Assembly (NCBI GenBank): GCA_964035575.1
Contig: OZ037857.1
Coordinates: 1,488,001 to 1,552,000 of the forward strand
Length of the DNA stretch: 64,000 nucleotides
Origin: Rhynchopus sp. YZ270_cl-10
Lineage: Eukaryota; Euglenozoa; Diplonemea; Diplonemida; Diplonemidae
Direction of reading: 5' to 3'
Shown here: positions 1 through 64,000 of the stretch, in pieces
How positions within the stretch are numbered: the first letter of the stretch is position 1
Layout: each line of letters begins with the position of its first letter
Program-made: the position numbers and the translations under genes
The notes under the pieces: model-generated
The model's input: the letters and a program-made list of their open reading frames with translations, nothing else
What the model was told of the DNA's origin: nothing
Databases searched by the model: none

Positions 1-2014
1 ACTCAAGTAACCATCCGATCTGAGGTGTCGCATGCCGACAGTATGCCCATTTCAGATGAGCCTCACGGTATCGAAGGCACCGAAGTGTCGCACAGTGCGC
101 CGCAGACTGCGCACACTACACACACCACCGCACCCAGCGACAGCAACAGCAACGCACCGACCTGGCCAGACAACCATGTCGGGCCTGGTGGTGTTGTCGC
201 ACCGAGACAGTCTACATCGGCACCTACCTCACGCCGCACGACATCTGTCCAGGATCACACTGAGCAAGAGGAGCCTACTGCACACCTTGGGTTACTGCAA
301 CCTGCTTCAAGAACATCCACTGCAGGCATCTCTGAAGAAGGGCAGGCGGCGAGAAACGAGGCAAACACAACAGTAAACGACCCTACCTCTACCAACGAGC
401 CTGCAGCAGGCGAAGGCGAAGGTGAAGGGGAAGGGGAAGCGCCTTCTGCCATGCAGAGTGACGCCCCCCCGCCCCCGGCGGGGGCAGAGCAGCAGACGAC
501 CATCCACAACAACCTCTCCGCTACCTTTGCGCACAGCGACAGCGCTGTCCAAGAAGCGCTCTCCGCAATCCCAACCCCTGAGGCCTCAGCACCGATCCCA
601 CACCCGCCTCTCTCAGACAGCGCGGTGCACAAACACAACGTACGCCAAACGACGCTTCCACTCTCACAAAACCCTCGCCTTTCCTCTACAGCAAAGGTCA
701 TATCTGCAGAAAGCGCTGCGTCTGCACCGTCCGTGGACAGCACCATGTCTCAGGGCTCTTCCATGCGTGATGTGGTGGTCAGCCATGGGAAACCCCCTCC
801 ACCACCGAGACAGACGCCTACCGGGCAGCATCTTGACCCTAAAATTCATCCAAGCGAGCTGATTCCGTTCAAAGACATAGACATGGCGGAGGTGGCGCAA
901 AGAGGGTCAATCTCGGAGCCATTTTTACAGGCAGCTGCACCGTTGCATTCAGTCATATTGGACCCAACAGAGAATGTGTCCCAGCCCTTTGAAGGGAGGA
1001 CCGTAGGAGAGCCACAGGTCATGGGAACACCTAGATTGAACCCTGCGTTTTTGCGGCACGAAAAGAAGATGGAGGAGCTAGCAGCAGCGGAAGAACAGGT
1101 GGAGCGGAGGGAGGTGGTACACGAAGAGGAGTGGGAGGTGAAGGTGCGGGAGGCGTTGGAGAGGGTGGCGAATATCGAACAGCTTGGGAGCAAGCCAAAT
1201 CCGAGGGTAAGCCATGGGGGTGCAGGGGTGGTCGAGAGGGCGAACGCACTGCGGGCGGAGTTCAATGCTCAGCAGGCCGAACAACAGCCTGGCAGTCCAT
1301 TTGGCCGTTCCATCCGTACACCTGGCTCCTTTGGCGCGAATTTTGAGGTGGGGCGAGGGGGTGGTGTAGGTGTAGGTAGCGGTAGTGGTGGTGGCGTGCC
1401 GTCACTGCTGAGCCCCTCGCATCTGACGAACAGCCGCTCCCAAGAGGTCATCTCAATGTCGCAGCATCTGCTGCACAACGTAGCTGACGCAATGGCGGTA
1501 GGTGTGCACGCAGGCGGCATGCGTGTCGAAAGCCCGCAGATCAGTCCTACGAGACACAGCAAGACGCACCCAGCAGCGGTTCTCCCTGGGCTAGGAGGGG
1601 AGCCTCTCTGCGACACATTGACGGTATGCAAAATAAAGTGTTTTCGGATTTTTTCCCCCCCAACTTTGCGTTCTTTATAGTCCCAGAGAGGCGTTTGCAA
1701 TTCGATTCACGCAAAAGTCATCATTCAATTATTGTTTCAAGAAACTCAAAAAAAAACAACTCAAACCCCCACAGAGAATCGAGGCGTTGTGCAGAACAGA
1801 CTTCGACACATTGACCTCGAAGCTTGAAGGTCTCAAAGGCAAAATGGAGGCCACACGACAGTCGTGGACGAGTGCACCCATCACCGCACCACACGCAGGC
1901 GACGCGTGGATAGGGGTGGACCTCCCTGGCGGCCTGTGGGGACCTGCCTACAAGAACCTTGCTAGCGAGTACAAGGGGACACTCGATACACGAAGCAAAA
2001 GTAGGGGGTATTGA
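1..2014 (+). CDS. Pro/Ser/Thr-rich coiled-coil protein, 3' part of gene
   Basis: Not recognised. The reading frame is open from base 1 with no stop, so the gene very likely begins upstream of the window. Exon A runs to 1623. An intron (1624-1774; donor GTATGC, acceptor CCCACAG) joins it in phase 0 to exon B (1775-2014, TGA stop). The first ~340 residues are low-complexity Pro, Ser, Thr, Ala and His with a Gly-Glu tract near 405-440. A charged, coiled-coil-like segment rich in Glu, Arg and Lys follows near 1050-1200, then Gly-rich sequence. Exon B adds a second helical stretch beginning RIEALCRTDFDTL and ends in a compact tail containing WIGVDLPGGLWGPAY. Without the splice the frame would run only to 1680 through AT-rich sequence of intron character, so the spliced model is preferred. 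A scaffold or cytoskeletal role is possible but only a guess. Confidence 0.7.
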
Positions 2015-2613
2015 ATGTGTTTGAAAAAAGCAGGGTTTCCTTCGTGCGGAAGGGAACACTGTGTGAAAGCAGGTGTGGGTGTTTGTTCAGAGTGGACCAT
2101 TGTCCAGTTAATGTGTTGTGTGAGTAAAATGAACAAGGTGGCTGAGAGGCGCTCAGCTTACCAACCTTTTTTGTAACAACCCAATTCTGGGAGAAATTGT
2201 TTATTTTTTTTTGAATCTCGAACAGAGAAAAAAAGAGAAGAACGTAGCAAACAATACCATATTTGCGTTTGTTTCTCTCTTCGCTATTGCATATGTACCT
2301 TCTGACCCGCCTCCCCCTTCCCCTTCCCCTTTCACCCAGATATTTTTTGTATGTAGAACAGTTTTAAAAAAATAGAGAAAAATGTACCTGATATTTCAAA
2401 CAAAAAGAAAGAAGGGATTTTATGCGTTTTCGTCTTTTTACCACACCCCTTCTCCCATATTCCACATTCCACACTCCCACCTCCAGGAAGACATCACCAC
2501 ACTGCACTGCAGAGGGTGGAGAGGGGGTAAAGGGGGGTTTTTTTTGGGGGGGTTTTTTTAAATTTTGTTTTGTGTTCCGTATTTCTTTCCTCTAATTCTG
2601 TTTTTTTTTTACA
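2015..2613 (+). other. Spacer, gene 1 to TM9SF
   Basis: No coding potential seen. It holds a run of T and G near 2535-2565 and pyrimidine-rich tracts. A CCTCCAG site ends at 2486, 127 nt before the TM9SF start codon, and is a candidate leader-splice acceptor. Confidence 0.5.
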
Positions 2614-5207
2614 ATGCTGAGAACAGCTTTGATAAGTTCGGCAGTGCTTGTAGCACATGTCGCCGGCAACGACGAACACCGTTATGAGAAGGAGGACTAC
2701 ATCAACCTATTTGGCGACAACCTCATACCCGATGCGAACCCGAGCGAGAGCTATCCTTTCTTTGACCTGGCCTTCTGCCAGCCGGAGGAGCTGACAGAGA
2801 AGAAGCAGAGTTTGGGCGAGATCCTTGGGGGCAGTCGAAAGGTTTATCTTCGCAACTTCAAGCTTCAGTTTATGATGGACATTCCGAAGACTGCACTGTG
2901 CGAGAAGAAGGTCACTGCCGAAGACGTTGATAAGTTCCGCGACGCCATCCTGAACGACTGGCGCATGACCATGTACTTCGACGAGATCCCGCTGAAGTCG
3001 CTCATCGGGCTGCACGACCCGAAGGGAGGAGTGTTCCTCTGGAACCACTACCACTTTGAGTTCTCGTACAACGGTGACCGTGTCATCGAGGCGAACATCC
3101 ACACCTCCAACGTGCAGGACCACAGGATGATCCTCGATGAAGGCAAGGCCACCGTTGTCCCCTTCACCTACAGCGCCACATGGAAGCCCACCACCGTGCA
3201 GTTCGAGGACCGTCCTGCGAACAACCCGAAGGAGATCTACGACGAGGAGATCGACATTCAGTGGTTCTCTATCATCAACTCGTTCATCCTTGTCGTGCTG
3301 CTCACGTCGTTCCTCGCGTTCATCACGATCAGGCTGCTGAAGAAGGACTTCCAGAGGTATGTATTTGTTTCACATTAAGGTTGCCACCCCTCACTTCTGC
3401 AGGTACAGCCCTGAGGAGAATGAGGAGCCAGATGAGACCGGATGGAAGCTGATCCACGCAGATGTGTTCCGCTTCCCGGCGTACCCGTCGCTCTTCTGTG
3501 CGATGCTTGGGTGTGGTGTGCAGCTGTACCTGATCTTCCTGTCGATGCTTTCGCTGTCCGTGCTGGGTGTCTTCTATGCGTACGGCCGTGGTACGATGTA
3601 CGCCACCATCATTGTCATCTACTCGCAGACCTCCATCGTGGCGGGCTATGTGTCCGGGTCGTACTACAAGAAGGTGAAGGGCGAGCAGTGGGTGCACAAC
3701 GTCTTCGTGACGTGCTCCCTCTTCGTCGTCCCCGTCTTCTTCATCTGGACGATCCTCAACAGCATTGCCTGGGCGAAGGGGTCCACCTCCGCACTGCCTG
3801 CAGGCACCGTGCTGGGACTGTTTGCGCTGTTCTTGCTGGTTGCGTTCCCGTTGACGCTTGCAGGTATGTCTTTGGGAGGGAGCACACCACCACCCTTCCA
3901 CCACAGGAGCAATCTTCGGCAAGAACACCGGCGGTTCGCTGGACCCCCCCTGCAGAACAAAGCAGGTGAAGCGCCAGATCCCCGCCGCACCCTGGTGGAG
4001 GGGCTCCTTCTACCACGTCGCAGTGGCAGGGTTCCTCCCGTTCTCTGCGATCTACGTGGAGCTGTACTACGTCTTCATGTCGCTCTGGGGACACCAGCTC
4101 TTCACACCGTACTCGATTCTGTTCTTGGTGTTCGGAATTCTGCTGTTGGTATGGCCCCCTTTGCGTAACCACTTTTGTTTAATCACACACAGCTCAAAAG
4201 GTAACAGACAAAAAAGAGAAAAAAATCCCACCACCACCCCGCTCTGACCTGTCACAAAACCATACAAAAAATACCCTCTCTGATGACCCCTGCAGTCCAA
4301 AAACAAAATATCAGTTCTCTTCAGTTGTGGTCCCTTTCCCACTCATCATTCCTATGAGTGAACTCCATGAGGGCCTCCCCCTCTGATTCCAGCAAGAATC
4401 AGGGGCGCCCTCCCCTCTTTGCCGGTGCCGTGCGTACCCCCTTGTCCTCCTCCTTGCTCCTTTTAAGTACGGTCCCTCAAGGTAGAACGCGCCAGATCCT
4501 GCCCTGGATGTGTGCGCCACATCTCGCACATCCTCTCCTGCGTGTAGTTTCCGGCGTGGTCGCGTACAAACTCGTCGAGTTCTTCGCGAGATCTTTTTTT
4601 ATTAACTCGCTTGGGGGAAGTGCAGCTTGTCTAGGGCTGCAATCTGGGTGGTGGTGGGCACCAGAGCGGCGGTGTCGCGCTTTGCAAGCGGAGCTGGCTT
4701 CTTCGGTGCACGAACCTTTGGTCCCATTTTTTTTGATTTACGGTTGAATATTCTAGTTCTTGGGATGTGATGTGGGGAGAAGGGTGGTTTGAATGGGTTT
4801 TTATGAAGGGGTAGTGGGTTGTTAAGAATAACTTTCTCTTTTCCTTCGGGAAGAAAACCAACCCGCGCCGTATTACTTCCTTACCTCACCTATCACCCCG
4901 ACTTTCAACAACACAGGTCACCGCATGCATCACCGTGTCCCTGACGTACCTGCAGCTCTCGATTGAGGACCACGAGTGGTGGTGGAGGTCGTTCTTCAGT
5001 GGAGGTGCGACGGCGTTCTTCATGTACGCGTACATCTTCTACTACTGGATGTTCGAGAGCCACATGCACGGCATCCTGCAGCTCTCGTTCTACTTCGGGT
5101 ACATGCTCATCATCTGCTACGCTGTCTTCCTCATGCTCGGAACCGTCGGGTTCTTCGCATCCCTCGCCTTCGTCAAGCAGATTTACAGTTCGATTAAACT
5201 CGATTAG
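2614..5207 (+). CDS. TM9SF: Transmembrane 9 superfamily protein (nonaspanin), 4 exons
   Basis: Nonaspanins are nine-helix proteins of the endosome/Golgi system that help sort membrane proteins. Exons inferred by splice sites and frame: 2614-3356, 3403-3863, 3907-4148 and 4917-5207, giving 578 residues, a normal length. The N-terminus is hydrophobic and signal-peptide-like (LISSAVLVAHVAG), followed by a lumenal domain, one helix near residue 220-245, then a polytopic C-terminal half. Family signatures are plain: GWKLIHADVFRFP, the PCRTKQVKRQIP loop, FLPFSAIYVELYYVF, EDHEWWWRSF and the LMLGTVGFFASLAFV end. The first three introns start GTATGT or GTATGG and the first two are only about 45 nt. 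The third is 768 nt and contains a separate antisense gene fragment. The start is preceded directly by a T run, with no close AG acceptor. Confidence 0.95.
4463..4727 (-). pseudogene. Antisense host-like gene fragment inside TM9SF intron 3
   Basis: Read on the minus strand, 4727 down to 4602 starts with ATG and encodes a 41-residue stretch with host-like GC-rich codons (begins MGPKVRAPKKPAPLAKRD, contains TQIAALDKLHFPQAS) before TAA. After a short AT-rich interruption of about 17-19 nt and a frame change, minus strand about 4585-4463 encodes REELDEFVRDHAGNYTQE followed by RMCEMWRTHPGQDLAR. Both pieces look like real protein, unlike the surrounding intron, but I do not recognise the family. 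The interruption makes an intact nested gene unlikely. A copied fragment of a gene located elsewhere fits best. A nested gene with a tiny unusual intron remains possible. Confidence 0.45.
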
Positions 5208-5670
5208 ATATTTTTTTTTGGGGGGAGAAAATAGGCAAAAAAAAGAGCAAAACAAAATATAAATGCCTTGCCAGTATCGAAGGTCGTGTTAACGACAATT
5301 TGAAAGATGTGTCCAAAAAATAATAATATTGGCATGCCTCATCACAGAGTTATATACAAAAGAGAAGAGAATTAAAAGGGTCCCAAAAATAACAAAAAAA
5401 AATGGAGGGAAAAAAAGTAAACAAAAAGCAAAAAAACAAAGGGGACGGGAGGGAGGGGGGGATTATTTAGCGGGAGGCATGCTTGTAAAGCAACTGTCGC
5501 TTAAGAAGAAATGCTATAAGTAAACGGAGAGTTGAGGAAGGGGGTTGGAAAAAGTTAAGGGATGATGGTGAGGGGTATCATAAAAAAAAAATTCCTTGAA
5601 ATTCAAAATCTAAAACTGAAGGAGGAGGGAGGGGGTGTGGAAAATCCAGGGGGGAATTATTTTTTTATAA

Positions 5671-5710
5671 GGCGACTAAGCACGAGAGGCTTAGGATCAT
5701 CTTATAAACT
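5671..5710 (+). repeat. Hairpin mini-repeat, family 1
   Basis: CTAAG-CACGAGAGG-CTTAG stem-loop followed by ATCATCTTATAAAC and a T-rich run. Close match to copies at 38233, 46148 and 55461. Confidence 0.75.
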
Positions 5711-6090
5711 TTTCTTTTTTTTTTTTTTTTTTCCTGTCTCCTCTGCTCTTTGTTTGGATGAGTGCTGCCCTCTCTGCAAACCACGTCTTGCCTTTTACAA
5801 AGTTAACCACTAGTAGACTTGCCTAGGGCCAGCCGATCGTCGCTAACAACAAACGACAAACAACCTTACCTTCCCCCATCCCCAAACTTTCGCTCTCTTT
5901 TTGGCTCTCTTTTTTTGTTGGTTAGATTTTTTTTTTTTTTTTTTTTGATTGTGTCTTTACATTCGCTGAGGTGTTTTGGCACTGTCATTTTTTTTTTTTT
6001 TACCCCCTGGTGTTAACAACTGTCGGGGACATGTCAAGGACCTGTCAATATGGGCCCTCTCGGGAACACCACCCCCCCTTTTTTTTTCCA

Positions 6091-6131
6091 AGTTGACACA
6101 GAGCACGAGGCTTAGGTTCATCTCATAACAA
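6091..6131 (+). repeat. Hairpin mini-repeat, family 1, divergent
   Basis: Keeps AGCACGAGGCTTAGGTTCAT and then CTCATAAC with a T run, but the 5' half of the stem is altered. Confidence 0.6.
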
Positions 6132-6160
6132 TTTTTTTTTTGAAGAATTTTTGTAAGATA

Positions 6161-6194
6161 CGTGCACAAGAGGCACATTCATCTTTCAAGCGTT
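6161..6194 (+). repeat. Hairpin mini-repeat, family 2
   Basis: GTGC-ACAAGAG-GCAC stem-loop, then ATTCATCTTTCAAG and a T run. Type copy of family 2. Confidence 0.7.
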
Positions 6195-6660
6195 TTTTGT
6201 TTTTTTTTTTCGTTTTCTTTTGTTTTGTTTTGTGTGCATAACTGAGAGCGCTGTTTTATACCCCCCCACCCCCACCCCCTAACACCCAGTAAAACAACAG
6301 CGCTTCCCCCCCACCCTAAGTTATGTCACAAAGCGAAAGTGGATCATCAAACCTTCCCCTTTTTTCCCCTTATTAGGCAGTTCAGATGCAAAAAAAGAGG
6401 AGACTAGCACTGTCCTGTTGTGCGAGGGGCGTTTATTAATGTACAGAAGACAAATCCATGATATTCCTTTATATTTTTTTTAAAAGCCCCAGTAGAAAAT
6501 GACTTCATTTCCCCCCTCCCATAACGATAGAGGAAAAGATGTTGTGTGCACAATGTGGATAGCGAGAGTGCACCGTCTTTCAAAAAAGGTAAGATTCCGT
6601 GCCCGTGGGTTGTTTTTCTTTCTAACTTCTGCCCGACCTTTTGTATAAAACGGGGGCGAA

Positions 6661-6687
6661 AAGGTTAGCTAGAAGGCTTAGCTAACC
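6661..6687 (+). repeat. Perfect 9-bp hairpin
   Basis: AGGTTAGCT and AGCTAACCT flank a 9-nt loop (AGAAGGCTT), followed by a T-rich run. Its 3' half resembles the family 1 repeats. Confidence 0.6.
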
Positions 6688-7254
6688 TGTTTCTTTTTAT
6701 TGTTTTCCCCGCTTTTTCCAACGGTCTTTTGTGGAATAAATAATTTACTCTTAAAAATGTGTGTGTAAGGAATCCTGTGCAGGATATGGGTGATGTCTTT
6801 TTGGCTGTGGGTATCCACACAATAGCTACAATCCAGGACAAAAAAAGTTAGGGAAATTGGGGTTTTATTAGGTGCTTTAGGTCATTTCACGAACATTTTT
6901 TTCTTCTCTCTCTCTCTTTCGTTTTCGTCGTTCTGGAAACTTTCACCCCTTTTATCTCCCCCCATCTTGTTGGTTTTTCTCTGGTTCTTGTTACTCTAAT
7001 AAATCCTTTTCGAGGCGATTCAGGTACTTTCACGTTTTTCTTTCTTTTCTCTTTCGGGGGGTGTGAGCAGCGTCATATCCAGGAATCCAGATTTCAAGAT
7101 TGGCGACCCTACAAAAGACACTGGGTGTGAGGAGTAGGAGGACGCCTAGACTCATAGGACCTGGAGATAAAAGTTGCTGTACAGATATCACAATTTGAAC
7201 AAAAAATTGGTGGATGTGTCCGTCCGTTCGCATTCCATCTATTCAACATTTTGT

Positions 7255-7300
7255 TTCGGTACACTTTCACAGAGAGGGCTTTGTATTTCAAGTTAACCTT
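7255..7300 (+). repeat. Dispersed repeat, family 5
   Basis: Contains GGTACACTTTCACAGAGA and GGGCTTTGTATTTCAAGTTA. Shared with 26030 and 55812. Confidence 0.65.
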
Positions 7301-7420
7301 GTTTTTTCATTTTTCAAATATTCCAGATCCCGGTCAAAACACCGTGTTTATCTCATAGAAAGTGGACTGTTTTTTGAGTGGATCAACACCAAATAAGGAG
7401 AACAAAAAATACGCAAGAAT

Positions 7421-7475
7421 GGTGGAGCGCGGAGCACGCTCTGGGGTGGCTACACTAATACAACCAAGTTTTCAA
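7421..7475 (+). repeat. Dispersed repeat, family 4
   Basis: Starts GGTGGAGCGCGGAGCACGCT, ends CTACACTAATACAACCAAG plus TTTTC and an A run. The same end box recurs at 37821, 50907 and 54118. Confidence 0.75.
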
Positions 7476-7487
7476 AAAAAGCGAAAC

Positions 7488-7556
7488 TATAGTGGATCTC
7501 ATCCTCGGGGCGTGTGTGTGTGTGTGTCTACACTTCTACAAAGCAGGTTTTCAGAA
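7488..7556 (+). repeat. Dispersed repeat, family 4, with GT expansion
   Basis: Starts AGTGGATCTCATCCTCGG, carries a (GT)n run, ends TCTACACTTCTACAAAGCAG and TTTTCAG. Head-to-tail with the copy at 7421, about 70 nt apart. Confidence 0.65.
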
Positions 7557-8189
7557 AAAAGAAAAAGGGAAAAATAACAAAGCGATATTAAAACCATAAC
7601 TCTCGCTCTGGGGGAAAAAATTAACCAATTTTTTTTTATTGGGAACAATGGAAAAACATAAAATCAAAGCAAAAAAGACCAACATATTTGCAAAAAAGGG
7701 TGCACAGCACTGCTCTCTCTCTATTGCAACATATTTTTCAACAAAGAAAAAAAAAATTACCCCCACGCACACACAAAATGCCTAAACTTAAAACAGCCTT
7801 TTTGTCCCCCCTTTTTTTAAATATCCTGATTTTCTAAGCAAAAAAAAAAAAAAAAAAAAACAACAAAAAAACAACAAAAAACAACAAACAAAAAGCGTTT
7901 CTTATCCTTTTATATATCCCAAAAACCACCACAACTACCACCACCACATATATCTCCCCCTCCCTCCAGAAAAAAGGGATACCCTTTTTTACACCCTCCC
8001 TCTCCCCTCTCCCTCTCTATCTCTCTCCCCAATTTTCTTTTTGTTGCAAACACTATCAACAACTCCTTATTCTACTCTACAATGTGTTGAAAACCTGCAC
8101 CAAAAAAAGCACAAAACCCCCCCCAAATCCCTTCTATTAGGGCATTTTAAGGTGTATTCTTGGTTCTTTCATTGATCCCTTTTTTTCTG

Positions 8190-11100
8190 ATGGCAGGGCT
8201 GATCAAAAGCGGGCTCCGAGCTGTCTTCAAAAAGAAAAAGGAGGAGCCTGTTTCAACCCCTTCCTCTGCGAGCACCTCTGCTGTCGAGTCCACTTCTTCT
8301 CCTTCCGTTTCCTCGTCTTCGACACCTTCAGCGAGAAAGAATGTCGAAGCAACACCAGCTGCAACACAAAGCCAGGCTAAGGTATTGGCCAGACCGCATG
8401 AAGAAGCGTTGGCTTGGGGGGAGATTAAACGGGTCACAGAATGTACAAAGCTGTGGAAGCGGGTTCACGAAGAGAAGGGTGTGCGACAAGCGGAGTTGGT
8501 TGCGCAGCTTGCGCAGGTGGTGCTTGGGGTGGCGAGTACTGTGGCAGGGGGTAGCTCTTCGTCGCGAGACTGTACAAAGCCGTTGACACCATTAGATGCA
8601 GAGGGGCGTCCAGTATGGGGGCCGGATCCAACCTTATTCTCTGCGTTGGCCGCTGTGAATAACCTTGAAAAGGAGCGTTTCAGTGATTTTTATGGTGTTT
8701 TTTCGCCAATGGGTGCAGCCTCCTTCCGCCGCTGCTTTGGTGATGGAAGAGACCTGGCGGTGTTTCTTTGCAAGCTTCTGACCGGACGGCTGAGAGCTAC
8801 CTTACAACTCCCCGCCTCTGAGTTGGAATTTACGTCGCTGTCGAGCGAATCTTTTGTTTCTGCGCTGATTTTGCTTGAGTTTTTGTTGAGCGAACCACTT
8901 CAAACACACAAAAAGGTTTATGGCGCGCCGTTCAGCAACCTCGGAGGGGAGGAAGTAGAGGAGCTGTGCGACCCTGCTGCAAAGATCTCTTGGGGGGTAG
9001 TGGGGGTCATTCAACAGCTTGCTGTGAAGGCAAGCCAGGAGGCACCACGAGAAGGTGCAGGCGGCGAGCGTGCACCTGCCCCGTTGCAGGCAGACCACTT
9101 TGATATGCTTGCCGGCGCTGTTGGCGCGGCAGCGTCTGTCTGCAGTGCCATTGCATCCTCTTGCCTTGCGTCTCTTTGCGTTTCTCTCATATCAAAAGTA
9201 CACGAAGTACAAAACGACCTACAACACACCTTCCGAAAGGAGAAGAAAGCGGATGACTTTCTTGAGGAAGAGACATCCGAGGAGCGGGTCTCCCTTCTGT
9301 TCCGTACTGGATGTCGTGCACTGCAGAACTCCATTTTTCCGTTGCTTTTTGCGTTAATGAGACGCGATGGCTGTCTCAGGGATGTGGTCACAACGGGAGG
9401 TCTCAAATCATTAGAAGGCATCGCTTTAGGTACATTTGGACCAGATTTTGTGCAGATCTATACAATGGATGTTCCCGAGGCGTTAACCTTTGAAACAACT
9501 CTGTTGACGCCTCCGACCAGCCCTGTCGGTGAGGAAGAGCTTTGTGAGTCGCAACCAGGCAATGCATTCGGCTTTGACGACGACTTTTCAGATTTATTTC
9601 AAACCAAAAAGACAAAAAAACCTGCCCTAGAACCCTTAGCGACGACAACACAACAGAAGGGGATGGCATACGAGACTTTATATTGTGCGTCAGTACATAT
9701 CTCGCAGTACTGTGTTTTTGCGCTTTTATGTGGGGTAGAGTCAGTTGCCGCGCAGAAGGTGTTTCAAACGTTGTTTCAGCATTTTGTCAACGCAAAACTG
9801 CTGTCCCGTGCATTGAAGGGGTTGTCAGACCATTTCCATGCGGAAGAGGCAGGGAAAGGGCGGAATTCTGATATCATAGCCGACACAGAAACAACGCGAA
9901 TGGGTTTCCTTGCAGAGGTGGTGCGGTTTTGTGATACATACTCGATGCATATGTCGACCATGCTGCGTGACCCATCTTCTTCTACTACACAACTACGCGA
10001 CCCGATTCTGTACGAGCTAAACTCGCTCAACGAGGTGCACTACCAAAAACAGTCGAGCCCAAAGAGCAAGAGCGCGCCCCCCTCGGTGTTGGAGCCGTAT
10101 GTGCAGAACGGTGTGGGGGTGTTGGGGTACGCTGCTGCGCGGGCGCATTTCATTGAGAAGGGCGCGGCGTTGACTTGCTTTACGAATATGGCTGCAGTGG
10201 TGGGGCTGGAGGAGTTGGCACGGTTTTTACCGGGTAAGGCGCGTGGCAAGACTCCAACCTGGTTGGAGGCAGCGCCAGCGGGTGAGGATCTGTTGGGGTC
10301 GTTTTCGTCGGACTGCTTTGCGAATGACTCCTTCTTTGAGCGAAACCGTGCACCATCAGTGATGTATGCTTCGCAGTCATCCTCTTCTACAGACAGCATG
10401 GCACGCAATGTCAAGGTGCTGGAGTTGATCCCGCAGTTGGCTCTGCTCTGCAAAGGGCATGAGAGTTCGCACCTCGCACAGCAGGCAATGCTGCATGGCC
10501 TCATGACCATTCTGTCAAACCACCCACGCAACTACATCATGGTTGAGAAGACGCAGATCATGCCGCGTCTGCTCGCAGATTTGGAGAAGCTGAGCGGGCT
10601 TGGCCAGCTTGCGTTGCTGCAGACCCTTCAGTTTTTGGTGCAGCAGCTCCACATCAAACCGTTGCAGGCAATTTGCATCGCGGCATCGCAAATATCAAAC
10701 AAAAACACATTAGAAAAGACACGCGCCACGTTGTTGAAGATGTTGTCCGACTTTGTTGGGTTGGAGTCCTCCTTTAACCCTGTACTCTTGGAGGCTAACA
10801 CATCGCATGCTTGTGTATTGTATGTTGCGAATTGTTTGTTGTGTGGGAGGGAGGATGCGTTGTCAGATGAGTGTACCAAGAATATGTCAGGCGCAATCGA
10901 TTTGACGCTTTTATTGTGCAAAGGCAACACAGAGTCGCGGCTAGATAGGAGGCGGCATTCGACCGATGCGGTGACGAACTACAGCTTTGACTCCCCGTTC
11001 CACCAGAATATGTCATTCACGTCGCAGTGCAGTGCAGTAGAGAACCCTACCTCAGTCTTCAGTGCTGTCGCGCTGGACAGTGAGGCAACGTTCCTTTCGA

Positions 11101-14100
11101 AGAGCTTTGACAATAAAACAACCGTCTTAGACATATTCTTAGCGGAGTCGGTGTTAGGGAATGACACGGCGCGTGCGGACAGGGTGCAGCAGTTTCTCAC
11201 AGAGGTGTCCGGCATCGATGCGCGCACAGAGTCAGCAGGCGGGCTGGTTGAGCTTCTTCTTGAAAAGCTAGGTACCTACTGCACCGAGGCAGGGGTAGAG
11301 TACCGCTCCCTTCTTGCAACGCTGTTCCAAATAGGTGCCGTGCTCCACTGTGCGGGGCCACAGCTTCCTGTGTTCTGTCGTGTCCTTAAGGTGCGTGGTG
11401 TGCAGCGCTTCACAACAGTTCTCATGAAGATCACAGAGACACAACCAGAGGCAGGCGAGGAGGCGGTGCGGACTGCCTCCGCCCGCCTCTGCTGGATGTG
11501 CCTCTGGGTGCTTGCGCATAAGTGTACGTTGTGTCGGTCGCAGATCGGCTTTCCTTCTGCACTGACCGGGCATCTGCGTGGTGTGGTCGGTGATAAGGTG
11601 GCCTTCTTTGATATGATGTTTGCGGCGACCGTAGGAGGGATTTATGTTCCGGAGGGGGGTGTCGATGGTGTGGTGGACAGAATCCTGCGCAGCAAGGCGA
11701 AGCATGAGAACGTTGCCATGGCAGAGTACGTCGCACTGTGCGCCAAACTGCTGTCCGTGGACAATGCTGTCTGCGAGACGCTCTTCGCAACCATCCCTAC
11801 AGCCGCACGGCGCTGCAAGATCCTTTACCAGGAAGCGCTCTCGGCTGCAGTGTACGTAATGGGGCAGCAGGTCAAAGGAGATGATGAGACCACCTTCGCA
11901 TTGACCCGAAGCATCGTGTCCTACCTTCTGCAGACCACGGGGCCAGCTGTTCCTCTCATTGCGCAAGGTGACGCCGATGCGGCGGAGTGTGCGTTGTCCA
12001 TCATCACAGACGAATGGGAGCGTGCCATCAAGGCTGGGTGTGTTTCGTCGCCGATCTTGGAGGGTTTCGCACCGCAGGCGTTGTCTTCGTGGTGTCCGTC
12101 GAACCATCTTGCTTCCGTCGCGCGACTGTTCAGAAAACCCTCCAACGAAGACATCATGAAGAACCTCGCACTCTCCAGCAGCATCCTCAGCAAGGCCTGC
12201 GTCCATCCCTACGGCATAGCCGGGAACCGCTCGTACGTTACGTTCGCAGGGAAGACCGCATCCTCAAAGATCTCGTTCGCAGCAGACATCTTCCCCACCC
12301 CAGCCACCGGGCTCTGTGTGTCGACGTACTTCAAATTTTCAAAGCCGCAGTCGATTCTTGGCTGTGGCCCTGTTCTCTTCAAGCTTACGTGGAAGAACGG
12401 GAGGACGCAGGCAGAAAATACGTGCTCCCTGGGCGTGGACCGCAAGGGTGAGCTGGTTCTTGTCTCAGATTGCTATACTAAGCAGGAAATGGCGGCGCTC
12501 CTGGAAACGGAAGGTGTGCGCCCTTCGCGTGGATGTGCGGCAGTGCCTGTAGGGTTTGGTGAGATGCTCCTGGAGGAGAACGTAGAGTACCATGTCATGC
12601 TGACGCATACACCGGTAAAGGTGTCGCCTTCGTTTAAGGATGTACGCACCTTGGTGCACAAGATAGGGAAGAACTTTGGTGGTGCGACACTGCAGGCACA
12701 GAGCTCCGCTTCGTCGTCCTCCTTGAAGGTAGGGAAGAGCGCGCTGTCTCGGTCGCCCTCAATCAACTCCGAGGAACCGGGGCAGAACAGCAACAACAGC
12801 TCCCAGCAGAGCAGCCCTGCGAGTGTCGCGTCGCCGTTTATTGTGAATGTCTACGTGAATGGGCAGAAGCTGAAAAAATCGATTCCCATGGCATACCCTG
12901 TCATTGACCGTGATATGGGACCTCCGGTGTGGCTGTCCTGTGGTTATGGGTCGCCGAGGCTTGCAAAGTGTTTTGCAGCAAACAATGTGACAGACAGAGA
13001 GGCAGGAACCTTCTCCATGTCGCAGTTGCGTCTTGCCACAGCGCCGCCGCCCGCTTCAGAGCGTGCTGCAGCGCTGCTTCTGTACTCTCTGGGGAGCTCC
13101 TTCGACCGCTCCCCCGACGCCTTCTCCACCACGATGTTCTCCCCCTTCTGCCTTACCGGACCCGAAACCGCATCCCTCACCGAAACCCAACTCAAATTCA
13201 CCTCCAAACTCTGCGAACTATCAGAACTAGCCGCATCTCAAGGCACACCAACGCCCTTTGAAAGCTCTCCTCTTCGTGGGCCCTACATTTCATTCAAAAT
13301 GGCGGACACAGTGTTGATCCAACCTTCCGAATCTGGGAAGAACTGCTGCACCGTACGGGGCAGGACCGGCGGAGGTGTAGGCGAGCTGGTCAGCTGCGGC
13401 GGCGTCTTCAAGGAGACGTGGTGTGGTGGTGGCGGCTCGGTTGTGGAGTCCTTTGCAAAACGCAATGCCGCAGGACTCTTACTGGGGTGGGTGACCGAAG
13501 GCGCAGCCTTAGGACTACGTGGCGCGACACAGGCAGAGGTGAAGTCCACTGTCATCGCAGTCCTTTCTCTGGTCAGAGTCGTCTCCCCGACAGACCAGCT
13601 TGTGGCAGGGGACTTCACACTGCCTCTTGCAGTGTCGCAGCTGCTTCTCGCCAACCCTGCAATCTTCGATGTTGATGTCGCCAACGCAATCCTCTCTGCC
13701 GCCATCTCTGAGAGGTATCGTTTGATTCAGAACATTCCGGTGTTGAATTATTTGATTCTGAATCCGTCGTTGTTTTGTCTTGATGAGGGGGTGGTGTGCA
13801 AGCTTTTGAAGGGTGTGCGTGACATTGTTGGGTTTGGCGATGAGATGCCCGGTGGTGTGAGCATAGGGCGTTTCAATGCATGCCGCATGCAGCGTGCTGG
13901 GGATGCGGTGCGTGGGTTGCTTCTTGCGTTTGTGGGTGCCTCGCATGAACCGAACTACATCATTGCACGGCGCCCTGAGACACGCCCTGCCGACCAACCA
14001 GACACGAAGCACTCCCCGCTCCACGTTCTTCAGGATTTTTTCAAGAATGCACCACCTCTCTCAGTACTTCTCGAGGCCACAGCGACACTCAAACAATACC

Positions 14101-17100
14101 TTCAGGCGTTGACCGGAGAGACGGAGACCCAGGCTGAGGCCATGAAGGAAGTGATGGTGTTCATTGAGTACCTCACAGTGCAGACGACGCGGGTGAACGT
14201 CGCGCAGCTTGCGACGTTGGATGTGTACCTCAACGCTTCGTCTGCGCAGATGACCGGAACAGAGGTGTTCGATATGTACTACGCAGACCCAATCTCGCAG
14301 GCGACAGTGGACCATGGTGGTTCAGGTGGTGATGGTGTTGAGAGTGAGGTGATCTGCCACCTCCCTGCAGGGCACATCCAGCTGGCACAGAATCTGCTTC
14401 TGAAGGTGCTGTACGAATTCCTCTTCGACAGCGAGCAGCACAACAGCAGCAGCCCCGACCGCAAGAACACAGTCTCCCGAGCACTGCAAACCTTCCAGGG
14501 GCTTGCAAACCCAGGGTTTTTTGCGGATATTCTGGACACAAGCCAGCACCCCACCACGACCACGCTTGCAATAAAACTGTTGGTCTTGTATTTGCGTGGG
14601 CCGACCTTTCCTTACAGTGCAGCAGAGGAGAGAGACCCATCGGAGGGGCACAGCTTTCCTTGGAACAATAGGATCGAGGCGTTGCGTGCAAGCAGTGGTC
14701 TGCGTGAGGTGATGTCGAAGGGTGTTTGCCGGTTCTGGTCGCAGTACGACGTTGTGCTTGCACTTCTCTGTGGTGCGTGCGATTTGGGTGCCTGGCGCTG
14801 GGTGCGTGGGTCCAGCAAAGGCTCCCTCGGGGACTGCATAGCTGAGCTCTCGATGCTTGCTAGCGTCGTATCGGAGCAGTTTCAAGAGAAGGAGATGAAA
14901 GCAAACGAAGTCATCGCGCTGCTCGGGTCGAAGCTGGCCTCGATTGACCAGAAGTTCCGTGCAAACCTGCACCGCGAAAGCGACAACTACATGCTGCCGT
15001 TCAACCACGACGGGACAGGGCTGTTCACCATCTTCTGCCCAATGCTGCTTGACGTTGTTGCGCAAGGTGCTCGCTTCGTAGAGGAAAAGCGGTTTGCAGG
15101 TAACCTCGGCAGTCTCCCTACACAGACCTCAGAAGTGCTTGGATCACCAACGGACACGACAGGGCAAGCAGGGCAGACTGGCACGCATTTGACATTACCA
15201 GAACCAAGCTTTTTCACGCAGTCGGTAACAGTCGCTGAGTACTTTCACAACCTTGAAACCCGCGGCGCGAAAAAGGGCAGCGCAGCACAGCAACGCTGGC
15301 ACCGTGTTGTGTATAAGAAACTGATTCCTCTGATTCGCACGAAAAACACTGTTTTTGGCAGGTTTTTGGATTTGGAAATGACGCCGACGTCCTTACAGAC
15401 ATTAAAGTGCGTAATGGGGCGCTCCTTTACGGCACCTGGCGTGTTGGTGGAAGGGTTTAATGAGGATCTGACCTTGCAGCACATTGACACCGACGTCACC
15501 AAACGGATCTGCGAGGTGTGCCTACAGGTCCTTGGGATATGCATAGGTGGGCCTGCCATTCACCAGGGCGCACCACCGCACGCTTCCACTGCACCAGCAA
15601 GCGGGGCGCTGCCCTCTCCAAAGCGTGTTGCGGGGGCACGCCACGTCACATCCCTCTTTGCGTTCCTCTCCTTCCACACCTATGGCAGCTCTGTGGAACG
15701 CAGCTTCAACGCCCACCACACTACAGACTACGGCGACGGAAGCACTCTCGCAGACTCCGCAAGCGCAGCACCACTTTTCTCAGACTTCCGCATCGAAGCC
15801 AAATCCCTCAGCCTCCTCTACGCCCTGACCGACGGCCTCCTCCACGAACACACCGACGCAACACACGCACCATGCGGGAGACGCCACTCCGAAGCCCTCT
15901 TCCCTTCCTGCAGAAGAGAAGCCGACTACGGAGGCGCCCCACAGAACCAATCCTTGCACCAACCCCTTATGCGAGGTTCGGAGGACGTGGACCAGCTTCT
16001 GTCTACAGGGGTGGACCGGTTGGACACAGATGACTTTGTGTGCATAGGTGAAGGGGACGACGCAGGCGATGATAGCGACGACGAGATGGAGGAGGTGGGC
16101 GCAGAGGGCGAGCTTCTCTTCGAAGGCAACGACAAATCCAGTGAAAAGCGGCGCAGTTGGTTCCTCTCGACGTCGGTGCCCATATGGGATTCGTCCTTCG
16201 CAGCGTCAAAGCCCTTCTTCGACGCGACGTTCGAGCTGATCTGCAAACCCATCGTCTGTTCCCTCTACTCAGACTCCCCCTGGACGGCGTTGAAGTACAG
16301 TGGAAAGAAAAGCTCGCGGTCCTCAGAGCGCAGGCCCCCCATAGTGCGTATCATCCACCAAATGCTGTCGCTTCCGATAGAGTTCGAGGAGACGCGGAGG
16401 TCAGCACGGTCGAGGAGGAAGCGGCGCAAGGCGAAGGCAGGGATCACAGAGAACGACTTCTCCTTTGCGTTTCAGTTGACAGTGATCAAGCGGGTGGTAG
16501 GTGGGCTGGAGGGTGAGGTGACGGCCATTGTGCGGAACACCGCAGCGATGAACGCGTTTATCGAGCTCTTCTCATACCTTGTGACGCGTCTGCATGCAGG
16601 GCTGCCTACACCGGTGCCAGAGCTGCTTGTCACTGCTTCGGATATCCTGTACCAACTCGAGTCCCGCTCACTTCCGATCCCACGCCAGCTGTGGTCAGGC
16701 TTCTACAACCGCCTGCACCAATGGCTGCTTGCGCCTGTAGGGTATCCACAAGGTTTCAGTGTTGATGCAGCTCTGAACACCCTCTTGGCATCGCTGCATA
16801 CAGTCTTTCACAAATCGAATGTCGACGGGGTGTATGTAGGATGTACAGTGTATCTTCTGCACTGCCTGCTGTGTGAATGCGATGTGGGCACGTCGGGTGG
16901 TGTTGTGCGTGAGGCCTTTGCGGCGCAGGATGTGTCCGTTGTGCGTGAGAAGGTGTTAGTGGTGCTGCGCCTGGTCACATCCTATGCACAGCATGCGCCT
17001 CTCATCTTGCATGAAGTCTTTGTTGCGTCCAAGAAGAACTATTTGAATGGTGGGTTCGACCTGCTGGACGGAACGACGTCGGGGACAGAGAGCTTTGGGT

Positions 17101-20100
17101 ACTGGGAGCGGCAGACACGGCAGGACTTGAAGGTGTACTTTGCGAAGTACCATTTGAAGAACCTAGAGAAGACTTTGGTAAAGGAGCGCAAGAACAAGGT
17201 ATGGCTGCAGCAGACTGTGCAACGCAGCCGTGCCGACGGCGTGTCGTGCCACTACGCGCAGGTGACAAAGCGCAGCACGTTCTTCTCCCTCTGCGAGCGC
17301 CGTGTCCGCAAGAACTCCCTCAGCGAGCCTGCACCCGCCATCTCCAGCCCCCTCGCCAACGTCGCCCCCTTCACAGTCTACAACGGCGACGTCTTCGTGC
17401 CACGTGTCTTCTCCCTCCCATGCGGTGTGGGCTCGCTCCTCCGCTCCCATGGTGTTGTCGTGCTCCCCGACGCTGCCCTCACAGGAGGCAACGTCGAATG
17501 GCCGAAGCGCGTCTCCGGCAACTTCGGTCCGCTTCTCTCTGCCACTGCGGAGTGCGCCAAACGCAAGAAGTCCGACGAAAAGGCCGACAACAGCAGCCTC
17601 ACACCCGAGACACCCTCCTTGGATGCGAACCTCACACCCTCGGGGGCTCCGGCAGAGACGACAAAATGCGACGAAAAGACGCTGCGGAAGGAGCATGCAC
17701 AGTACCGCATCTCGCACGTTGCGTCGTCCGATGCACGTCTGGTGCCTGTCCGCACGCTGTTCAAACACCACAGAGGTGGTGTGCCTATGAAGGGCGACGA
17801 AGGTGTGGGCCTCTTCTCCGGTGTGGTCGCAAGGTTGGCACAGAACTATGCCCAAGGTGACTCAGGAGGTGCCAGCAGTGGCGGCGGTGCGGGCAACACC
17901 TCTCCCAAGCGTGCGGAGAAGGCGCACAGCCAGGGACACCTCGCAGGGTTCCAGCCACAGCCGCACAAAGCTCTCGGCGATGTGTCTGCAGCGTGCCACA
18001 CCTTTGTGACGTCGTTCTTCCCATCAGTGACGGCACTCCCAATGTACCACCACTTATTGGCCGAGAATATGTCGCATGTACGACTGTCGCCTGTTGCGCT
18101 TCACTTCTTTGCTAGGGTGCTGAACGGCACGCAGAGTAGTATGTTCGGGACAGGGTCGTGTGTGGAGAGCGCGGGCGAGGCGAATGTGTCGTCCCCGCAG
18201 GGGATAGGGCGGAACATCAAGAACTTTGTGATGTCGGAGGATACGTATGCAGGGGTGGGTGTGTCCGAGCAGGGGCGTGCTGCAACGGCGACCACGTTTG
18301 CAACGCATACACCATGCCAGCCGTTTATGTTCTTCAACATCGTGAAGATGTACCTGCTCGAGTCGGTGCCGTCGGTGCTCCTCATCAGCTCGCAGAATGT
18401 CTGCATTGTGAGCCACTGCCAGGTCGACACAGAAGGGAAGGTGCTCTTCCAGCCTGCAAACCACCGCCGCCGTGGCAAGGGTGCACCAGAGGAGATGAAA
18501 CGAGGCAAGAAGGAGAGCTACGCAAGCGACTCTGCCACATCCGTCTTTGCGTCCGCACTGTCATCGAAACTGTCGAACTTTATGTGGAAGGACAAAGGCG
18601 CGGGGCGTGAATCTGCGTTCAACTTCGCGAATGCAGACTCGGGCAACAAATCTGACGGGGAGGCAAGCTTCTTGAAACGGTTCATTCTGTCAAAGACGTT
18701 TGTCCATTTGTGGGATGAGTCGTGTGTCTCTGAGTTGCCTTTGACGTCCGTTCTTGAAGTCCTTAAGAAAAACGTACACCACGAGCCTGTTGCCATTGAA
18801 CTCACCTCGGAGAGCCAGCCGAACATTTTGTTTACAGTGCTAAACACACACGGCGTCATCAGCGAGAAGGAGCGGGAGAAGCTGTTTGGTGTTCTTGCCG
18901 AAGCGTCACCGTACGCAGCGTCGCCTCACGCGAACTGCACGCTATCGGACATCACGAACCTCTGGAAGAACAACCTCATCACCAACTTCGACTACCTCCA
19001 GGCCATCAACGGTGCAGCGGGGCGCAACTTCAGTGATCTGAACCAGTACCCCGTGTTTCCTTGGGTTCTCAACTGCTACGAAGGGACGGAGCTCTTTCTG
19101 CAGCGCCCTGAGTCGTACCGTGACCTCAGCAAGCCTATGGGTGCCATAGAACCGAAGCGCAGTGAAGCCTTCACCGAGCGCTACGCAGACTGGAGCGAAG
19201 AGGACACCTCGGTGCCGAAGTTCCACTACGGCTCGCACTACTCCACCCCGATGATGGTGCTGTGGTACCTCACCCGCCTGCAGCCGCTGACCAGCATGGC
19301 GGTTGTGTACCAAGGCGGCAAGCTGGACCTAGCCGACCGTCTTTTCCACTCCGTTGCAGACGCATGGCACTCTTCCAGCAAGGGTTCCAACACAGACGTC
19401 AAAGAGCTGACGCCTGAGTTCTTCTTCAACCCAGAGTTCCTTCTCAACGGAAACTCTCTGCTTCTTGGCGAAAACCGCCACGGAGAGGAGTTAGGCAACA
19501 TTGTGCTCCCCAAATGGGCGGTGGACGCGGATGCGTTCATTTTCATTCAACGTCGTGCGTTGGAGTCGAGCTTTGTGAGTGAGAAGATCCATCTGTGGAT
19601 CGATCTGATCTTTGGTGTCGGGCAGACGGGGATTGAGGCGAAGCGGCGGGTCAACGTTTTCTTCCATCTTACGTATCCTGGGGGGCTGCAGCGGCTGTTG
19701 GACAGCACGGACGACATTGGGGAGAGGTGGGCGGCGGCGACGCAGGTCGCGCAGTTTGGCCAGACACCGAAGCAGCTCTTTGCAGGCTCGCACCCTATGC
19801 GTGCCAAGGGGCCTCTGACGAGCAGTGTGTCGCGTCTGCTGAACATCTCACGCACCGCTGCCTGCTCCCGCTTCTCTGGCGGTGTGACCGTCACCTCTGC
19901 AAGATACGGCGCAAACCTGTCCACAGGACGGAGCACCATGCTCTGGATCAACGACCTGTCCTCCCAAGAGAACGGCACTGCCCTGATGCTTGCCTCGTCA
20001 GGCATCGCGATGCTAGGGCATGGGCAAGGCTACGTCGACCTGAGCCGCAGGGACGGCTGGGCAAGAATCTTTGCTGCAGGGGACGGTGCCTGCATCAGCA

Positions 20101-21300
20101 CCGTGCAGCTGCCCTGTGGTGCGCGAGGCGGCTGTGTCGTGGGCTGTCTGCCCCTCGCACAGATCCTCTTCATCGGTACAGACAACGGCGTGCTCGCCTG
20201 CAAGCTTGTCGCCACATCGATCCCCCCAGCGCCCTACCGCAGGTGGATTGAATCGCGCTGCCCGAAGTACTACTCGCTTCTCCCAGTCTACCGTCTCGTG
20301 AGTCAATGGTCCCCCGTCGACATTGTCATCGTCATCCCAAACACAACGCTCATGCTGACCAGCAGCAACGAGGGTACGTGCCCCACAGTATGGCACATTG
20401 CGCCAAACCAAGGCAAGTGTGCTGGGCTTCTGAAGAGCCACAAAGGGCTTCTGATTGACGCGAAGGTGCTCCACTCGAGAAGGTATGTGTATTTGTTCAT
20501 TTGTTGTACACCATTTTTCTCTCCTTTCTTTTTGCAGGTGGCTGTTGACGTGCTCGTCTGATTCTGTGTATGTGTTCCGCATTCGTGATATGTGCTGCAT
20601 TGCGCGGGTAAAGAAAATATCAGCGTTCTCCTCAAGCATCGGCGCTGTGACTGCGATAGAGCCGGTATGACACTCCACCCTCCGCACATTCCTCTCATAC
20701 CACACTAACAGATCCACCTACCCGGGAGGGAGATGGAAGTTCCTTTTGTGACGGGCCACGCAACCGGCAAGGTGGCGCTGTGGTGCATTTCATTGAACGA
20801 TTCTGGTATGGCAACAGTTTTCTTGCGATGGACCAGAAGTGAACAAAACAACCAAAAACCAACCAACAGGCAAAGTGACGAAGATCACCCACGAGTCGCT
20901 CCTGCCTCATGTGCCCAGCAGGTCGCCTGTTGTTGCGGTCCTCCAGAGACCCGCACCGTTTATAGAGAGACAGAGTGGGGTGTACCATCCTACCGTTCCA
21001 TCAGGTATGCAACCCCCCACCCCCACCCCACACCCTGGGGTGACTACCGCCACCACTGTTGTGCTTATGTAAAGGATGGCTAGATGATGATCCATTCTGT
21101 TTTTGCGGTGAGACGCTGCGATTTTGCACTAAGTCTAATGGGTATTCCAAAAAAAAAACTCCCCCTTCTTCACCACAGACCAAATCGCATCCTTTGACCG
21201 CCAGGCCTTCATCTTCACTGGACACGCAGACGGCAATGTCTTGCAATGGGCTAGCGGGTCCCAAACTGACGCGCCTTTATTCAACATGTCGTCTCTGTAG
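8190..21300 (+). CDS. Giant BEACH-WD40 protein (neurobeachin/LRBA/LYST class), 5 exons
   Basis: BEACH proteins are very large scaffolds in vesicle traffic and lysosome-related organelles. Exons: 8190-20482, 20538-20664, 20712-20805, 20870-21004 and 21179-21300, all in frame, total 4256 residues. A long armadillo-like helical N-terminal region comes first. A concanavalin-A-like lectin segment lies near residues 1340-1430. The PH-like domain is near 3370-3560. The BEACH domain is near 3583-3890, with signatures SDITNLWKNNLITNFDYLQ, LNQYPVFPWVL and KIHLWIDLIFGVGQ, where the family usually has WIDLIFGYKQ. WD-type repeats follow, including PFVTGHATGKVALWC and FTGHADGNVLQW in the last exons. The ATG at 8190 is the first in frame. 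The sequence before it is pyrimidine-rich, and a GCAG lies just inside the CDS (about 8193-8196), so the true start could differ. The exact subfamily cannot be fixed by eye. Confidence 0.92.
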
Positions 21301-22205
21301 CGAGGTGCTTTATAACCTCCTCTTTTGGGCGTCGTTTTTAACCGATGACGATTTGTCAATGACATAAGTACGCGGGTTTTCGCTTTTTTTTCTCTTCTTT
21401 TTCAACCTTCTATTCAATAGAACAAAAGGATGAAATACTCTTTTTTTGCTTTTTTCTCAGAATAGGGTGTTATATGCATTGTAGATTACTTTTTTTCGTG
21501 CGCATTTTTCAAAAAATTCAAACCTTTTTTACTAGATGGTGCACCCACCCCCCTTTTGAGGCCCAAGTCATCTTTCAAATTTTTGTTATGTCGAGTGTGT
21601 GTTCAACCCCCCTCACGCTCGCTCCTGTCTGCCCTGACCAAAAAAAATAACGGAAAAAGTGGCATCCTCCTCTCCTCTCTCCATCTCATGCCATAGGTAT
21701 GAAAAAGGGGGAGGAAAAAAATGGGTTATTTTTTCCCAAAAAAAAGGGGTGTTATCTAGATGCGTATGGGTGTGCCAGTGTTGCCTCTGCGTATCTTCCG
21801 TTTTTTTTTGTTTTTTTGTTTTGCTGGTGTTATCGTATTGTATACCTCTATTCTGCTGTTAGGTGTCAAATTGTGTGTTTTATTTTACTTCTGCCGACAT
21901 GAAGTTCCAAAAGAGTTCGGTATAAACAGTGAAAAAAATGGCTTTATATTACGAAAAAAAAAAAAACAAAAGAAAGAAAGAAATCCAAAAAAGAAATGCA
22001 GAAATGCGACTGCAAAACCCTCCACAATATCCGAAGCGGGGCTACGAGATCGAGAAACGAAAAGAAACGAAAAATAATGATCGCCTTTTTTCCCCCCCCC
22101 TTCAAATCCAGAGTCGAGGAGTGAGATAAAAAAAAAACACACCTTTTGATCACACACAACAAACCTCTTTCTTTCCAGACCTTTTGCTATCACACAAATT
22201 TAACA
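21301..22205 (+). other. Spacer after BEACH gene
   Basis: About 0.9 kb of A/T/C runs with no supported gene. It ends in a CT-rich tract and a CTTTCCAG site (ends 22178) that probably serves the next gene. Confidence 0.5.
22160..22178 (+). promoter_or_regulatory. Candidate leader-splice acceptor
   Basis: Pyrimidine tract CCTCTTTCTTTCCAG 28 nt before the ATG at 22206. Fits a trans-splice acceptor or the end of a 5'-UTR intron. Confidence 0.45.
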
Positions 22206-22397
22206 ATGTTGTTGAACTTCTTCGGACAGCTGTACGCACGGGGATACGAACTTGCGATGATGTGGGGCACCAACACCGGCATGCAGCTTGCGTACCTGAC
22301 CGTGGCACTCAGCATCCTTCTCTGTGAGGACAACGAGCGGACCGTCCTGTACCACACCACCACAGCGCTCTCGGACCTTGTGAAGTCGGACGAATAG
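22206..22397 (+). CDS. Small 63-residue membrane-type protein, unknown
   Basis: Not recognised. ATG at 22206 to TAG at 22395-22397. Codons are GC-rich at third positions like neighbouring genes and unlike the spacer, and a good acceptor lies 28 nt upstream; these are the reasons to accept it. The peptide begins MLLNFFGQLYARGYELAMMW, has a hydrophobic stretch (MQLAYLTVALSILLC) near residues 26-40, then a polar tail ending LSDLVKSDE. A single-helix peptide of the mitochondrial or ER membrane is plausible. A downstream exon cannot be excluded. Confidence 0.55.
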   Translation: MLLNFFGQLYARGYELAMMWGTNTGMQLAYLTVALSILLCEDNERTVLYHTTTALSDLVKSDE

Positions 22398-22865
22398 GGG
22401 GGTAAGTAGCAGCACAGCTATGGGTATGGCGAGCAGGCACCCATTTCATACCCACCCCAACTTTTGAAAAAACATACCACACCTAAACAGGGTTTGCCTT
22501 TGCCTTGCTCGCTTTTTGATCCGAATGTGAGTCTCTCTCTCGTTCTCTCTGCAGGTTTTCTGCACGAATAGAGGAATTTTCTCCCGTTTTTTTAGGGTAA
22601 TTCTCGCGTTTTGTTGTCCGCAATCTGTACAAATGACATTATCAGGAAGGGAAGGGAAAAAGAAGAAGAAAAAAAAAACAACAGTAGAAGTCTTCGAAGC
22701 CTTTTGAGGCCAGAAAACTACAAAAATAAAAGAGAAAAAAAAAAAAAACCATCCTTTTTTAACCCCAGCTCCTAATGGAGCGTGTTCAGTTTTTTTTTTT
22801 TTGTGCAGAATTTCCGGCAGTCTTTTTCTGTCAATCAATAAGTAAACCATGTAGTGATCTACTGT

Positions 22866-22912
22866 AGGTGACTAAGCAAGATGAGACGCTTAGGGTCATC
22901 TTATAATTTTTG
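22866..22912 (+). repeat. Hairpin mini-repeat, family 1
   Basis: AGGTGACTAAGC, a 9-nt loop, then GCTTAG and GGTCATCTTATAAT plus T run. Confidence 0.7.
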
Positions 22913-23210
22913 CTTTTTTCCTTCAAAAAAAAGTGTATCAAATAACCTTCTCTTTAATACATTTTTTTAGCATGCTGGCCTTGGATGTAACAGGGTTACT
23001 ATTTTTGGGGAGAACAGCACTGTTATCCGGTGCATAGGGGAAAATGGTCAAAAAAGAAGAAAAAAAATCAGTCGATATGGAGAAAGGAAGCGAGGTTGGG
23101 TATTTGAACTGTATTTTCATTAAAAAAAAGAGGGGGAAAGGAATGCAAAAAAGAATACTCGAGAGAACGAACAAAAAAAAAGCGCCGAATTTCCCCCCCC
23201 TTTTTTCACT

Positions 23211-23300
23211 CCAACTGGGTAATTGAGCAATCATCGAAAAAAATGTTTTTTCCTTGTACTTCCTTTACTTACCTCTCTGAGGTACTATTTTTGCTCATTA
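23211..23300 (+). repeat. Dispersed block shared with 45548-45615
   Basis: Both copies carry GGGTAATTGAGCAATCA, an A/T run, then TTTACTTACCT and a (G)GTTACTATTT- or GGTACTATTT-type end. Same orientation in both places. Confidence 0.6.
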
Positions 23301-23437
23301 TTTTGTAAGCTCCGGAGAGGGGAGTTGAGTCTGATTCGAAAATCTGGCCTTCTAATTCCTCATTTTCCTCGTTCAAAAAAGTGAGTCTCCCACCCCGCGG
23401 GCTCTCGGTGCGAACATGCGAGCGCAGCCTCATAGAA

Positions 23438-23492
23438 GCCGGTGTACGCACTGAGTGCACACGGAAGAATGCGCACTCAGTGCGCACTGTAC
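23438..23492 (+). repeat. GC-rich inverted repeat
   Basis: GTACGCACTGAGTGCAC and GCGCACTCAGTGCGCAC can pair. Each half also contains its own short palindrome. Confidence 0.5.
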
Positions 23493-23807
23493 AATTTAGT
23501 ATTAGGATCGTGTTTCCGGCACAGAAAGCGAGTGACGATGTGACGAGGTGCTACCTGTGAACAGGTAGAAATACAAAGAATCCTGCCTAAGTCTCCATCC
23601 ATGATGGTCCCTTCAGCACACTGCGAAACAACGCAGGCTTACCCGAACAGCGACAAGACCTCTGTTCCTCGGATGCCCCTCGTGTCTCCTTATCTTCTCT
23701 TCTGCTTTGAGCGCTTTTGCGTTACTTTTTACTTTGCTTGAGTGTCCCAATTGAGCTTGCATGAAGATACATTTGTATTCATCTCCGCGTGGAATTGTCT
23801 GAACATC

Positions 23808-23832
23808 TTTTCCCCCCTCCCCCCTTTTCCAG
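23808..23832 (+). promoter_or_regulatory. Candidate leader-splice acceptor
   Basis: Almost pure pyrimidine run ending TTTTCCAG, 14 nt before the PRMT start codon. Confidence 0.5.
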
Positions 23833-23846
23833 AAACCACCCTTATT

Positions 23847-25949
23847 ATGACCACCAAAAGCGTATCCGAGAAATGGCAGCTCGGCAAAGCATACATGCAG
23901 AAGGGCGACCTGGGGAACGCCATCCAGCTGCTTCACGCAGCCTCGCAGGAGGCCCCTGAACATGCGGGGGTGTGGATGAGCTTTGGACTCGCACTTTGCA
24001 GTGCGGGGGCTGTGGACCAGGGATGCGTTGCGTTTGCGAGGAGCAGGGTATGCAGCGCCGAGGGGGACACTGCTGCAAGCCGCTACACCTCCTCCATGGT
24101 AGCAAACAACCTGCACACCGCTGCGATCAAACACAACCTCTTCCCGACCTCTCTGCTGCAGTACCTTAACGACACCACCCACCGCACAGCGCTCATCACC
24201 GCCCTCTGCAACGCCTGCGACGAGCCCTGCGACGTTCTCCGCATCACCGTGCTCAACCCCTCCGGCGCCGCCCCCGCCATCCTCACGACCCTCCGAGCCC
24301 TCGGAGAGCAGACCCCTGGCCGCTTCTCTCAGCACATCGGAGCAGTTGAACTAACAATACGATTCAATTCGGTTTTAATGCACCACATCGAAGAAACAGT
24401 GGCACCACCTCCAGGGCTTTGGGCAGAGGTGAACGGTGTGAGTCTGGAGGTATACGACAGTCATGAGGAGAGCTCAGATGAGGAAGAGGAAGAGAGGAAG
24501 GGTGTGGTGCGTTGTGCGACCCTGCACGGTGCTGTGTCGTATCCGTTTATGTTGCGGCAAATGAAGGGTGAAGGGGAAATGGTGTTTCCTTCGAACGTCG
24601 CAGTGTACGGCTGCATCGTCAGCTCCACCACCCTCAGGGAGTTAAACTTTGTGGACAGCGCTGCTGTGGAGATGCGTACAGGGATTCAACATATTGAGCA
24701 CATCGAGGCAGGGTTGCATAGTACCTGCCGTTGTGTGCGTGCTGGGTCGCATTCAATTGAGACACATTCTGTTGTTCAAAAACTATCAGATCTTTCAACA
24801 TCTACTGCACTATATGAAATCACCATGGAGCGCGACCTTCCCAACGCAGACGGCATGCTCATATGGGAGTCAACCACACCATGTGACAACATCCCCAACA
24901 GAGGTCTTGCGGATTACCGTTGGGAATATATGTTGTACTTTAAACGGAGGGATTTGGTGGCTGGGGAGAAGGTGGTGATGAAGGTGGTACGTGACCTAGA
25001 GAAACGGCAGATCACAGCGACGGAAGAGGGGGTGGAGTGTGTGGACGCAGTGGATGCGAGGCTGCCTCTCTACCACGCTGCGATGTTGAACGACCACAAC
25101 AGAACTGTGGCGTACAGAGACGGGCTGGCGCAGATCTTCCAGCAAATGGTGGAGGCGACCTCCGCAGAGGAGGCGGCGAAGGCGACGGTGCTGGATCTTG
25201 GATGTGGGACCGGGTTTCTCTCGCTTCTTGCTAGCAAAGCAGGGTTCTCCAATATCACTGCTGTGGAGCGTTTCCCTGAAATCGGCAGAATCGCGGAAAC
25301 GATGTTCAAAAGAAACAACCAAAACGTCAACCTTCTCCTCAAACACAGCGCCGACCTCTCCGTCGGCCCTGACCGCAGCCAAATGCCCGAAAACGTTTCC
25401 CTATTTGTCCACGAAATCTTCGGGACAGACCCACTCTCGGAAGGCCTTCTTGGAGTCTACAACAACCTGGTCCAGCGTAAGGTGGTTACACAACGCACAG
25501 TATGCTGTCCTTCGAACTTCAAAATCAAAGCAGTGTTGATCACTTCCAAGACAATTGCAGAGAGTGTGCACGGTTCTGCGTGTGTCGTGCCAAGGAAGCT
25601 TGAGTTGGATGTGACTCAGGTCAAGGATGTGAAGATGATTTCGGATACAGTAGAAGTATGGGATGTAGCTCTCAACGGAGAACCCATTGCGGCTGCAGGC
25701 GCTAAGGAAGTCTCCTTCAAGGGCAACGGGGAAGAAGCGGAGCCTGCCAGCCTCGTCCTCTACTGGTTTGACTACCTCTGTGGGGCGTCCTGGGATACGA
25801 CAGACCCCTTTGCAGACCACAACGGCGTCGCAAGGACACACTGGCTACACAACGTGGAGGTCTTCACCCACCCAGTGACACCCTCTGATGGGGAATACAA
25901 AGTGCAGATGCGTTGGGCAACAGACAGAGTGATGTTCATGCCTATGTAA
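23847..25949 (+). CDS. Protein arginine methyltransferase, PRMT9-like with N-terminal TPR
   Basis: Transfers methyl groups from AdoMet to protein arginines. One exon, 700 residues; ATG at 23847 sits 14 nt after a strong pyrimidine-AG site. Residues ~8-75 look like tetratricopeptide repeats (KWQLGKAYMQKGDLGNAIQL). A middle region of ~330 residues has an acidic patch (SSDEEEEE) and no recognised fold. The catalytic part starts near 415 with YHAAMLNDHNRTVAYRDG, the MLND..R pattern of PRMT7/9. AdoMet motif I is VLDLGCGTGFLS near 448. The double-E loop is HEIFGTDPLSEG and the THW loop is RTHWLHNVE near 665. TPR plus MLND favours PRMT9, but the double-E wording also recalls PRMT7. Only one catalytic core is evident, where animal PRMT7 and PRMT9 have two half-copies; part of the middle region could be a decayed copy. 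Confidence 0.85.
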   Translation: MTTKSVSEKWQLGKAYMQKGDLGNAIQLLHAASQEAPEHAGVWMSFGLALCSAGAVDQGCVAFARSRVCSAEGDTAASRYTSSMVANNLHTAAIKHNLFPTSLLQYLNDTTHRTALITALCNACDEPCDVLRITVLNPSGAAPAILTTLRALGEQTPGRFSQHIGAVELTIRFNSVLMHHIEETVAPPPGLWAEVNGVSLEVYDSHEESSDEEEEERKGVVRCATLHGAVSYPFMLRQMKGEGEMVFPSNVAVYGCIVSSTTLRELNFVDSAAVEMRTGIQHIEHIEAGLHSTCRCVRAGSHSIETHSVVQKLSDLSTSTALYEITMERDLPNADGMLIWESTTPCDNIPNRGLADYRWEYMLYFKRRDLVAGEKVVMKVVRDLEKRQITATEEGVECVDAVDARLPLYHAAMLNDHNRTVAYRDGLAQIFQQMVEATSAEEAAKATVLDLGCGTGFLSLLASKAGFSNITAVERFPEIGRIAETMFKRNNQNVNLLLKHSADLSVGPDRSQMPENVSLFVHEIFGTDPLSEGLLGVYNNLVQRKVVTQRTVCCPSNFKIKAVLITSKTIAESVHGSACVVPRKLELDVTQVKDVKMISDTVEVWDVALNGEPIAAAGAKEVSFKGNGEEAEPASLVLYWFDYLCGASWDTTDPFADHNGVARTHWLHNVEVFTHPVTPSDGEYKVQMRWATDRVMFMPM

Positions 25950-26029
25950 GTTATATTTCAGATAAACCACGAAATGGATTGTAGGACTGCATGATTGGGT
26001 GCCCACCCCCCGGTACAGCCGGTGTACCA

Positions 26030-26072
26030 AGGTACACTGTTCACGAGAGGGCTTTGTATTTTTTAACCCTAC
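26030..26072 (+). repeat. Dispersed repeat, family 5
   Basis: AGGTACACTGTTCACGAGAG then GGCTTTGTATTTTTTAACC. Preceded by a GGTACA/TGTACC mini-hairpin. Confidence 0.65.
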
Positions 26073-26249
26073 TTTTTTTTATCATCGTTTTATCGGAAAA
26101 AAAATTCAATAAAATTGGATGGGAATCTCTGGTCTTCTTCTATCATATTTTCCAAAAAAAAAGTTATTTCAACTTTGTATACCCCTCATGACCTCCACCC
26201 CCCCACCCTCTATCCCATCCCAAAAACCCTCCAAAAGAACACAATAAAA

Positions 26250-29200
26250 ATGACCGATTTTCCAAGAGAGGCACAACGTCTCCTTAAACGGGTTCCAGAG
26301 GGGTATACGAATAAGGGTTCTAGTAGTGTCGTGGATTTGGTGAGCACTTTGGTTGCAAATGCTCAGGGCGGGAAGACACAGAAGCTGGACGAGCTGAAGG
26401 CGCTGTCTGTCGAGCTCTCAGAACTTGAGCAGGACTTTGTCGCTACACACAACTCTGCGTGCAATCGGTCTATGGAGCAGTTTATGCGTCTCCTCAACGA
26501 CCTAGACCAGGCGAAGGGCATGGTTGGCGACCTTAAGACCAAGATTCTCCGTCTCAGACGCTCCATGGGTTCATACACACCAGACCTCGTTGCGTTGTAT
26601 AAGCGCAGACAGCGGAATGCGTATTTACTGCAAATCTTGCACGCCATCCAGCAGATCCAATCCATGGACGCCAAGAAGAACGTTCTGTTGCAGCAGAAGA
26701 GCTTTTTGCAGTGTGCGAATTTGATGCGTTCGAATCAACGTCTTTTAGAGCAGTGGCCGGTGATAAGGGATTCGACGTCTCATAGGATTGATCTGGCTGC
26801 GGTGCACTCACGGCTGCAGAAGCTTTTATCTTACGAAGCTTTGACGCAGTTTGTCACTTCGGTGAACTCTGTTTTGTTGCATTCTGCGATGCGCCGCCAG
26901 CATGTGGGCAGCACAGCGAAGTTTGCTGCCGTCATGGAACGCGGTCTGGCTGGGTCTGGTGGAAGCACCTCCGCCGCAATCGCACCGCACACCACCGCCA
27001 CCCGCCAACCCCAATCGGGAGCCTGCAACATAACCATCCGCACCTCCCTCACAACCGACCTCGAGAAGGCACCCCTCCACGAATGCACACGCCTCTGGGA
27101 GAACGACACCCCCATCCTCTCCACCCCTTCCGTCGAGCTCCTTGGTGGCATTCTCCTCCGTGGCCCTGTTGTCATCCCCGCGAAGACCACTGTCTCCGCA
27201 TCCTGCCCACAACGCTTCACCATGATCCTTGGTCTACACACCGGAAGAGAAGGAGGCATCCAACTAGCCAGCTCTCCCTCATGGACCAGCAGCACCGCAA
27301 GCGGTGTTGTTCTCGGGGACTGCGATGAATGTGTCGAGAAGTCCTTTATGGGCGCAAATGGAAGCTTTGACAGCACACAGCACCATGGCGACACACAGGA
27401 CGAACTGCATTTCTACCAGCGAAGCGTTGCTGCAGGAGAAACCGCACACTTCCCGATCCCCCCAACGGACGCATCCTATGTCATCATGGTTGTCGTACCG
27501 CACACTACATCCAAAGAAGAGATGGTGCGCATGCAGTGTCTCTCCTCCCTTCATGTCGTCGGTGGTGTCGGCACCGTCAAATCCTCTCTAAACCAACGCC
27601 TTCTCGAGGTTGTCAGCAAGCTTCTCCAACGAGACGCACTCAGAAAGGAATGTGATGCGTATCTGGAAGCCTTTTTGAAGGCATTCGACATATGGGGTAC
27701 GTCCTACCAAAAGAAGGTGCCAGAGACGGAAATTGAGGTCTTCAACTCTACGCAGATTCTGTCCAGGCAGAGAGACTCAACTGCGTTTGTCTCCACGACT
27801 AAGAAGGGCCACGCAGAACACATGGAGGAACCGGTGCACGCAGTGTTTGAGTACAATCGTGACATTGCGTGTCTGCAGTCGCCCCTCCTCCGGCAGTTCT
27901 GCTGTGCGCTGTACGGCGAGCTGCTAGAAGTGTTGCAAAGCTTCTGTGACATAAAACGGCGGACATCCGCACTATGCTTCCCACTAGAGAACGGTCAGTA
28001 CGTTGAAGGGCGGGTTCTGCTTGACGAAGAGGATTTGATGCTTATCTCCAAAGAACTGCTACACATGATCGACCAAGCCCCGCAACAAGACTCCGACTGC
28101 GAAGACGCGATGAAGGTCGCTAAGAGAGCAGTCGAACTTCTCCACGCACCCCCAAACACACCACGCAGCCAGGCACCCTTCGCGATCCAACACATTGTAG
28201 GCACACGACGTGCAGGCTGGCTGGGTCTCCCACCTCGCAAACACTTTACGGTTACCATTAAAATCCCTGAAAATTTTTTTGCACCCCTTGGAGTAGTCTT
28301 CGACGATGCTATGCGTATCATAAAGGTAAATGATGGGAGCATATTTGGTGCTTTAGGGGAATATGTCGGGAGTGTCCTTATGTACGCAACCCTCCCAAAC
28401 GAAACACGTGTCACAATGCTGTCCAAAGAAGACCTGTTAGACGCCATCTCTGGCGTGCGTAGCATTGACCTCCACCTCTACCGCAAAGTCCTTTCCCCTC
28501 TTGTAGGTGCCTTAGAAGTCATGAACCAAATCTCGAATGCATGCATCGAGGCTGGTAGGGAGCTTTCCGTGGCAGAAGAGCACATCATCTCTGCGGAGGA
28601 ATCGCTACACGACTCCGCCTCGCAAGCAATGGAGGAGCTGTCCAAACAGTTTTCCAAGAAGAACGGCGGCGGGCTGTCACTAAAGGACACCTGGGAGGCT
28701 TTGCAGGATGTGTTGGCACCGCTTCTTAAAAGCTTGTGTTCGAACTCCTTTTGCAGCGCAGGGTATGACGGGGTCGACTGTGCACAGAGTGTGCACAATG
28801 CACAGAATGATGAAGCATACACCGCAACGACGTTAGAGAAGCTGTTAAGCAACCGTGGTGCAAGCCGTCTGCCCCGTCTTCTCGAAGGCGCGCCGACAGT
28901 GAAGTTCAGCATCTCCTCCGTTGATGAAACGGCAAAGACCGCAGAGGAAAGCAACATATCGCAACACCTCGTCAGCACGCCGTACAACACCATTGCTCTG
29001 TACAGACTCACCGTGCAGTTTGAGGTGGATGCGCGCAAGATTTTACAAGAAAAAACGTTCGCACGATCCCTCGAGTCTTTCATTGAGGAGACTGCGACGA
29101 ACGACATGCTCCCTGCACTAAGAGCGCACTACTTCCAACTGGTTACCGACGCGATGGCTAACGTTAACCCCATTGGCATCACTGACGCTTCGCCTGGGGA

Positions 29201-30386
29201 ACGCAAGCCACCTCCTGTCCTCGAGGCGGTGCTGCTAGCAGCAGAGGGGCTGCAGGCGTTCTTTGCGATGCCAAAGGATCTGCCGTTCACGTCAAAGATT
29301 GTACGTGGCTATGCTGAGGATTTGATACAGCGTGTGACGGAGCTTGCCTTGGCGCAGATCAAGGTAAAGCTATGCGGGACGTTTGCAGGGGAGTTGGTGC
29401 TGCCATTGTTAAAGCAGTTGACAGGGCATGTGCAGGACCCAGAGAACATCGATGAAAAGACGTTGGAGCTGTGGGAGGCATGCTGCAACTCAGGCAATGT
29501 GGACTCAACGAATTACATCGCAGGGTTGTTGTGTTCGGTGCAGAAGAGCAGAAGCCTGCGCCATGTGGAGAACAGCCAGGATCTGTCCTTTATTGCGATG
29601 ATATGCCATTCGCTGGAATGGTTTGCGGACCAGGTTGCTGTGCACTGCGCGGACCAGGGCGTGCAGGATGCTTTTAGCTGCGTTTTTGCGTCAAAAACGC
29701 GGGTCTTCTCAACAGTCTTCCCAGGCAGGGACGACGACGACATGCTTCTCCCGTTCAAACCTATCTGCGAGGCAGAGGTTCCTCTTGCAACAGTGGAAAT
29801 TGATTTTGCATATTCAAAGCTTCTTGCGTTATCTGGGTGTGCATTCTTTGCGTTGGAAGTTGACCTCGCAACACGGTGCTGTGCGCACCTCGATATGAAA
29901 GAGCTCAGCTTCGATCTTGAGCACAAAACCGTTGAACCCGACGAATTCGTAACCATATTCAACAGAGACGCACGGCGCCTGGCAAGCCTCTACTCAGAGT
30001 ACCTCACAGAGGCGAAGCAGCGGTCGTTGATGCAGACGTCGCCCATCTATGTGTGCTTCTATTTGATCAGGGGGTTGGCAGGGGTGCGCAACAAGGTGGT
30101 GACGGACAGTGGCATCGACCGCCTGAACAGAAACGTCTTCGCGCTGCAGCAGAACCTCGCATTGCTGGTGCCCGACCCGACGCAGAGTGACGACAACTTC
30201 TTCAGGGTGCGACGCTACTACCAGATGCTGCAGTGCGACCCAACAGAGCTGCGGCACAGACGCAGTGAGCTCGAGGAGGCGGCAGGCATCACCTACACAG
30301 ACGATGAGTTCCAAGGTGTCGAGGACATCGTCGTCGCTGCGCACGCCAAGCGCATGGCCTACAACGTTGCAGCTCCTGATATCTAG
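26250..30386 (+). CDS. SEC8: Exocyst complex component Sec8 (EXOC4)
   Basis: Sec8 is a rod-shaped subunit of the exocyst, which tethers secretory vesicles to the plasma membrane. One exon, 1378 residues, longer than animal Sec8 (~970). The first ~200 residues show the Sec8 N-terminal coiled-coil layout with LLQILHAIQQIQSMDAKK and SFLQCANLMRSNQRLL. The C-terminal third has the family end: ICHSLEWFADQV, a helix ending LALSGCAFFALEVDLATRCC, and GIDRLNRNVFALQQNLALLV, matching the usual asparagine-rich LQQNL close. Residues ~240-480 contain Ser/Thr-rich low-complexity sequence that may account for the extra length. ATG at 26250 was chosen because upstream in-frame sequence is AT-rich and reaches the CDS without another ATG; AAAAG at 26237 is only a weak acceptor. 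Identification is by motif and layout. Confidence 0.8.
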   Translation: MTDFPREAQRLLKRVPEGYTNKGSSSVVDLVSTLVANAQGGKTQKLDELKALSVELSELEQDFVATHNSACNRSMEQFMRLLNDLDQAKGMVGDLKTKILRLRRSMGSYTPDLVALYKRRQRNAYLLQILHAIQQIQSMDAKKNVLLQQKSFLQCANLMRSNQRLLEQWPVIRDSTSHRIDLAAVHSRLQKLLSYEALTQFVTSVNSVLLHSAMRRQHVGSTAKFAAVMERGLAGSGGSTSAAIAPHTTATRQPQSGACNITIRTSLTTDLEKAPLHECTRLWENDTPILSTPSVELLGGILLRGPVVIPAKTTVSASCPQRFTMILGLHTGREGGIQLASSPSWTSSTASGVVLGDCDECVEKSFMGANGSFDSTQHHGDTQDELHFYQRSVAAGETAHFPIPPTDASYVIMVVVPHTTSKEEMVRMQCLSSLHVVGGVGTVKSSLNQRLLEVVSKLLQRDALRKECDAYLEAFLKAFDIWGTSYQKKVPETEIEVFNSTQILSRQRDSTAFVSTTKKGHAEHMEEPVHAVFEYNRDIACLQSPLLRQFCCALYGELLEVLQSFCDIKRRTSALCFPLENGQYVEGRVLLDEEDLMLISKELLHMIDQAPQQDSDCEDAMKVAKRAVELLHAPPNTPRSQAPFAIQHIVGTRRAGWLGLPPRKHFTVTIKIPENFFAPLGVVFDDAMRIIKVNDGSIFGALGEYVGSVLMYATLPNETRVTMLSKEDLLDAISGVRSIDLHLYRKVLSPLVGALEVMNQISNACIEAGRELSVAEEHIISAEESLHDSASQAMEELSKQFSKKNGGGLSLKDTWEALQDVLAPLLKSLCSNSFCSAGYDGVDCAQSVHNAQNDEAYTATTLEKLLSNRGASRLPRLLEGAPTVKFSISSVDETAKTAEESNISQHLVSTPYNTIALYRLTVQFEVDARKILQEKTFARSLESFIEETATNDMLPALRAHYFQLVTDAMANVNPIGITDASPGERKPPPVLEAVLLAAEGLQAFFAMPKDLPFTSKIVRGYAEDLIQRVTELALAQIKVKLCGTFAGELVLPLLKQLTGHVQDPENIDEKTLELWEACCNSGNVDSTNYIAGLLCSVQKSRSLRHVENSQDLSFIAMICHSLEWFADQVAVHCADQGVQDAFSCVFASKTRVFSTVFPGRDDDDMLLPFKPICEAEVPLATVEIDFAYSKLLALSGCAFFALEVDLATRCCAHLDMKELSFDLEHKTVEPDEFVTIFNRDARRLASLYSEYLTEAKQRSLMQTSPIYVCFYLIRGLAGVRNKVVTDSGIDRLNRNVFALQQNLALLVPDPTQSDDNFFRVRRYYQMLQCDPTELRHRRSELEEAAGITYTDDEFQGVEDIVVAAHAKRMAYNVAAPDI

Positions 30387-30935
30387 AGGATATAGAAGTA
30401 GTTGGAAAGTGTTTTTTCTCTCTGTCCACCGCGTTTTATGTTGATTTTCCCTTTTCGCAGTTCAGATACTTTATCCGAGGTTTCAACTCCCCCTTTTTTT
30501 AACCTTTTTCGTTGATGCGGAAATGCACAACGCACAAAAAAAACCTATCTGGTGTACCTAACTATAGATGCTGACTTCCTTTTTTTTACTGACAGAAGAG
30601 TTGTATTTGGGCATGGATACTGCGGATAGCCGCGTTACGGGAGGGGCAGGAGGGCGGGGACGAACACGTCGTGTTGGGAGGCGGAAAAATACTCCACCTT
30701 TCTTCTTCAAATAGCACGCACACTCTACTTCAAAACGACTTTTTATCCACCAACCCTCACCTTTTCTTGGCTTTACTTCCACTATTTTTTTTCTTCCATG
30801 AACGCCTTCTCCTTCTGCGTAGTGGACACTATATATATGATTCAGCAGGTTCATATGACGAACTATTCTCTTAAGGTTAAGAAACTGTCTCAACACTACA
30901 CACACCACTGCTATACAGACATCAACCCCAGCACC
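30387..30935 (+). other. Spacer between Sec8 and BMT5-like gene
   Basis: AT-rich with T runs; no supported gene. GCAGTTCAGATACTTTATCC followed by GAGGTTTCAACTCC near 30460 weakly resembles the family 3/5 repeats. A CTATACAG site ends at 30918, 17 nt before the next ATG. Confidence 0.45.
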
Positions 30936-32195
30936 ATGACAAGAATATTAATCTGCGGGGACGGGAACTTCTCGTTCTCACTTTCTATTGGGCGGCTTAT
31001 TAAGAACGGGGATGCACAGTTGCTGGAGGAGCTTGTTGGGTGCCCGGGGCCGTTTGAGATTACATGCACCAGCTTCGATACGCGCGCGCAGCTGCTGGGG
31101 AAGTACCAGGAGTGCGAGCAGATCCTTCCGCAGCTGGACAGGATGGGTGCCGAGGGGATCACTGTAGAGCACGGTATCAACGCGTGGGAGCTGGAGACGC
31201 ACTACCCGGAGACGCGCTTCGATGTGGTGTTGTGGAACCACCCGCATTTGGGGACGGAGAACTTCAACCTGCACCGCTTCCTCCTGACGCACTTTATGTT
31301 CTCTGCGAGGCAGGTCCTCAAGGAGCAGGGCTTCATCCTGCTCTCCGTTCTCTCTGGACAGTCGATGCGCTGGGCCATCGAGGACCAGGCACAAAAGATT
31401 GGCCTGCACCTAGCACGCAAGGCAAACTTCCTGCCTTCGCAGTACCCTGGATACGAGACACGGCGTAACCGCACCGGAGGGTCCTTCCAGAACACACACA
31501 CCCAGCACCACACCGGAGACGCACTAAAGTCAATCTCACTGCGCTTTTCGAACAAACCATGCGATGCGCAGAACACATCTATCATTGCAGTGGGTGACAC
31601 CCCAGCGCCCGAGAAAATTGCGCGCAAACCGGCGCAAAATGAGTTTTTCTGTGACCTTTGTGGGAAGGGCTTCAAAAAGGCACAGGGGGTCTTTACCCAC
31701 AAAAAACAGGTCCACGAGATGAAGAAGTACGGCAACGACTGGAAGATTGCTGGGCAAGACCTTTCCTGCGATGTCTGTGCGAAGAAGGGGTTCCCCTGCG
31801 ACGACGCGTTGTGGCAGCACAAGATCGCCACACACACGGAGGATGTGAACATTCCGCACCCTAGCCGAGACGGGGACGTCCAGCTCACTCCTGAAGAGGC
31901 TGCGAAGACGTACGACTACTATCCGTGCGAGATCTGCGGGATGTCCGTCTCGAGCCACCCGGATTGGGGAATGTCCGCTCATCTCGAATCCCTCAAACCC
32001 ATTGTAGGATTGGAGCTTCCATGCGGCCAGCCCAACTGCGACAAAGTCTTCATTGAACAACGTGCCCTCCGCCAGCACCGCAACTTCTGCAGACGCAGCC
32101 AACAACCAGAACAACGTACGCCATACAACACACCACTCTTGCTTACCCTCTTTGGGGCCGCGGTGGTCGGGTGTATTATGCTTTCGAGGAAATGA
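30936..32195 (+). CDS. BMT5-like Rossmann methyltransferase with C2H2 fingers and tail anchor
   Basis: The first ~200 residues match the BMT5/DUF2431 family (25S rRNA uridine-N3 methyltransferase in yeast): ILICGDGNFSFSLSIGRLI at the start, ITCTSFDTRAQLLGKYQEC, FDVVLWNHPHLG (family norm NFPH), an LLTHFMFSARQVLKEQGFI helix and QYPGYETRRNRTGGSF. The second half has four Cys/His clusters of zinc-finger type near residues 234-257, 272-296, 325-345 and 368-392. Residues ~398-417 (TPLLLTLFGAAVVGCIM) form a single hydrophobic helix followed by LSRK, like a tail anchor. An upstream in-frame ATG (30798) exists; 30936 is preferred because the domain begins there and a CTATACAG acceptor lies 17 nt upstream. 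A membrane anchor and fingers on this enzyme are unusual. Confidence 0.82.
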   Translation: MTRILICGDGNFSFSLSIGRLIKNGDAQLLEELVGCPGPFEITCTSFDTRAQLLGKYQECEQILPQLDRMGAEGITVEHGINAWELETHYPETRFDVVLWNHPHLGTENFNLHRFLLTHFMFSARQVLKEQGFILLSVLSGQSMRWAIEDQAQKIGLHLARKANFLPSQYPGYETRRNRTGGSFQNTHTQHHTGDALKSISLRFSNKPCDAQNTSIIAVGDTPAPEKIARKPAQNEFFCDLCGKGFKKAQGVFTHKKQVHEMKKYGNDWKIAGQDLSCDVCAKKGFPCDDALWQHKIATHTEDVNIPHPSRDGDVQLTPEEAAKTYDYYPCEICGMSVSSHPDWGMSAHLESLKPIVGLELPCGQPNCDKVFIEQRALRQHRNFCRRSQQPEQRTPYNTPLLLTLFGAAVVGCIMLSRK

Positions 32196-32215
32196 GGGAG
32201 CGAAACACTGGCACC

Positions 32216-32280
32216 TAGTAGAGTGGGGCGTGGCGGGTGTACACTCGGTCGCTAATGCAAAGCCAGGTTTTCAAAAAGAA
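32216..32280 (+). repeat. Dispersed repeat, family 4, divergent
   Basis: AGTAGAGTGGGGCGTGGCGG, then GTGTACAC, then GCTAATGCAAAGCCAGG and TTTTCAAAAAG. Confidence 0.6.
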
Positions 32281-32316
32281 AGGGGGGTGGTGGTGGTGGT
32301 GGTGGTGGTGGTGGTG
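32281..32316 (+). repeat. (GGT)n microsatellite
   Basis: About ten GGT units directly after the family 4 repeat. Confidence 0.9.
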
Positions 32317-33415
32317 ATTTGCCGCGTTGATGAAACGTCCCCTCCTCTGTAGTTACTCTTCCCTTCGTTTGAGAGGAAGGGGGGCAAGTTTATCCGCGGG
32401 TTTGTTTTTTTTTTGGGTGTGATTAAGCTGTGGAACGATTTGGTGAGGGAGTCTCAGGAGGGGGGAGAAGATGTGTTTTTTTAAAGAAAATGTGTGCGTA
32501 GGAAAAGCACGTTGAATCTTTGCAAAAAAAAAAAAATTACAAAAGAAGAGTTGGATGGTCTCTTGTATAGAACGTCCTTTTGTACTTTTTGAAAGTATGA
32601 ATTTTCTTCCATTTTTTCTTATCTACCCCCATTGCAGTCATCATAAAAAAAGGTTGTTTTCTTTTAGTCAAATGGCACTGTTTTGTTCCAGGACATACCT
32701 TGCAACCCTCATGTCAGGACAGGGTTCATCATTCCACCTTCTCTTCTCAGGTCGCGCGACGCTGTCAAAATGAGTGCATCTCTTTTGTAGGGGAAGCTCC
32801 TTTCTCAGAGGAAGGGGCCGCGGTTTTTTTTTGAATAATCGAATAATTGATCACGTGTAGACGGCTATAAGTGGAGAGCACAGGCCGTATTCTCGTAGCA
32901 GGTTAGCTTCTTTCTAAAATTTTAACCAAGAAAAAGCATACCGTGAGAGCACGCCGCTTTGGAGAGCCATCGCGTTTGCGGATTCTCTCCGTCTGCCTTG
33001 GGGTGTTCGTCTGTGCCTTCTTTTGCGGGCTGCGATAGCCTCGTACTGTGCACACCTTACGGTTGTCTCTGACACCTTATTCGTAGGATGCGCGGCGTTC
33101 CATCTCTTCACTCTGGCCACATTCTCTAAGGTGTCATAGAGAGTGGTGATTCTTGTGCTGGTTCTTGTCCTAATATTCTCTTTCTTCCTGTTGGGACACT
33201 GATGGGAACAGACATTGTTGTGGATAATGTAATGGGCTGTGGAGTGTGTTTTTTTTCCATGTTGCCACCAAAATTCTTATGTCCAGAGGGGTAAAAACCT
33301 TCAGAGTTTTGAAATTCCAATTTGCGCCTTAGTTCTTTCCCCTCCGATCTGTGGCAAGGATTCTTCTGCATCATTTGCCTTTATTAAGTTATAACAGAAA
33401 ACACACAAATCACCA

Positions 33416-34306
33416 ATGGAACTCAACATCGAGGGATTTGACGGTCGGACGTACGTCGTCGATGTGGATGTGGATGACACAGCGAAGGACCTGCGGCGGA
33501 AGGTGGCAACTACAGCGGGGTTTGCTGAAGACAGCTTTGACATGGACTTCGGAGAGAACGGCGAAGGAGAGGACATCAACATCACAGCGCTGAGTGCTGG
33601 CGACATAGTCGTGTTGAGGCAGACGAAGAAACAAGAATCCGTTGCAGCTCTTCGTGCATTGGGTGAGACAGACCTCACACTAGAGAGGCTTGTGCGTGTA
33701 GAAGACCCCAAGGTAGCGCAGTTGTTTCTGCAAGCAGAAGTCGTATCCTGGATTCCGAACGGGTTCCTCTCAAGCACTAATTTACGTACCCTTGATCTGA
33801 GTGCCCCATTGGCTGTTACTGCGATTGGTAACTACTTCTTATATGACTGTTCATCATTGGAATCAATTAACCTGTCTGGGTTGCGCAATGTCACTACAAT
33901 AGGACAGAACTTCCTGAGTAACTGCACGTCATTACGCACTTTTGAGCCATTCAACTTTGCAGGATTGAGCAGTGTCAGAAGCCTTGGTGATGACTTCTTA
34001 GTACGTTGCACGTCGTTAACCTCCATCGACTTTGCAGGATTGGGAAGTGTCAAAAGGCTTGGGAACCGCTTCTTAGCAGGTTGCACGTCGTTAACCTCTA
34101 TCGACTTTGCAGGATTAAGTCGTGTCAAAGGCCTTGGGTACAGCTTCTTATCACATTGCACAGCGTTAACCTCTATCGACTTTGCAGGATTGAGTGGTGT
34201 GATCCACATTGAAAGCGGGGTTTTGGATGGTTGCATTTCTTTACAATCATACGACAAATCGAGGTGGCGCAGCACAGCACACTGCTATACTGATTGCGAC
34301 ATGTAG
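33416..34306 (+). CDS. Ubiquitin-like domain plus BspA-type leucine-rich repeats
   Basis: 296 residues in one exon, ATG 18 nt after an ATAACAG acceptor-like site. Residues 1-70 have the beta-grasp pattern of a ubiquitin-like domain (MELNIEGFDGRTYVVDVDVD, DTAKDLRRKV, DIVVLRQ). A helical linker covers ~75-110. From ~115 to 290 there are about six leucine-rich repeats of ~24 residues in the BspA/TpLRR style, with the unit FL-x-x-CTSLTSIDFAGL-x-x-V. The last three units are nearly identical at DNA level (TTAACCTCTATCGACTTTGC), so they were duplicated recently or are being homogenised. No signal peptide or membrane segment is seen, so a cytosolic role is likely. Substrate or partner unknown. Codons are less GC-rich than in the neighbours. 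Confidence 0.75.
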   Translation: MELNIEGFDGRTYVVDVDVDDTAKDLRRKVATTAGFAEDSFDMDFGENGEGEDINITALSAGDIVVLRQTKKQESVAALRALGETDLTLERLVRVEDPKVAQLFLQAEVVSWIPNGFLSSTNLRTLDLSAPLAVTAIGNYFLYDCSSLESINLSGLRNVTTIGQNFLSNCTSLRTFEPFNFAGLSSVRSLGDDFLVRCTSLTSIDFAGLGSVKRLGNRFLAGCTSLTSIDFAGLSRVKGLGYSFLSHCTALTSIDFAGLSGVIHIESGVLDGCISLQSYDKSRWRSTAHCYTDCDM

Positions 34307-34397
34307 TAGTTTTTTTGCACAACGTGTGTTCTATGAAGAGTCGCTTCGGGAACCTTGGCGGTGAATTGATTAACCTTGCTGTCTGTTAACGTTCAAG

Positions 34398-34788
34398 ATG
34401 GTGCTAGGCGACACCGAGGCCCTGCCGGATATGGAAAAGGAGCACCACGTGTGGGGCCCGTTTTTCTTTGTGTTATAAATAGTAAGTATATGAATGTATT
34501 TGTGTTGTTCATCACTGCCAGGTGGTGTTGTTGAACCTGATTGTTGCGGTGTTGCAGGAGATTTATGTTGGTGCAAACGCGAACGCACAACGCGACTGGT
34601 CGATGAACGTGATCCTCAGCTACAAATACTACCCCACCAGCGTGGTCGACCCAGCAGCGGTCACCGCTGTCCTCCGCGACACCCTCCGTAAGCTCCGCTG
34701 GTGCGGCATCTGCTACCCAGAGCGTGCTCTCAAACGCCCCCTCGTCCACAGCCTCAGCAACGAGTGGTGGACCACACGGCTATTTGTT
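34398..34788 (+). pseudogene. Polycystin/TRP-like channel pore fragment
   Basis: Two exon-like pieces match the end of a polycystin-type cation channel. The first (34398-34475) reads MVLGDTEALPDMEKEHHV then WGPFFFVL, the pore/filter region before S6; an AG precedes it (TTCAAG). A TAA follows in frame before the donor-like GTAAGTATATG near 34481. After ATCACTGCCAG, 34522 onwards reads VVLLNLIVAVLQEIYVGAN, the S6 end, then a cytosolic tail to about 34788, cut off at an A run. No upstream channel exons exist: the LRR gene ends 91 nt earlier. With the stop and missing N-terminal region this looks like a copied or decayed fragment. A GT right after FFF could remove the stop but is a poor donor. 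Confidence 0.5.
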
Positions 34789-35315
34789 CAAAAAAAAAAT
34801 CACTCAAAACTGCGAATTAAACACAGAAACCCTCTCCTCTCCTCTCCTCCTCCTTTTTCTCCTCCTTTTTCTTCTTCTGTCATCTTACTGCTGGGGGTTG
34901 CGAAGCCGTTTCGACATGGCAATGGTGACTTCTGGGACAATAATGACTTCCGATACAGCTGGCGTCTCCTGACTTATCCTTCAACTTCGTTGCGAACCGA
35001 AAAATACTTCGGCCTGCGTACTCGTCATGCCTTTTCACCGTATTCACCGTACAGCTTTGGTGGGTTTTTAACACTCAAACTCTTGAGTGTGCAGTGCAGA
35101 CATATCCAGTGGCCTCTGCTCCACCGTTCAGGGTCGTCCGCAGAAGGTGGAGGCGCAATCAGACTTCACTATTGTATCCCATCTCACCACACACCAACAG
35201 AATACTGCAGAAACACCTTTCTCACACACCTTCCTTTCTCTTCTACGTGTGCTCTCTGTTTCCCTTTTTCTTCCACAGCGGGACATCTCGTTGACACACT
35301 TTTGCAGCGTACACA

Positions 35316-36795
35316 ATGTCAAACCCTATTGAGTCGAACTGGGGAGGAAGACAAAACCGTCCGAGCAGGGGGGTATGTTCACAGATTTTTTTTTTTAATA
35401 TATAAACTCCAGGGCGTTCGCTATCGCCATCGTTTTTTCCTGATCGTGGCGAAATGCCAAAAACCCCGAAATTTTCGTTTTTTTACTAGTGCTTAAAATA
35501 GGTCAAAAAAAATTTTCCCGCCGGAGAGAAGTTAGTTCGTGGGGTGAATCCCTGGTACTGAATGGTCAAAAAAAATTTGCGATTTGCGCGTGATCCCTTC
35601 CCCAGCACAAGTGATATTACAGCTGAACTTTCCTGATACTAAAACCAGCAAAACGATGGAGAATTTCATCAATCCCCCCTCACTGAGGGTCTCTTTGTGT
35701 TGTTTAATCAAACAGATGTACAAGAGAGGCATCTGTCATATGAGACTTCATCCTTATTTTGATTATTTTCAACTCTCTGCCGTTGAAAGTAGAGTTGACA
35801 CGAGCAGTGACACCTTCTATAACAGGGGGTACGGTACACCTTCAGCAGACTGCAGGATTGAGGAGCGAGCGGGAGTGCTGGGGAAACTTCCTCTCACGGC
35901 AGGCGGGTTTGCGGATGATTTTGAGTACAGTGGACACCCCTCTACGACCCCCCCTCCGGGGGGGTCTACAGGGTGGTGGGGAGAAATCTCTCTCTCTCTT
36001 TTTTTTTTTTTTTTCCCCCTTTTTTTATTTATTTATTTATTTATACAGGGTTTCGCCCCGGTGGGGCGAAGCCCTGGGGCGAAATAAAATGTCATTTTTT
36101 CAGGAAAAGATTTTTTTAACGAAAAAAAATATTTTTCGCCCCGGGGCGAACGCCCTGATAAACTCCCAAATTCTTGGCAATCAGAAATGGACAACAGATT
36201 GCTCTTTCAACTTTTCTTTCAGTGCCTGCGTCCCAGAGGCGTTTTGCATTGTCAAATTCAGTTCTGTTTGTATTTGGTATATTTTTGTTCAATATTTTCT
36301 GTTCTCCTGCGTCTCATACCACTTTCCAAACCCTACAGTCTGGCAGGGACTCACCCCGATTTGACAGCGTCAAGAACGCTGGAAGCAAGGTCGCAGACGT
36401 AGCCGGCAATGCAGGCCGGTCACTCAAGGATACCTGCTGCTCGCCAGAGGTCAAGGAGGAGCTCAGCAAGCTTATCACGGTATGTCCCACCTTCCCCCCC
36501 CCCCTTTTTTTTTACGGCCTTTTGTGGACACCCACCACTGTGCCCTAGGCATGCATGGCATGTGTTTCTTGGATCACTGTGTCGTCATTTAAGCAAAACA
36601 CCCACTACACAGTATACCGCTACGATCATCATTGCGCTGGCGTGGTGGGAGATGCTCAGTGTAGGAATCTTCTACCGGATTATCGGACCCGAGCTGTGGT
36701 GGATGTGGGTTGTGTCCGTGATCGTGATCATCCTGGCGATGGTGGTGTGCTGGTTTACAGGGGAGTCTCTCGCATTCGGGGAAGATTGTTGTTGA
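35316..36795 (+). CDS. Small two-helix membrane protein, 3 exons
   Basis: Not recognised. Exons 35316-35372, 36339-36479 and 36613-36795 join in phase 0 to give 126 residues. Both donors read GTATGT and acceptors are CCCTACAG and CTACACAG. The protein starts MSNPIESNWGGRQNRPSRG, continues with a polar, partly amphipathic segment (SVKNAGSKVADVAGNAGRSL), and has two hydrophobic helices in exon 3: TATIIIALAWWEMLSVGIFY and a Trp/Val-rich one (LWWMWVVSVIVIILAMVVCW), then GESLAFGEDCC. The C-terminal CC could be lipidated. TTTTGCAG ends 8 nt before the ATG. Intron 1 is 966 nt because it contains the hAT-like element at 35410-36157. Confidence 0.7.
35410..36157. mobile_element. Non-autonomous hAT-like DNA transposon in an intron
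   Basis: Ends are perfect 12-bp inverted repeats, CAGGGCGTTCGC at 35410-35421 and GCGAACGCCCTG at 36146-36157. They are flanked by an exact 8-bp target duplication, ATAAACTC, at 35402-35409 and 36158-36165. CAGGG ends with an 8-bp duplication are the hallmark of hAT elements. The 748-bp interior has no transposase. It contains extra palindromes made of the same end motif (CAGGGTTTCGCCCC and GGGGCGAAGCCCTG near 36046-36080), a C/G palindrome near 35950 and a TTTA microsatellite near 36020. It lies wholly in intron 1 of the small membrane-protein gene, so splicing would remove it. Confidence 0.85.
36221..36265 (+). repeat. Dispersed repeat, family 3
   Basis: AGTGCCTGCGTCCCAGAGGC then GTTTTGCATTGTCAAATTCA and T-rich sequence. 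Lies in intron 1 of the small membrane-protein gene. Confidence 0.7.
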
Positions 36796-36896
36796 GAAAA
36801 CTTCTATTTGCTACTGGCAAATATAATCGCTTTTCGGCGGGACCCAAAAATTCCACACTTTTTTTCTCGAGCCGAAAACAAGATTTTTCCCCCCCT

Positions 36897-36946
36897 GCTT
36901 GCATCTGCCTTGAGGTGTCTGCGCGTTGTCAAATTTACTTTGAACT
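36897..36946 (+). repeat. Dispersed repeat, family 3, divergent
   Basis: TGCATCTGCCTTGAGGTGTC then TGCGCGTTGTCAAATTTACT. Confidence 0.55.
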
Positions 36947-37347
36947 AAAACCAAAGTAATCTTATCCGAAGCCGAAGCAAAAATTCAAAACGTATTGAAA
37001 AAAAGCGTTCACTTTTGGTGAAATTTTTTCTTCAAAAAATCCAAAAAATCTGTATTCTGTTTGTGTTTGTATATCGGCTTTTTTTTGGTTGCGCTGTCTT
37101 TTTTCCCCCTCTGTGCAGGTTGACAGTGTTCTCCACACGCACACAGAGGCATCTTTTCTTCCAAATTCAATTTTTCTTTTGTTCGATAAGTTTCGTTTAT
37201 GTCAAAAAAAGCTTATTTTCTTCTGGTCTTAGACTTATAGGTGACATACTACATGGTAGGTGTAGGTGATCATTTATGGATACTTTTCACGCTTTTTATT
37301 GAACCAAGCAAAGGTACGCAGTCAGGGCTTAATATCAGGGGAAAAAA

Positions 37348-37402
37348 GTGCCTTGCGTCCGCCGATGAGCGGTGAGGCGTTTTGCACTTTCAACTTCTTT
37401 TT
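37348..37402 (+). repeat. Dispersed repeat, family 3
   Basis: GTGCCTTGCGTCCGCCGATG, a CCGC/GCGG mini-hairpin, then GAGGCGTTTTGCACTTTCAA and CTTCTTTTT. Confidence 0.65.
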
Positions 37403-37820
37403 GTATTTCAAGTCAACCTTTTGCATCTTTTTTTTTTGGGAGTTACTATGTCCACAGAGCCGTTTGCACTCCCAGCTTTTCTCTTTTCTCTTAAGCCCAT
37501 TTTCTTGCGCAGCGTGCTTTGGATTTCAAAGTGCAGCAGCTTATGTCTTGTAACTCATCTCAAGTCTTAATGTGAAGATCGCACAGTTGTGATGACACAT
37601 ACCCAATTACTTCAACCCCCCCCCTTACCCCGTGTAGCAGCAGTATACCGAAATAGGAGTCAGAAAGAACGCTCATTCAAACAAAGTTCAAAAAAAGATC
37701 GATTTTACTACGTTCATTTTTTTTGTTCGGATTATACCTTCTATTCAGTGGAATGGATAGTATATGAAAAATTTGTTCGGAAAAAAAATAGAAAAAATGT
37801 ATCAATTACTCTTAGTGGAA

Positions 37821-37872
37821 AAGTGGAGCATCCTCAGGTGTCTACACTAATACAATCAAGTTTAAAAAAACG
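37821..37872 (+). repeat. Dispersed repeat, family 4
   Basis: AAGTGGAGCATCCTCAGGTG then TCTACACTAATACAATCAAG and an A run. Confidence 0.75.
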
Positions 37873-38232
37873 CAAAAAATGAAAATGAAAGTACTCCGCG
37901 GGGAAAGAGTGTATCGAGTGGGCATATCTTGTTTACCACGCAGGGATTTTCAAACAGTTCAAAACTCCCTGCCATTGAGGTGCTTTTGCTAGCCGCCTCA
38001 AAACGTGTACCGACATAGTCATTCCAATTTTTCTCTTTCTCATTATTGTGCTTTCATCCGGATGGCTGGCATCGTACATGGGTCAGTCGGAGGTGTCTGC
38101 ATCAACCACAGTTTCTCATGAACACAACACCCCCACCATCGACTCCTTTTCTCTTGACTTCTATGGGATTCTGGAGAAAAAAAGCGGCTATTGTAGGTGT
38201 GTTGAATGAATCTATTTTGCGACAAATGTCTT

Positions 38233-38274
38233 TGTGACTAAGCACGAGAGGCTTAGGTGCATCTCATAAGCTAT
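38233..38274 (+). repeat. Hairpin mini-repeat, family 1
   Basis: CTAAGC at 38238-38243, loop ACGAGAG, GCTTAG at 38251-38256, then GTGCATCTCATAAG and a T-rich run. Confidence 0.75.
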
Positions 38275-38737
38275 TCTTTGCATGTCTTTTTGTGTGTGTG
38301 TGTGTTTTGGTGAGTAGCATAAAAAAGCTAAATTGCCCTTTTTTTTCTTCTCCCTTTTCGCTTAAGTGCGAAGTTTCCGTAAGAACGGAACACAAAGGGG
38401 AACCAAAAGGGCAAAAAGAAACATGCTGAACAGAATAACACTTTTGCGCGCGGTAAAGCCATTCGCAAAAAATCCCCCCTCCAAAAAAAACTGGCGGAGT
38501 TTTCTGTTAGCAAACCCACACCCCGCCACCCCCGTTCCCTACCCTGTTCAAATTCTTTTTTTTTTTGTTTTCTATTCCAAAAAACTGAACGAAATCCTAG
38601 TGAGTAACACAAAAAAAAACGACAGATTTTTTTCTTCCAATCAACACATCTTCGTCTTTCATCACCTTTCACTCAGAGGGGCGTCTTACTTTTCCCGTCA
38701 CCCCACCCCACCCCACCCTCCACACCCAATACACAAA

Positions 38738-39313
38738 ATGCACCAATCCAGCCCGGTTCGACTGCAATACTCACCTGAGGGAGGTTCTAGCCCACACGGA
38801 TTCACGCCACACGAAACACAGCCCTCACTGTCACCACAGGCACGCGCCCGGCTGTGTGAAGAACGCTATGTACCCGAGGATATCCAGCAGGCAGACGAGT
38901 GGACACCACACACACCGCACACACCAACCCGCCACAACCACCACCACCACCAAAGCTCCCCAGCACGCTCCCTCAGCCCACAATCGATCGCACGCCTGAC
39001 CGAGGCACGCTACGTCCCTGATGCACCAGGGATGCTCCACTCCGAGGCACCACCCTCACCACGCTCTGTACGAAGGGAACACACATCGTCACCTGCCTCA
39101 CGCAGCTCACTGTCACCCCAGGCTAAGGCACGACTGAACGAACCACGTTTTGTCCCACCCTCCATGCCAGACACCCCCCAACGAGCAGAACGGAGCAGAG
39201 CAAAGGGAAAAGGAGGTGGCGGAGGAGGCGTCTCTCCACAGCAAAGCCCACAGCGCCTTTCACGGTTTGAAACACGATTTGTGCCTCCGCCAGCAGCAGA
39301 GTTTGTGGGATAG
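38738..39313 (+). CDS. Short-motif repeat protein (LSPQ...RYVP), unknown
   Basis: 191 residues, one exon; ATG at 38738 follows CA-rich sequence. Not recognised. Four degenerate copies of one motif are spread through a disordered Pro/Ser/His-rich chain: SLSPQARARLCEERYVP, SLSPQSIARLTEARYVP, SLSPQAKARLNEPRFVP and SPQQSPQRLSRFETRFVP. The spacing is ~50, ~55 and ~50 residues. A His-rich tract (HNHHHH) lies between copies 1 and 2 and a poly-Gly tract before copy 4. Such spaced short motifs often act as repeated docking sites for a partner, for example on cytoskeleton or flagellum. SP sites could be phosphorylated. Confidence 0.65.
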   Translation: MHQSSPVRLQYSPEGGSSPHGFTPHETQPSLSPQARARLCEERYVPEDIQQADEWTPHTPHTPTRHNHHHHQSSPARSLSPQSIARLTEARYVPDAPGMLHSEAPPSPRSVRREHTSSPASRSSLSPQAKARLNEPRFVPPSMPDTPQRAERSRAKGKGGGGGGVSPQQSPQRLSRFETRFVPPPAAEFVG

Positions 39314-39478
39314 AAGAGAGGCCTTCAAGAGGAGGGGGTGTAGGGGAAGGGGTGGGAGTTCCCCCACCGGAGGGTGGGGCTGTGTGTCTCAGCACAGCCC
39401 TTTATAACTCTGAGGGGAGAGGGAGGAAGGGGAAGGGGGGGGAACGTTCCCCCCCTTTCCAGTAACGTAGTCGAACAT

Positions 39479-39673
39479 ATGTCTCTGTATTTTGCTTTTC
39501 TCATGGTGATTGGTGTTACTGTAGCCAGACGGAAACCGACGTACAGGCCTTGTGACCCTGAGTCTCTAATGATTCCCATTCCGTGGAAGCGGGCATATCA
39601 GATGTCAACCCACGAAGTGTATGGGGAAGCATGGTTCGGTGAGAAGATTCGGTACTGTTTATCATCCAGTTAG
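39479..39673 (+). CDS. Possible 64-residue protein, weak
   Basis: ATG at 39479 to TAG. Begins MSLYFAFLMVIGVTVARRK, with a short hydrophobic start, then a polar tail. Codon use is mixed and no acceptor lies close by. It sits in the 414-nt gap between two real genes and may be chance. Confidence 0.2.
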   Translation: MSLYFAFLMVIGVTVARRKPTYRPCDPESLMIPIPWKRAYQMSTHEVYGEAWFGEKIRYCLSSS

Positions 39674-39689
39674 ACCCCCATACCCCCCC

Positions 39690-39714
39690 CTTCACACCTT
39701 TTCACACCCTCCAG
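39690..39714 (+). promoter_or_regulatory. Candidate leader-splice acceptor
   Basis: C/T-rich tract ending CACCCTCCAG, 13 nt before the MAK16 start. Confidence 0.5.
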
Positions 39715-39727
39715 ACATACACACAAG

Positions 39728-40645
39728 ATGCAGCACGACGACGCGATCTGGAGCATCATATCACAGGGGTTCTGCTCCTTCAAGGCGAAGATCAGAGACG
39801 ATGTCGGGCACGCAGGAGCCAAGGTGCAGGCGTTCTGCCGCAACCCGTACAACACCACTGGGGTGTGCAGCAGGGTGAACTGCCCGCTGGCAAACTCACA
39901 GTACGCGACTGTGGTGGAGCACGAGAACAAGCTCTACCTCTACATGAAGACCGTCGAGCGTGCACACACGCCAAAGCGTCTTTGGGAGAAGATCGAGCTG
40001 CCCGGAAACTTCAAGGCTGCTCTGACGCTGATCAACGAGAACCTGCAGTGGTGGGACCGCAAGATGGTGATGAAGTGCAAGCACCGTCTGCTGCGCCTCA
40101 AGCAGGTCCTCATCCGGAAGAGACGTCTTGCGGCGAAGGGTGTGCCGAAGCTGGTGGGCATCCGCAAGAAGGAGGAGAAGCAGCTGCTGAAGAAGGAGGC
40201 GAAAGCGGAGAAGGCGGCCAAGATCACGACGTCGACCTCGAAGATCCTGTTGGAGCGTCTGCCTGGGCGTGAGCTGCAGGACATCCCTGACGGCGAGCTC
40301 GAGACTCTCCTGGAGGAAGAGGAGAAGGGCAAGGAGACGGCGCCCCTCGAAGGCGACTTCGTGCAGATGGACGAAGACCAGCTCGAGCAGTACATCCAAG
40401 ATGACGACTCCGACTCAGACGACTACTCTTCAGACATGACAGACGAAGAGAGTGAAGAAGACCTTGAAGAAGAGCAGGATGCATCCGGTAAGCGCAAGCA
40501 CAGATCCGTCGGGCAAAGAAAAAGAACACGCGTTGAGATTGAGCAGGAACAGGAGATGGTATGCATCAATGCAATAAAGTAACATAACACACCCCCATAT
40601 CAGTCCCAACGATACAAGAAGTCTATACTCGACTCGCAGTGGTGA
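39728..40645 (+). CDS. MAK16: MAK16, 60S ribosome biogenesis factor, 2 exons
   Basis: MAK16 is a nucleolar protein needed for early 60S subunit assembly, working with RPF1. The start MQHDDAIWSIISQGFCSFKA is the family signature, followed by FCRNPYNTTGVCSRVNCPLA with the conserved cysteines, then YLYMKTVERAHTPKRLWEKI. Between the first and second cysteine groups there are about ten extra residues (DDVGHAGAKV) relative to animals and fungi. The C-terminal half is basic, then strongly acidic (DDDSDSDDYSSD). Exon 1 ends at 40558 after VEIEQEQEM. A 45-nt intron (GTATGC...ATATCAG) leads to exon 2, 40604-40645, ending SQRYKKSILDSQW. Total 290 residues. Without splicing the frame would read only a few more codons to 40582. 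Confidence 0.95.
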
Positions 40646-41545
40646 AAGAATAGGTGATTTTCAGTCAAATTTAACATCCGCTATCGATTCGCAAAACACA
40701 CACAAAAAGGGGTGGGCGGGTGGGTGGGTAAGTTACGTCTTTATTTTTTTTTGTCATTGTGGGGAATACGGGGTGGGTGGGATCGCAAAATCAGTCAAAA
40801 AATGGGGGGCGCGCTTTGATGCTTTGTTGTGCGGGCTTTTTTCCCCGCACACACAGCCACCTGACCGCATACACGTGGGTTATGCCTTTTTTCTTTGAAG
40901 CTGGCCTGTGCCTCACTCGAGCATAGGTGGCGTAGGTGTAGTGGGCTGCCACGTTCACAACCTTCAGGTGTAGTCTCTGTTCGTGCTTTCAGAGGCGCGT
41001 ATGTCATCTAGTTTTCTTTTTTTCGGGGTGGCACGTTCCTGCATCCAAGGAGCTGTCTGCACGTTATCAACTTCACTTTTGAGGTACTAACCCCGTGGGG
41101 CTCAGTTGATCTTACCACTCTTTTGTGTCCCCCTCAGGGTGCTGGGCTTTTCCAGGGATGCTCATCTCTGAAGGTTCGCCAATGGGTACTAGGGTTGTTG
41201 TCACGGGTTCGGTCGATGCTCCATTTTTATAGTTCAAATCAGGCTCCAACGGGGGCAGGGAGGGGAGACGAAAGAGAGATGCGATTTTTAAAACAAAAGG
41301 AAAATGTCATGTGGGATGTATCAGAATGCAGTAAGTAAACGCATGTGGGCGGGGTGTTTTTTTTTGCGTTTTAGGTTTCTGTTCCTCCATGTCTTGCAGA
41401 TGGCAGCTTCCGTTAAGCAGTGGCCGTTCCTTATATATTAGGTGGTTGTCGCTTCAATGTTTGTCACTTCACATTCTTTTGCAGGTATTTTGTACCGTTT
41501 TGTTTTAAACTACACATATCCAAACGATCCACAAGCGAAGCAACG
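40646..41545 (+). other. Spacer before ZIP gene
   Basis: No supported gene. Contains G/GT-rich runs and one family 3 repeat. CTTTTGCAG ends at 41485, 60 nt before the ZIP ATG. Confidence 0.45.
41038..41082 (+). repeat. Dispersed repeat, family 3
   Basis: CCTGCATCCAAGGAGCTGTC then TGCACGTTATCAACTTCACT. Confidence 0.65.
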
Positions 41546-43651
41546 ATGCGCACTCTATCGGTGTTGACGACAGTGCTGGTGGTGATGCTTGCTCAGCTTG
41601 TCCATGCAGAGGATGTGCACACAGAAGAGCACGCCTCACACTCACACTCAGAGGAGCATGTGGGAAACGAAACGCACTCGGGTGAGCACGTTTCACACTC
41701 TGAGGAACACACAGGCGAACATGAGTCTCACTCAGCAGAGCACACAGACGAGCACCACTCAGTGGAAGCTAACGAAACCCATTCGGCGGGCCACACTGAA
41801 GAGCACACCGGCGAGCACACAGGCGAACACACAGGCGAGCACTCCTCGCACTCGGAGGAGCACACCGGCGAGCATGCTTCGCACTCAGAAGAGCATACTG
41901 GAGAACACTCGTCGCACGGACACTCAGAGGGTCACACTTCACACTCCGGAGAACACACGTCGCACACAGGTGGACATGCTTCACACTCAGAGGAGCACAC
42001 TTCACACACTGGAGAACACGCGTCGCACGGACACTCTGATGAGCACGAAGAGACGTTTGCAGGCTTCAACGCAACGTCTGTGGAGGAGCTGCAGGAGAAG
42101 TACGATGCGAACAAGGACCACGAGCTGAACAGAACAGAGGTGTTTGTGTTGTGGCGGGACGTGCTCGGGCAGGACCTTCTGGAGAGCCAGCTTGCGTGTG
42201 TGGAGGACGTGCTGAGCCACACACACGAGGCTGGACACGTGCGCACACTTGGGAGTGCGGAGATGCACTTCCTGCTTGTGAACGCGGCGCTGGTGAAGGC
42301 GTACCAGGTGTGCGAGCACAGCTACACGTCTGCAGTGGAGAAGCTGATGGAGATGGCGGGCGGCAATGCAGCGGGTCTGGAGGTGTCGGATGTGAAGATG
42401 CTGTACAGGCTGATCATGAGCTCGTCCGCGCCTGGTGTTGCGCTTGAGGACGACCACTCGGACCACGCACACGGGCGTGTGGCGGACGTGCTTGTGCGTT
42501 CGGGACAGCTGCTTGCAGAGGATGACCACGACCACGAGGGGGAACACGAGCACGCACACGAGTGTCAGGGATACAGCAAGATTGTGTCGACTGTGGACGA
42601 GAAGGACACGCTGTCTGCGGCAGATGTGACGTCAGTGGTGGAGGCTGTGCTGTTGGACAAGGTGAACGGATGTGTCTCGGACACAGACGATTGCTCACGT
42701 CCGTCACGCAGTGAGAGGTACGGGTACACTGTGTTGGCTGTGTCGCTTCTGACGTTCCTGTCGATTGTGCTTGTGATTGTTGCAGTGCCGCTGCTGATGG
42801 CACACCCGATTGTGCTGCAGGTGATGTTGTCGTTCGCGATTGGTGCACTTCTGGGAGATGCATTTTTCCACATTGTTCCGATCCTGATGGGTGTGCACGG
42901 AGGTGTCTCGGAGGGTCTGAGTGATGCGGACATCAACGGGAGACTTGCAGTTGCCTTGGCCACGGTTCTTGTGTTCTACTGGGTGGACGCTGTGAGCAGG
43001 ATTGTGCTGGGTGGCGAGTCTGTGCATGAGAAGACACACCACCACGAGCAGATCCACGAGCAGGAGCAAGCAGCATCCCCCACTGAGCCAGCGAACGTGG
43101 ACGAGGAGAACGTTGCAAAGGACGCTGCTCCCGAGAAGGAGAAGCCAGGTTGGTTCAGCTGGACACCGATGGCACAGGTGGGCCGTATTGCGTGGGTGGT
43201 GGTGATTGCGGACGGCTGCCACAACATCACGGACGGGCTGTCGATCGGTGCGTCGTTCTCTCGCAGCAAGTCGCTTGGTCTGTCGACGTCGCTTGCGGTG
43301 TGCTTCCACGAGATCCCACAGGAGGTGGCGGACTTTGCGATCCTGCTGAGCTCTGGGATGTCGCCTCTGCAGGCAGTGGTTCTGAACGGGCTGTCTGGTG
43401 CGACAAGCATCGTTGCAGGCATCATTGCGTGCATCATCGGCGACTCTTCGAAGGATGCGGAGCCGTGGATGTTGGCGGTGACGCTGGGCTCGTTTGTGTA
43501 CCTTGCACTGGGTGTGGTGCTGCCGGAAGTGCTTGAGGCAGAGAAGGGACAGCACTCTGTCCTGAACATGGTCATGTGCTCGTTGGGGATGGCTGCAGGG
43601 GCAACTGTCCTCTGGATTATTGCCTACACAGAGGACCACGGCAGCTGCTAG
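41546..43651 (+). CDS. LIV-1-type ZIP zinc transporter with His-rich ectodomain
   Basis: ZIP (SLC39) proteins move zinc or related metals into the cytosol. 701 residues, one exon. A signal peptide (TLSVLTTVLVVMLAQLVHA) leads into ~150 residues of His/Glu-rich tandem repeats built on HTGEHASHSEE, then an ectodomain with a further His patch (DDHDHEGEHEHAHE). About eight helices start near residue 391. Core motifs are CHNITDGLSIGAS near 558 and CFHEIPQEVADFAILL near 587. Animal LIV-1 members have HEIPHE; here the second His is Gln. The loop before the core is His-rich (HEKTHHHEQIHEQEQ). ATG at 41546 is chosen because the signal peptide starts there. Location is likely plasma membrane or secretory pathway; direction and metal are inferred from family. 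Confidence 0.92.
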   Translation: MRTLSVLTTVLVVMLAQLVHAEDVHTEEHASHSHSEEHVGNETHSGEHVSHSEEHTGEHESHSAEHTDEHHSVEANETHSAGHTEEHTGEHTGEHTGEHSSHSEEHTGEHASHSEEHTGEHSSHGHSEGHTSHSGEHTSHTGGHASHSEEHTSHTGEHASHGHSDEHEETFAGFNATSVEELQEKYDANKDHELNRTEVFVLWRDVLGQDLLESQLACVEDVLSHTHEAGHVRTLGSAEMHFLLVNAALVKAYQVCEHSYTSAVEKLMEMAGGNAAGLEVSDVKMLYRLIMSSSAPGVALEDDHSDHAHGRVADVLVRSGQLLAEDDHDHEGEHEHAHECQGYSKIVSTVDEKDTLSAADVTSVVEAVLLDKVNGCVSDTDDCSRPSRSERYGYTVLAVSLLTFLSIVLVIVAVPLLMAHPIVLQVMLSFAIGALLGDAFFHIVPILMGVHGGVSEGLSDADINGRLAVALATVLVFYWVDAVSRIVLGGESVHEKTHHHEQIHEQEQAASPTEPANVDEENVAKDAAPEKEKPGWFSWTPMAQVGRIAWVVVIADGCHNITDGLSIGASFSRSKSLGLSTSLAVCFHEIPQEVADFAILLSSGMSPLQAVVLNGLSGATSIVAGIIACIIGDSSKDAEPWMLAVTLGSFVYLALGVVLPEVLEAEKGQHSVLNMVMCSLGMAAGATVLWIIAYTEDHGSC

Positions 43652-44596
43652 TCGCGCACTCCTTCTATTATGATTGTTACCACCTTTCACCACAGCTCCG
43701 CTGTGAACATCTAACGGACGTTTCTCTTCACAAGGGAAGTGCAGTGTTGTGCTTTCCCCCTTACGTCTTTGCTCTCTTCCACCCCTCTTATCATTTTATA
43801 GCAACTTTCTATTTTGTTTCCGTTTTTTGGACACAGACAAAATCCACATACGCACACCGCTAAATAGAGCCAATGCACGTTTTTGTACGCCACAGTGTTA
43901 ACCGATTCGCGATTTTCTTGCTTGTTATCAACTGGGCTTTATTTTCTTGTTGAAAACTAGCCGGAATAGTGCGGTCGGTGCTATTGAGGTGTTCTCTTTT
44001 GTTGTTGATACGTGTTTTGGCGTTAAGGTGTGCGAGGTTTTTGGTACATTCACTTTTTTTTATATGTACGAAAAGCTTCACCTCTTTACATTCCCCTTTC
44101 GACACTTCGCAGGAACCTGCCCTGTGCATGCGTCCACACCTTTTCCTTCGACGCCCTGCGTTCGTTGAATCCTCTTTATTCATTCTTCCCAAAATTATTG
44201 ATGGGTGGCGAGAGCACCGTCAAGTTTTCTGTTCTTTTTTTTACTATTCTTTTTTAACCATGTATTGCGAGACATCGAGGGGGAGAGTGAGAAGGTTCCA
44301 CCTAGTTTGTGGTTTTGTTTACGATGATCTGTGGGTATGTCAAATGGCTGAGACGGTGTGGGTGCTTTTGTTGTTTAGTGGAGACTCTTCGGAGGCTTTG
44401 CAAAGTATGTTCATTTGCTCATCACATACTCAGGTGTGTCAAAGGCAAAAGCCGAATCCATCGGTTTCCCCCGCAGGGTCAACGGAAAGAACGCCGCAAA
44501 ATATGTGCAAAATAAGTTAATCGGCTCATAAGGAAAACAAAGCCCCCCTCAGCTTCAATAAGAAAGGAATCAAATCCATACATTTTTTTAAAGATG

Positions 44597-44632
44597 TGTA
44601 TGCCCATGAGCATGTTCATCTTTCAACTTTTC
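44597..44632 (+). repeat. Hairpin mini-repeat, family 2
   Basis: TATGCCCATGAGCATG stem-loop, then TTCATCTTTCAACTTTTC. The stem bases differ from 6161 but still pair. Confidence 0.65.
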
Positions 44633-44647
44633 TTTTGTTTTGTTTTT

Positions 44648-44686
44648 TAGGTGGCCAAGAGGCTTCGATGGGCTCATCTTACAAAA
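44648..44686 (+). repeat. Hairpin mini-repeat, family 1-like
   Basis: AGGTGGCCAAGAGGCTTCGA then TGGGCTCATCTTACA and an A run; GGCC/GGGCT partial stem. Confidence 0.45.
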
Positions 44687-44742
44687 AAAACTTCCAACAA
44701 TTCTTCAACAACGAAAAAAAAAAATTTTTTTTTTTTTGACGA

Positions 44743-44792
44743 CGTGTCTGCATCCCAGATGATGTCCTACACGTTCCCAACTTCACTTCCCC
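44743..44792 (+). repeat. Dispersed repeat, family 3
   Basis: CGTGTCTGCATCCCAGATGA then CACGTTCCCAACTTCACTTC. Confidence 0.6.
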
Positions 44793-45547
44793 CAGTACTA
44801 CCAAAAAATTTTTTTTTGCGTGGAGATCACACGAAAAAAAAGCGAGGTGACTACACGTTGTCAATTCATCAATTCATCAAAAAAATAAGAAAAAATTGTA
44901 ATGTTGGCTCATTTCAAGCGTTTCGTTCGTTGGTGTCTTATTCGGACGGTCTGAAAAAACAAACCTATCAAACAGACTACAGTATGAGGCAGAATCGACG
45001 AATTTTTAGTATATTTTTTTCGACACCAGGCTTAGGTTTATTGTTACTAAGCTCCCCCTCCTTTTTTTTTCCTCTAAGATGGTGTGCCGAAACCGGTGCA
45101 GTAACCCATTCGTTTACTGCATGGACGGCGCATCATTTGTAAAGCTATGTTCAGAAGAGAAGCCATGCATGCCGTGTGGTGCATTTCATCTCATTCCTCC
45201 CCTCACACACCCACCCACTCCTCCCCCGTTCATTTTTTTTTTCCCACCATTTATTCGATGAACTGTTTTTGTCTCTTCACCTTTATGTCTCTTATTTCGC
45301 CACAGTTTTGCACACCGCATTGTTCCTGTAACACTATTTCACTTCCCTCGGGAAAATGGTCTTAGAAGTGACTTGCGGGGTTGCGGATCTGGAAGCGAGA
45401 GAGAGAAAAAAAAGGGTGGGGCTGAAAAAAAAGCAAAGACCGGAAGTGAACGTTGGGGAGAAGGGTGTGAGTGTGTGTGTTTTTTTAATACCTACAAAGC
45501 GTAGCTTAAAGGAGAAATAGTTCCTCCGATACCGCCAATCACCCCTC

Positions 45548-45615
45548 CAACAGGGTAATTGAGCAATCAACGAATTTTTTTTTCTTTTACTTACCTATCA
45601 GAGTTACTATTTCTT
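45548..45615 (+). repeat. Dispersed block shared with 23211-23300
   Basis: CCAACAGGGTAATTGAGCAA, T run, then TTTACTTACCT and GAGTTACTATTT. Confidence 0.6.
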
Positions 45616-45834
45616 TCCCCCCCCCCCATATTCCTGGGTCCCTTTTTATTGCCTTTGAATTCAAAAATAACAAATGTTTGGGGTAATGTTTTTGTTTTGC
45701 TTGTTTGTGAGGGTGGGGACTTTGTTTGTAAAGTTTACCACCCTTTCTAACGTTCAATTTTTATTCCCCATTTTATGGTACCCTGTTTTTTTCTTTTGCG
45801 CGTTCCAGAAATAAGGTATCTTTTAATTTTGTTG

Positions 45835-45875
45835 ATGTGTGCACGAGAGTCGCACACTTTCTTCACCTTTTCAAT
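45835..45875 (+). repeat. Hairpin mini-repeat, family 2-like
   Basis: GTGC-ACGAGAGTC-GCAC stem-loop followed by a CT-rich tract. Confidence 0.5.
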
Positions 45876-46147
45876 TCTTCTTTAGTTTGCTTTTATGCCT
45901 TTTGGTAGGTGTGTTGGAAGATGGGTGAGGTTAAGAAAGCCTATCCCGTCTTTTGCAACGTTTTTTTTGTTTGTTTGTATTGTGGTCTGCATTTTTTTGT
46001 TCCTTCCTGGGTGGGGTGTGGCGGCCAGCTCTATGGTAGCAGATTGGGTTGTGCACGTCTGCATCACGATAACTCAGGGAAAGAAGCAAATTTTTTGTTT
46101 CAAACACCACAACACTCTCACTGTTTCCTCCCCTCTAGTATTTTGTT

Positions 46148-46188
46148 TAGGTGGCTAAGCAACGGGAGGCTTAGGTTCATCTTCGATT
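46148..46188 (+). repeat. Hairpin mini-repeat, family 1
   Basis: AGGTGGCTAAGC, loop AACGGGAG, GCTTAG, then GTTCATCTTCG. Confidence 0.75.
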
Positions 46189-46209
46189 TTTTGTATACTT
46201 CATAATATT

Positions 46210-46238
46210 ATACTTTCTCTTCTTTGAAGAGAAAGTAT
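46210..46238. repeat. Perfect 13-bp AT hairpin
   Basis: ATACTTTCTCTTC, loop TTT, GAAGAGAAAGTAT. Confidence 0.8.
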
Positions 46239-46301
46239 ATGAAACATATTTTGTATCCTTGCACGCTTATGAAACATTTTTCTTTGTTACGTTTGTAAGT
46301 T

Positions 46302-46361
46302 GGGAACATTTTTGTTGACCATGACCCCTATACCTATGCTCTCAATTTATTGATTGCATAA
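46302..46361 (+). repeat. Block shared with 54699-54753
   Basis: GGGAACATTTTTGTTGACC, a few variable bases, then CTCAATTTATTGATTGCAT. In both places it lies shortly after a family 1 hairpin and just before an inverted repeat. Confidence 0.6.
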
Positions 46362-46380
46362 TATTATGATGAAATACTTG

Positions 46381-46414
46381 CATACTTACTGTCTTTGCTA
46401 AAGTAGTAAGTATG
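46381..46414. repeat. 10-bp hairpin
   Basis: CATACTTACT and AGTAAGTATG flank an inner CTTT/AAAG stem. Confidence 0.75.
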
Positions 46415-46925
46415 TTCTTCCCTTTTTTTGATTTTATATTACTCTCCCCTTCCCTATTTGCCTTCCGTTTTTCCTTCCCTCTTTTTTTGTGACCCTCACA
46501 CTTTTACATTTTTCAGTTGGAAAAAAAACACCCCAAAAAAGATCCCACCAATGACTTCTGTTGTAAAGGATATGTGTAGCAGACGTTTTTTTTTTTTTAC
46601 AACAGAAACCACCTTTTTATTCATCCATTGTGTGTGTTTTGTACCCCTTTTTTTTTTTGCGTTCCAACAATCGTTTTCAGTGAGAGGAGTTGTGGGCACC
46701 TTTTGTGTGAAACAGAGGCACAGAAAGCCTCCTACGTCACACACCCACTGTACACTTCTGTTAAGCTCCCTTTCAAAAAGATCCTGGGAAGAAAACGATG
46801 CACATTTTAGGTTCCAAAAAAGGGGTGCAAAGCGCTTTCAAAAAAAATGTAAAAAAAACAAAACAAAAGAAAAACTGACAAAACAAAGGAAACCGTTTCC
46901 CCCACCCATTTGTGAACCACCTCCG

Positions 46926-47820
46926 TTCTCTTAGGGTATGGACCACTCACCGTCCCACCCTTTGCATGAATCTCGACTGAGATGTGTTTTAGTTTCCAAC
47001 TACTCTTTTTCCTCTATCTGTTCCATTACTGACAGGATCTGCCCGCAATTCATCTTCTGCAGCAGCGTTCGCGTACTCCTGTCCCCCTCTGCTCCGGTCC
47101 TCGCAGATTGTCGAAGTTTATGGCTACATGTTCATTGTCTTGCTCTGTCCATCAGAACTGAGGCCCTCTTGTACATCCTAACGTAGCTTTTGTCTTGGAG
47201 GGTCATAATGTCCAGGTGCATGTGGTGTGTCGTGCTGCAGTTCTGGTGCCATCTCCATCTCGTGCATTGTGCAAGCCTTCCAAGGCGCGGGAATGGTCGT
47301 TAAATTCACCAACAACCACCAGGTTTGGTTCCTGGTTTCCGTATCGGGGCAGACAGACCCAGGATGCGCTTCGCTGCTCTCGTAGGTATAGTAGGGGGAA
47401 CCTGCTGGGATGCATCTCATGCGGAGGGCGTAGCAATGGGGGTGGAAGCGTGTTGATGGGTTCTTCGCCGTGGTTTGCGGTTTGCTCTGTTTCATCTTCG
47501 TTTCGTAAGTTGACTTACGTGTACCCCTCTGCCGATGTTCCTTTTCCTTTGAGAACAATATTGTGTATTCCAGTTGTGTTTGAAAACAACTGGTGTGGGG
47601 AGTGCCATGCCATGGCCATCTGGTAATAGGAATTCAAGGCGGTATGGGTTCTCAAGAAAACTTCTGCTCTCAGAACAATCTTTTGTGGTCTTCGTTCTCA
47701 AAGACTCAATTGCAGGGAGGTCGCTGGCTTTAATTCTGTTGCATTCACCATAATCTTCCACTCTCCGATTTTTTCCAAAGAAAACAGCCCGAAATGAAGA
47801 GTCAATCACTGAGGGCATTT
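46926..47820 (-). mobile_element. Decayed LINE endonuclease-domain remnant
   Basis: Read on the minus strand, several short frames together resemble the endonuclease/exonuclease/phosphatase domain of non-LTR retrotransposons. 47818-47492 contains ASDLPAIESLRTKTTKD and later a GRGV motif. 47436-47203 contains VCLPRYGNQEPNLVVVGEFN followed by DHSR, like the VVVGDFND catalytic core with D changed to E. Further down a NEHVAINFDNL stretch resembles the terminal SDH region but lies after stops. At least two frame changes and several stops separate these pieces, so it is inactive. No reverse transcriptase is seen next to it. Identification rests on short motifs only. Confidence 0.35.
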
Positions 47821-48445
47821 TCCCTTCCTAAGAGTTGAGGGTTTGCCAGGCACCATTGTGATAAAGTAGAGGAGGCTACGCTAAATCTCGTAAAAATCGC
47901 AAAACCTGAAAAAACCTGCAGAATTTTTGGGGCTTTTTTAGGCAAAAAATAGTGAGGGGAGTTGGGTCCAGTCATAGGGGGTATAGCATATTTTTTGTAA
48001 AATTCTTCAAAAAAACGAGGATTTTTGCTGGGTACAATGCAAATTTCAGAAAAATCCCAATTTTCGACGGTCATATTTGGAGCAAATTATCCGCCCACGC
48101 ACCCCGATTTTGTGTCAAAAACCGACTTTGCTCAGAAGTTGTGAGAGGTCCTCCCCTACACTTATTTTCATAAAAGTGGCGACTTGCAGAGCAGTCGTTG
48201 CGACACCGCGACAGAGGTTCCAATTCCATTAGCTATTTCCCTGTTCAAGGCTACCAATCTGACACAAACCACACGATGGAGTGGCCGGACCCTTTTGGCC
48301 GGACCCCGAGTCAGCCCGGCGGACTCGGGGTGAGCGCTCAGTCCGGATTGGACTAGTGAGTACCCCGCGCGGACCCTATTTAGGGTACCCCGGTCCGTTG
48401 CACCACAACCGAGTGTGAGCAATGACACAAGGGGGTATGATTAGT
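47821..48445. other. Spacer with GC-rich hairpin segment
   Basis: No gene seen. 48304-48330 forms CCCCGAGTC/GACTCGGGG around AGCCCGGCG, and 48369-48398 forms CGGACC/GGTCCG with an inner ACCCTA/TAGGGT stem. This GC-rich structured patch stands out from AT-rich surroundings and might be the UTR of a retroelement. Confidence 0.45.
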
Positions 48446-48528
48446 TGCATGACAAGACTAAATAATGACAAGGCCTAACGCCACTTATTATATACAGGGG
48501 TCTTGTCGTTAGTTAGTCTTGTCATGTA
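48446..48528. repeat. Inverted repeat next to the TGTCA array
   Basis: TGCATGACAAGACTAA (48446-48461) pairs with TTAGTCTTGTCATGTA (48513-48528). An inner TGACAAGGCCT pairs partly with AGGGGTCTTGTCG. The stem itself contains TGTCAT, the array unit. Confidence 0.7.
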
Positions 48529-48614
48529 ACTGGTCATGCACCTTGTCATGTCATGTCACTTTACATGTAAAGTACATGTAAAAAAAGTTACATGGAAAGC
48601 ACATGTAAAAGCGC

Positions 48615-48999
48615 ATGTCATGTCATGTCATGTCATGTCATGTCATGTCATGTCATGTCATGTCATGTCATGTCATGTCATGTCATGTCATGTCATGTCA
48701 TGTCATGTCATGTCATGTCATGTCATGTCATGTCATGTCATGTCATGTCATGTCATGTCATGTCATGTCATGTCATGTCATGTCATGTCATGTCATGTCA
48801 TGTCATGTCATGTCATGTCATGTCATGTCATGTCATGTCATGTCATGTCATGTCATGTCATGTCATGTCATGTCATGTCATGTCATGTCATGTCATGTCA
48901 TGTCATGTCATGTCATGTCATGTCATGTCATGTCATGTCATGTCATGTCATGTCATGTCATGTCATGTCATGTCATGTCATGTCATGTCATGTCATGTC
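48615..48999. repeat. Tandem array of about 77 TGTCA pentamers
   Basis: Uninterrupted, perfect 5-bp repeat over ~385 bp. Because 5 and 3 are coprime it is open in all three + frames as repeating MSCHV, so the frames here are artefacts. Imperfect copies (TTGTCATGTCATGTCAC, ACATGTAAAG) lie just upstream and may be the seed. Confidence 0.97.
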
Positions 49000-49909
49000 A
49001 TTTTACTTCACCGTCGTGTATACTCCGGACATGGATACCCACACAGAATACACGGTTACCCAGACATCTGTCAGGCAATCACTGATTCACATTAACACAG
49101 GTCGGGCAGGTGCTGCCTGCCCATCCTCTTTTTCCTGTCTGCTATCGATTCCAGGTTCACAAGGGATACACAAAACCACACAAAGCGCGATCGCGCTTCT
49201 TCGGCAACGTGTCGAAATCAGTGCGTCACACGGCCCTGAGCCCCTCTAAGCCAGTGATGGCCGCAGACGTGTATGCGTCTGCGGACGCTGCAGGTTTTCT
49301 CTTAGTGGCTAAGCCAGGGGACCTGAGGGTTCAACACCGTTGGGACGCATTGAGAGGGCGGGAAGTGTCGGGGACACTGTATGGGCGGTTCTACGCCAAG
49401 TCCGCTCAAAAACCCTTGTAGACGCGGTGGAATGACAGTAAAGGCAAAGCGCCCCATCCACTAGTGGGCCTGCCGAAGGTGTCCTCATTGGTGATGGGAG
49501 ACTGGGTCTAGGAAACCGAGAAAAGGCGACGTGTGGTGTATTAGGTGCCCGCATGCAAATGTGGACTCTGAAGAAGTATTTTCATCATAAGAAGATAAAG
49601 AAGACGAGGCACATGCGGGGGCAGTGCTTTAGTCGAGTCTACGACCGTGTCTAGTGCAGGGCTATTGTAGACTGAGCTGCAAGACCAAGGGTAGGAATTG
49701 GGCATTGCCATCTCTGAAAGTCATACGAGGTGTTTTTTTTTCAAAGGGAGGGACCGGGTGAGGCAGTGACGGCAGATCTGCTCCATCATTTACGCCAGAA
49801 TAATTTCCCTTAACTTTGATCACTCCCCGACCCATTGATGGGCACCTAAGCGCATGACATTGGTCACTACGATCCAAATACGGACTAAAGGTGACCACGT
49901 TGTCTTGGT
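49000..49909. other. Moderately GC-rich stretch, unidentified
   Basis: A + frame from 49110 to 49421 has a stretch ADVYASADAAGFLLVAKPGD that looks protein-like but is not recognised. Given the retroelement-like segment downstream, this may be part of the same decayed element. Confidence 0.25.
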
Positions 49910-50600
49910 TTGGCTGTATGCAAACACAATTACCCTACACAATGCCTGGGTACCAAAGCCCGCCTGCCCTGGGACAAGGCTGCGGACACCCCGTCACTTT
50001 CCGTGGACTTTGACTGGAGCCGGCTCCCCTTGAGGGCGCCTTCGTCGTGGAAATACGGCCCTGAGCGACACACTGCTTTTCTTGCGTGGCTGAGGTCTCT
50101 GGAATTCGTTGAGGACAGCAACAGTTGCATCAGCAACATTGAGCTGGGTATTAGCTTTGGGGTATACTCAGGCATCTCGCTGCGACAGTGCAAACAGGTC
50201 GCCCATGCCCTTTCTGTGCGTGAGCGGGGGAAGGTGATGTCCCTCTGGCTTCGATGGTTCCGGAAGCACTGCACCGAGAACAAGCTGGACTGCCCCGTTC
50301 CCGGAGAGAAAGTGACGATGGTGCACTGCCTACGGCCTATCGGTGCACCTCCGGTCTGGTGGGCACACTCCACGTGCCAAACTCTGCGCCGGCAGCATTG
50401 CCACTATCCTGAAGTACCTGACGAGGTCCATCAGTTCCCTGTCCGACCGTGACTGGGGCACCTGCCCCCTCCCCGCCTACGACACCACCATCACTGCGCG
50501 TGCCGCTCAGTGGACCTCGCCCCGACGACGCCTGCGTAACAATACCGCCACCCCTGCCACCCCTACAAGCCTTGTGCGACGGGGAACGCCAAGGTAGCGC
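49910..50600 (+). mobile_element. Fossil retroelement segment, class uncertain
   Basis: The + frames include a Trp-rich stretch typical of sequence after reverse transcriptase in protist retroelements: FLAWLRSLEFVED, then IELGISFGVYSGISLR and a SLWLRWFRKHC helix. The element is broken and incomplete; no polymerase core or end repeats were found. LINE and tyrosine-recombinase-type elements are both possible. Confidence 0.35.
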
Positions 50601-50906
50601 ATCACCATCGTGTCCCCTCCCGTTCTACCAGAACCTGAGCCGCCTGCACTGCCTGATACAGTGCCCGACAAACCGCCCTGAGCCTGGCCCCACCGCCCCA
50701 AAAGGGCGTCAATCAAGAAGAAAACGCTCAACTTCCCCCGAGCATGAAACGAGAATAAAGCGGACTAGAACCGCCCACCCACAACGTCTGCTTCGCCCCC
50801 ATGTGATGATGGACCGGTGGGGAGCAACCTTAGCGTCATCAGTGCGACATCTCCCACACAGGAGATATCATCAGCGTGTTCATCAGCGGTTACTTAACAG
50901 CGTTTT

Positions 50907-50962
50907 GAAAAGTGGAGTTCATCCTCGGGTGTCCACACTAAGACAACCCAGTTTTCAATATA
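50907..50962 (+). repeat. Dispersed repeat, family 4
   Basis: AAAGTGGAGTTCATCCTCGG then GTGTCCACACTAAGACAACC and CAGTTTTCAA. Confidence 0.7.
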
Positions 50963-51480
50963 AAAAACAGAACACCGGGGAGAGGAGCAAGGTAGCGCTG
51001 CCGCCTCGTGGCAAACTGGTTAGTGCTTTCGCACCGTTCACACTTGTACTGAATATGCGAGACGTCTTCCCAGTTGCACGTCACGTCGATAAAATCCAGC
51101 GCCGAGTTGTACGCACTCCCGATGCTGGACACCATAGTGTTCTCCTGTATGCAGCTGTCAGATGGCGCATGATAGCAAGTAGTAACGCTGCAAACACAAA
51201 AACACCTCCATTTGGAGTTCCGGTAAGCCCCAATTGCATAGGGGGGTTCGGGGGGCGAAGCCCCCCGGCGATTTTTTTTGGCCTGAAATTTGCCTTTGCC
51301 AAAATCAAAAATGAGTTTTGTGAAGGGATTTGCTAAGGAAAACACCCAATAATAGGCCACTGTAGCAGTGCATATGATTCACCCACAGATGCTCAAAACA
51401 TCAAAATTTTGCCGTTTTTTGAATTTTTCGGTGCACAAGGTCCCAAGGTCAGGCCCAAAAAAAAAATTTTTTTTTCCAGG

Positions 51481-51561
51481 CTTGAAAAAGTAGTTGTCGA
51501 AAAAAAAAAATTTTTTTTTTTTTTTTTTTGAAATTTTTTTCTCGACATCTACTTTTCCAAG
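51481..51561. repeat. Long A/T-rich hairpin
   Basis: CTTGAAAAAGTAGTTGTCGA pairs with TCGACATCTACTTTTCCAAG across a long A-run/T-run centre. Confidence 0.65.
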
Positions 51562-51744
51562 CTTGGAAAAAAAACTGATATTTACTGGTATCAACTGGTA
51601 TTAACTGAGATTTGACGTAGCCTCCAGAATATTTTTTTTTCTTCACTTCACTCCAACCACAGAAGCCCCTTTCCAAAATCACCTTTTTGCATTTTTAAAG
51701 GGTAGAATCTTGACACAAAACCATTTTTTTTTTTTTGATGAACC

Positions 51745-53974
51745 ATGGGCCGCATTCGTGAGTATTTAAATGCAGCGTTTTCGCTGGATGGGACGTTGTC
51801 GACACGCGACACGAAACAGCGGAAACTGCTCTTCACCGTCACCGGGCTGTGTGTGTCGTTCCTCACCCCGTTTCTTGCGTCGTACATGGTGACTGAGGTG
51901 ATGAGTCTTCTCTCCATAGGGATTGTCTTCTGTGTGGCAGGCAACTTGACGATGTTTGTCATGATCCTTAGACACAAAGAGGTCAACCCAGCCATGCTCT
52001 CCTGCCCCACTGCTGCAGGCATACTGATCCTCGATCTCTACCAGCGAGGTACCTTGCACAATGCGTGGCCAGCGCTCATCATAATCGTCGACTTCCTTCT
52101 GGTGATGCGTGTCAGCAGAAGGCACGCCGTGCTCTTTGTATGGGCGGCTGTGTTGTGGTTGGTCATTAATATGTTTGAAGCCAGCTTTCGGTTTGGGTTG
52201 TTCGACGCACCGTTGACGGTTCCGCAGGAAACGAGAAGGGAGAGCATCGCGAAGTGGCTGGACTGCGATGCAGTACCGTGCCCATCGGATTTGAGTAAGG
52301 TGATGGGGGAGGGGGTGATGGGGATTTCTGTGTTTGTGATTGACTTTGTTGCGACGCGTGGGTTTGCAGAGGCGGCGCAGCGGGAGCAGGCGGCGATGGA
52401 GCACACCATTAAGACGGTGCAGGACATCTCTGTGTTGCTTGCGTCGTACGACATTGACACGGTGCGTGACACGCTGGCGCAGCAGATCTCCGAGTCAAGC
52501 AGCGAGCGTGTCCTCCCCCAGCGCATGCACGACGCACTCACAACACTCGAGAAGAACCTCCGCTCCTACCGCCCCTACCTACCAGAGGCGCTCTTCGAGG
52601 AGCTCTACCGCAAGTCCGAGGCACAGTGTGTTCCAAACCTCGTCCCCCCACCAGGTGTGCACGACAGCTGTGCGACAATAGCGTTCACAGATGTGCTTGC
52701 GTCGACCTCCATCTGGGAGGCAGCTCCGACAGGTATGCGGTTTGTTGCATTATCCAGGCCACCTTGATGTTGTTTGAAGGTAACACTTTGTAAGGGGAGG
52801 GAGCACCTCTAAGTCTTACAAACGGGGTTTGTTTTGTTTTTGTTCGGTTCTGGAGACAAACCTCATATTTGCAGGCATGCGCGACGCCCTGAAGATGCAC
52901 AACAGCGCGCTCCGCCTTCTCATCGACGAATGCAGCGGCTACGAGGTCAAGACCATCGGCGACGCCTTCATGGTTGCCTTCAACACTGCTGCGAGCGGGG
53001 TCCGCTTTGGCATGGTGGCACACCAGCGCCTGCTCTCCACCACGTGGCCTGCCACACTCTTCCACGTCCCCATCTGCACCCAACACGGCAGCATGTGGGG
53101 CGGGCTCACCATACGGGTCGGCATCAACTCTGGGTCTGTCGCACTGGAGCAGAACGTTTTGACTGGGCGGGTCGACTACTTTGGGCACACCGTGAACGTA
53201 GCGGCAAGACTAGAGGCAGGGTGCACACCAGGCTCTGTCACACTTCCTTCAACCCTTTGGGACTCTGTCTGCGACGAGATCTACGCAGTGACCTCTGCAC
53301 CTGAGCTGCTCGAACTGCGCGGTGTCTCGGAGCCCATGCAGGTCTGCAGCGTCTGGCCACCACAGCTCGCACAACGACAGCACTTCCCCATCGCCTCTTG
53401 CAGTCTGCAGCAGGGCTCTGTCCGCGCCATCCCCTCCACCTCCCTCTGCACGAAGGACAACGGAGCGAGGTCCGCCACGATCGCTGTTGCCGATATCAGT
53501 GTTGGCGACGGCACGGACGATATGGAAGGTGCACTGCACAACCTCAGTGGCTCCCTCGAAAGCATTTCGCCTATGCTGAACCAAAGCGGGGGTGCGCTGG
53601 TGACGTTGTTGGGGAGCTGTGTGTGTGTGGGGTGGAACATCTCTTCCGTGAATCTGTCGCATGCGGAAAGTGCACTACGCTTTGCGAGGAGGCTGCTGGT
53701 GGCGGAGGCTCCTGTGTTGGGGCTAGGTGTTGCTTCAGGGTTAGTGGTGCAAGGTGACGTCGGATCCTCAAACCAACGCTTCATGACCGTCCTCGGTGAC
53801 GCAGTGAAGCAAGGCTGGCGCCTCTGCGATACCGCAGTCACCACAGGCCAGTACTGTCTCTACTCTCCACCCCAAGGGACTGTGCTGCCCGCTTCTCTCG
53901 TTAACGTCCTTCTCATAGAACACACCGAAGGCGTCTTCAAAATGGTGGAGGAAACTGAAGAAAGGGAGATGTAA
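51745..53974 (+). CDS. Membrane adenylyl cyclase with active C1 and decayed C2 domain, 2 exons
   Basis: Makes cyclic AMP from ATP. Exons 51745-52732 and 52875-53974 (142-nt intron, GTATGC...TTTGCAG) give 695 residues. About five N-terminal helices cover residues ~25-205, then a coiled linker. The first class III cyclase domain (~310-530) has both metal Asp residues (AFTDVLAST near 315, KTIGDAFMVAF near 358), the adenine-selecting Lys and Asp (YEVKT, GRVDYFG) and the Asn-Arg pair (VNVAARLEAG), so it should be active, presumably as a homodimer. A second cyclase-like domain (~560-665) starts IAVADIS but has LLGSCVCVGWN in place of the second metal Asp, and GDAVKQGWRL without the Asn, so it is likely regulatory. 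The intron cuts the active domain after WEAAPTG. Confidence 0.92.
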
Positions 53975-54648
53975 TATCAAATAGGGAGGGAGGGAGGGGG
54001 GCTGGGTGTTCTCCTAATGGGTTCGCAAAAGGGGAGCGGGGAGGGGGGGGGGTAGGTGATACAGTGCAGTACGTCCTTTGGATGGAAACACTAAATACAG
54101 AGAAATAAAGAAAGTATAGTGAAGCACACTCTAAGGCTACACTAATACAACCAAGTTTTCGAGAAAGGAAACTGTCCAGAAAAAGGGGGAGGGGGAAAAG
54201 GAAGAGAAGAAAAAGAGTACGCGTTTTTATTTTGTGTGTGTACCTGAGTGTGGGGATGCGTTCAAGAATTAAACTCTTCCCCCCAAACCCCCTTTTTCGT
54301 CTTTGTTTTCTTTATTCAAACGGCAAGTGGATGCGTAATAATTTTATTTTTTTTGCGTCAAAAAGGCAAAGTGATTTGCCCTGAAACTGTGTAGTATTAT
54401 CTCTTTTTTTCTATTTTTTTCTCTTTCCCCCCCTCTTTTTTTCCTCTTTCTTTCGGCTCGGCGTATCAGGGAAGAACTGCGGCATCTATGGAGAGTGGGT
54501 ATATCATACCCCACATGACCATGTTTTTTTTTGTTTTTTTGTTTTTTGTTTTTTGCCCAGTTCTACCTACGCATCATCTTACATTCATCCACACTACTCC
54601 CTTCTCCCTTCCCCATTCCCCCGCCGCTTTCAGTATACCATCCTTTAA
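53975..54648. other. Spacer after cyclase gene
   Basis: No gene. G-run and T-run sequence, one family 4 repeat, and a TTTTTTG/TTTTTG repeat near 54525-54555. Confidence 0.5.
54118..54165 (+). repeat. Dispersed repeat, family 4
   Basis: TAGTGAAGCACACTCTAAGG then CTACACTAATACAACCAAG and TTTTCGAG. Confidence 0.75.
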
Positions 54649-54688
54649 GATGACTAAGCACTAGAGGCCTAGGCTCATTTTATAAAAC
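54649..54688 (+). repeat. Hairpin mini-repeat, family 1
   Basis: AGATGACTAAGC, loop ACTAGAG, GCCTAG, then GCTCATTTTATAAAAC. Confidence 0.7.
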
Positions 54689-54755
54689 GTTTTCTTTATG
54701 GGGACATTTTTATTGATCCCTCCTCCTATGCTGTCAATTTATTGATTGCATATTG

Positions 54756-55081
54756 GTACAGTCCATAAACCCCCTCACCTAAAAGGTAACCTTTTGAATT
54801 TTTTTTGCACATTAGATAACATCCATTCCACTCGGACTTTTTGCTCGATTTTTCCTCCTGTGACCTCAGAAACGCCATTCTGAGTTCAAAGGAGCAAAAA
54901 TCGAGCAAAATGTCCGAATGGAAGTTATTTCATTTACACATAAGTACAAAAGGTTACCTTTTACAGTGGTTAAAGAAAGTTTACGCCTAAACTAATGGCG
55001 GAATTGAAATCGATGGCGGAAATTACTTTAGGCGGAACTTTCTTTAACCACTGTAGGGGGGGGAGGTTTATGGACTGTGCC
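54756..55081. mobile_element. Fold-back element able to form a three-way junction
   Basis: Outer arms GTACAGTCCATAAAC (from 54756) and GTTTATGGACTGTG (to 55081) pair. Inside lie two independent hairpins in series. Arms 54776-54860 pair with 54886-54962; both contain GGTAACCTTTT- or GGTTACCTTTT-type ends and a CGGAC...GCTCGATTTT / AAAATCGAGC...GTCCG stem. The second is the unit at 54962-55055. No coding capacity. It looks like a small transposon that received a second insertion. Confidence 0.75.
54962..55055. mobile_element. Nested 90-bp Tc1/mariner-type MITE
   Basis: Bounded by TACAGTGGTTAAAGAAAGTT and its complement AACTTTCTTTAACCACTGTA. The CAGTGG ends and TA flanks are typical of Tc1/mariner mini-elements. 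The stem continues as TACGCCTAAA/TTTAGGCGGA. Confidence 0.65.
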
Positions 55082-55152
55082 ATCACGTTGAAATACTTTA
55101 TTTTGACAGATGCTTTATGACACAACATATCCATCTTTTTTATGTTTTCTCA

Positions 55153-55192
55153 AAGTGACCAAATACCCGAGACATGGTTCATCTCACCAACC
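55153..55192 (+). repeat. Hairpin mini-repeat, family 1, divergent
   Basis: AGTGACCAAATACCCGAGAC then ATGGTTCATCTCACC. Confidence 0.5.
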
Positions 55193-55208
55193 CCCTTTTT
55201 TTTTTTAT

Positions 55209-55243
55209 GTGTCCGAAAGGCACATTCGTCTTTCAAATTTTCT
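55209..55243 (+). repeat. Hairpin mini-repeat, family 2
   Basis: ATGTGTCCGAAAGGCACATT then CGTCTTTCAAATTTTC; GTGTC/GGCAC stem. Confidence 0.65.
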
Positions 55244-55247
55244 CTTT

Positions 55248-55292
55248 GGTGACTCAAGAGATGAGAGGCTTTTAGGCCATCTCTTTTAACGT
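55248..55292 (+). repeat. Hairpin mini-repeat, family 1-like
   Basis: GGTGACTCAAGAGATGAGAG then GCTTTTAGGCCATCTCTTTT. Confidence 0.5.
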
Positions 55293-55352
55293 TTCTCTTT
55301 GTATTTTTTTTATATATTTTTATACACTTCAGGGTTCGACAACCCGCGGAGT

Positions 55353-55404
55353 GTCAGTGCCTGCATCCCAAGAGGTGTTTTTGCACTATCAACCTCACTT
55401 TTTT
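55353..55404 (+). repeat. Dispersed repeat, family 3
   Basis: CAGTGCCTGCATCCCAAGAG then TTTTTGCACTATCAACCTCA and CTTTTTT. Confidence 0.7.
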
Positions 55405-55460
55405 TCCTCTCCGCTGCAGTCCTACGGTTTGCGTGCAGGATAATTTTTTTTTTCTTTTTA

Positions 55461-55505
55461 AGGTGACTAAGCACGAGAGGCTTAGGTTCATCTTATAAAC
55501 TTTTC
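55461..55505 (+). repeat. Hairpin mini-repeat, family 1, best copy
   Basis: AGGTGACTAAGC, loop ACGAGAG, GCTTAG, then GTTCATCTTATAAACTTTTC and a T run. Used here as the family reference. Confidence 0.8.
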
Positions 55506-55708
55506 TTTTTTTCGTTTTGTCTCCCCCTCTCCCTCCCTTTCCACCCCTCTCTGGAAAATAATAAATCCGTACAATCGACTTTGAGAACGAAACCTTTATT
55601 TTGATTTTTTTTTAAAATCAAAAACTGAAGTAGAACAAAATACTTAAAGACTTCCCCTGCCGCCTACTACTACCTTTTCCCCATCATTTTACTCTTCTTC
55701 ATGTTCAG

Positions 55709-55750
55709 ATGTGTTGTGCCCGTGAGGGCTCATCTCGTTCAATTTCCCCC
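55709..55750 (+). repeat. Hairpin mini-repeat, family 2
   Basis: GTTGTGCCCGTGAGGGCTCA then TCTCGTTCAATTT; GCCC/GGGC stem. Confidence 0.6.
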
Positions 55751-55759
55751 TATTTTTTG

Positions 55760-55798
55760 ATGTGTGTGTAGAGACGCATTCATCTACAAGTTTTCTCT
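55760..55798 (+). repeat. Hairpin mini-repeat, family 2
   Basis: TGTGTGTGTAGAGACGCATT then CATCTACAAGTTTTC; TGTGT/ACGCA stem with G-T pairs. Confidence 0.55.
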
Positions 55799-55811
55799 CT
55801 TTTTTTTGCTT

Positions 55812-55852
55812 CAGGTACATTGCCACGAGAGGGCTTTGTGTTCAAGTCATTT
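55812..55852 (+). repeat. Dispersed repeat, family 5
   Basis: CAGGTACATTGCCACGAGAG then GGCTTTGTGTTCAAGTCAT. Confidence 0.65.
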
Positions 55853-56285
55853 TTATGCCATTTTCCACAACCTTCTTTCACCTACAGGGTAACCGAAGGT
55901 GAAGGGAAGAGTATTGAAATCGATAAATCGTCCAATTTTCAACACCAACCCCATCACTGCACGGGCGGATCCTAATGCAGGATCTTTTTATTTGTTCCCT
56001 TTGAAATGTGTAAGTTCAGGTTTCAATCGATCCTACAGGGGTTGAAGGAAGGTGTGTGGAAAAAAACAACAACACCACAACTAATTACTAAGCTGTGGAA
56101 AACGCTCGACCCACTCCCGCCGTTCCTGCAATACAGTGGGACAAGAATCATGGGGAGGTGTAAAAGGGATAAAAACTAAGATGTATATTGGCATTTTCAA
56201 ACTCTAAGGAGGGTTTTCCCTCCAATATATTAGACTACTGCAACTTCCTTATCCACATAACATTTTCTTGACGTCACCTTATTTT

Positions 56286-56322
56286 GGGTGCACAAGAGAA
56301 CTTGATGCTCATCTTACTGACT
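56286..56322 (+). repeat. Hairpin mini-repeat, family 2-like
   Basis: GGGTGCACAAGAGAACTTGA then TGCTCATCTTACTG. Confidence 0.5.
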
Positions 56323-56726
56323 ATCTCCCTCTCTCTCTCTATTATATCTCTCTTACGCCAAGACAACCCTCAGCCCAGTTTTAGCTCCTTTTTCGTGGAT
56401 GGACAGCTTCGTATCTTGCAAGGAGCCCTGCCCTGCCGTCGCTCCTTCAGGGTGGTACAGCAGTGAGTAGGGTTGACAGCGTTGCGTCCACGATGAAGCT
56501 ATGCACGTCGCAACCGTTGCGTTTCCTTTCTCAGGAGGTTGTGTGAGGATACCATCCCATCTTTCATATCCTTTGAAATATTGGTGCGCGGGTTTCGATT
56601 TGTTTTGTTTTTTGCGCAAATAATCAAACACAAGAAATGCTCGCTCGATTTTTTTTGCTTTTTTTTTGTACAAAGGTGCTACCCTTAATAATTACTCTAA
56701 GTATATGACGTGGGTAACGTACCAAC

Positions 56727-57195
56727 TACCGTCTTTTGAAAAATTATGGACCAGAAAAATAGGTCCATAATAAAAAAAAATCCCAAAAAGTCCATCATTG
56801 TTCTGGTCCATGTTATTTCTGGTCCATCTGTGTTAGGTTTTTTTTTTTGAACTTGTCCATTTTCAGACCCATTCCGAGCTTTCGGTACCGCACGTTGGCG
56901 GGGCATCTCGGCTCATATGTGGCCCGGTAGACCCATTCCGAGCTTTCCGGACAAGTTCAAAAAAAAAACCCCCCATTCCGAGCTTTCTCCCCACACAAGC
57001 GGTCGTCGCACGCGCTTCGCGCGCGCGACTCCCTGTCAAAATTCTGGACAAGTACAAAAAAAACCCCCACACATATGTCGGACCAGAAAAATAGGTCCAT
57101 AAAAAAAAAAAAATCCCAAAAGGTCCATGATTGTTCTGGTCCATCATTATTCTGGTCCATGTTATTTCTGGTCCATATTTTTTCAAAAGACGGTA
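56727..57195. mobile_element. 469-bp terminal-inverted-repeat element with GGTCCAT repeats
   Basis: Ends TACCGTCTTTTGAAAAA (from 56727) and its near-exact complement (to 57195) extend into ATGGACCAGAAA/TTTCTGGTCCAT, so the inverted repeat is ~30 bp. TA at both borders could be the target duplication. The interior has many CTGGTCCAT or GGTCCAT units in both orientations, three copies of CCATTCCGAGCTTTC, and a GC-rich palindrome (CGCGCTTCGCGCG) near 57012. Minus-strand frames through it are repeat artefacts. No transposase; non-autonomous. Confidence 0.75.
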
Positions 57196-57291
57196 ATTAA
57201 GTCTTTAAACCATGTTATCACCCCTTCCCAGTCAGGGATGGGGAAATGACTGTGTGCCTGCTTACAGTTCCCCTGTCAATGACTCCCAAGT

Positions 57292-57341
57292 GTCAGTGCC
57301 TGCGTCCCAGAGACATTTGTACTATCAACTTCACTTTTTTT
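57292..57341 (+). repeat. Dispersed repeat, family 3, best copy
   Basis: CAGTGCCTGCGTCCCAGAGA then CATTTGTACTATCAACTTCA and CTTTTTT. Confidence 0.75.
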
Positions 57342-57710
57342 TTTTGTTGGGTTTTTTTTGTGTTTTTTCTATTTATCATAACCACACGTTTTTTTTCCCC
57401 TATGATATGTGGGTGTGGACTACTCGAGGCACATCGCATATATTTAAATATCTCTACCAGTCATCTGTTTTTTCTCTCTTTTTTTTTGCACTTTTCGTCA
57501 CCGTGATTCATTTGCAAAACGGCTCCGAATATTTTTAAACGCCAAAGACACCCCCTTTTTGTCATTCCCCCTCCTCTCCCCTCCTCTCCCTTCCTCTCCC
57601 TCTCCCTCTCCCACTTCCCAACAAAACACACACAGCGGCTACACACCCTGCCGATCGCATACACCCATTTGCCGTGTGTTCCCCGACACTACCACACCGC
57701 ACCATACCAC
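57342..57710 (+). other. Spacer before GT47-like gene
   Basis: T-rich, then a long CT-rich tract (57570-57620) ending in AACACACACAG at 57635, 75 nt before the ATG: a strong leader-acceptor candidate. Confidence 0.5.
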
Positions 57711-58997
57711 ATGCACCCACGACACTGCATCTTATTCGTCTTCGTGAGTGTCTGTCTTTACGACCTATTTCTCGTGCAATGGACCACCTCCAAAACAGAG
57801 ACACCCTTCTTCGCGGCTATACCCAGGCCACCTACCCACCCACCCACGCCCCTTAAGCCTTCCGACCCTCAGACAACAACGTTGGAGGCACTTGCCAAAC
57901 TGCGGGGGCGCTATCCAGGACCGGTGCAGTTTCCCGGGAAGGATGTGTACCGGAAGTGGGCAGGGAACGTTCTTGGGTTCCCGCTGCACGAACGGGGCGG
58001 GGGTGAGAAGGACCGGAAGAACAGCTACCCATTTGTGTCGGGCGATGCGTTCAGGGAGATGAGTGAGTATGTGTGCGATGAGACCAGCTGTGAGCACGAC
58101 CCGCCACGCCACTCTCGGGTGTGCTTTGTGAAGACCGAGAAGCTCGACTACTTCATTGCGAATGTTCTGCCTGTCTTCGAGAAGCGCCACACAAAGGCAA
58201 CACCGAACAGAATAGTGCTTATCACACACAACAGCGACTACACCTCACCGTACTCCGCTGAGAACGTACGCGGCAAGCACGGCCTTAGCCGCGACTACCC
58301 CATACAAAGGGCACGCATCCTTGAGAACCCTGTCATTGCACGCTGGTTTGCACAGAACCCTTCTCTTCTGCATGACAAGCTCACCCCAATCCCTATTGGC
58401 CTTGAAAATCGCTACAACGCATACGGCAAACACGTTGCAACGTATCTGTCGCTGCACGACGAGACACGAAAGGCGGAACGCACGAAACTGCTGATTGCCA
58501 ACTTCAACCCAAAGACGAATCCTTCAGTTCGCGGTGCTGCCTTGGCTAGGGTAGACGCATTGATGGCAGAGGGCCACGACAGGGTGTTGACATCGAATGT
58601 GCAGACAAAGAAGAAGGGTGCGAAGAAGGTTGCCAAGGACGTTGTCCTCACGGAATACGGCACGAAGGTGGCGGAGCACAAATACTGCTTGGCACCACCT
58701 GGTCATGGCCTGGACACACATCGGCTGTGGGAGTCGTTTGTTTTCGGCTGCATCCCGGTGGTGCTTGACTCACCTATGAAGCCGCTTCTCGAAGGCCTGC
58801 CAGTGGTCACCCTGAAGAGCTGGGAGGAGCTCTCCATAGATTCTCTCACACACCACTACAAGCGGCTGAACACATCGCACACAACACTTCTCGCAAAGAT
58901 GTACCTCCCCTATTGGGTGGAGCTCATCGCAGACTCGCTGCACGGCGGCGACCTGGCGGATGAGAGCTGGATTAATTTACACGACGGGTCGAACTAA
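57711..58997 (+). CDS. Exostosin-type (GT47-like) glycosyltransferase, type II membrane protein
   Basis: Probably adds a sugar to a glycan in the Golgi. 428 residues, one exon. ATG at 57711 starts MHPRHCILFVFVSVCLYDLF, a signal anchor of ~20 residues, followed by a Pro-rich stem (PRPPTHPPTP). The C-terminal exostosin signature is clear near residues 325-365: EHKYCLAPPGHGLDTHRLWE, then SFVFGCIPVVL and LEGLPVVTLKSWEEL, where GxDTHRxWE binds the nucleotide sugar in this family. A VLITHNSDYTSPYSAEN segment near 180 and IPIGLENRYNAYG near 228 fit the family of protist exostosin-like proteins. In-frame sequence before 57711 has no ATG. Donor and acceptor sugars cannot be told from sequence. Confidence 0.8.
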   Translation: MHPRHCILFVFVSVCLYDLFLVQWTTSKTETPFFAAIPRPPTHPPTPLKPSDPQTTTLEALAKLRGRYPGPVQFPGKDVYRKWAGNVLGFPLHERGGGEKDRKNSYPFVSGDAFREMSEYVCDETSCEHDPPRHSRVCFVKTEKLDYFIANVLPVFEKRHTKATPNRIVLITHNSDYTSPYSAENVRGKHGLSRDYPIQRARILENPVIARWFAQNPSLLHDKLTPIPIGLENRYNAYGKHVATYLSLHDETRKAERTKLLIANFNPKTNPSVRGAALARVDALMAEGHDRVLTSNVQTKKKGAKKVAKDVVLTEYGTKVAEHKYCLAPPGHGLDTHRLWESFVFGCIPVVLDSPMKPLLEGLPVVTLKSWEELSIDSLTHHYKRLNTSHTTLLAKMYLPYWVELIADSLHGGDLADESWINLHDGSN

Positions 58998-59553
58998 AGG
59001 GAGCGCATTCTGTAGAGCTGCTACCCCCCTTTTTTTTTACCTTTTTGGGTCCAAAAGTGTTGTAAAAAAAAGCTGGGTATAGTGGAGTATAGCCCCCATG
59101 GGTTTGGGCGGTCTAACAAGGGGAAAGACAAAACCTATCTTCAATAGTTGCGGTTTGTGCGTTTTTTTTTTTTTATATTGACCTGAAATTGGCGGATTCT
59201 TGCACCCATAATTGCAACGTTAATATAAAATCTAATTCATGGGTAATTATACCCCCTTCATTACACTAAGGTGGGTTTATGTCCTAAGGTTAATACCAAC
59301 CCATTCGTGACATAAGCTCACCTAAGTGTACTTATGGGGTAATAATTACCCTGGAAACCTTACATAAAAATTCAAAGTTCAAAAAAACATTGCAGGACAA
59401 AAAGAATCCTTTCCTCAGCACCTCTTCAGTTATTACCTCTCACCCCTCCCATTTCCTCTTTTCTCTATCCTTTAATACAGGAAGCAACCCCTTTTGGGGG
59501 AATTCCCAAAAAAAAGCTCTTTTGGGTTGTCTGTTGTATCATTGCTTTGCATT
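58998..59553. other. Spacer before phosphatase gene
   Basis: No gene. Contains the fold-back at 59239-59354. TTTAATACAG ends at 59480, 73 nt before the next ATG. Confidence 0.5.
59239..59354. repeat. Fold-back inverted repeat
   Basis: ATGGGTAATTATACCCCC pairs with TGGGGTAATAATTACCCT. Inner arms ACACTAAGGTGGGTTTATGTC-type (from 59263) and GACATAAGCTCACCTAAG (from 59309) also pair. Arms ~45 nt with mismatches; MITE-like. Confidence 0.7.
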
Positions 59554-60474
59554 ATGATACCATGCGACCGGAAAACCTTTGTCGCAGCTGTGGTTGTTAT
59601 GGGGGCTCTTTTCATCATTGCGGAGAAACATGCACAGTGCAATGCTGCGGCTGAGGGGCGTACCTTTCCTCCTTATTCTGTACGGGCAGGCTTTGCGTCA
59701 CGCTCACGACATGAAGAGAAGAAGGCACCACCACCACCACAACCCGACACACCCTACCAAGCACACCGTACCCTAGAAGCCCCAGGGGCACGCCTCATCA
59801 TCATCGGCGACGTACACGGCATGCACACCGAGCTGGAGGCGCTGCTCCGCAACGTCAACCACAACGCAACAAAAGACACCTTAGTGTTGACCGGCGACGT
59901 TGCTGGGAAAGGGCCCGATGGGGAGAAGGTTGTGCAGACAGTACGCCGTGTAGGTGGCATCTCTGTGCGGGGCAACCATGACTTTTATTTTAAAGGGAGG
60001 GGCAGCGCTTTTGTGGCAGCCTTTCCATACACCCTGCATGTAGTGCGGTTTGGTGTGCTGGTGGTGCATGCTGGGGTGCTGCCAGGGGTTCCCCTCGCAT
60101 CGCATCCTCTGGACGCAATGCTCACTATGCGCAACATCGCAGGCAACCTGACACAGCCGGAAGCGCTTAACTCTACAGACCAAGGTGTCCCTTGGGCGGC
60201 ACGTCTAGAAGAATGGGCTGCACGCATTGGCGCAGAAACGCCACACATAGTGTTTGGACACGACGCAAAGCGCGGTCTGCAGCTACGCAATTTCTCAACA
60301 GGGTTGGACTCTGGGTGCGTCTACGGCGGCAGGCTGACGGCCATGGTGTTCTCGGGTGAAGGCGGGGGAGTGGGCAAGGAGAGGATAAAGGTCTCGCTGT
60401 CGTCCCTCGCTACGTCTGCCACCCCAGAGCTGATCTCGGTACCGTGCAGGCGTGCGGTCGATGTGCGACAATAA
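59554..60474 (+). CDS. ApaH-like phosphatase (ALPH), membrane-anchored
   Basis: Metallophosphatase of the ApaH/PPP fold; trypanosome ALPH1 removes mRNA caps, but other members have other roles. 306 residues, one exon. Start MIPCDRKTFVAAVVVMGALF gives a signal anchor near residues 9-25. The full metal-site set is present: IIIGDVHGMHTELEALL near 86, VLTGDVAGKGPDGEKVV near 115, SVRGNHDFYF near 139, VVHAGVLPGVPL near 171 and IVFGHDAKRGLQ near 235. The ALPH-specific MRNIAGN and GLDSGCVYGGRLTAMVF are present. The anchor suggests a lumenal or organelle location rather than the cytosolic cap-removal role of ALPH1, which carries extra domains. In-frame sequence upstream of 59554 lacks an ATG. Confidence 0.88.
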   Translation: MIPCDRKTFVAAVVVMGALFIIAEKHAQCNAAAEGRTFPPYSVRAGFASRSRHEEKKAPPPPQPDTPYQAHRTLEAPGARLIIIGDVHGMHTELEALLRNVNHNATKDTLVLTGDVAGKGPDGEKVVQTVRRVGGISVRGNHDFYFKGRGSAFVAAFPYTLHVVRFGVLVVHAGVLPGVPLASHPLDAMLTMRNIAGNLTQPEALNSTDQGVPWAARLEEWAARIGAETPHIVFGHDAKRGLQLRNFSTGLDSGCVYGGRLTAMVFSGEGGGVGKERIKVSLSSLATSATPELISVPCRRAVDVRQ

Positions 60475-60845
60475 AAGCCTTTCCTCAGCCCTCAGGCGAC
60501 ATTGAGTAGAGAACCTAATGTAATGCAGAGGCGCTCTGCATGAGGGAAGTACGTCTTTATTCTGCAGGATCGGAGATATCGAGATCTTGGCGTATCCTAA
60601 CCTTTTGGGTGACATTGTGGAGTGCCCACCTGAGGGGTGGGCGGGGAGGGGGGTTGGTTGCATGTTGAATGCATAATTATGGAACTGAACATCTTGGTTG
60701 GGTTTCCGTTTATCCAGATTTGCGGGGGAGGGCCTTTTTAAAACTTTGTTGCATTGGTTCCCTTCTGACCCTTCTTCGATGTTTATTTACAGTTACACAT
60801 TCCTCCGCTTCCCTTTCCATTTCCCTTTTATATTTTCCCTTTTAA
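60475..60845 (+). other. Spacer before coiled-coil gene
   Basis: No gene seen. TTTATTTACAG ends at 60792, 53 nt before the next ATG, followed by a CT-rich tract up to the start codon. Confidence 0.45.
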
Positions 60846-63800
60846 ATGGCGAATGATGTCAGCGATATTAGGTCACCTGAAAGCACAGCGACACGCAAGG
60901 GAGCCGGGAAGTCGCAGAAGGTAGAGGAACTGGTGGCGGAGCTGAAGGGGAGCAGCGCTGTGCAGCGGAAGCTGCTGGACGAGATTGCGGTCGTGCGCGA
61001 GCACATGGAGAACAGCAGCGGCGTCACGCACGACGCGTACACAACGCTGCAGAACACACTGCAGCCGCTCCTCGCGGACCTAGCCTCAAAGAACCTCGTG
61101 ATCGCAGGCCTCCTGCAGGAGATAGAAGACAAGAACGCCCTCATCACTGTCCTCAAACGCAACGTCGAAACAGAGAAAGGGCGTGGCACCATCAGAGAGG
61201 GCGAGCTCACGCGAGACATAGGTATGCTCCATTTATGCTGCGCGTTCATCCCCTTGCATTACAGGAAGCCTAACGGAAGAAGACATGCGTGCGATGCCGG
61301 TTGACACTCTTGTGAATCGTGTCATCGAGACACAACGCGCTGCCTTTGCGAACTACAAGACTGCGGAGGACGCGAAGAATCAGTTGTACGACGTGCGCAA
61401 TGAGATCATGCGCATCAAGGACCGTATGCAGTCGTGCGACGTGCTGCGCGAGGGTGTCACCAAGCAGAGTGAGTGCATCCTGCACCTGCAGGACGAGGTC
61501 AAGCACCACGAGCGCCGCTTTGAAAAGGCGAAGGAGGTTGCTCTACAGCAGGAGCAGGTCATCGAGAAGATGGAGCAGATGATGAAGGCCTCCGCCACCA
61601 GCACCAACAGCGACGCAGCAGCAGGCTCACAGCAGGTCATCTCTTCACTCAAACTCAAACTCGCTGCCGCACAGCGACGCGAGCAGCAGAACACCGAAGC
61701 CCTTCTCAACATGAAAGACAGAACCGGCGCAACCGAGTCGCAACGAGCCCTTGTCCTCCGCCTTCAATCTGAGGTCGACAAGATGCACGTCAGTCTTGCG
61801 TCCTCAGAGGACCCTACCTTGTCTGCTTCACTCATGGAAGCGAACCCTGAGCAGACCGACGCCAATGAGTTGGTGAAGTCCATTCGAGAGATCCGTGCCA
61901 AATGGGCGGAGGACCGTGCACACCACGAACAGCTCTTTGACGCAGTGGGTGCGCTCCGCTCACGACTTCGCGAGCTCAACGAGACGGACGCAAGCGACTC
62001 TGAGAACGCCTCCTACGACAACACAAACACAGACATGGTCGAGGACATCCACACCCTCCTCGAGCAGCTCCTCACCCGCATGGAGGACGAACGTGCAGAG
62101 CTGGGCGCAGAGGTAACTGCACAGCAGGAGAAGATCAACACACTGCGTCTCGAGGAAGTCGCCATGCAGCGCGAACGCGAGGGCACAGCAGACGCAGAGC
62201 TTACCGACCTGCAGGCACGTTGCGACCACATGCAGGAGGAACGTGACGACCTCTGTCACTGCGTGGAAAACGTTGTCTCCCAGGTCCTCACCTTCTTTGG
62301 GCTGCTTCACAGCAGCGGGCCCTCCCTTCTCACCGAAGGCGGGGATTCAGTGGCAACGTGCAAACAGCTTCTCGACCTGATGTGCCACTCTCTTGCGGCG
62401 TGCTACTCTGTGACACCGGACCTCGCGACACAGGGGGGCGACACATTTCCCGCGGTGCCCACTGTGTTTGCACTGCCTCATATTGTGGGCCGTGCCGCAA
62501 AGGCCATGCGGCACGTTGCCATGGAGCTACCGGAGCTGGTCGTGACACCACCGATGGCAACGTCCCCAGAAGGGTGCATGGAGGCGTGGCGGGACGGAGG
62601 CTACGCAACGTGGAATGCAACGTTGTGTGCGATGATGGCGCAGTTTGCAGACTTTGAAGCGCAGCTCCCAACACGCTTAGGATGCTCAGAGGAGGAGGCA
62701 CAGCAGATGGCCGCAAGGCTGCAAGAGAGCGAAACATTGGTCGATAAGATGGCCCAGCAGCTGGGGTCAGGAGAAGGCAGCGAGGGGCTGGCAGCAGCAC
62801 AGCAGGAGAACGAAGCCCTGCAGATGCGGCTGTCGTATGTCACAACTAAACAAAACGGTGATCACCATCTCCTCTCTCCCCCCTCACAGAATCATGGAGG
62901 AGAACGGAAGTGAGCGGGAGCGAAAGGCTGCGCAGGAAATATCGCGGCTTAAGGTATTCGCGCTAAAATTCAAAAAAAAGAATCAATGTAAAGGGGGCCC
63001 CCGAATAACTTTATTATTCGGTAACTTTGAAAAGCCAAAATCGCGGCAAAAAAAAGTTATTTGTAACCTAAGTTATTTGGGGGTAAACTTATTTGGTCAC
63101 TGAAAATAGGGTTTTTTTTCTCATTGCCAACTTGGTGAAGCTTTTCAACACCAGCATTTGCATTTTTGGAATGTCCTGCCATAAAGCCTCGCGAGACCTG
63201 AAGGCCGGGACACCGGCTGCGACAGAAAGACCTGCCCCGCACAGCACCACAACATTGCCGCAGTTCCTCTCCGCAACCCACGAAGCAAACCCCTCCAAGT
63301 CTAGCGGAGTAAAAACATTCGGCATTCTATCCCTCCCTTTCAGTAATGTAGCCTCCGAGGCCCACTCGTCGTGCTCCTTCTCTGTCTGTTTGTCGTACTC
63401 GAATTTCGACAGGAATTCTTTCATTGCGCTGATGATTTGCTCTCTCTCCATCCATTAAACGCAGAAGTTCTGCGCTAATCCGAACCATTGTTTATCTATT
63501 CTATTGTAATATTGTCTCTATAAATTGTGGTGTGAGGATAAATGTGGTGGGGTCCGCCGAAATGGGCAAGTTCTCGTTTTTTGATCAATTTCCTCACAGT
63601 ACACAGTAGCAGGACAGCACCAGAGGTCGGGGGTTGCGGGCCCGGGAGTCGGCGGGAGGGTCAACTCTTGTTTTCTGTTTTCCTGTTTTGTAGTTTTGTA
63701 AAGACCCCAGAAGACCCGACCGCCCGAATGATGATGCTGCTTTAAATCTGTTTCGCCCGACTTCTCCACAGTATCAGTTAGGGGGGGAAATTTGAAAAAT

Positions 63801-64000
63801 AAAAAAAGGAGGTATCAGGGGGCGAAGTTATTCGGTAACTTTTTCGGCACCTAAAATCTGGAAAAAAAAAAGTTATTTGGGAAAATAGCTATTATTTGGG
63901 GGTAAACTTATTCGGGGGCCCCCTTTAACCACTTCACCTCCTACAGCTGCAGCTCTCTGAAGCGAAGGCGTTTGCCCTAGCTGCGAAGCCACCCTCGCCG
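60846..64000 (+). CDS. Long coiled-coil protein, 5' part, at least 4 exons
   Basis: Not recognised beyond coiled coil. Exons 60846-61221, 61265-62834, 62890-62953 and 63947 to the window end, all in frame; about 688 residues are visible and the gene continues beyond base 64000. Heptad-rich helices cover most of residues 10-440 (VEELVAELKGSSAVQRKLLD, KHHERRFEKAKEVALQQEQV) and resume after ~590. A non-coiled insert of ~120 residues with several Cys and Trp (SLAACYSVTPD, WRDGGYATWNATLC) lies between. The first two visible introns start GTATGC and GTATGT (43 and 55 nt). The third starts GTATTC, is 993 nt, and holds the sirtuin-bearing element. A cytoskeletal or flagellar role is plausible only by protein shape. 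Confidence 0.75.
62989..63929. mobile_element. Terminal-inverted-repeat element carrying a sirtuin gene piece
   Basis: Left end TAAAGGGGGCCCCCGAATAA and right end TTATTCGGGGGCCCCCTTTA are exact complements, with TA at both borders. Each end also contains the same ~90-100-nt sequence in direct orientation (GTTATTCGGTAAC-type, an A run, AAGTTATTT, then TTTGGGGGTAAACTTATT), so the ends are both directly and inversely repeated. The interior holds the first ~120 codons and upstream region of a sirtuin gene on the minus strand. No transposase. The element lies inside intron 3 of the coiled-coil gene. Confidence 0.75.
63089..63451 (-). pseudogene. Truncated sirtuin (Sir2) gene copy
   Basis: Sirtuins are NAD-dependent protein deacylases. 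ATG at 63451 on the minus strand, 120 residues to a stop at the element's left end. Residues ~52-90 match the start of the class I catalytic core: TPLDLEGFASWVAERNCGNV, then VVLCGAGLSVAAGVPAFRS, where the family norm is GAGISxxxGIPDFRS; the D of PDFR is A here. The rest of the enzyme (HG motif, zinc cysteines, NAD pocket) is absent, so it cannot be active. Codons are host-like. It runs against every other gene in the window and is confined between the ends of the mobile element, which suggests capture of a 5' gene fragment. Confidence 0.7.

Follow-up and report, generated by a model that had tools for sequence, protein, structure and literature searches.

Hairpin mini-repeats of a diplonemid genome are very probably LINE 3'-terminal recognition hairpins that follow the direction of transcription

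Introduction

Why should short, related hairpins lie scattered between the genes of a diplonemid chromosome and read in the same direction as those genes? The question is raised by a 64,000-nt stretch of the genome of Rhynchopus sp. YZ270_cl-10 (contig OZ037857.1, positions 1,488,001 to 1,552,000; the window hereafter), for which the original prediction described two families of mini-repeats and offered three explanations: Pol III-like SINE ends, RNA-processing hairpins in a polycistronic transcript, or 3'-end signals. Our computational analysis suggests that the mini-repeats are, very probably, the 3'-terminal recognition hairpins of diplonemid endonuclease-type LINEs, together with non-autonomous elements that carry a similar hairpin.

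Results

The mini-repeats form genuine families

A pattern search of the 152-Mb genome found at least 3,882 copies of family 1 (F1) at up to one mismatch and at least 1,150 copies of family 2 (F2) at up to three, and the reversed patterns of both families found none; such high counts with zero reversed controls exclude chance, and the proposal that these are real repeat families was borne out. The exact 22-base F1 pattern had no match in bacterial and archaeal genome contigs. Structure alone (loose descriptor scans and a generic two-stem scan) gave a signal that could not be separated from chance. Both families have an outer stem missing from the original description, formed by TAAGGTGA with TCATCTTA in F1 and by AAGATG with CATCTT in F2, and the window holds two further module families that were likewise missed, F3 and F4. 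F1, F2 and F3 differ in their stems but have the same loop, ACGAGAG, and each carries a T-rich tail.

All seven clear F1 copies are present where they had been reported, and five of them match, in alignment, the 3' terminus of LINE-A, the LINE described below. The F2 assignments fared unevenly: the copies at 6161, 45835 and 55209 were recovered in a scan at 0.62 identity, the copy at 44597 fails that scan and nevertheless folds well (z -3.6), and those at 55709, 55760 and 56286, like the weaker F1 copies at 44648, 55153 and 55248, fail it and are recognised by eye only. The module copies in the window are as follows.

5667..5731, + strand: F1, hairpin-only stub of the LINE-A 3' end (92% identity to L046 4605-4669; fold z -4.0)
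6098..6141, + strand: F1, diverged (83% identity to the LINE-A 3' end)
6156..6198, + strand: F2, inner stem GTGC/GCAC, outer stem AAGAT/ATCTT (scan identity 0.84; fold z -1.2)
7258..7301, + strand: F3, 3' hairpin part only (89% identity)
22866..22919, + strand: F1 with altered loop (81% identity to the LINE-A 3' end)
25958..26061, + strand: F3, SINE-like, near full length (85% identity to the L032 copy; fold at 26025, z -0.5)
36221..36268, + strand: F4 (LINE-B 3' end), stub within a T-rich tract (fold z -1.1)
38234..38279, + strand: F1 (87% identity to the LINE-A 3' end)
44590..44632, + strand: F2, inner stem ATGC/GCAT, outer stem AAAGATG/CATCTTT (fold z -3.6; outside the 0.62 scan list)
44648..44700, + strand: F1-like, degenerate (by eye only)
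45833..45875, + strand: F2 (scan identity 0.74)
46148..46190, + strand: F1, loop 1 nt longer (sequence inspection and scan)
54647..54695, + strand: F1 (0.80 identity in scan)
55153..55195, + strand: F1-like, degenerate (by eye only)
55203..55245, + strand: F2 (scan identity 0.77)
55248..55300, + strand: F1-like, degenerate (by eye only)
55324..55400, + strand: F4 (module at 55356) with the upstream LINE-B 3' UTR hairpin GGGTTCGACAACCC (sequence comparison)
55459..55517, + strand: F1, nearly intact stub (95% identity to the LINE-A end, 1.0 to the F1 scan string; fold z -4.4)
55709..55800, + strand: F2-like degenerate pair, at 55709 and 55760 (by eye only)
55813..55862, + strand: F3, diverged 3' hairpin part (81% identity)
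56286..56325, + strand: F2-like, degenerate (by eye only)
57202..57290, + strand: remnant of the LINE-B ORF C-terminus, SQGWGNDCVPAYSSPVN (85% DNA identity to L025)
57295..57345, + strand: F4 ending the LINE-B remnant of 57202..57290 (sequence comparison; fold z -0.7)

The longest F3 copy (25958-26061) has upstream of it a gene that ends at 25949 and downstream a Sec8-like gene called from 26250. Of the 16 gaps in the window that separate called genes by more than 100 nt, ten contain none of the listed modules and six contain one to five. Distances from the preceding called gene to a module downstream of it range from 74 to 7275 nt.

Family 1 is the 3' end of a LINE

Family 1 is the 3'-terminal hairpin of LINE-A, an endonuclease and reverse-transcriptase LINE with a 1462-aa ORF. 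At locus L046 (208-4593) LINE-A matches Exo_endo_phos (PF03372, 1.8e-13) and RVT_1 (PF00078, 2e-24), and its terminal stem-loop (4602-4648) has a folding energy of -16.2 kcal/mol (z -5.0). Among 302 candidate LINE-A tails 150 were scored, with 150/150 matching, and at least 18 of the listed tails lie in a 1462-aa open frame that also contains reverse-transcriptase matches. A LINE-A tail was present within 300 nt of 19 of the first 100 listed F1 variants, and in 19/19 compared pairs the GGTGA of the hairpin lies exactly 16 nt after the last LINE-A codon. LINE-A copies are variably truncated at the 5' end and have a fixed 3' end. The hairpin was not seen in nine of roughly 14 length classes of open frames from other reverse-transcriptase families (L048-L055 by loop scan, L047 by reading), although at L051 and L052, where the sequence began with a frame of just 62-69 aa, the end of the element could have escaped notice. 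Among named proteins, the nearest to the LINE-A reverse transcriptase are LINE-like proteins of Diplonema papillatum, mostly with 43-50% identity across the matched region. Both these reverse-transcriptase relatives and the spliced leader indicate a diplonemid genome.

Another LINE, LINE-B, has F4 rather than F1 at its end, the module following the LINE-B ORF. F3, about 125 nt long, is SINE-like and has a defined 5' start; like the F1 3' end it carries the ACGAGAG loop and a T-rich tail, no identical tail being seen in the sequences compared. When LINE-B coordinates were compared by eye with the listed F2 and F3 places, none coincided, and neither a parent for F2 nor a LINE that ends in F3 came to light.

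The Pol III-like SINE ends of the original prediction thus come closest of the three options, in that the modules are retrotransposon 3' ends and family 1 follows an intact LINE frame; the Pol III part found no support, A and B boxes having been judged by eye only. The window contains no tRNA gene (ARAGORN) and no Rfam match, and the F3 copy has no Rfam match at E values up to 1. Origins from a tRNA or B box and from the SL RNA (L041) were dropped by eye. Introner-like elements were dropped by eye too: the F1 start AAG/GTGACT resembles a 5' splice site, yet the copies sit between called genes.

Most family-1 copies are hairpin-only stubs

The commonest module kind, F1, consists mostly of hairpin-only stubs of about 50 bases. 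Exact similarity extends only 0-2 nt upstream of the hairpin 5' base in 29 of 35 copies, and of 41 BLAST alignments 27 start at L046 4603-4610, six inside the hairpin and eight upstream of it. The sets behind these 5' ends and behind the stem changes below include loci chosen by search (20 by a core search on contig 1, L042 and L043 by a LINE-tail search), and L015, which overlaps L014, is excluded from F1 counts. The 5' ends are not strictly two-peaked, because two diverged F1 copies start 22 nt upstream of the hairpin base; by eye, those of F4 are less sharp than those of F1.

An upstream T-run is found at 62% of F1 stubs versus 21% nearby (p below 0.0002), at 69% of F2 copies versus 21%, and at 40% of F3 copies versus 14% (p 0.04), and upstream T content at F3 is not significant (p 0.11). 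T-rich direct repeats, judged by eye, flank 4/4 truncated LINE-A copies, two of the four being bare T runs, and a target-duplication test on the stubs gave a weak signal (permutation p 0.02).

Stems covary between families

In a shuffle test of folding, three of seven window copies were clear (5666, z -4.0; 55457, z -4.4; 44589, z -3.6) and four did not clearly beat their shuffles (6151, z -1.2; 36221, z -1.1; 57295, z -0.7; 26025, z -0.5). The original prediction held that stem bases change while pairing is kept. In a covariation test on 29 copies, with F3 left out, this stands between families, with 99/145 cells paired against a shuffle mean of 83.4 (sd 4.4, maximum 100, 5000 shuffles). Within families, compensatory excess was not significant in F1 (p 0.19) or F2 (p 0.17). 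Among 36 F1 copies, some of them chosen for an intact core, one-sided stem changes broke 36 pairs and kept 17, and two-sided changes kept one and broke three; of 12 F2 copies inspected, one has a compensatory pair (TATGC/GCATA) and three have broken pairs. A significant excess of compensatory changes among the copies of one family, by which a cis-regulatory RNA would be recognised, is therefore not in evidence, and since the stems covary between families and not detectably within them, a function for each copy is unsupported.

Modules follow the local direction of transcription

As had been claimed, clear copies read in the direction of the genes: all 39 sampled copies at 0.65 identity or above, F4 apart, agree with the gene strand, and the window has no antisense match at 0.62 or above. 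For F1, F2 and F3 the first 100 or fewer places of larger totals were used. With a marker required within 150 kb, the sense strand was occupied by 31/31 F3 copies (31 of 100 places), 38/39 F1 copies (39 of 81, the 100 listed minus 19 near LINE tails) and 63/64 LINE-A tails (64 of 150), both exceptions lying more than 120 kb from the marker. LINE-B, among the first 65 places listed, was sense in 28/28 cases with a marker within 200 kb and in 32/34 within 400 kb. The other reverse-transcriptase elements were sense in only 21/36 cases (36 of 123, or 150 minus 27 of the LINE-A family). Three weak antisense matches in the 3-kb contig-1 loci comprise an F2 match at 0.70 (L009), above the reversed-control range but without a clear loop, and F1 matches at 0.63 (L001, L004), within that range.

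Relative to the chromosome strands family 1 is evenly split (1978 versus 1904), which the original prediction had named as one part of the outcome that would refute it; the copies nonetheless keep locally to the strand that is transcribed. Of the 99 contigs with listed places, 97 fit a minus block and then a plus block, and both blocks occur in 65 of these; several strand switches are present on contigs such as C1 and C2. Free tracts on the coding strand number 365 T versus 320 A, and 328 pyrimidine versus 215 purine, an asymmetry that predicts only about 53-60% sense. These near-symmetric counts rule out T-tract targeting alone as the cause of the strand rule. Given the nearly equal frequency of T and A tracts on the coding strand, the likeliest cause, by elimination, is that insertion is coupled to transcription.

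Discussion

Based on these data we can present a rough proposal for how the modules arise. The reverse transcriptase would bind the hairpin, chiefly through its loop; in a zebrafish LINE the element's own loop is required and the stem can be swapped, according to the excerpt of that work considered here (PMC4176376). The endonuclease would nick the A-rich template strand at a T-rich tract, where the U-rich RNA tail could anneal and target-primed reverse transcription begin, with short T-rich target-site duplications as the result. Most events would copy no more than a hairpin-sized RNA, giving a stub of about 50 bp with its start at the hairpin base. Insertion would occur almost exclusively along the direction of transcription, most likely through coupling to it, after which copies would drift without a function for each; their T-rich tails may incidentally act as pyrimidine tracts for trans-splicing. 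A bolder version, in which this LINE clade inserts only with polycistronic transcription, by coupled target-primed reverse transcription, and in which an RNA hairpin some 50 nt long is enough by itself as a replicating unit, we put forward tentatively and consider somewhat doubtful as a whole.

Sense orientation in 39/39 sampled copies, and the T-rich, pyrimidine-tract-like stretch after many of them, would also be expected if each hairpin acted in the polycistronic transcript as a guide for cleavage, polyadenylation or trans-splicing. We consider this very unlikely. The modules do not come one per gene, with 10 of the 16 window gaps empty, and their distances from the upstream called gene range from 74 to 7275 nt; stem changes in the 36 F1 copies mostly break pairs; and family 1 ends a mobile element, with LINE-A and LINE-B obeying the same strand rule. 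The originally proposed RNA-processing hairpins and 3'-end signals fall on the same grounds. Still harder to credit are MITE-like, near-palindromic DNA transposons with terminal inverted repeats: F1 is indeed a long inverted repeat (TTATAAGGTGA ... TCATCTTATAA), but its 5' end is variable and runs into the LINE ORF in tail-bearing copies, its 3' end is fixed and its strand bias is near-absolute, and linkage to the LINE ORF rules out a MITE identity for F1.

Two further alternatives concern parts of the LINE proposal. The stubs could be independent hairpin-only SINEs, a dedicated RNA of about 50 nt being mobilised in trans by LINE-A, which is compatible with our preferred explanation and which we regard as a serious possibility, if not quite a probable one. 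The clustering of 5' ends at the base of the hairpin fits it, as does F3, an existing separate element with a defined 5' end; however, neither a source gene nor a promoter for such an RNA was identified, and a protected fragment of LINE-A RNA would yield the same 5' end. The strand rule, for its part, could reflect selection, with insertion on either strand and antisense copies purged because they disturb polycistronic transcripts. Leishmania offers a parallel, in that the SIDERs located within 3' UTRs all lie in the sense direction and, across gene clusters, sense copies outnumber antisense ones about 4-fold, as reported in the excerpt considered (PMC2689281). Against it, the other reverse-transcriptase elements of the same genome are sense in only 21/36 cases, so antisense insertions as such are tolerated, and the rule also holds for the LINE-A and LINE-B lists, in which many copies are 94-100% identical to the query tails; we think selection rather unlikely.

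LINE tails of the stringent type are known; what is new is these diplonemid LINEs, their stubs, and a co-orientation beyond T-tract asymmetry. In this protist genome a probable LINE recognition hairpin occurs in thousands of natural copies, with a constant loop and changing stems. Near-absolute co-orientation, nearly symmetric tracts and unoriented other reverse-transcriptase elements make coupling of LINE insertion to transcription directly testable. Module copies alone outline transcription units, and annotators of such genomes should mask the modules rather than read them as conserved regulatory RNAs. If the hairpin RNA of about 50 nt is self-sufficient, it would perhaps be among the smallest retroposons, bounded by the hairpin that the reverse transcriptase binds; if the template is the hairpin only, an abundant RNA starting at AAGGUGAC is expected; and if insertion is coupled to transcription, the copies would, as a by-product, chart transcription along every chromosome and supply T-rich tracts usable by trans-splicing.

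Several known systems resemble this one in part, the comparisons resting on excerpts of the cited papers. LINE-like ORFs and dispersed repeats are abundant in Diplonema papillatum, and 3' hairpins, stubs and a strand rule do not appear in the excerpts of its main-text account, supplements aside (PMC10161547). A close likeness is to the stringent-type LINEs and their partner SINEs (zebrafish ZfL2-1 and ZfL2-2, eel UnaL2; PMC4176376), in which a 3'-terminal stem-loop with a constant loop and a changeable stem ends an endonuclease and reverse-transcriptase LINE, and a short element has a similar 3' end; the diplonemid LINEs differ in their T-rich tail and flanks, in F1 copies that are mostly hairpin-only stubs, and in lying nearly always on the transcription strand. 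Leishmania SIDERs and the trypanosomatid ingi-L1Tc elements are likewise thousands of short, degenerate euglenozoan retroposon remnants, mostly sense, between co-transcribed genes (PMC2689281). However, their sense excess is about 4-fold, as against 97-100% sense for the modules here, antisense SIDERs are more than 3-fold commoner between poly(A) and splice sites (PMC2689281), and SIDERs and ingi have a 5' signature in common (PMC8190864, PMC2323293), whereas our modules have a 3' hairpin in common. Finally, the orientation of human L1 within genes has also been attributed to the insertion process, although the bias there is against the sense strand and is ascribed to transcription-coupled repair (PMC5717806), whereas in the diplonemid it is towards sense and nearly complete.

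Hairpin modules across the genome

The original prediction described two families of small hairpin modules (F1 and F2); all of its copies are present, some of them as merely degenerate traces, and the observation is correct, with an extent larger than was stated. Across 152.4 Mb in 126 contigs, of which contig 25 holds the window, the F1 core (≤1 mismatch) occurs 1978 times forward and 1904 times in reverse and F2 (≤3 mismatches) 631 and 519 times, while a family absent from that prediction, F3 (≤3 mismatches), occurs 440 and 497 times. These counts are lower bounds, and the reversed control gave 0 for each family. Ungapped scans of the window and 20 other stretches of 10 kb each (264 kb in all) found 39 copies at ≥0.65 identity, with reversed controls reaching only the 0.6 bin.

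F1 is laid out as TAAGGTGA CTAAGC ACGAGAG GCTTAG GN TCATCTTA, then TAAACTTTTCTTTT, giving two stems and, on the 3' side, a bulge of two bases; F2 and F3 follow this plan with different stems. When copies from the window were folded, four of seven did no better than shuffles. F3 measures about 125 nt, has a defined start at its 5' end (TCAGATGTAAACC) and has no match in Rfam; a search for a parent element of F2 found none. In the 300-nt gap preceding a Sec8-like gene (window 25950-26250), an F3 element accounts for roughly one third of the length, and its T-rich tail may help form the splice acceptor region.

Stem bases had also been said to change with pairing kept, which holds across F1 and F2 taken together (99 of 145 stem cells paired, vs 83.4, sd 4.4, with 3' arms shuffled; the highest of 5000 shuffles reached 100) but not significantly within either family (F1, p 0.19; F2, p 0.17). 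In 36 F1 copies, one-sided changes kept 17 pairs and broke 36, and two-sided changes kept one and broke three; 12 F2 copies comprise seven TGTGC/GCACA stems, one wobble, one compensatory change (TATGC/GCATA) and three broken pairs. Stem changes thus arise between families, as evolving masters would be expected to show, with later decay of the copies.

F1 and F4 as LINE 3' ends

A reading of the modules as RNA-processing signals gives way to one as retrotransposon 3' ends, F1 being attached to the ORF end of a LINE that we call LINE-A. Two F1 copies on contig 1 have 169 bp in common at 97%, ORF end included. With a 35-residue ORF-end query, 150 of 302 candidates were scored and 18 lay within an open frame of 1462 aa that also holds reverse-transcriptase matches. 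The reference copy (L046) encodes an endonuclease and a reverse-transcriptase domain, with matches to LINE-1 ORF2 chains at 1e-18; its hairpin GGTGA starts 12 nt past the stop codon, and downstream of the hairpin comes a T-rich run. Among the places listed, GGTGA starts 16 nt past the last codon in all 19 tail/hairpin pairs, and F1 copies in the window match the end of LINE-A at 81-95% across 46-65 nt. The hairpin was not found in nine other reverse-transcriptase stretches (L047-L055), two of which may have missed the element end; L047 has a poly(A) tail at its end. The closest species-named relatives of the LINE-A reverse transcriptase are Diplonema papillatum proteins; on these relatives and the spliced leader described below, we regard the source as a diplonemid. 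An upstream in-frame stretch (L046 1-207) has a TGA directly before the LINE-A frame, near whose start an HPHPGP motif resembles a degenerate 2A-type signal.

A second element, LINE-B, is represented by at least 15 copies with a 1476-aa frame among those listed, and its protein (P0003) is 54% identical to LINE-A across the reverse transcriptase. Its C-terminus remnants, in the window and in a second stretch (L025), lead into a fourth module, F4, which in the window reads AGTGCCTGCGTCCCAGAGACATTTGTACTATCAACTTCACTTTTTT.

F4 in the window
57202-57290: LINE-B C-terminus remnant, leading into F4 with outer stem AGTGC/GTACT (AGTGC/GCACT in other copies)
36221: F4 copy
55356: F4 copy, CATC/GGTG vs CGTC/GGCG in others (by eye)

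An ORF remnant at 50075-50356 resembles the C-terminal part of this genome's LINEs (LINE-B 3e-5, LINE-A 0.046).

Hairpin-only stubs and their target sites

On their 5' side most F1 copies stop at the hairpin base, since both their 5' extensions and their BLAST starts concentrate there. Upstream of AAGG, the exact LINE match reaches 0-2 nt in 29 of 35 copies and 8, 10, 10, 120, 131 and 135 nt in the others. Of 41 BLAST alignments, 27 start at L046 4603-4610, six deeper in the hairpin and eight upstream (4424, 4476, 4487 twice, 4585 twice in diverged form, 4597 and 4599), two of these eight being copies selected by their tail. The 5' flanks of the stubs (about 50 bases, hairpin only) are mostly unrelated to each other; another repeat is common to those of L004, L019 and the window copy at 38232. 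Because random reverse-transcription drop-off would predict a spread of 5' ends, we infer that a hairpin-sized RNA template fits better.

A T-run lies 5' of 62% of F1 stubs (21% of nearby positions), 69% of F2 (21%) and 40% of F3 (14%; T content itself not significant, p 0.11). Direct repeats at stubs gave p 0.02 in a permutation test, and all four truncated LINE-A copies inspected by eye have T-rich ones.

Direct repeats of truncated LINE-A copies (by eye)
L003: TTTCAT
L042: TTTGTTTT
L008 and L043: bare T run

Orientation with transcription

Gene calls in the window are all on the plus strand except a weak one at 63089-63451. One ORF (57669-58997) carries an exostosin GT47 domain (6.1e-10), and a perfect CATGT pentamer array (77.6 copies, 100%) occupies 48614-49001. 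A search pattern built on the euglenozoan spliced leader gave 742 genome matches at ≤3 mismatches (reversed control, 1). We take the 'Euglenozoa 14' entry of a published table to be Diplonema. The spliced-leader gene at L041 reads aaccaacgatttctaaagctacagtttctgtacttcattg/gt, near the AACCAACGATTTAAAAGCTACAGTTTCTGTACTTTATTG of that entry in the table excerpt (PMC3795323). Spliced-leader genes lie in small clusters, spaced roughly 420-740 nt on both strands (contig 1, about 1.39-1.50 Mb, and elsewhere).

The predicted co-orientation with genes was borne out at 12 sampled loci with gene calls, where all 39 copies (15 F1, 12 F2, 12 F3) are on the gene strand. Relative to the nearest listed marker genome-wide, F3 is sense in 31/31 cases, F1 in 38/39, LINE-A tails in 63/64 and other reverse-transcriptase elements in 21/36; LINE-B is sense in 28/28 with a marker within 200 kb and 32/34 within 400 kb. 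Three matches at contig-1 loci are antisense: L009 (F2, 0.70), and L001 and L004 (F1, 0.63 each), the latter two scoring in the reversed-control range. A different repeat, TGTCGGGGACATGTCAAGGACCTGTCAATATGGG, found in both orientations in the window, unlike the modules (about 6030-6085, plus; about 57900-57950, minus; rough coordinates, by eye), is a possible contrast case.

With markers and LINE-A tails pooled (506 listed places on 99 contigs), 97 of these contigs fit a single minus block and then a single plus block, which suggests that each chromosome has one divergent strand switch; contigs 1 and 2 switch more often. On contig 1 at 1.30 Mb (L023), genes and modules are both plus between flanking minus blocks, a pattern that speaks for transcription rather than a single replication origin. 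Free tracts of ≥7 on the coding strand number 365 T vs 320 A, and those of ≥12 number 328 pyrimidine vs 215 purine, so tract asymmetry would predict about 53-60% sense. As this falls well short of the strand rule, transcription-coupled insertion is favoured; the main rival is that selection removed antisense copies.

Relation to known systems

The kind itself is already known, as stringent-type LINEs bearing a 3' stem-loop and their partner SINEs have been described (PMC4176376). Zebrafish LINEs in that paper show the same pattern as these modules: the loop is critical, and some activity remains when the stem is exchanged. New here are the LINE group of diplonemids, the stubs made of the hairpin alone and a co-orientation close to absolute; within the open-access literature, the portions of main text seen of two diplonemid papers (PMC10161547, PMC12621601) contained no report of hairpins, stubs or strand rule. 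Leishmania SIDERs offer a euglenozoan precedent for abundant, sense-biased retroposon remnants, although between poly(A) and splice sites antisense copies are the more common (PMC2689281, in excerpt). Human L1 also has an orientation bias, ascribed to the insertion process in the part of PMC5717806 drawn on here, but its sign is opposite to that of the modules.
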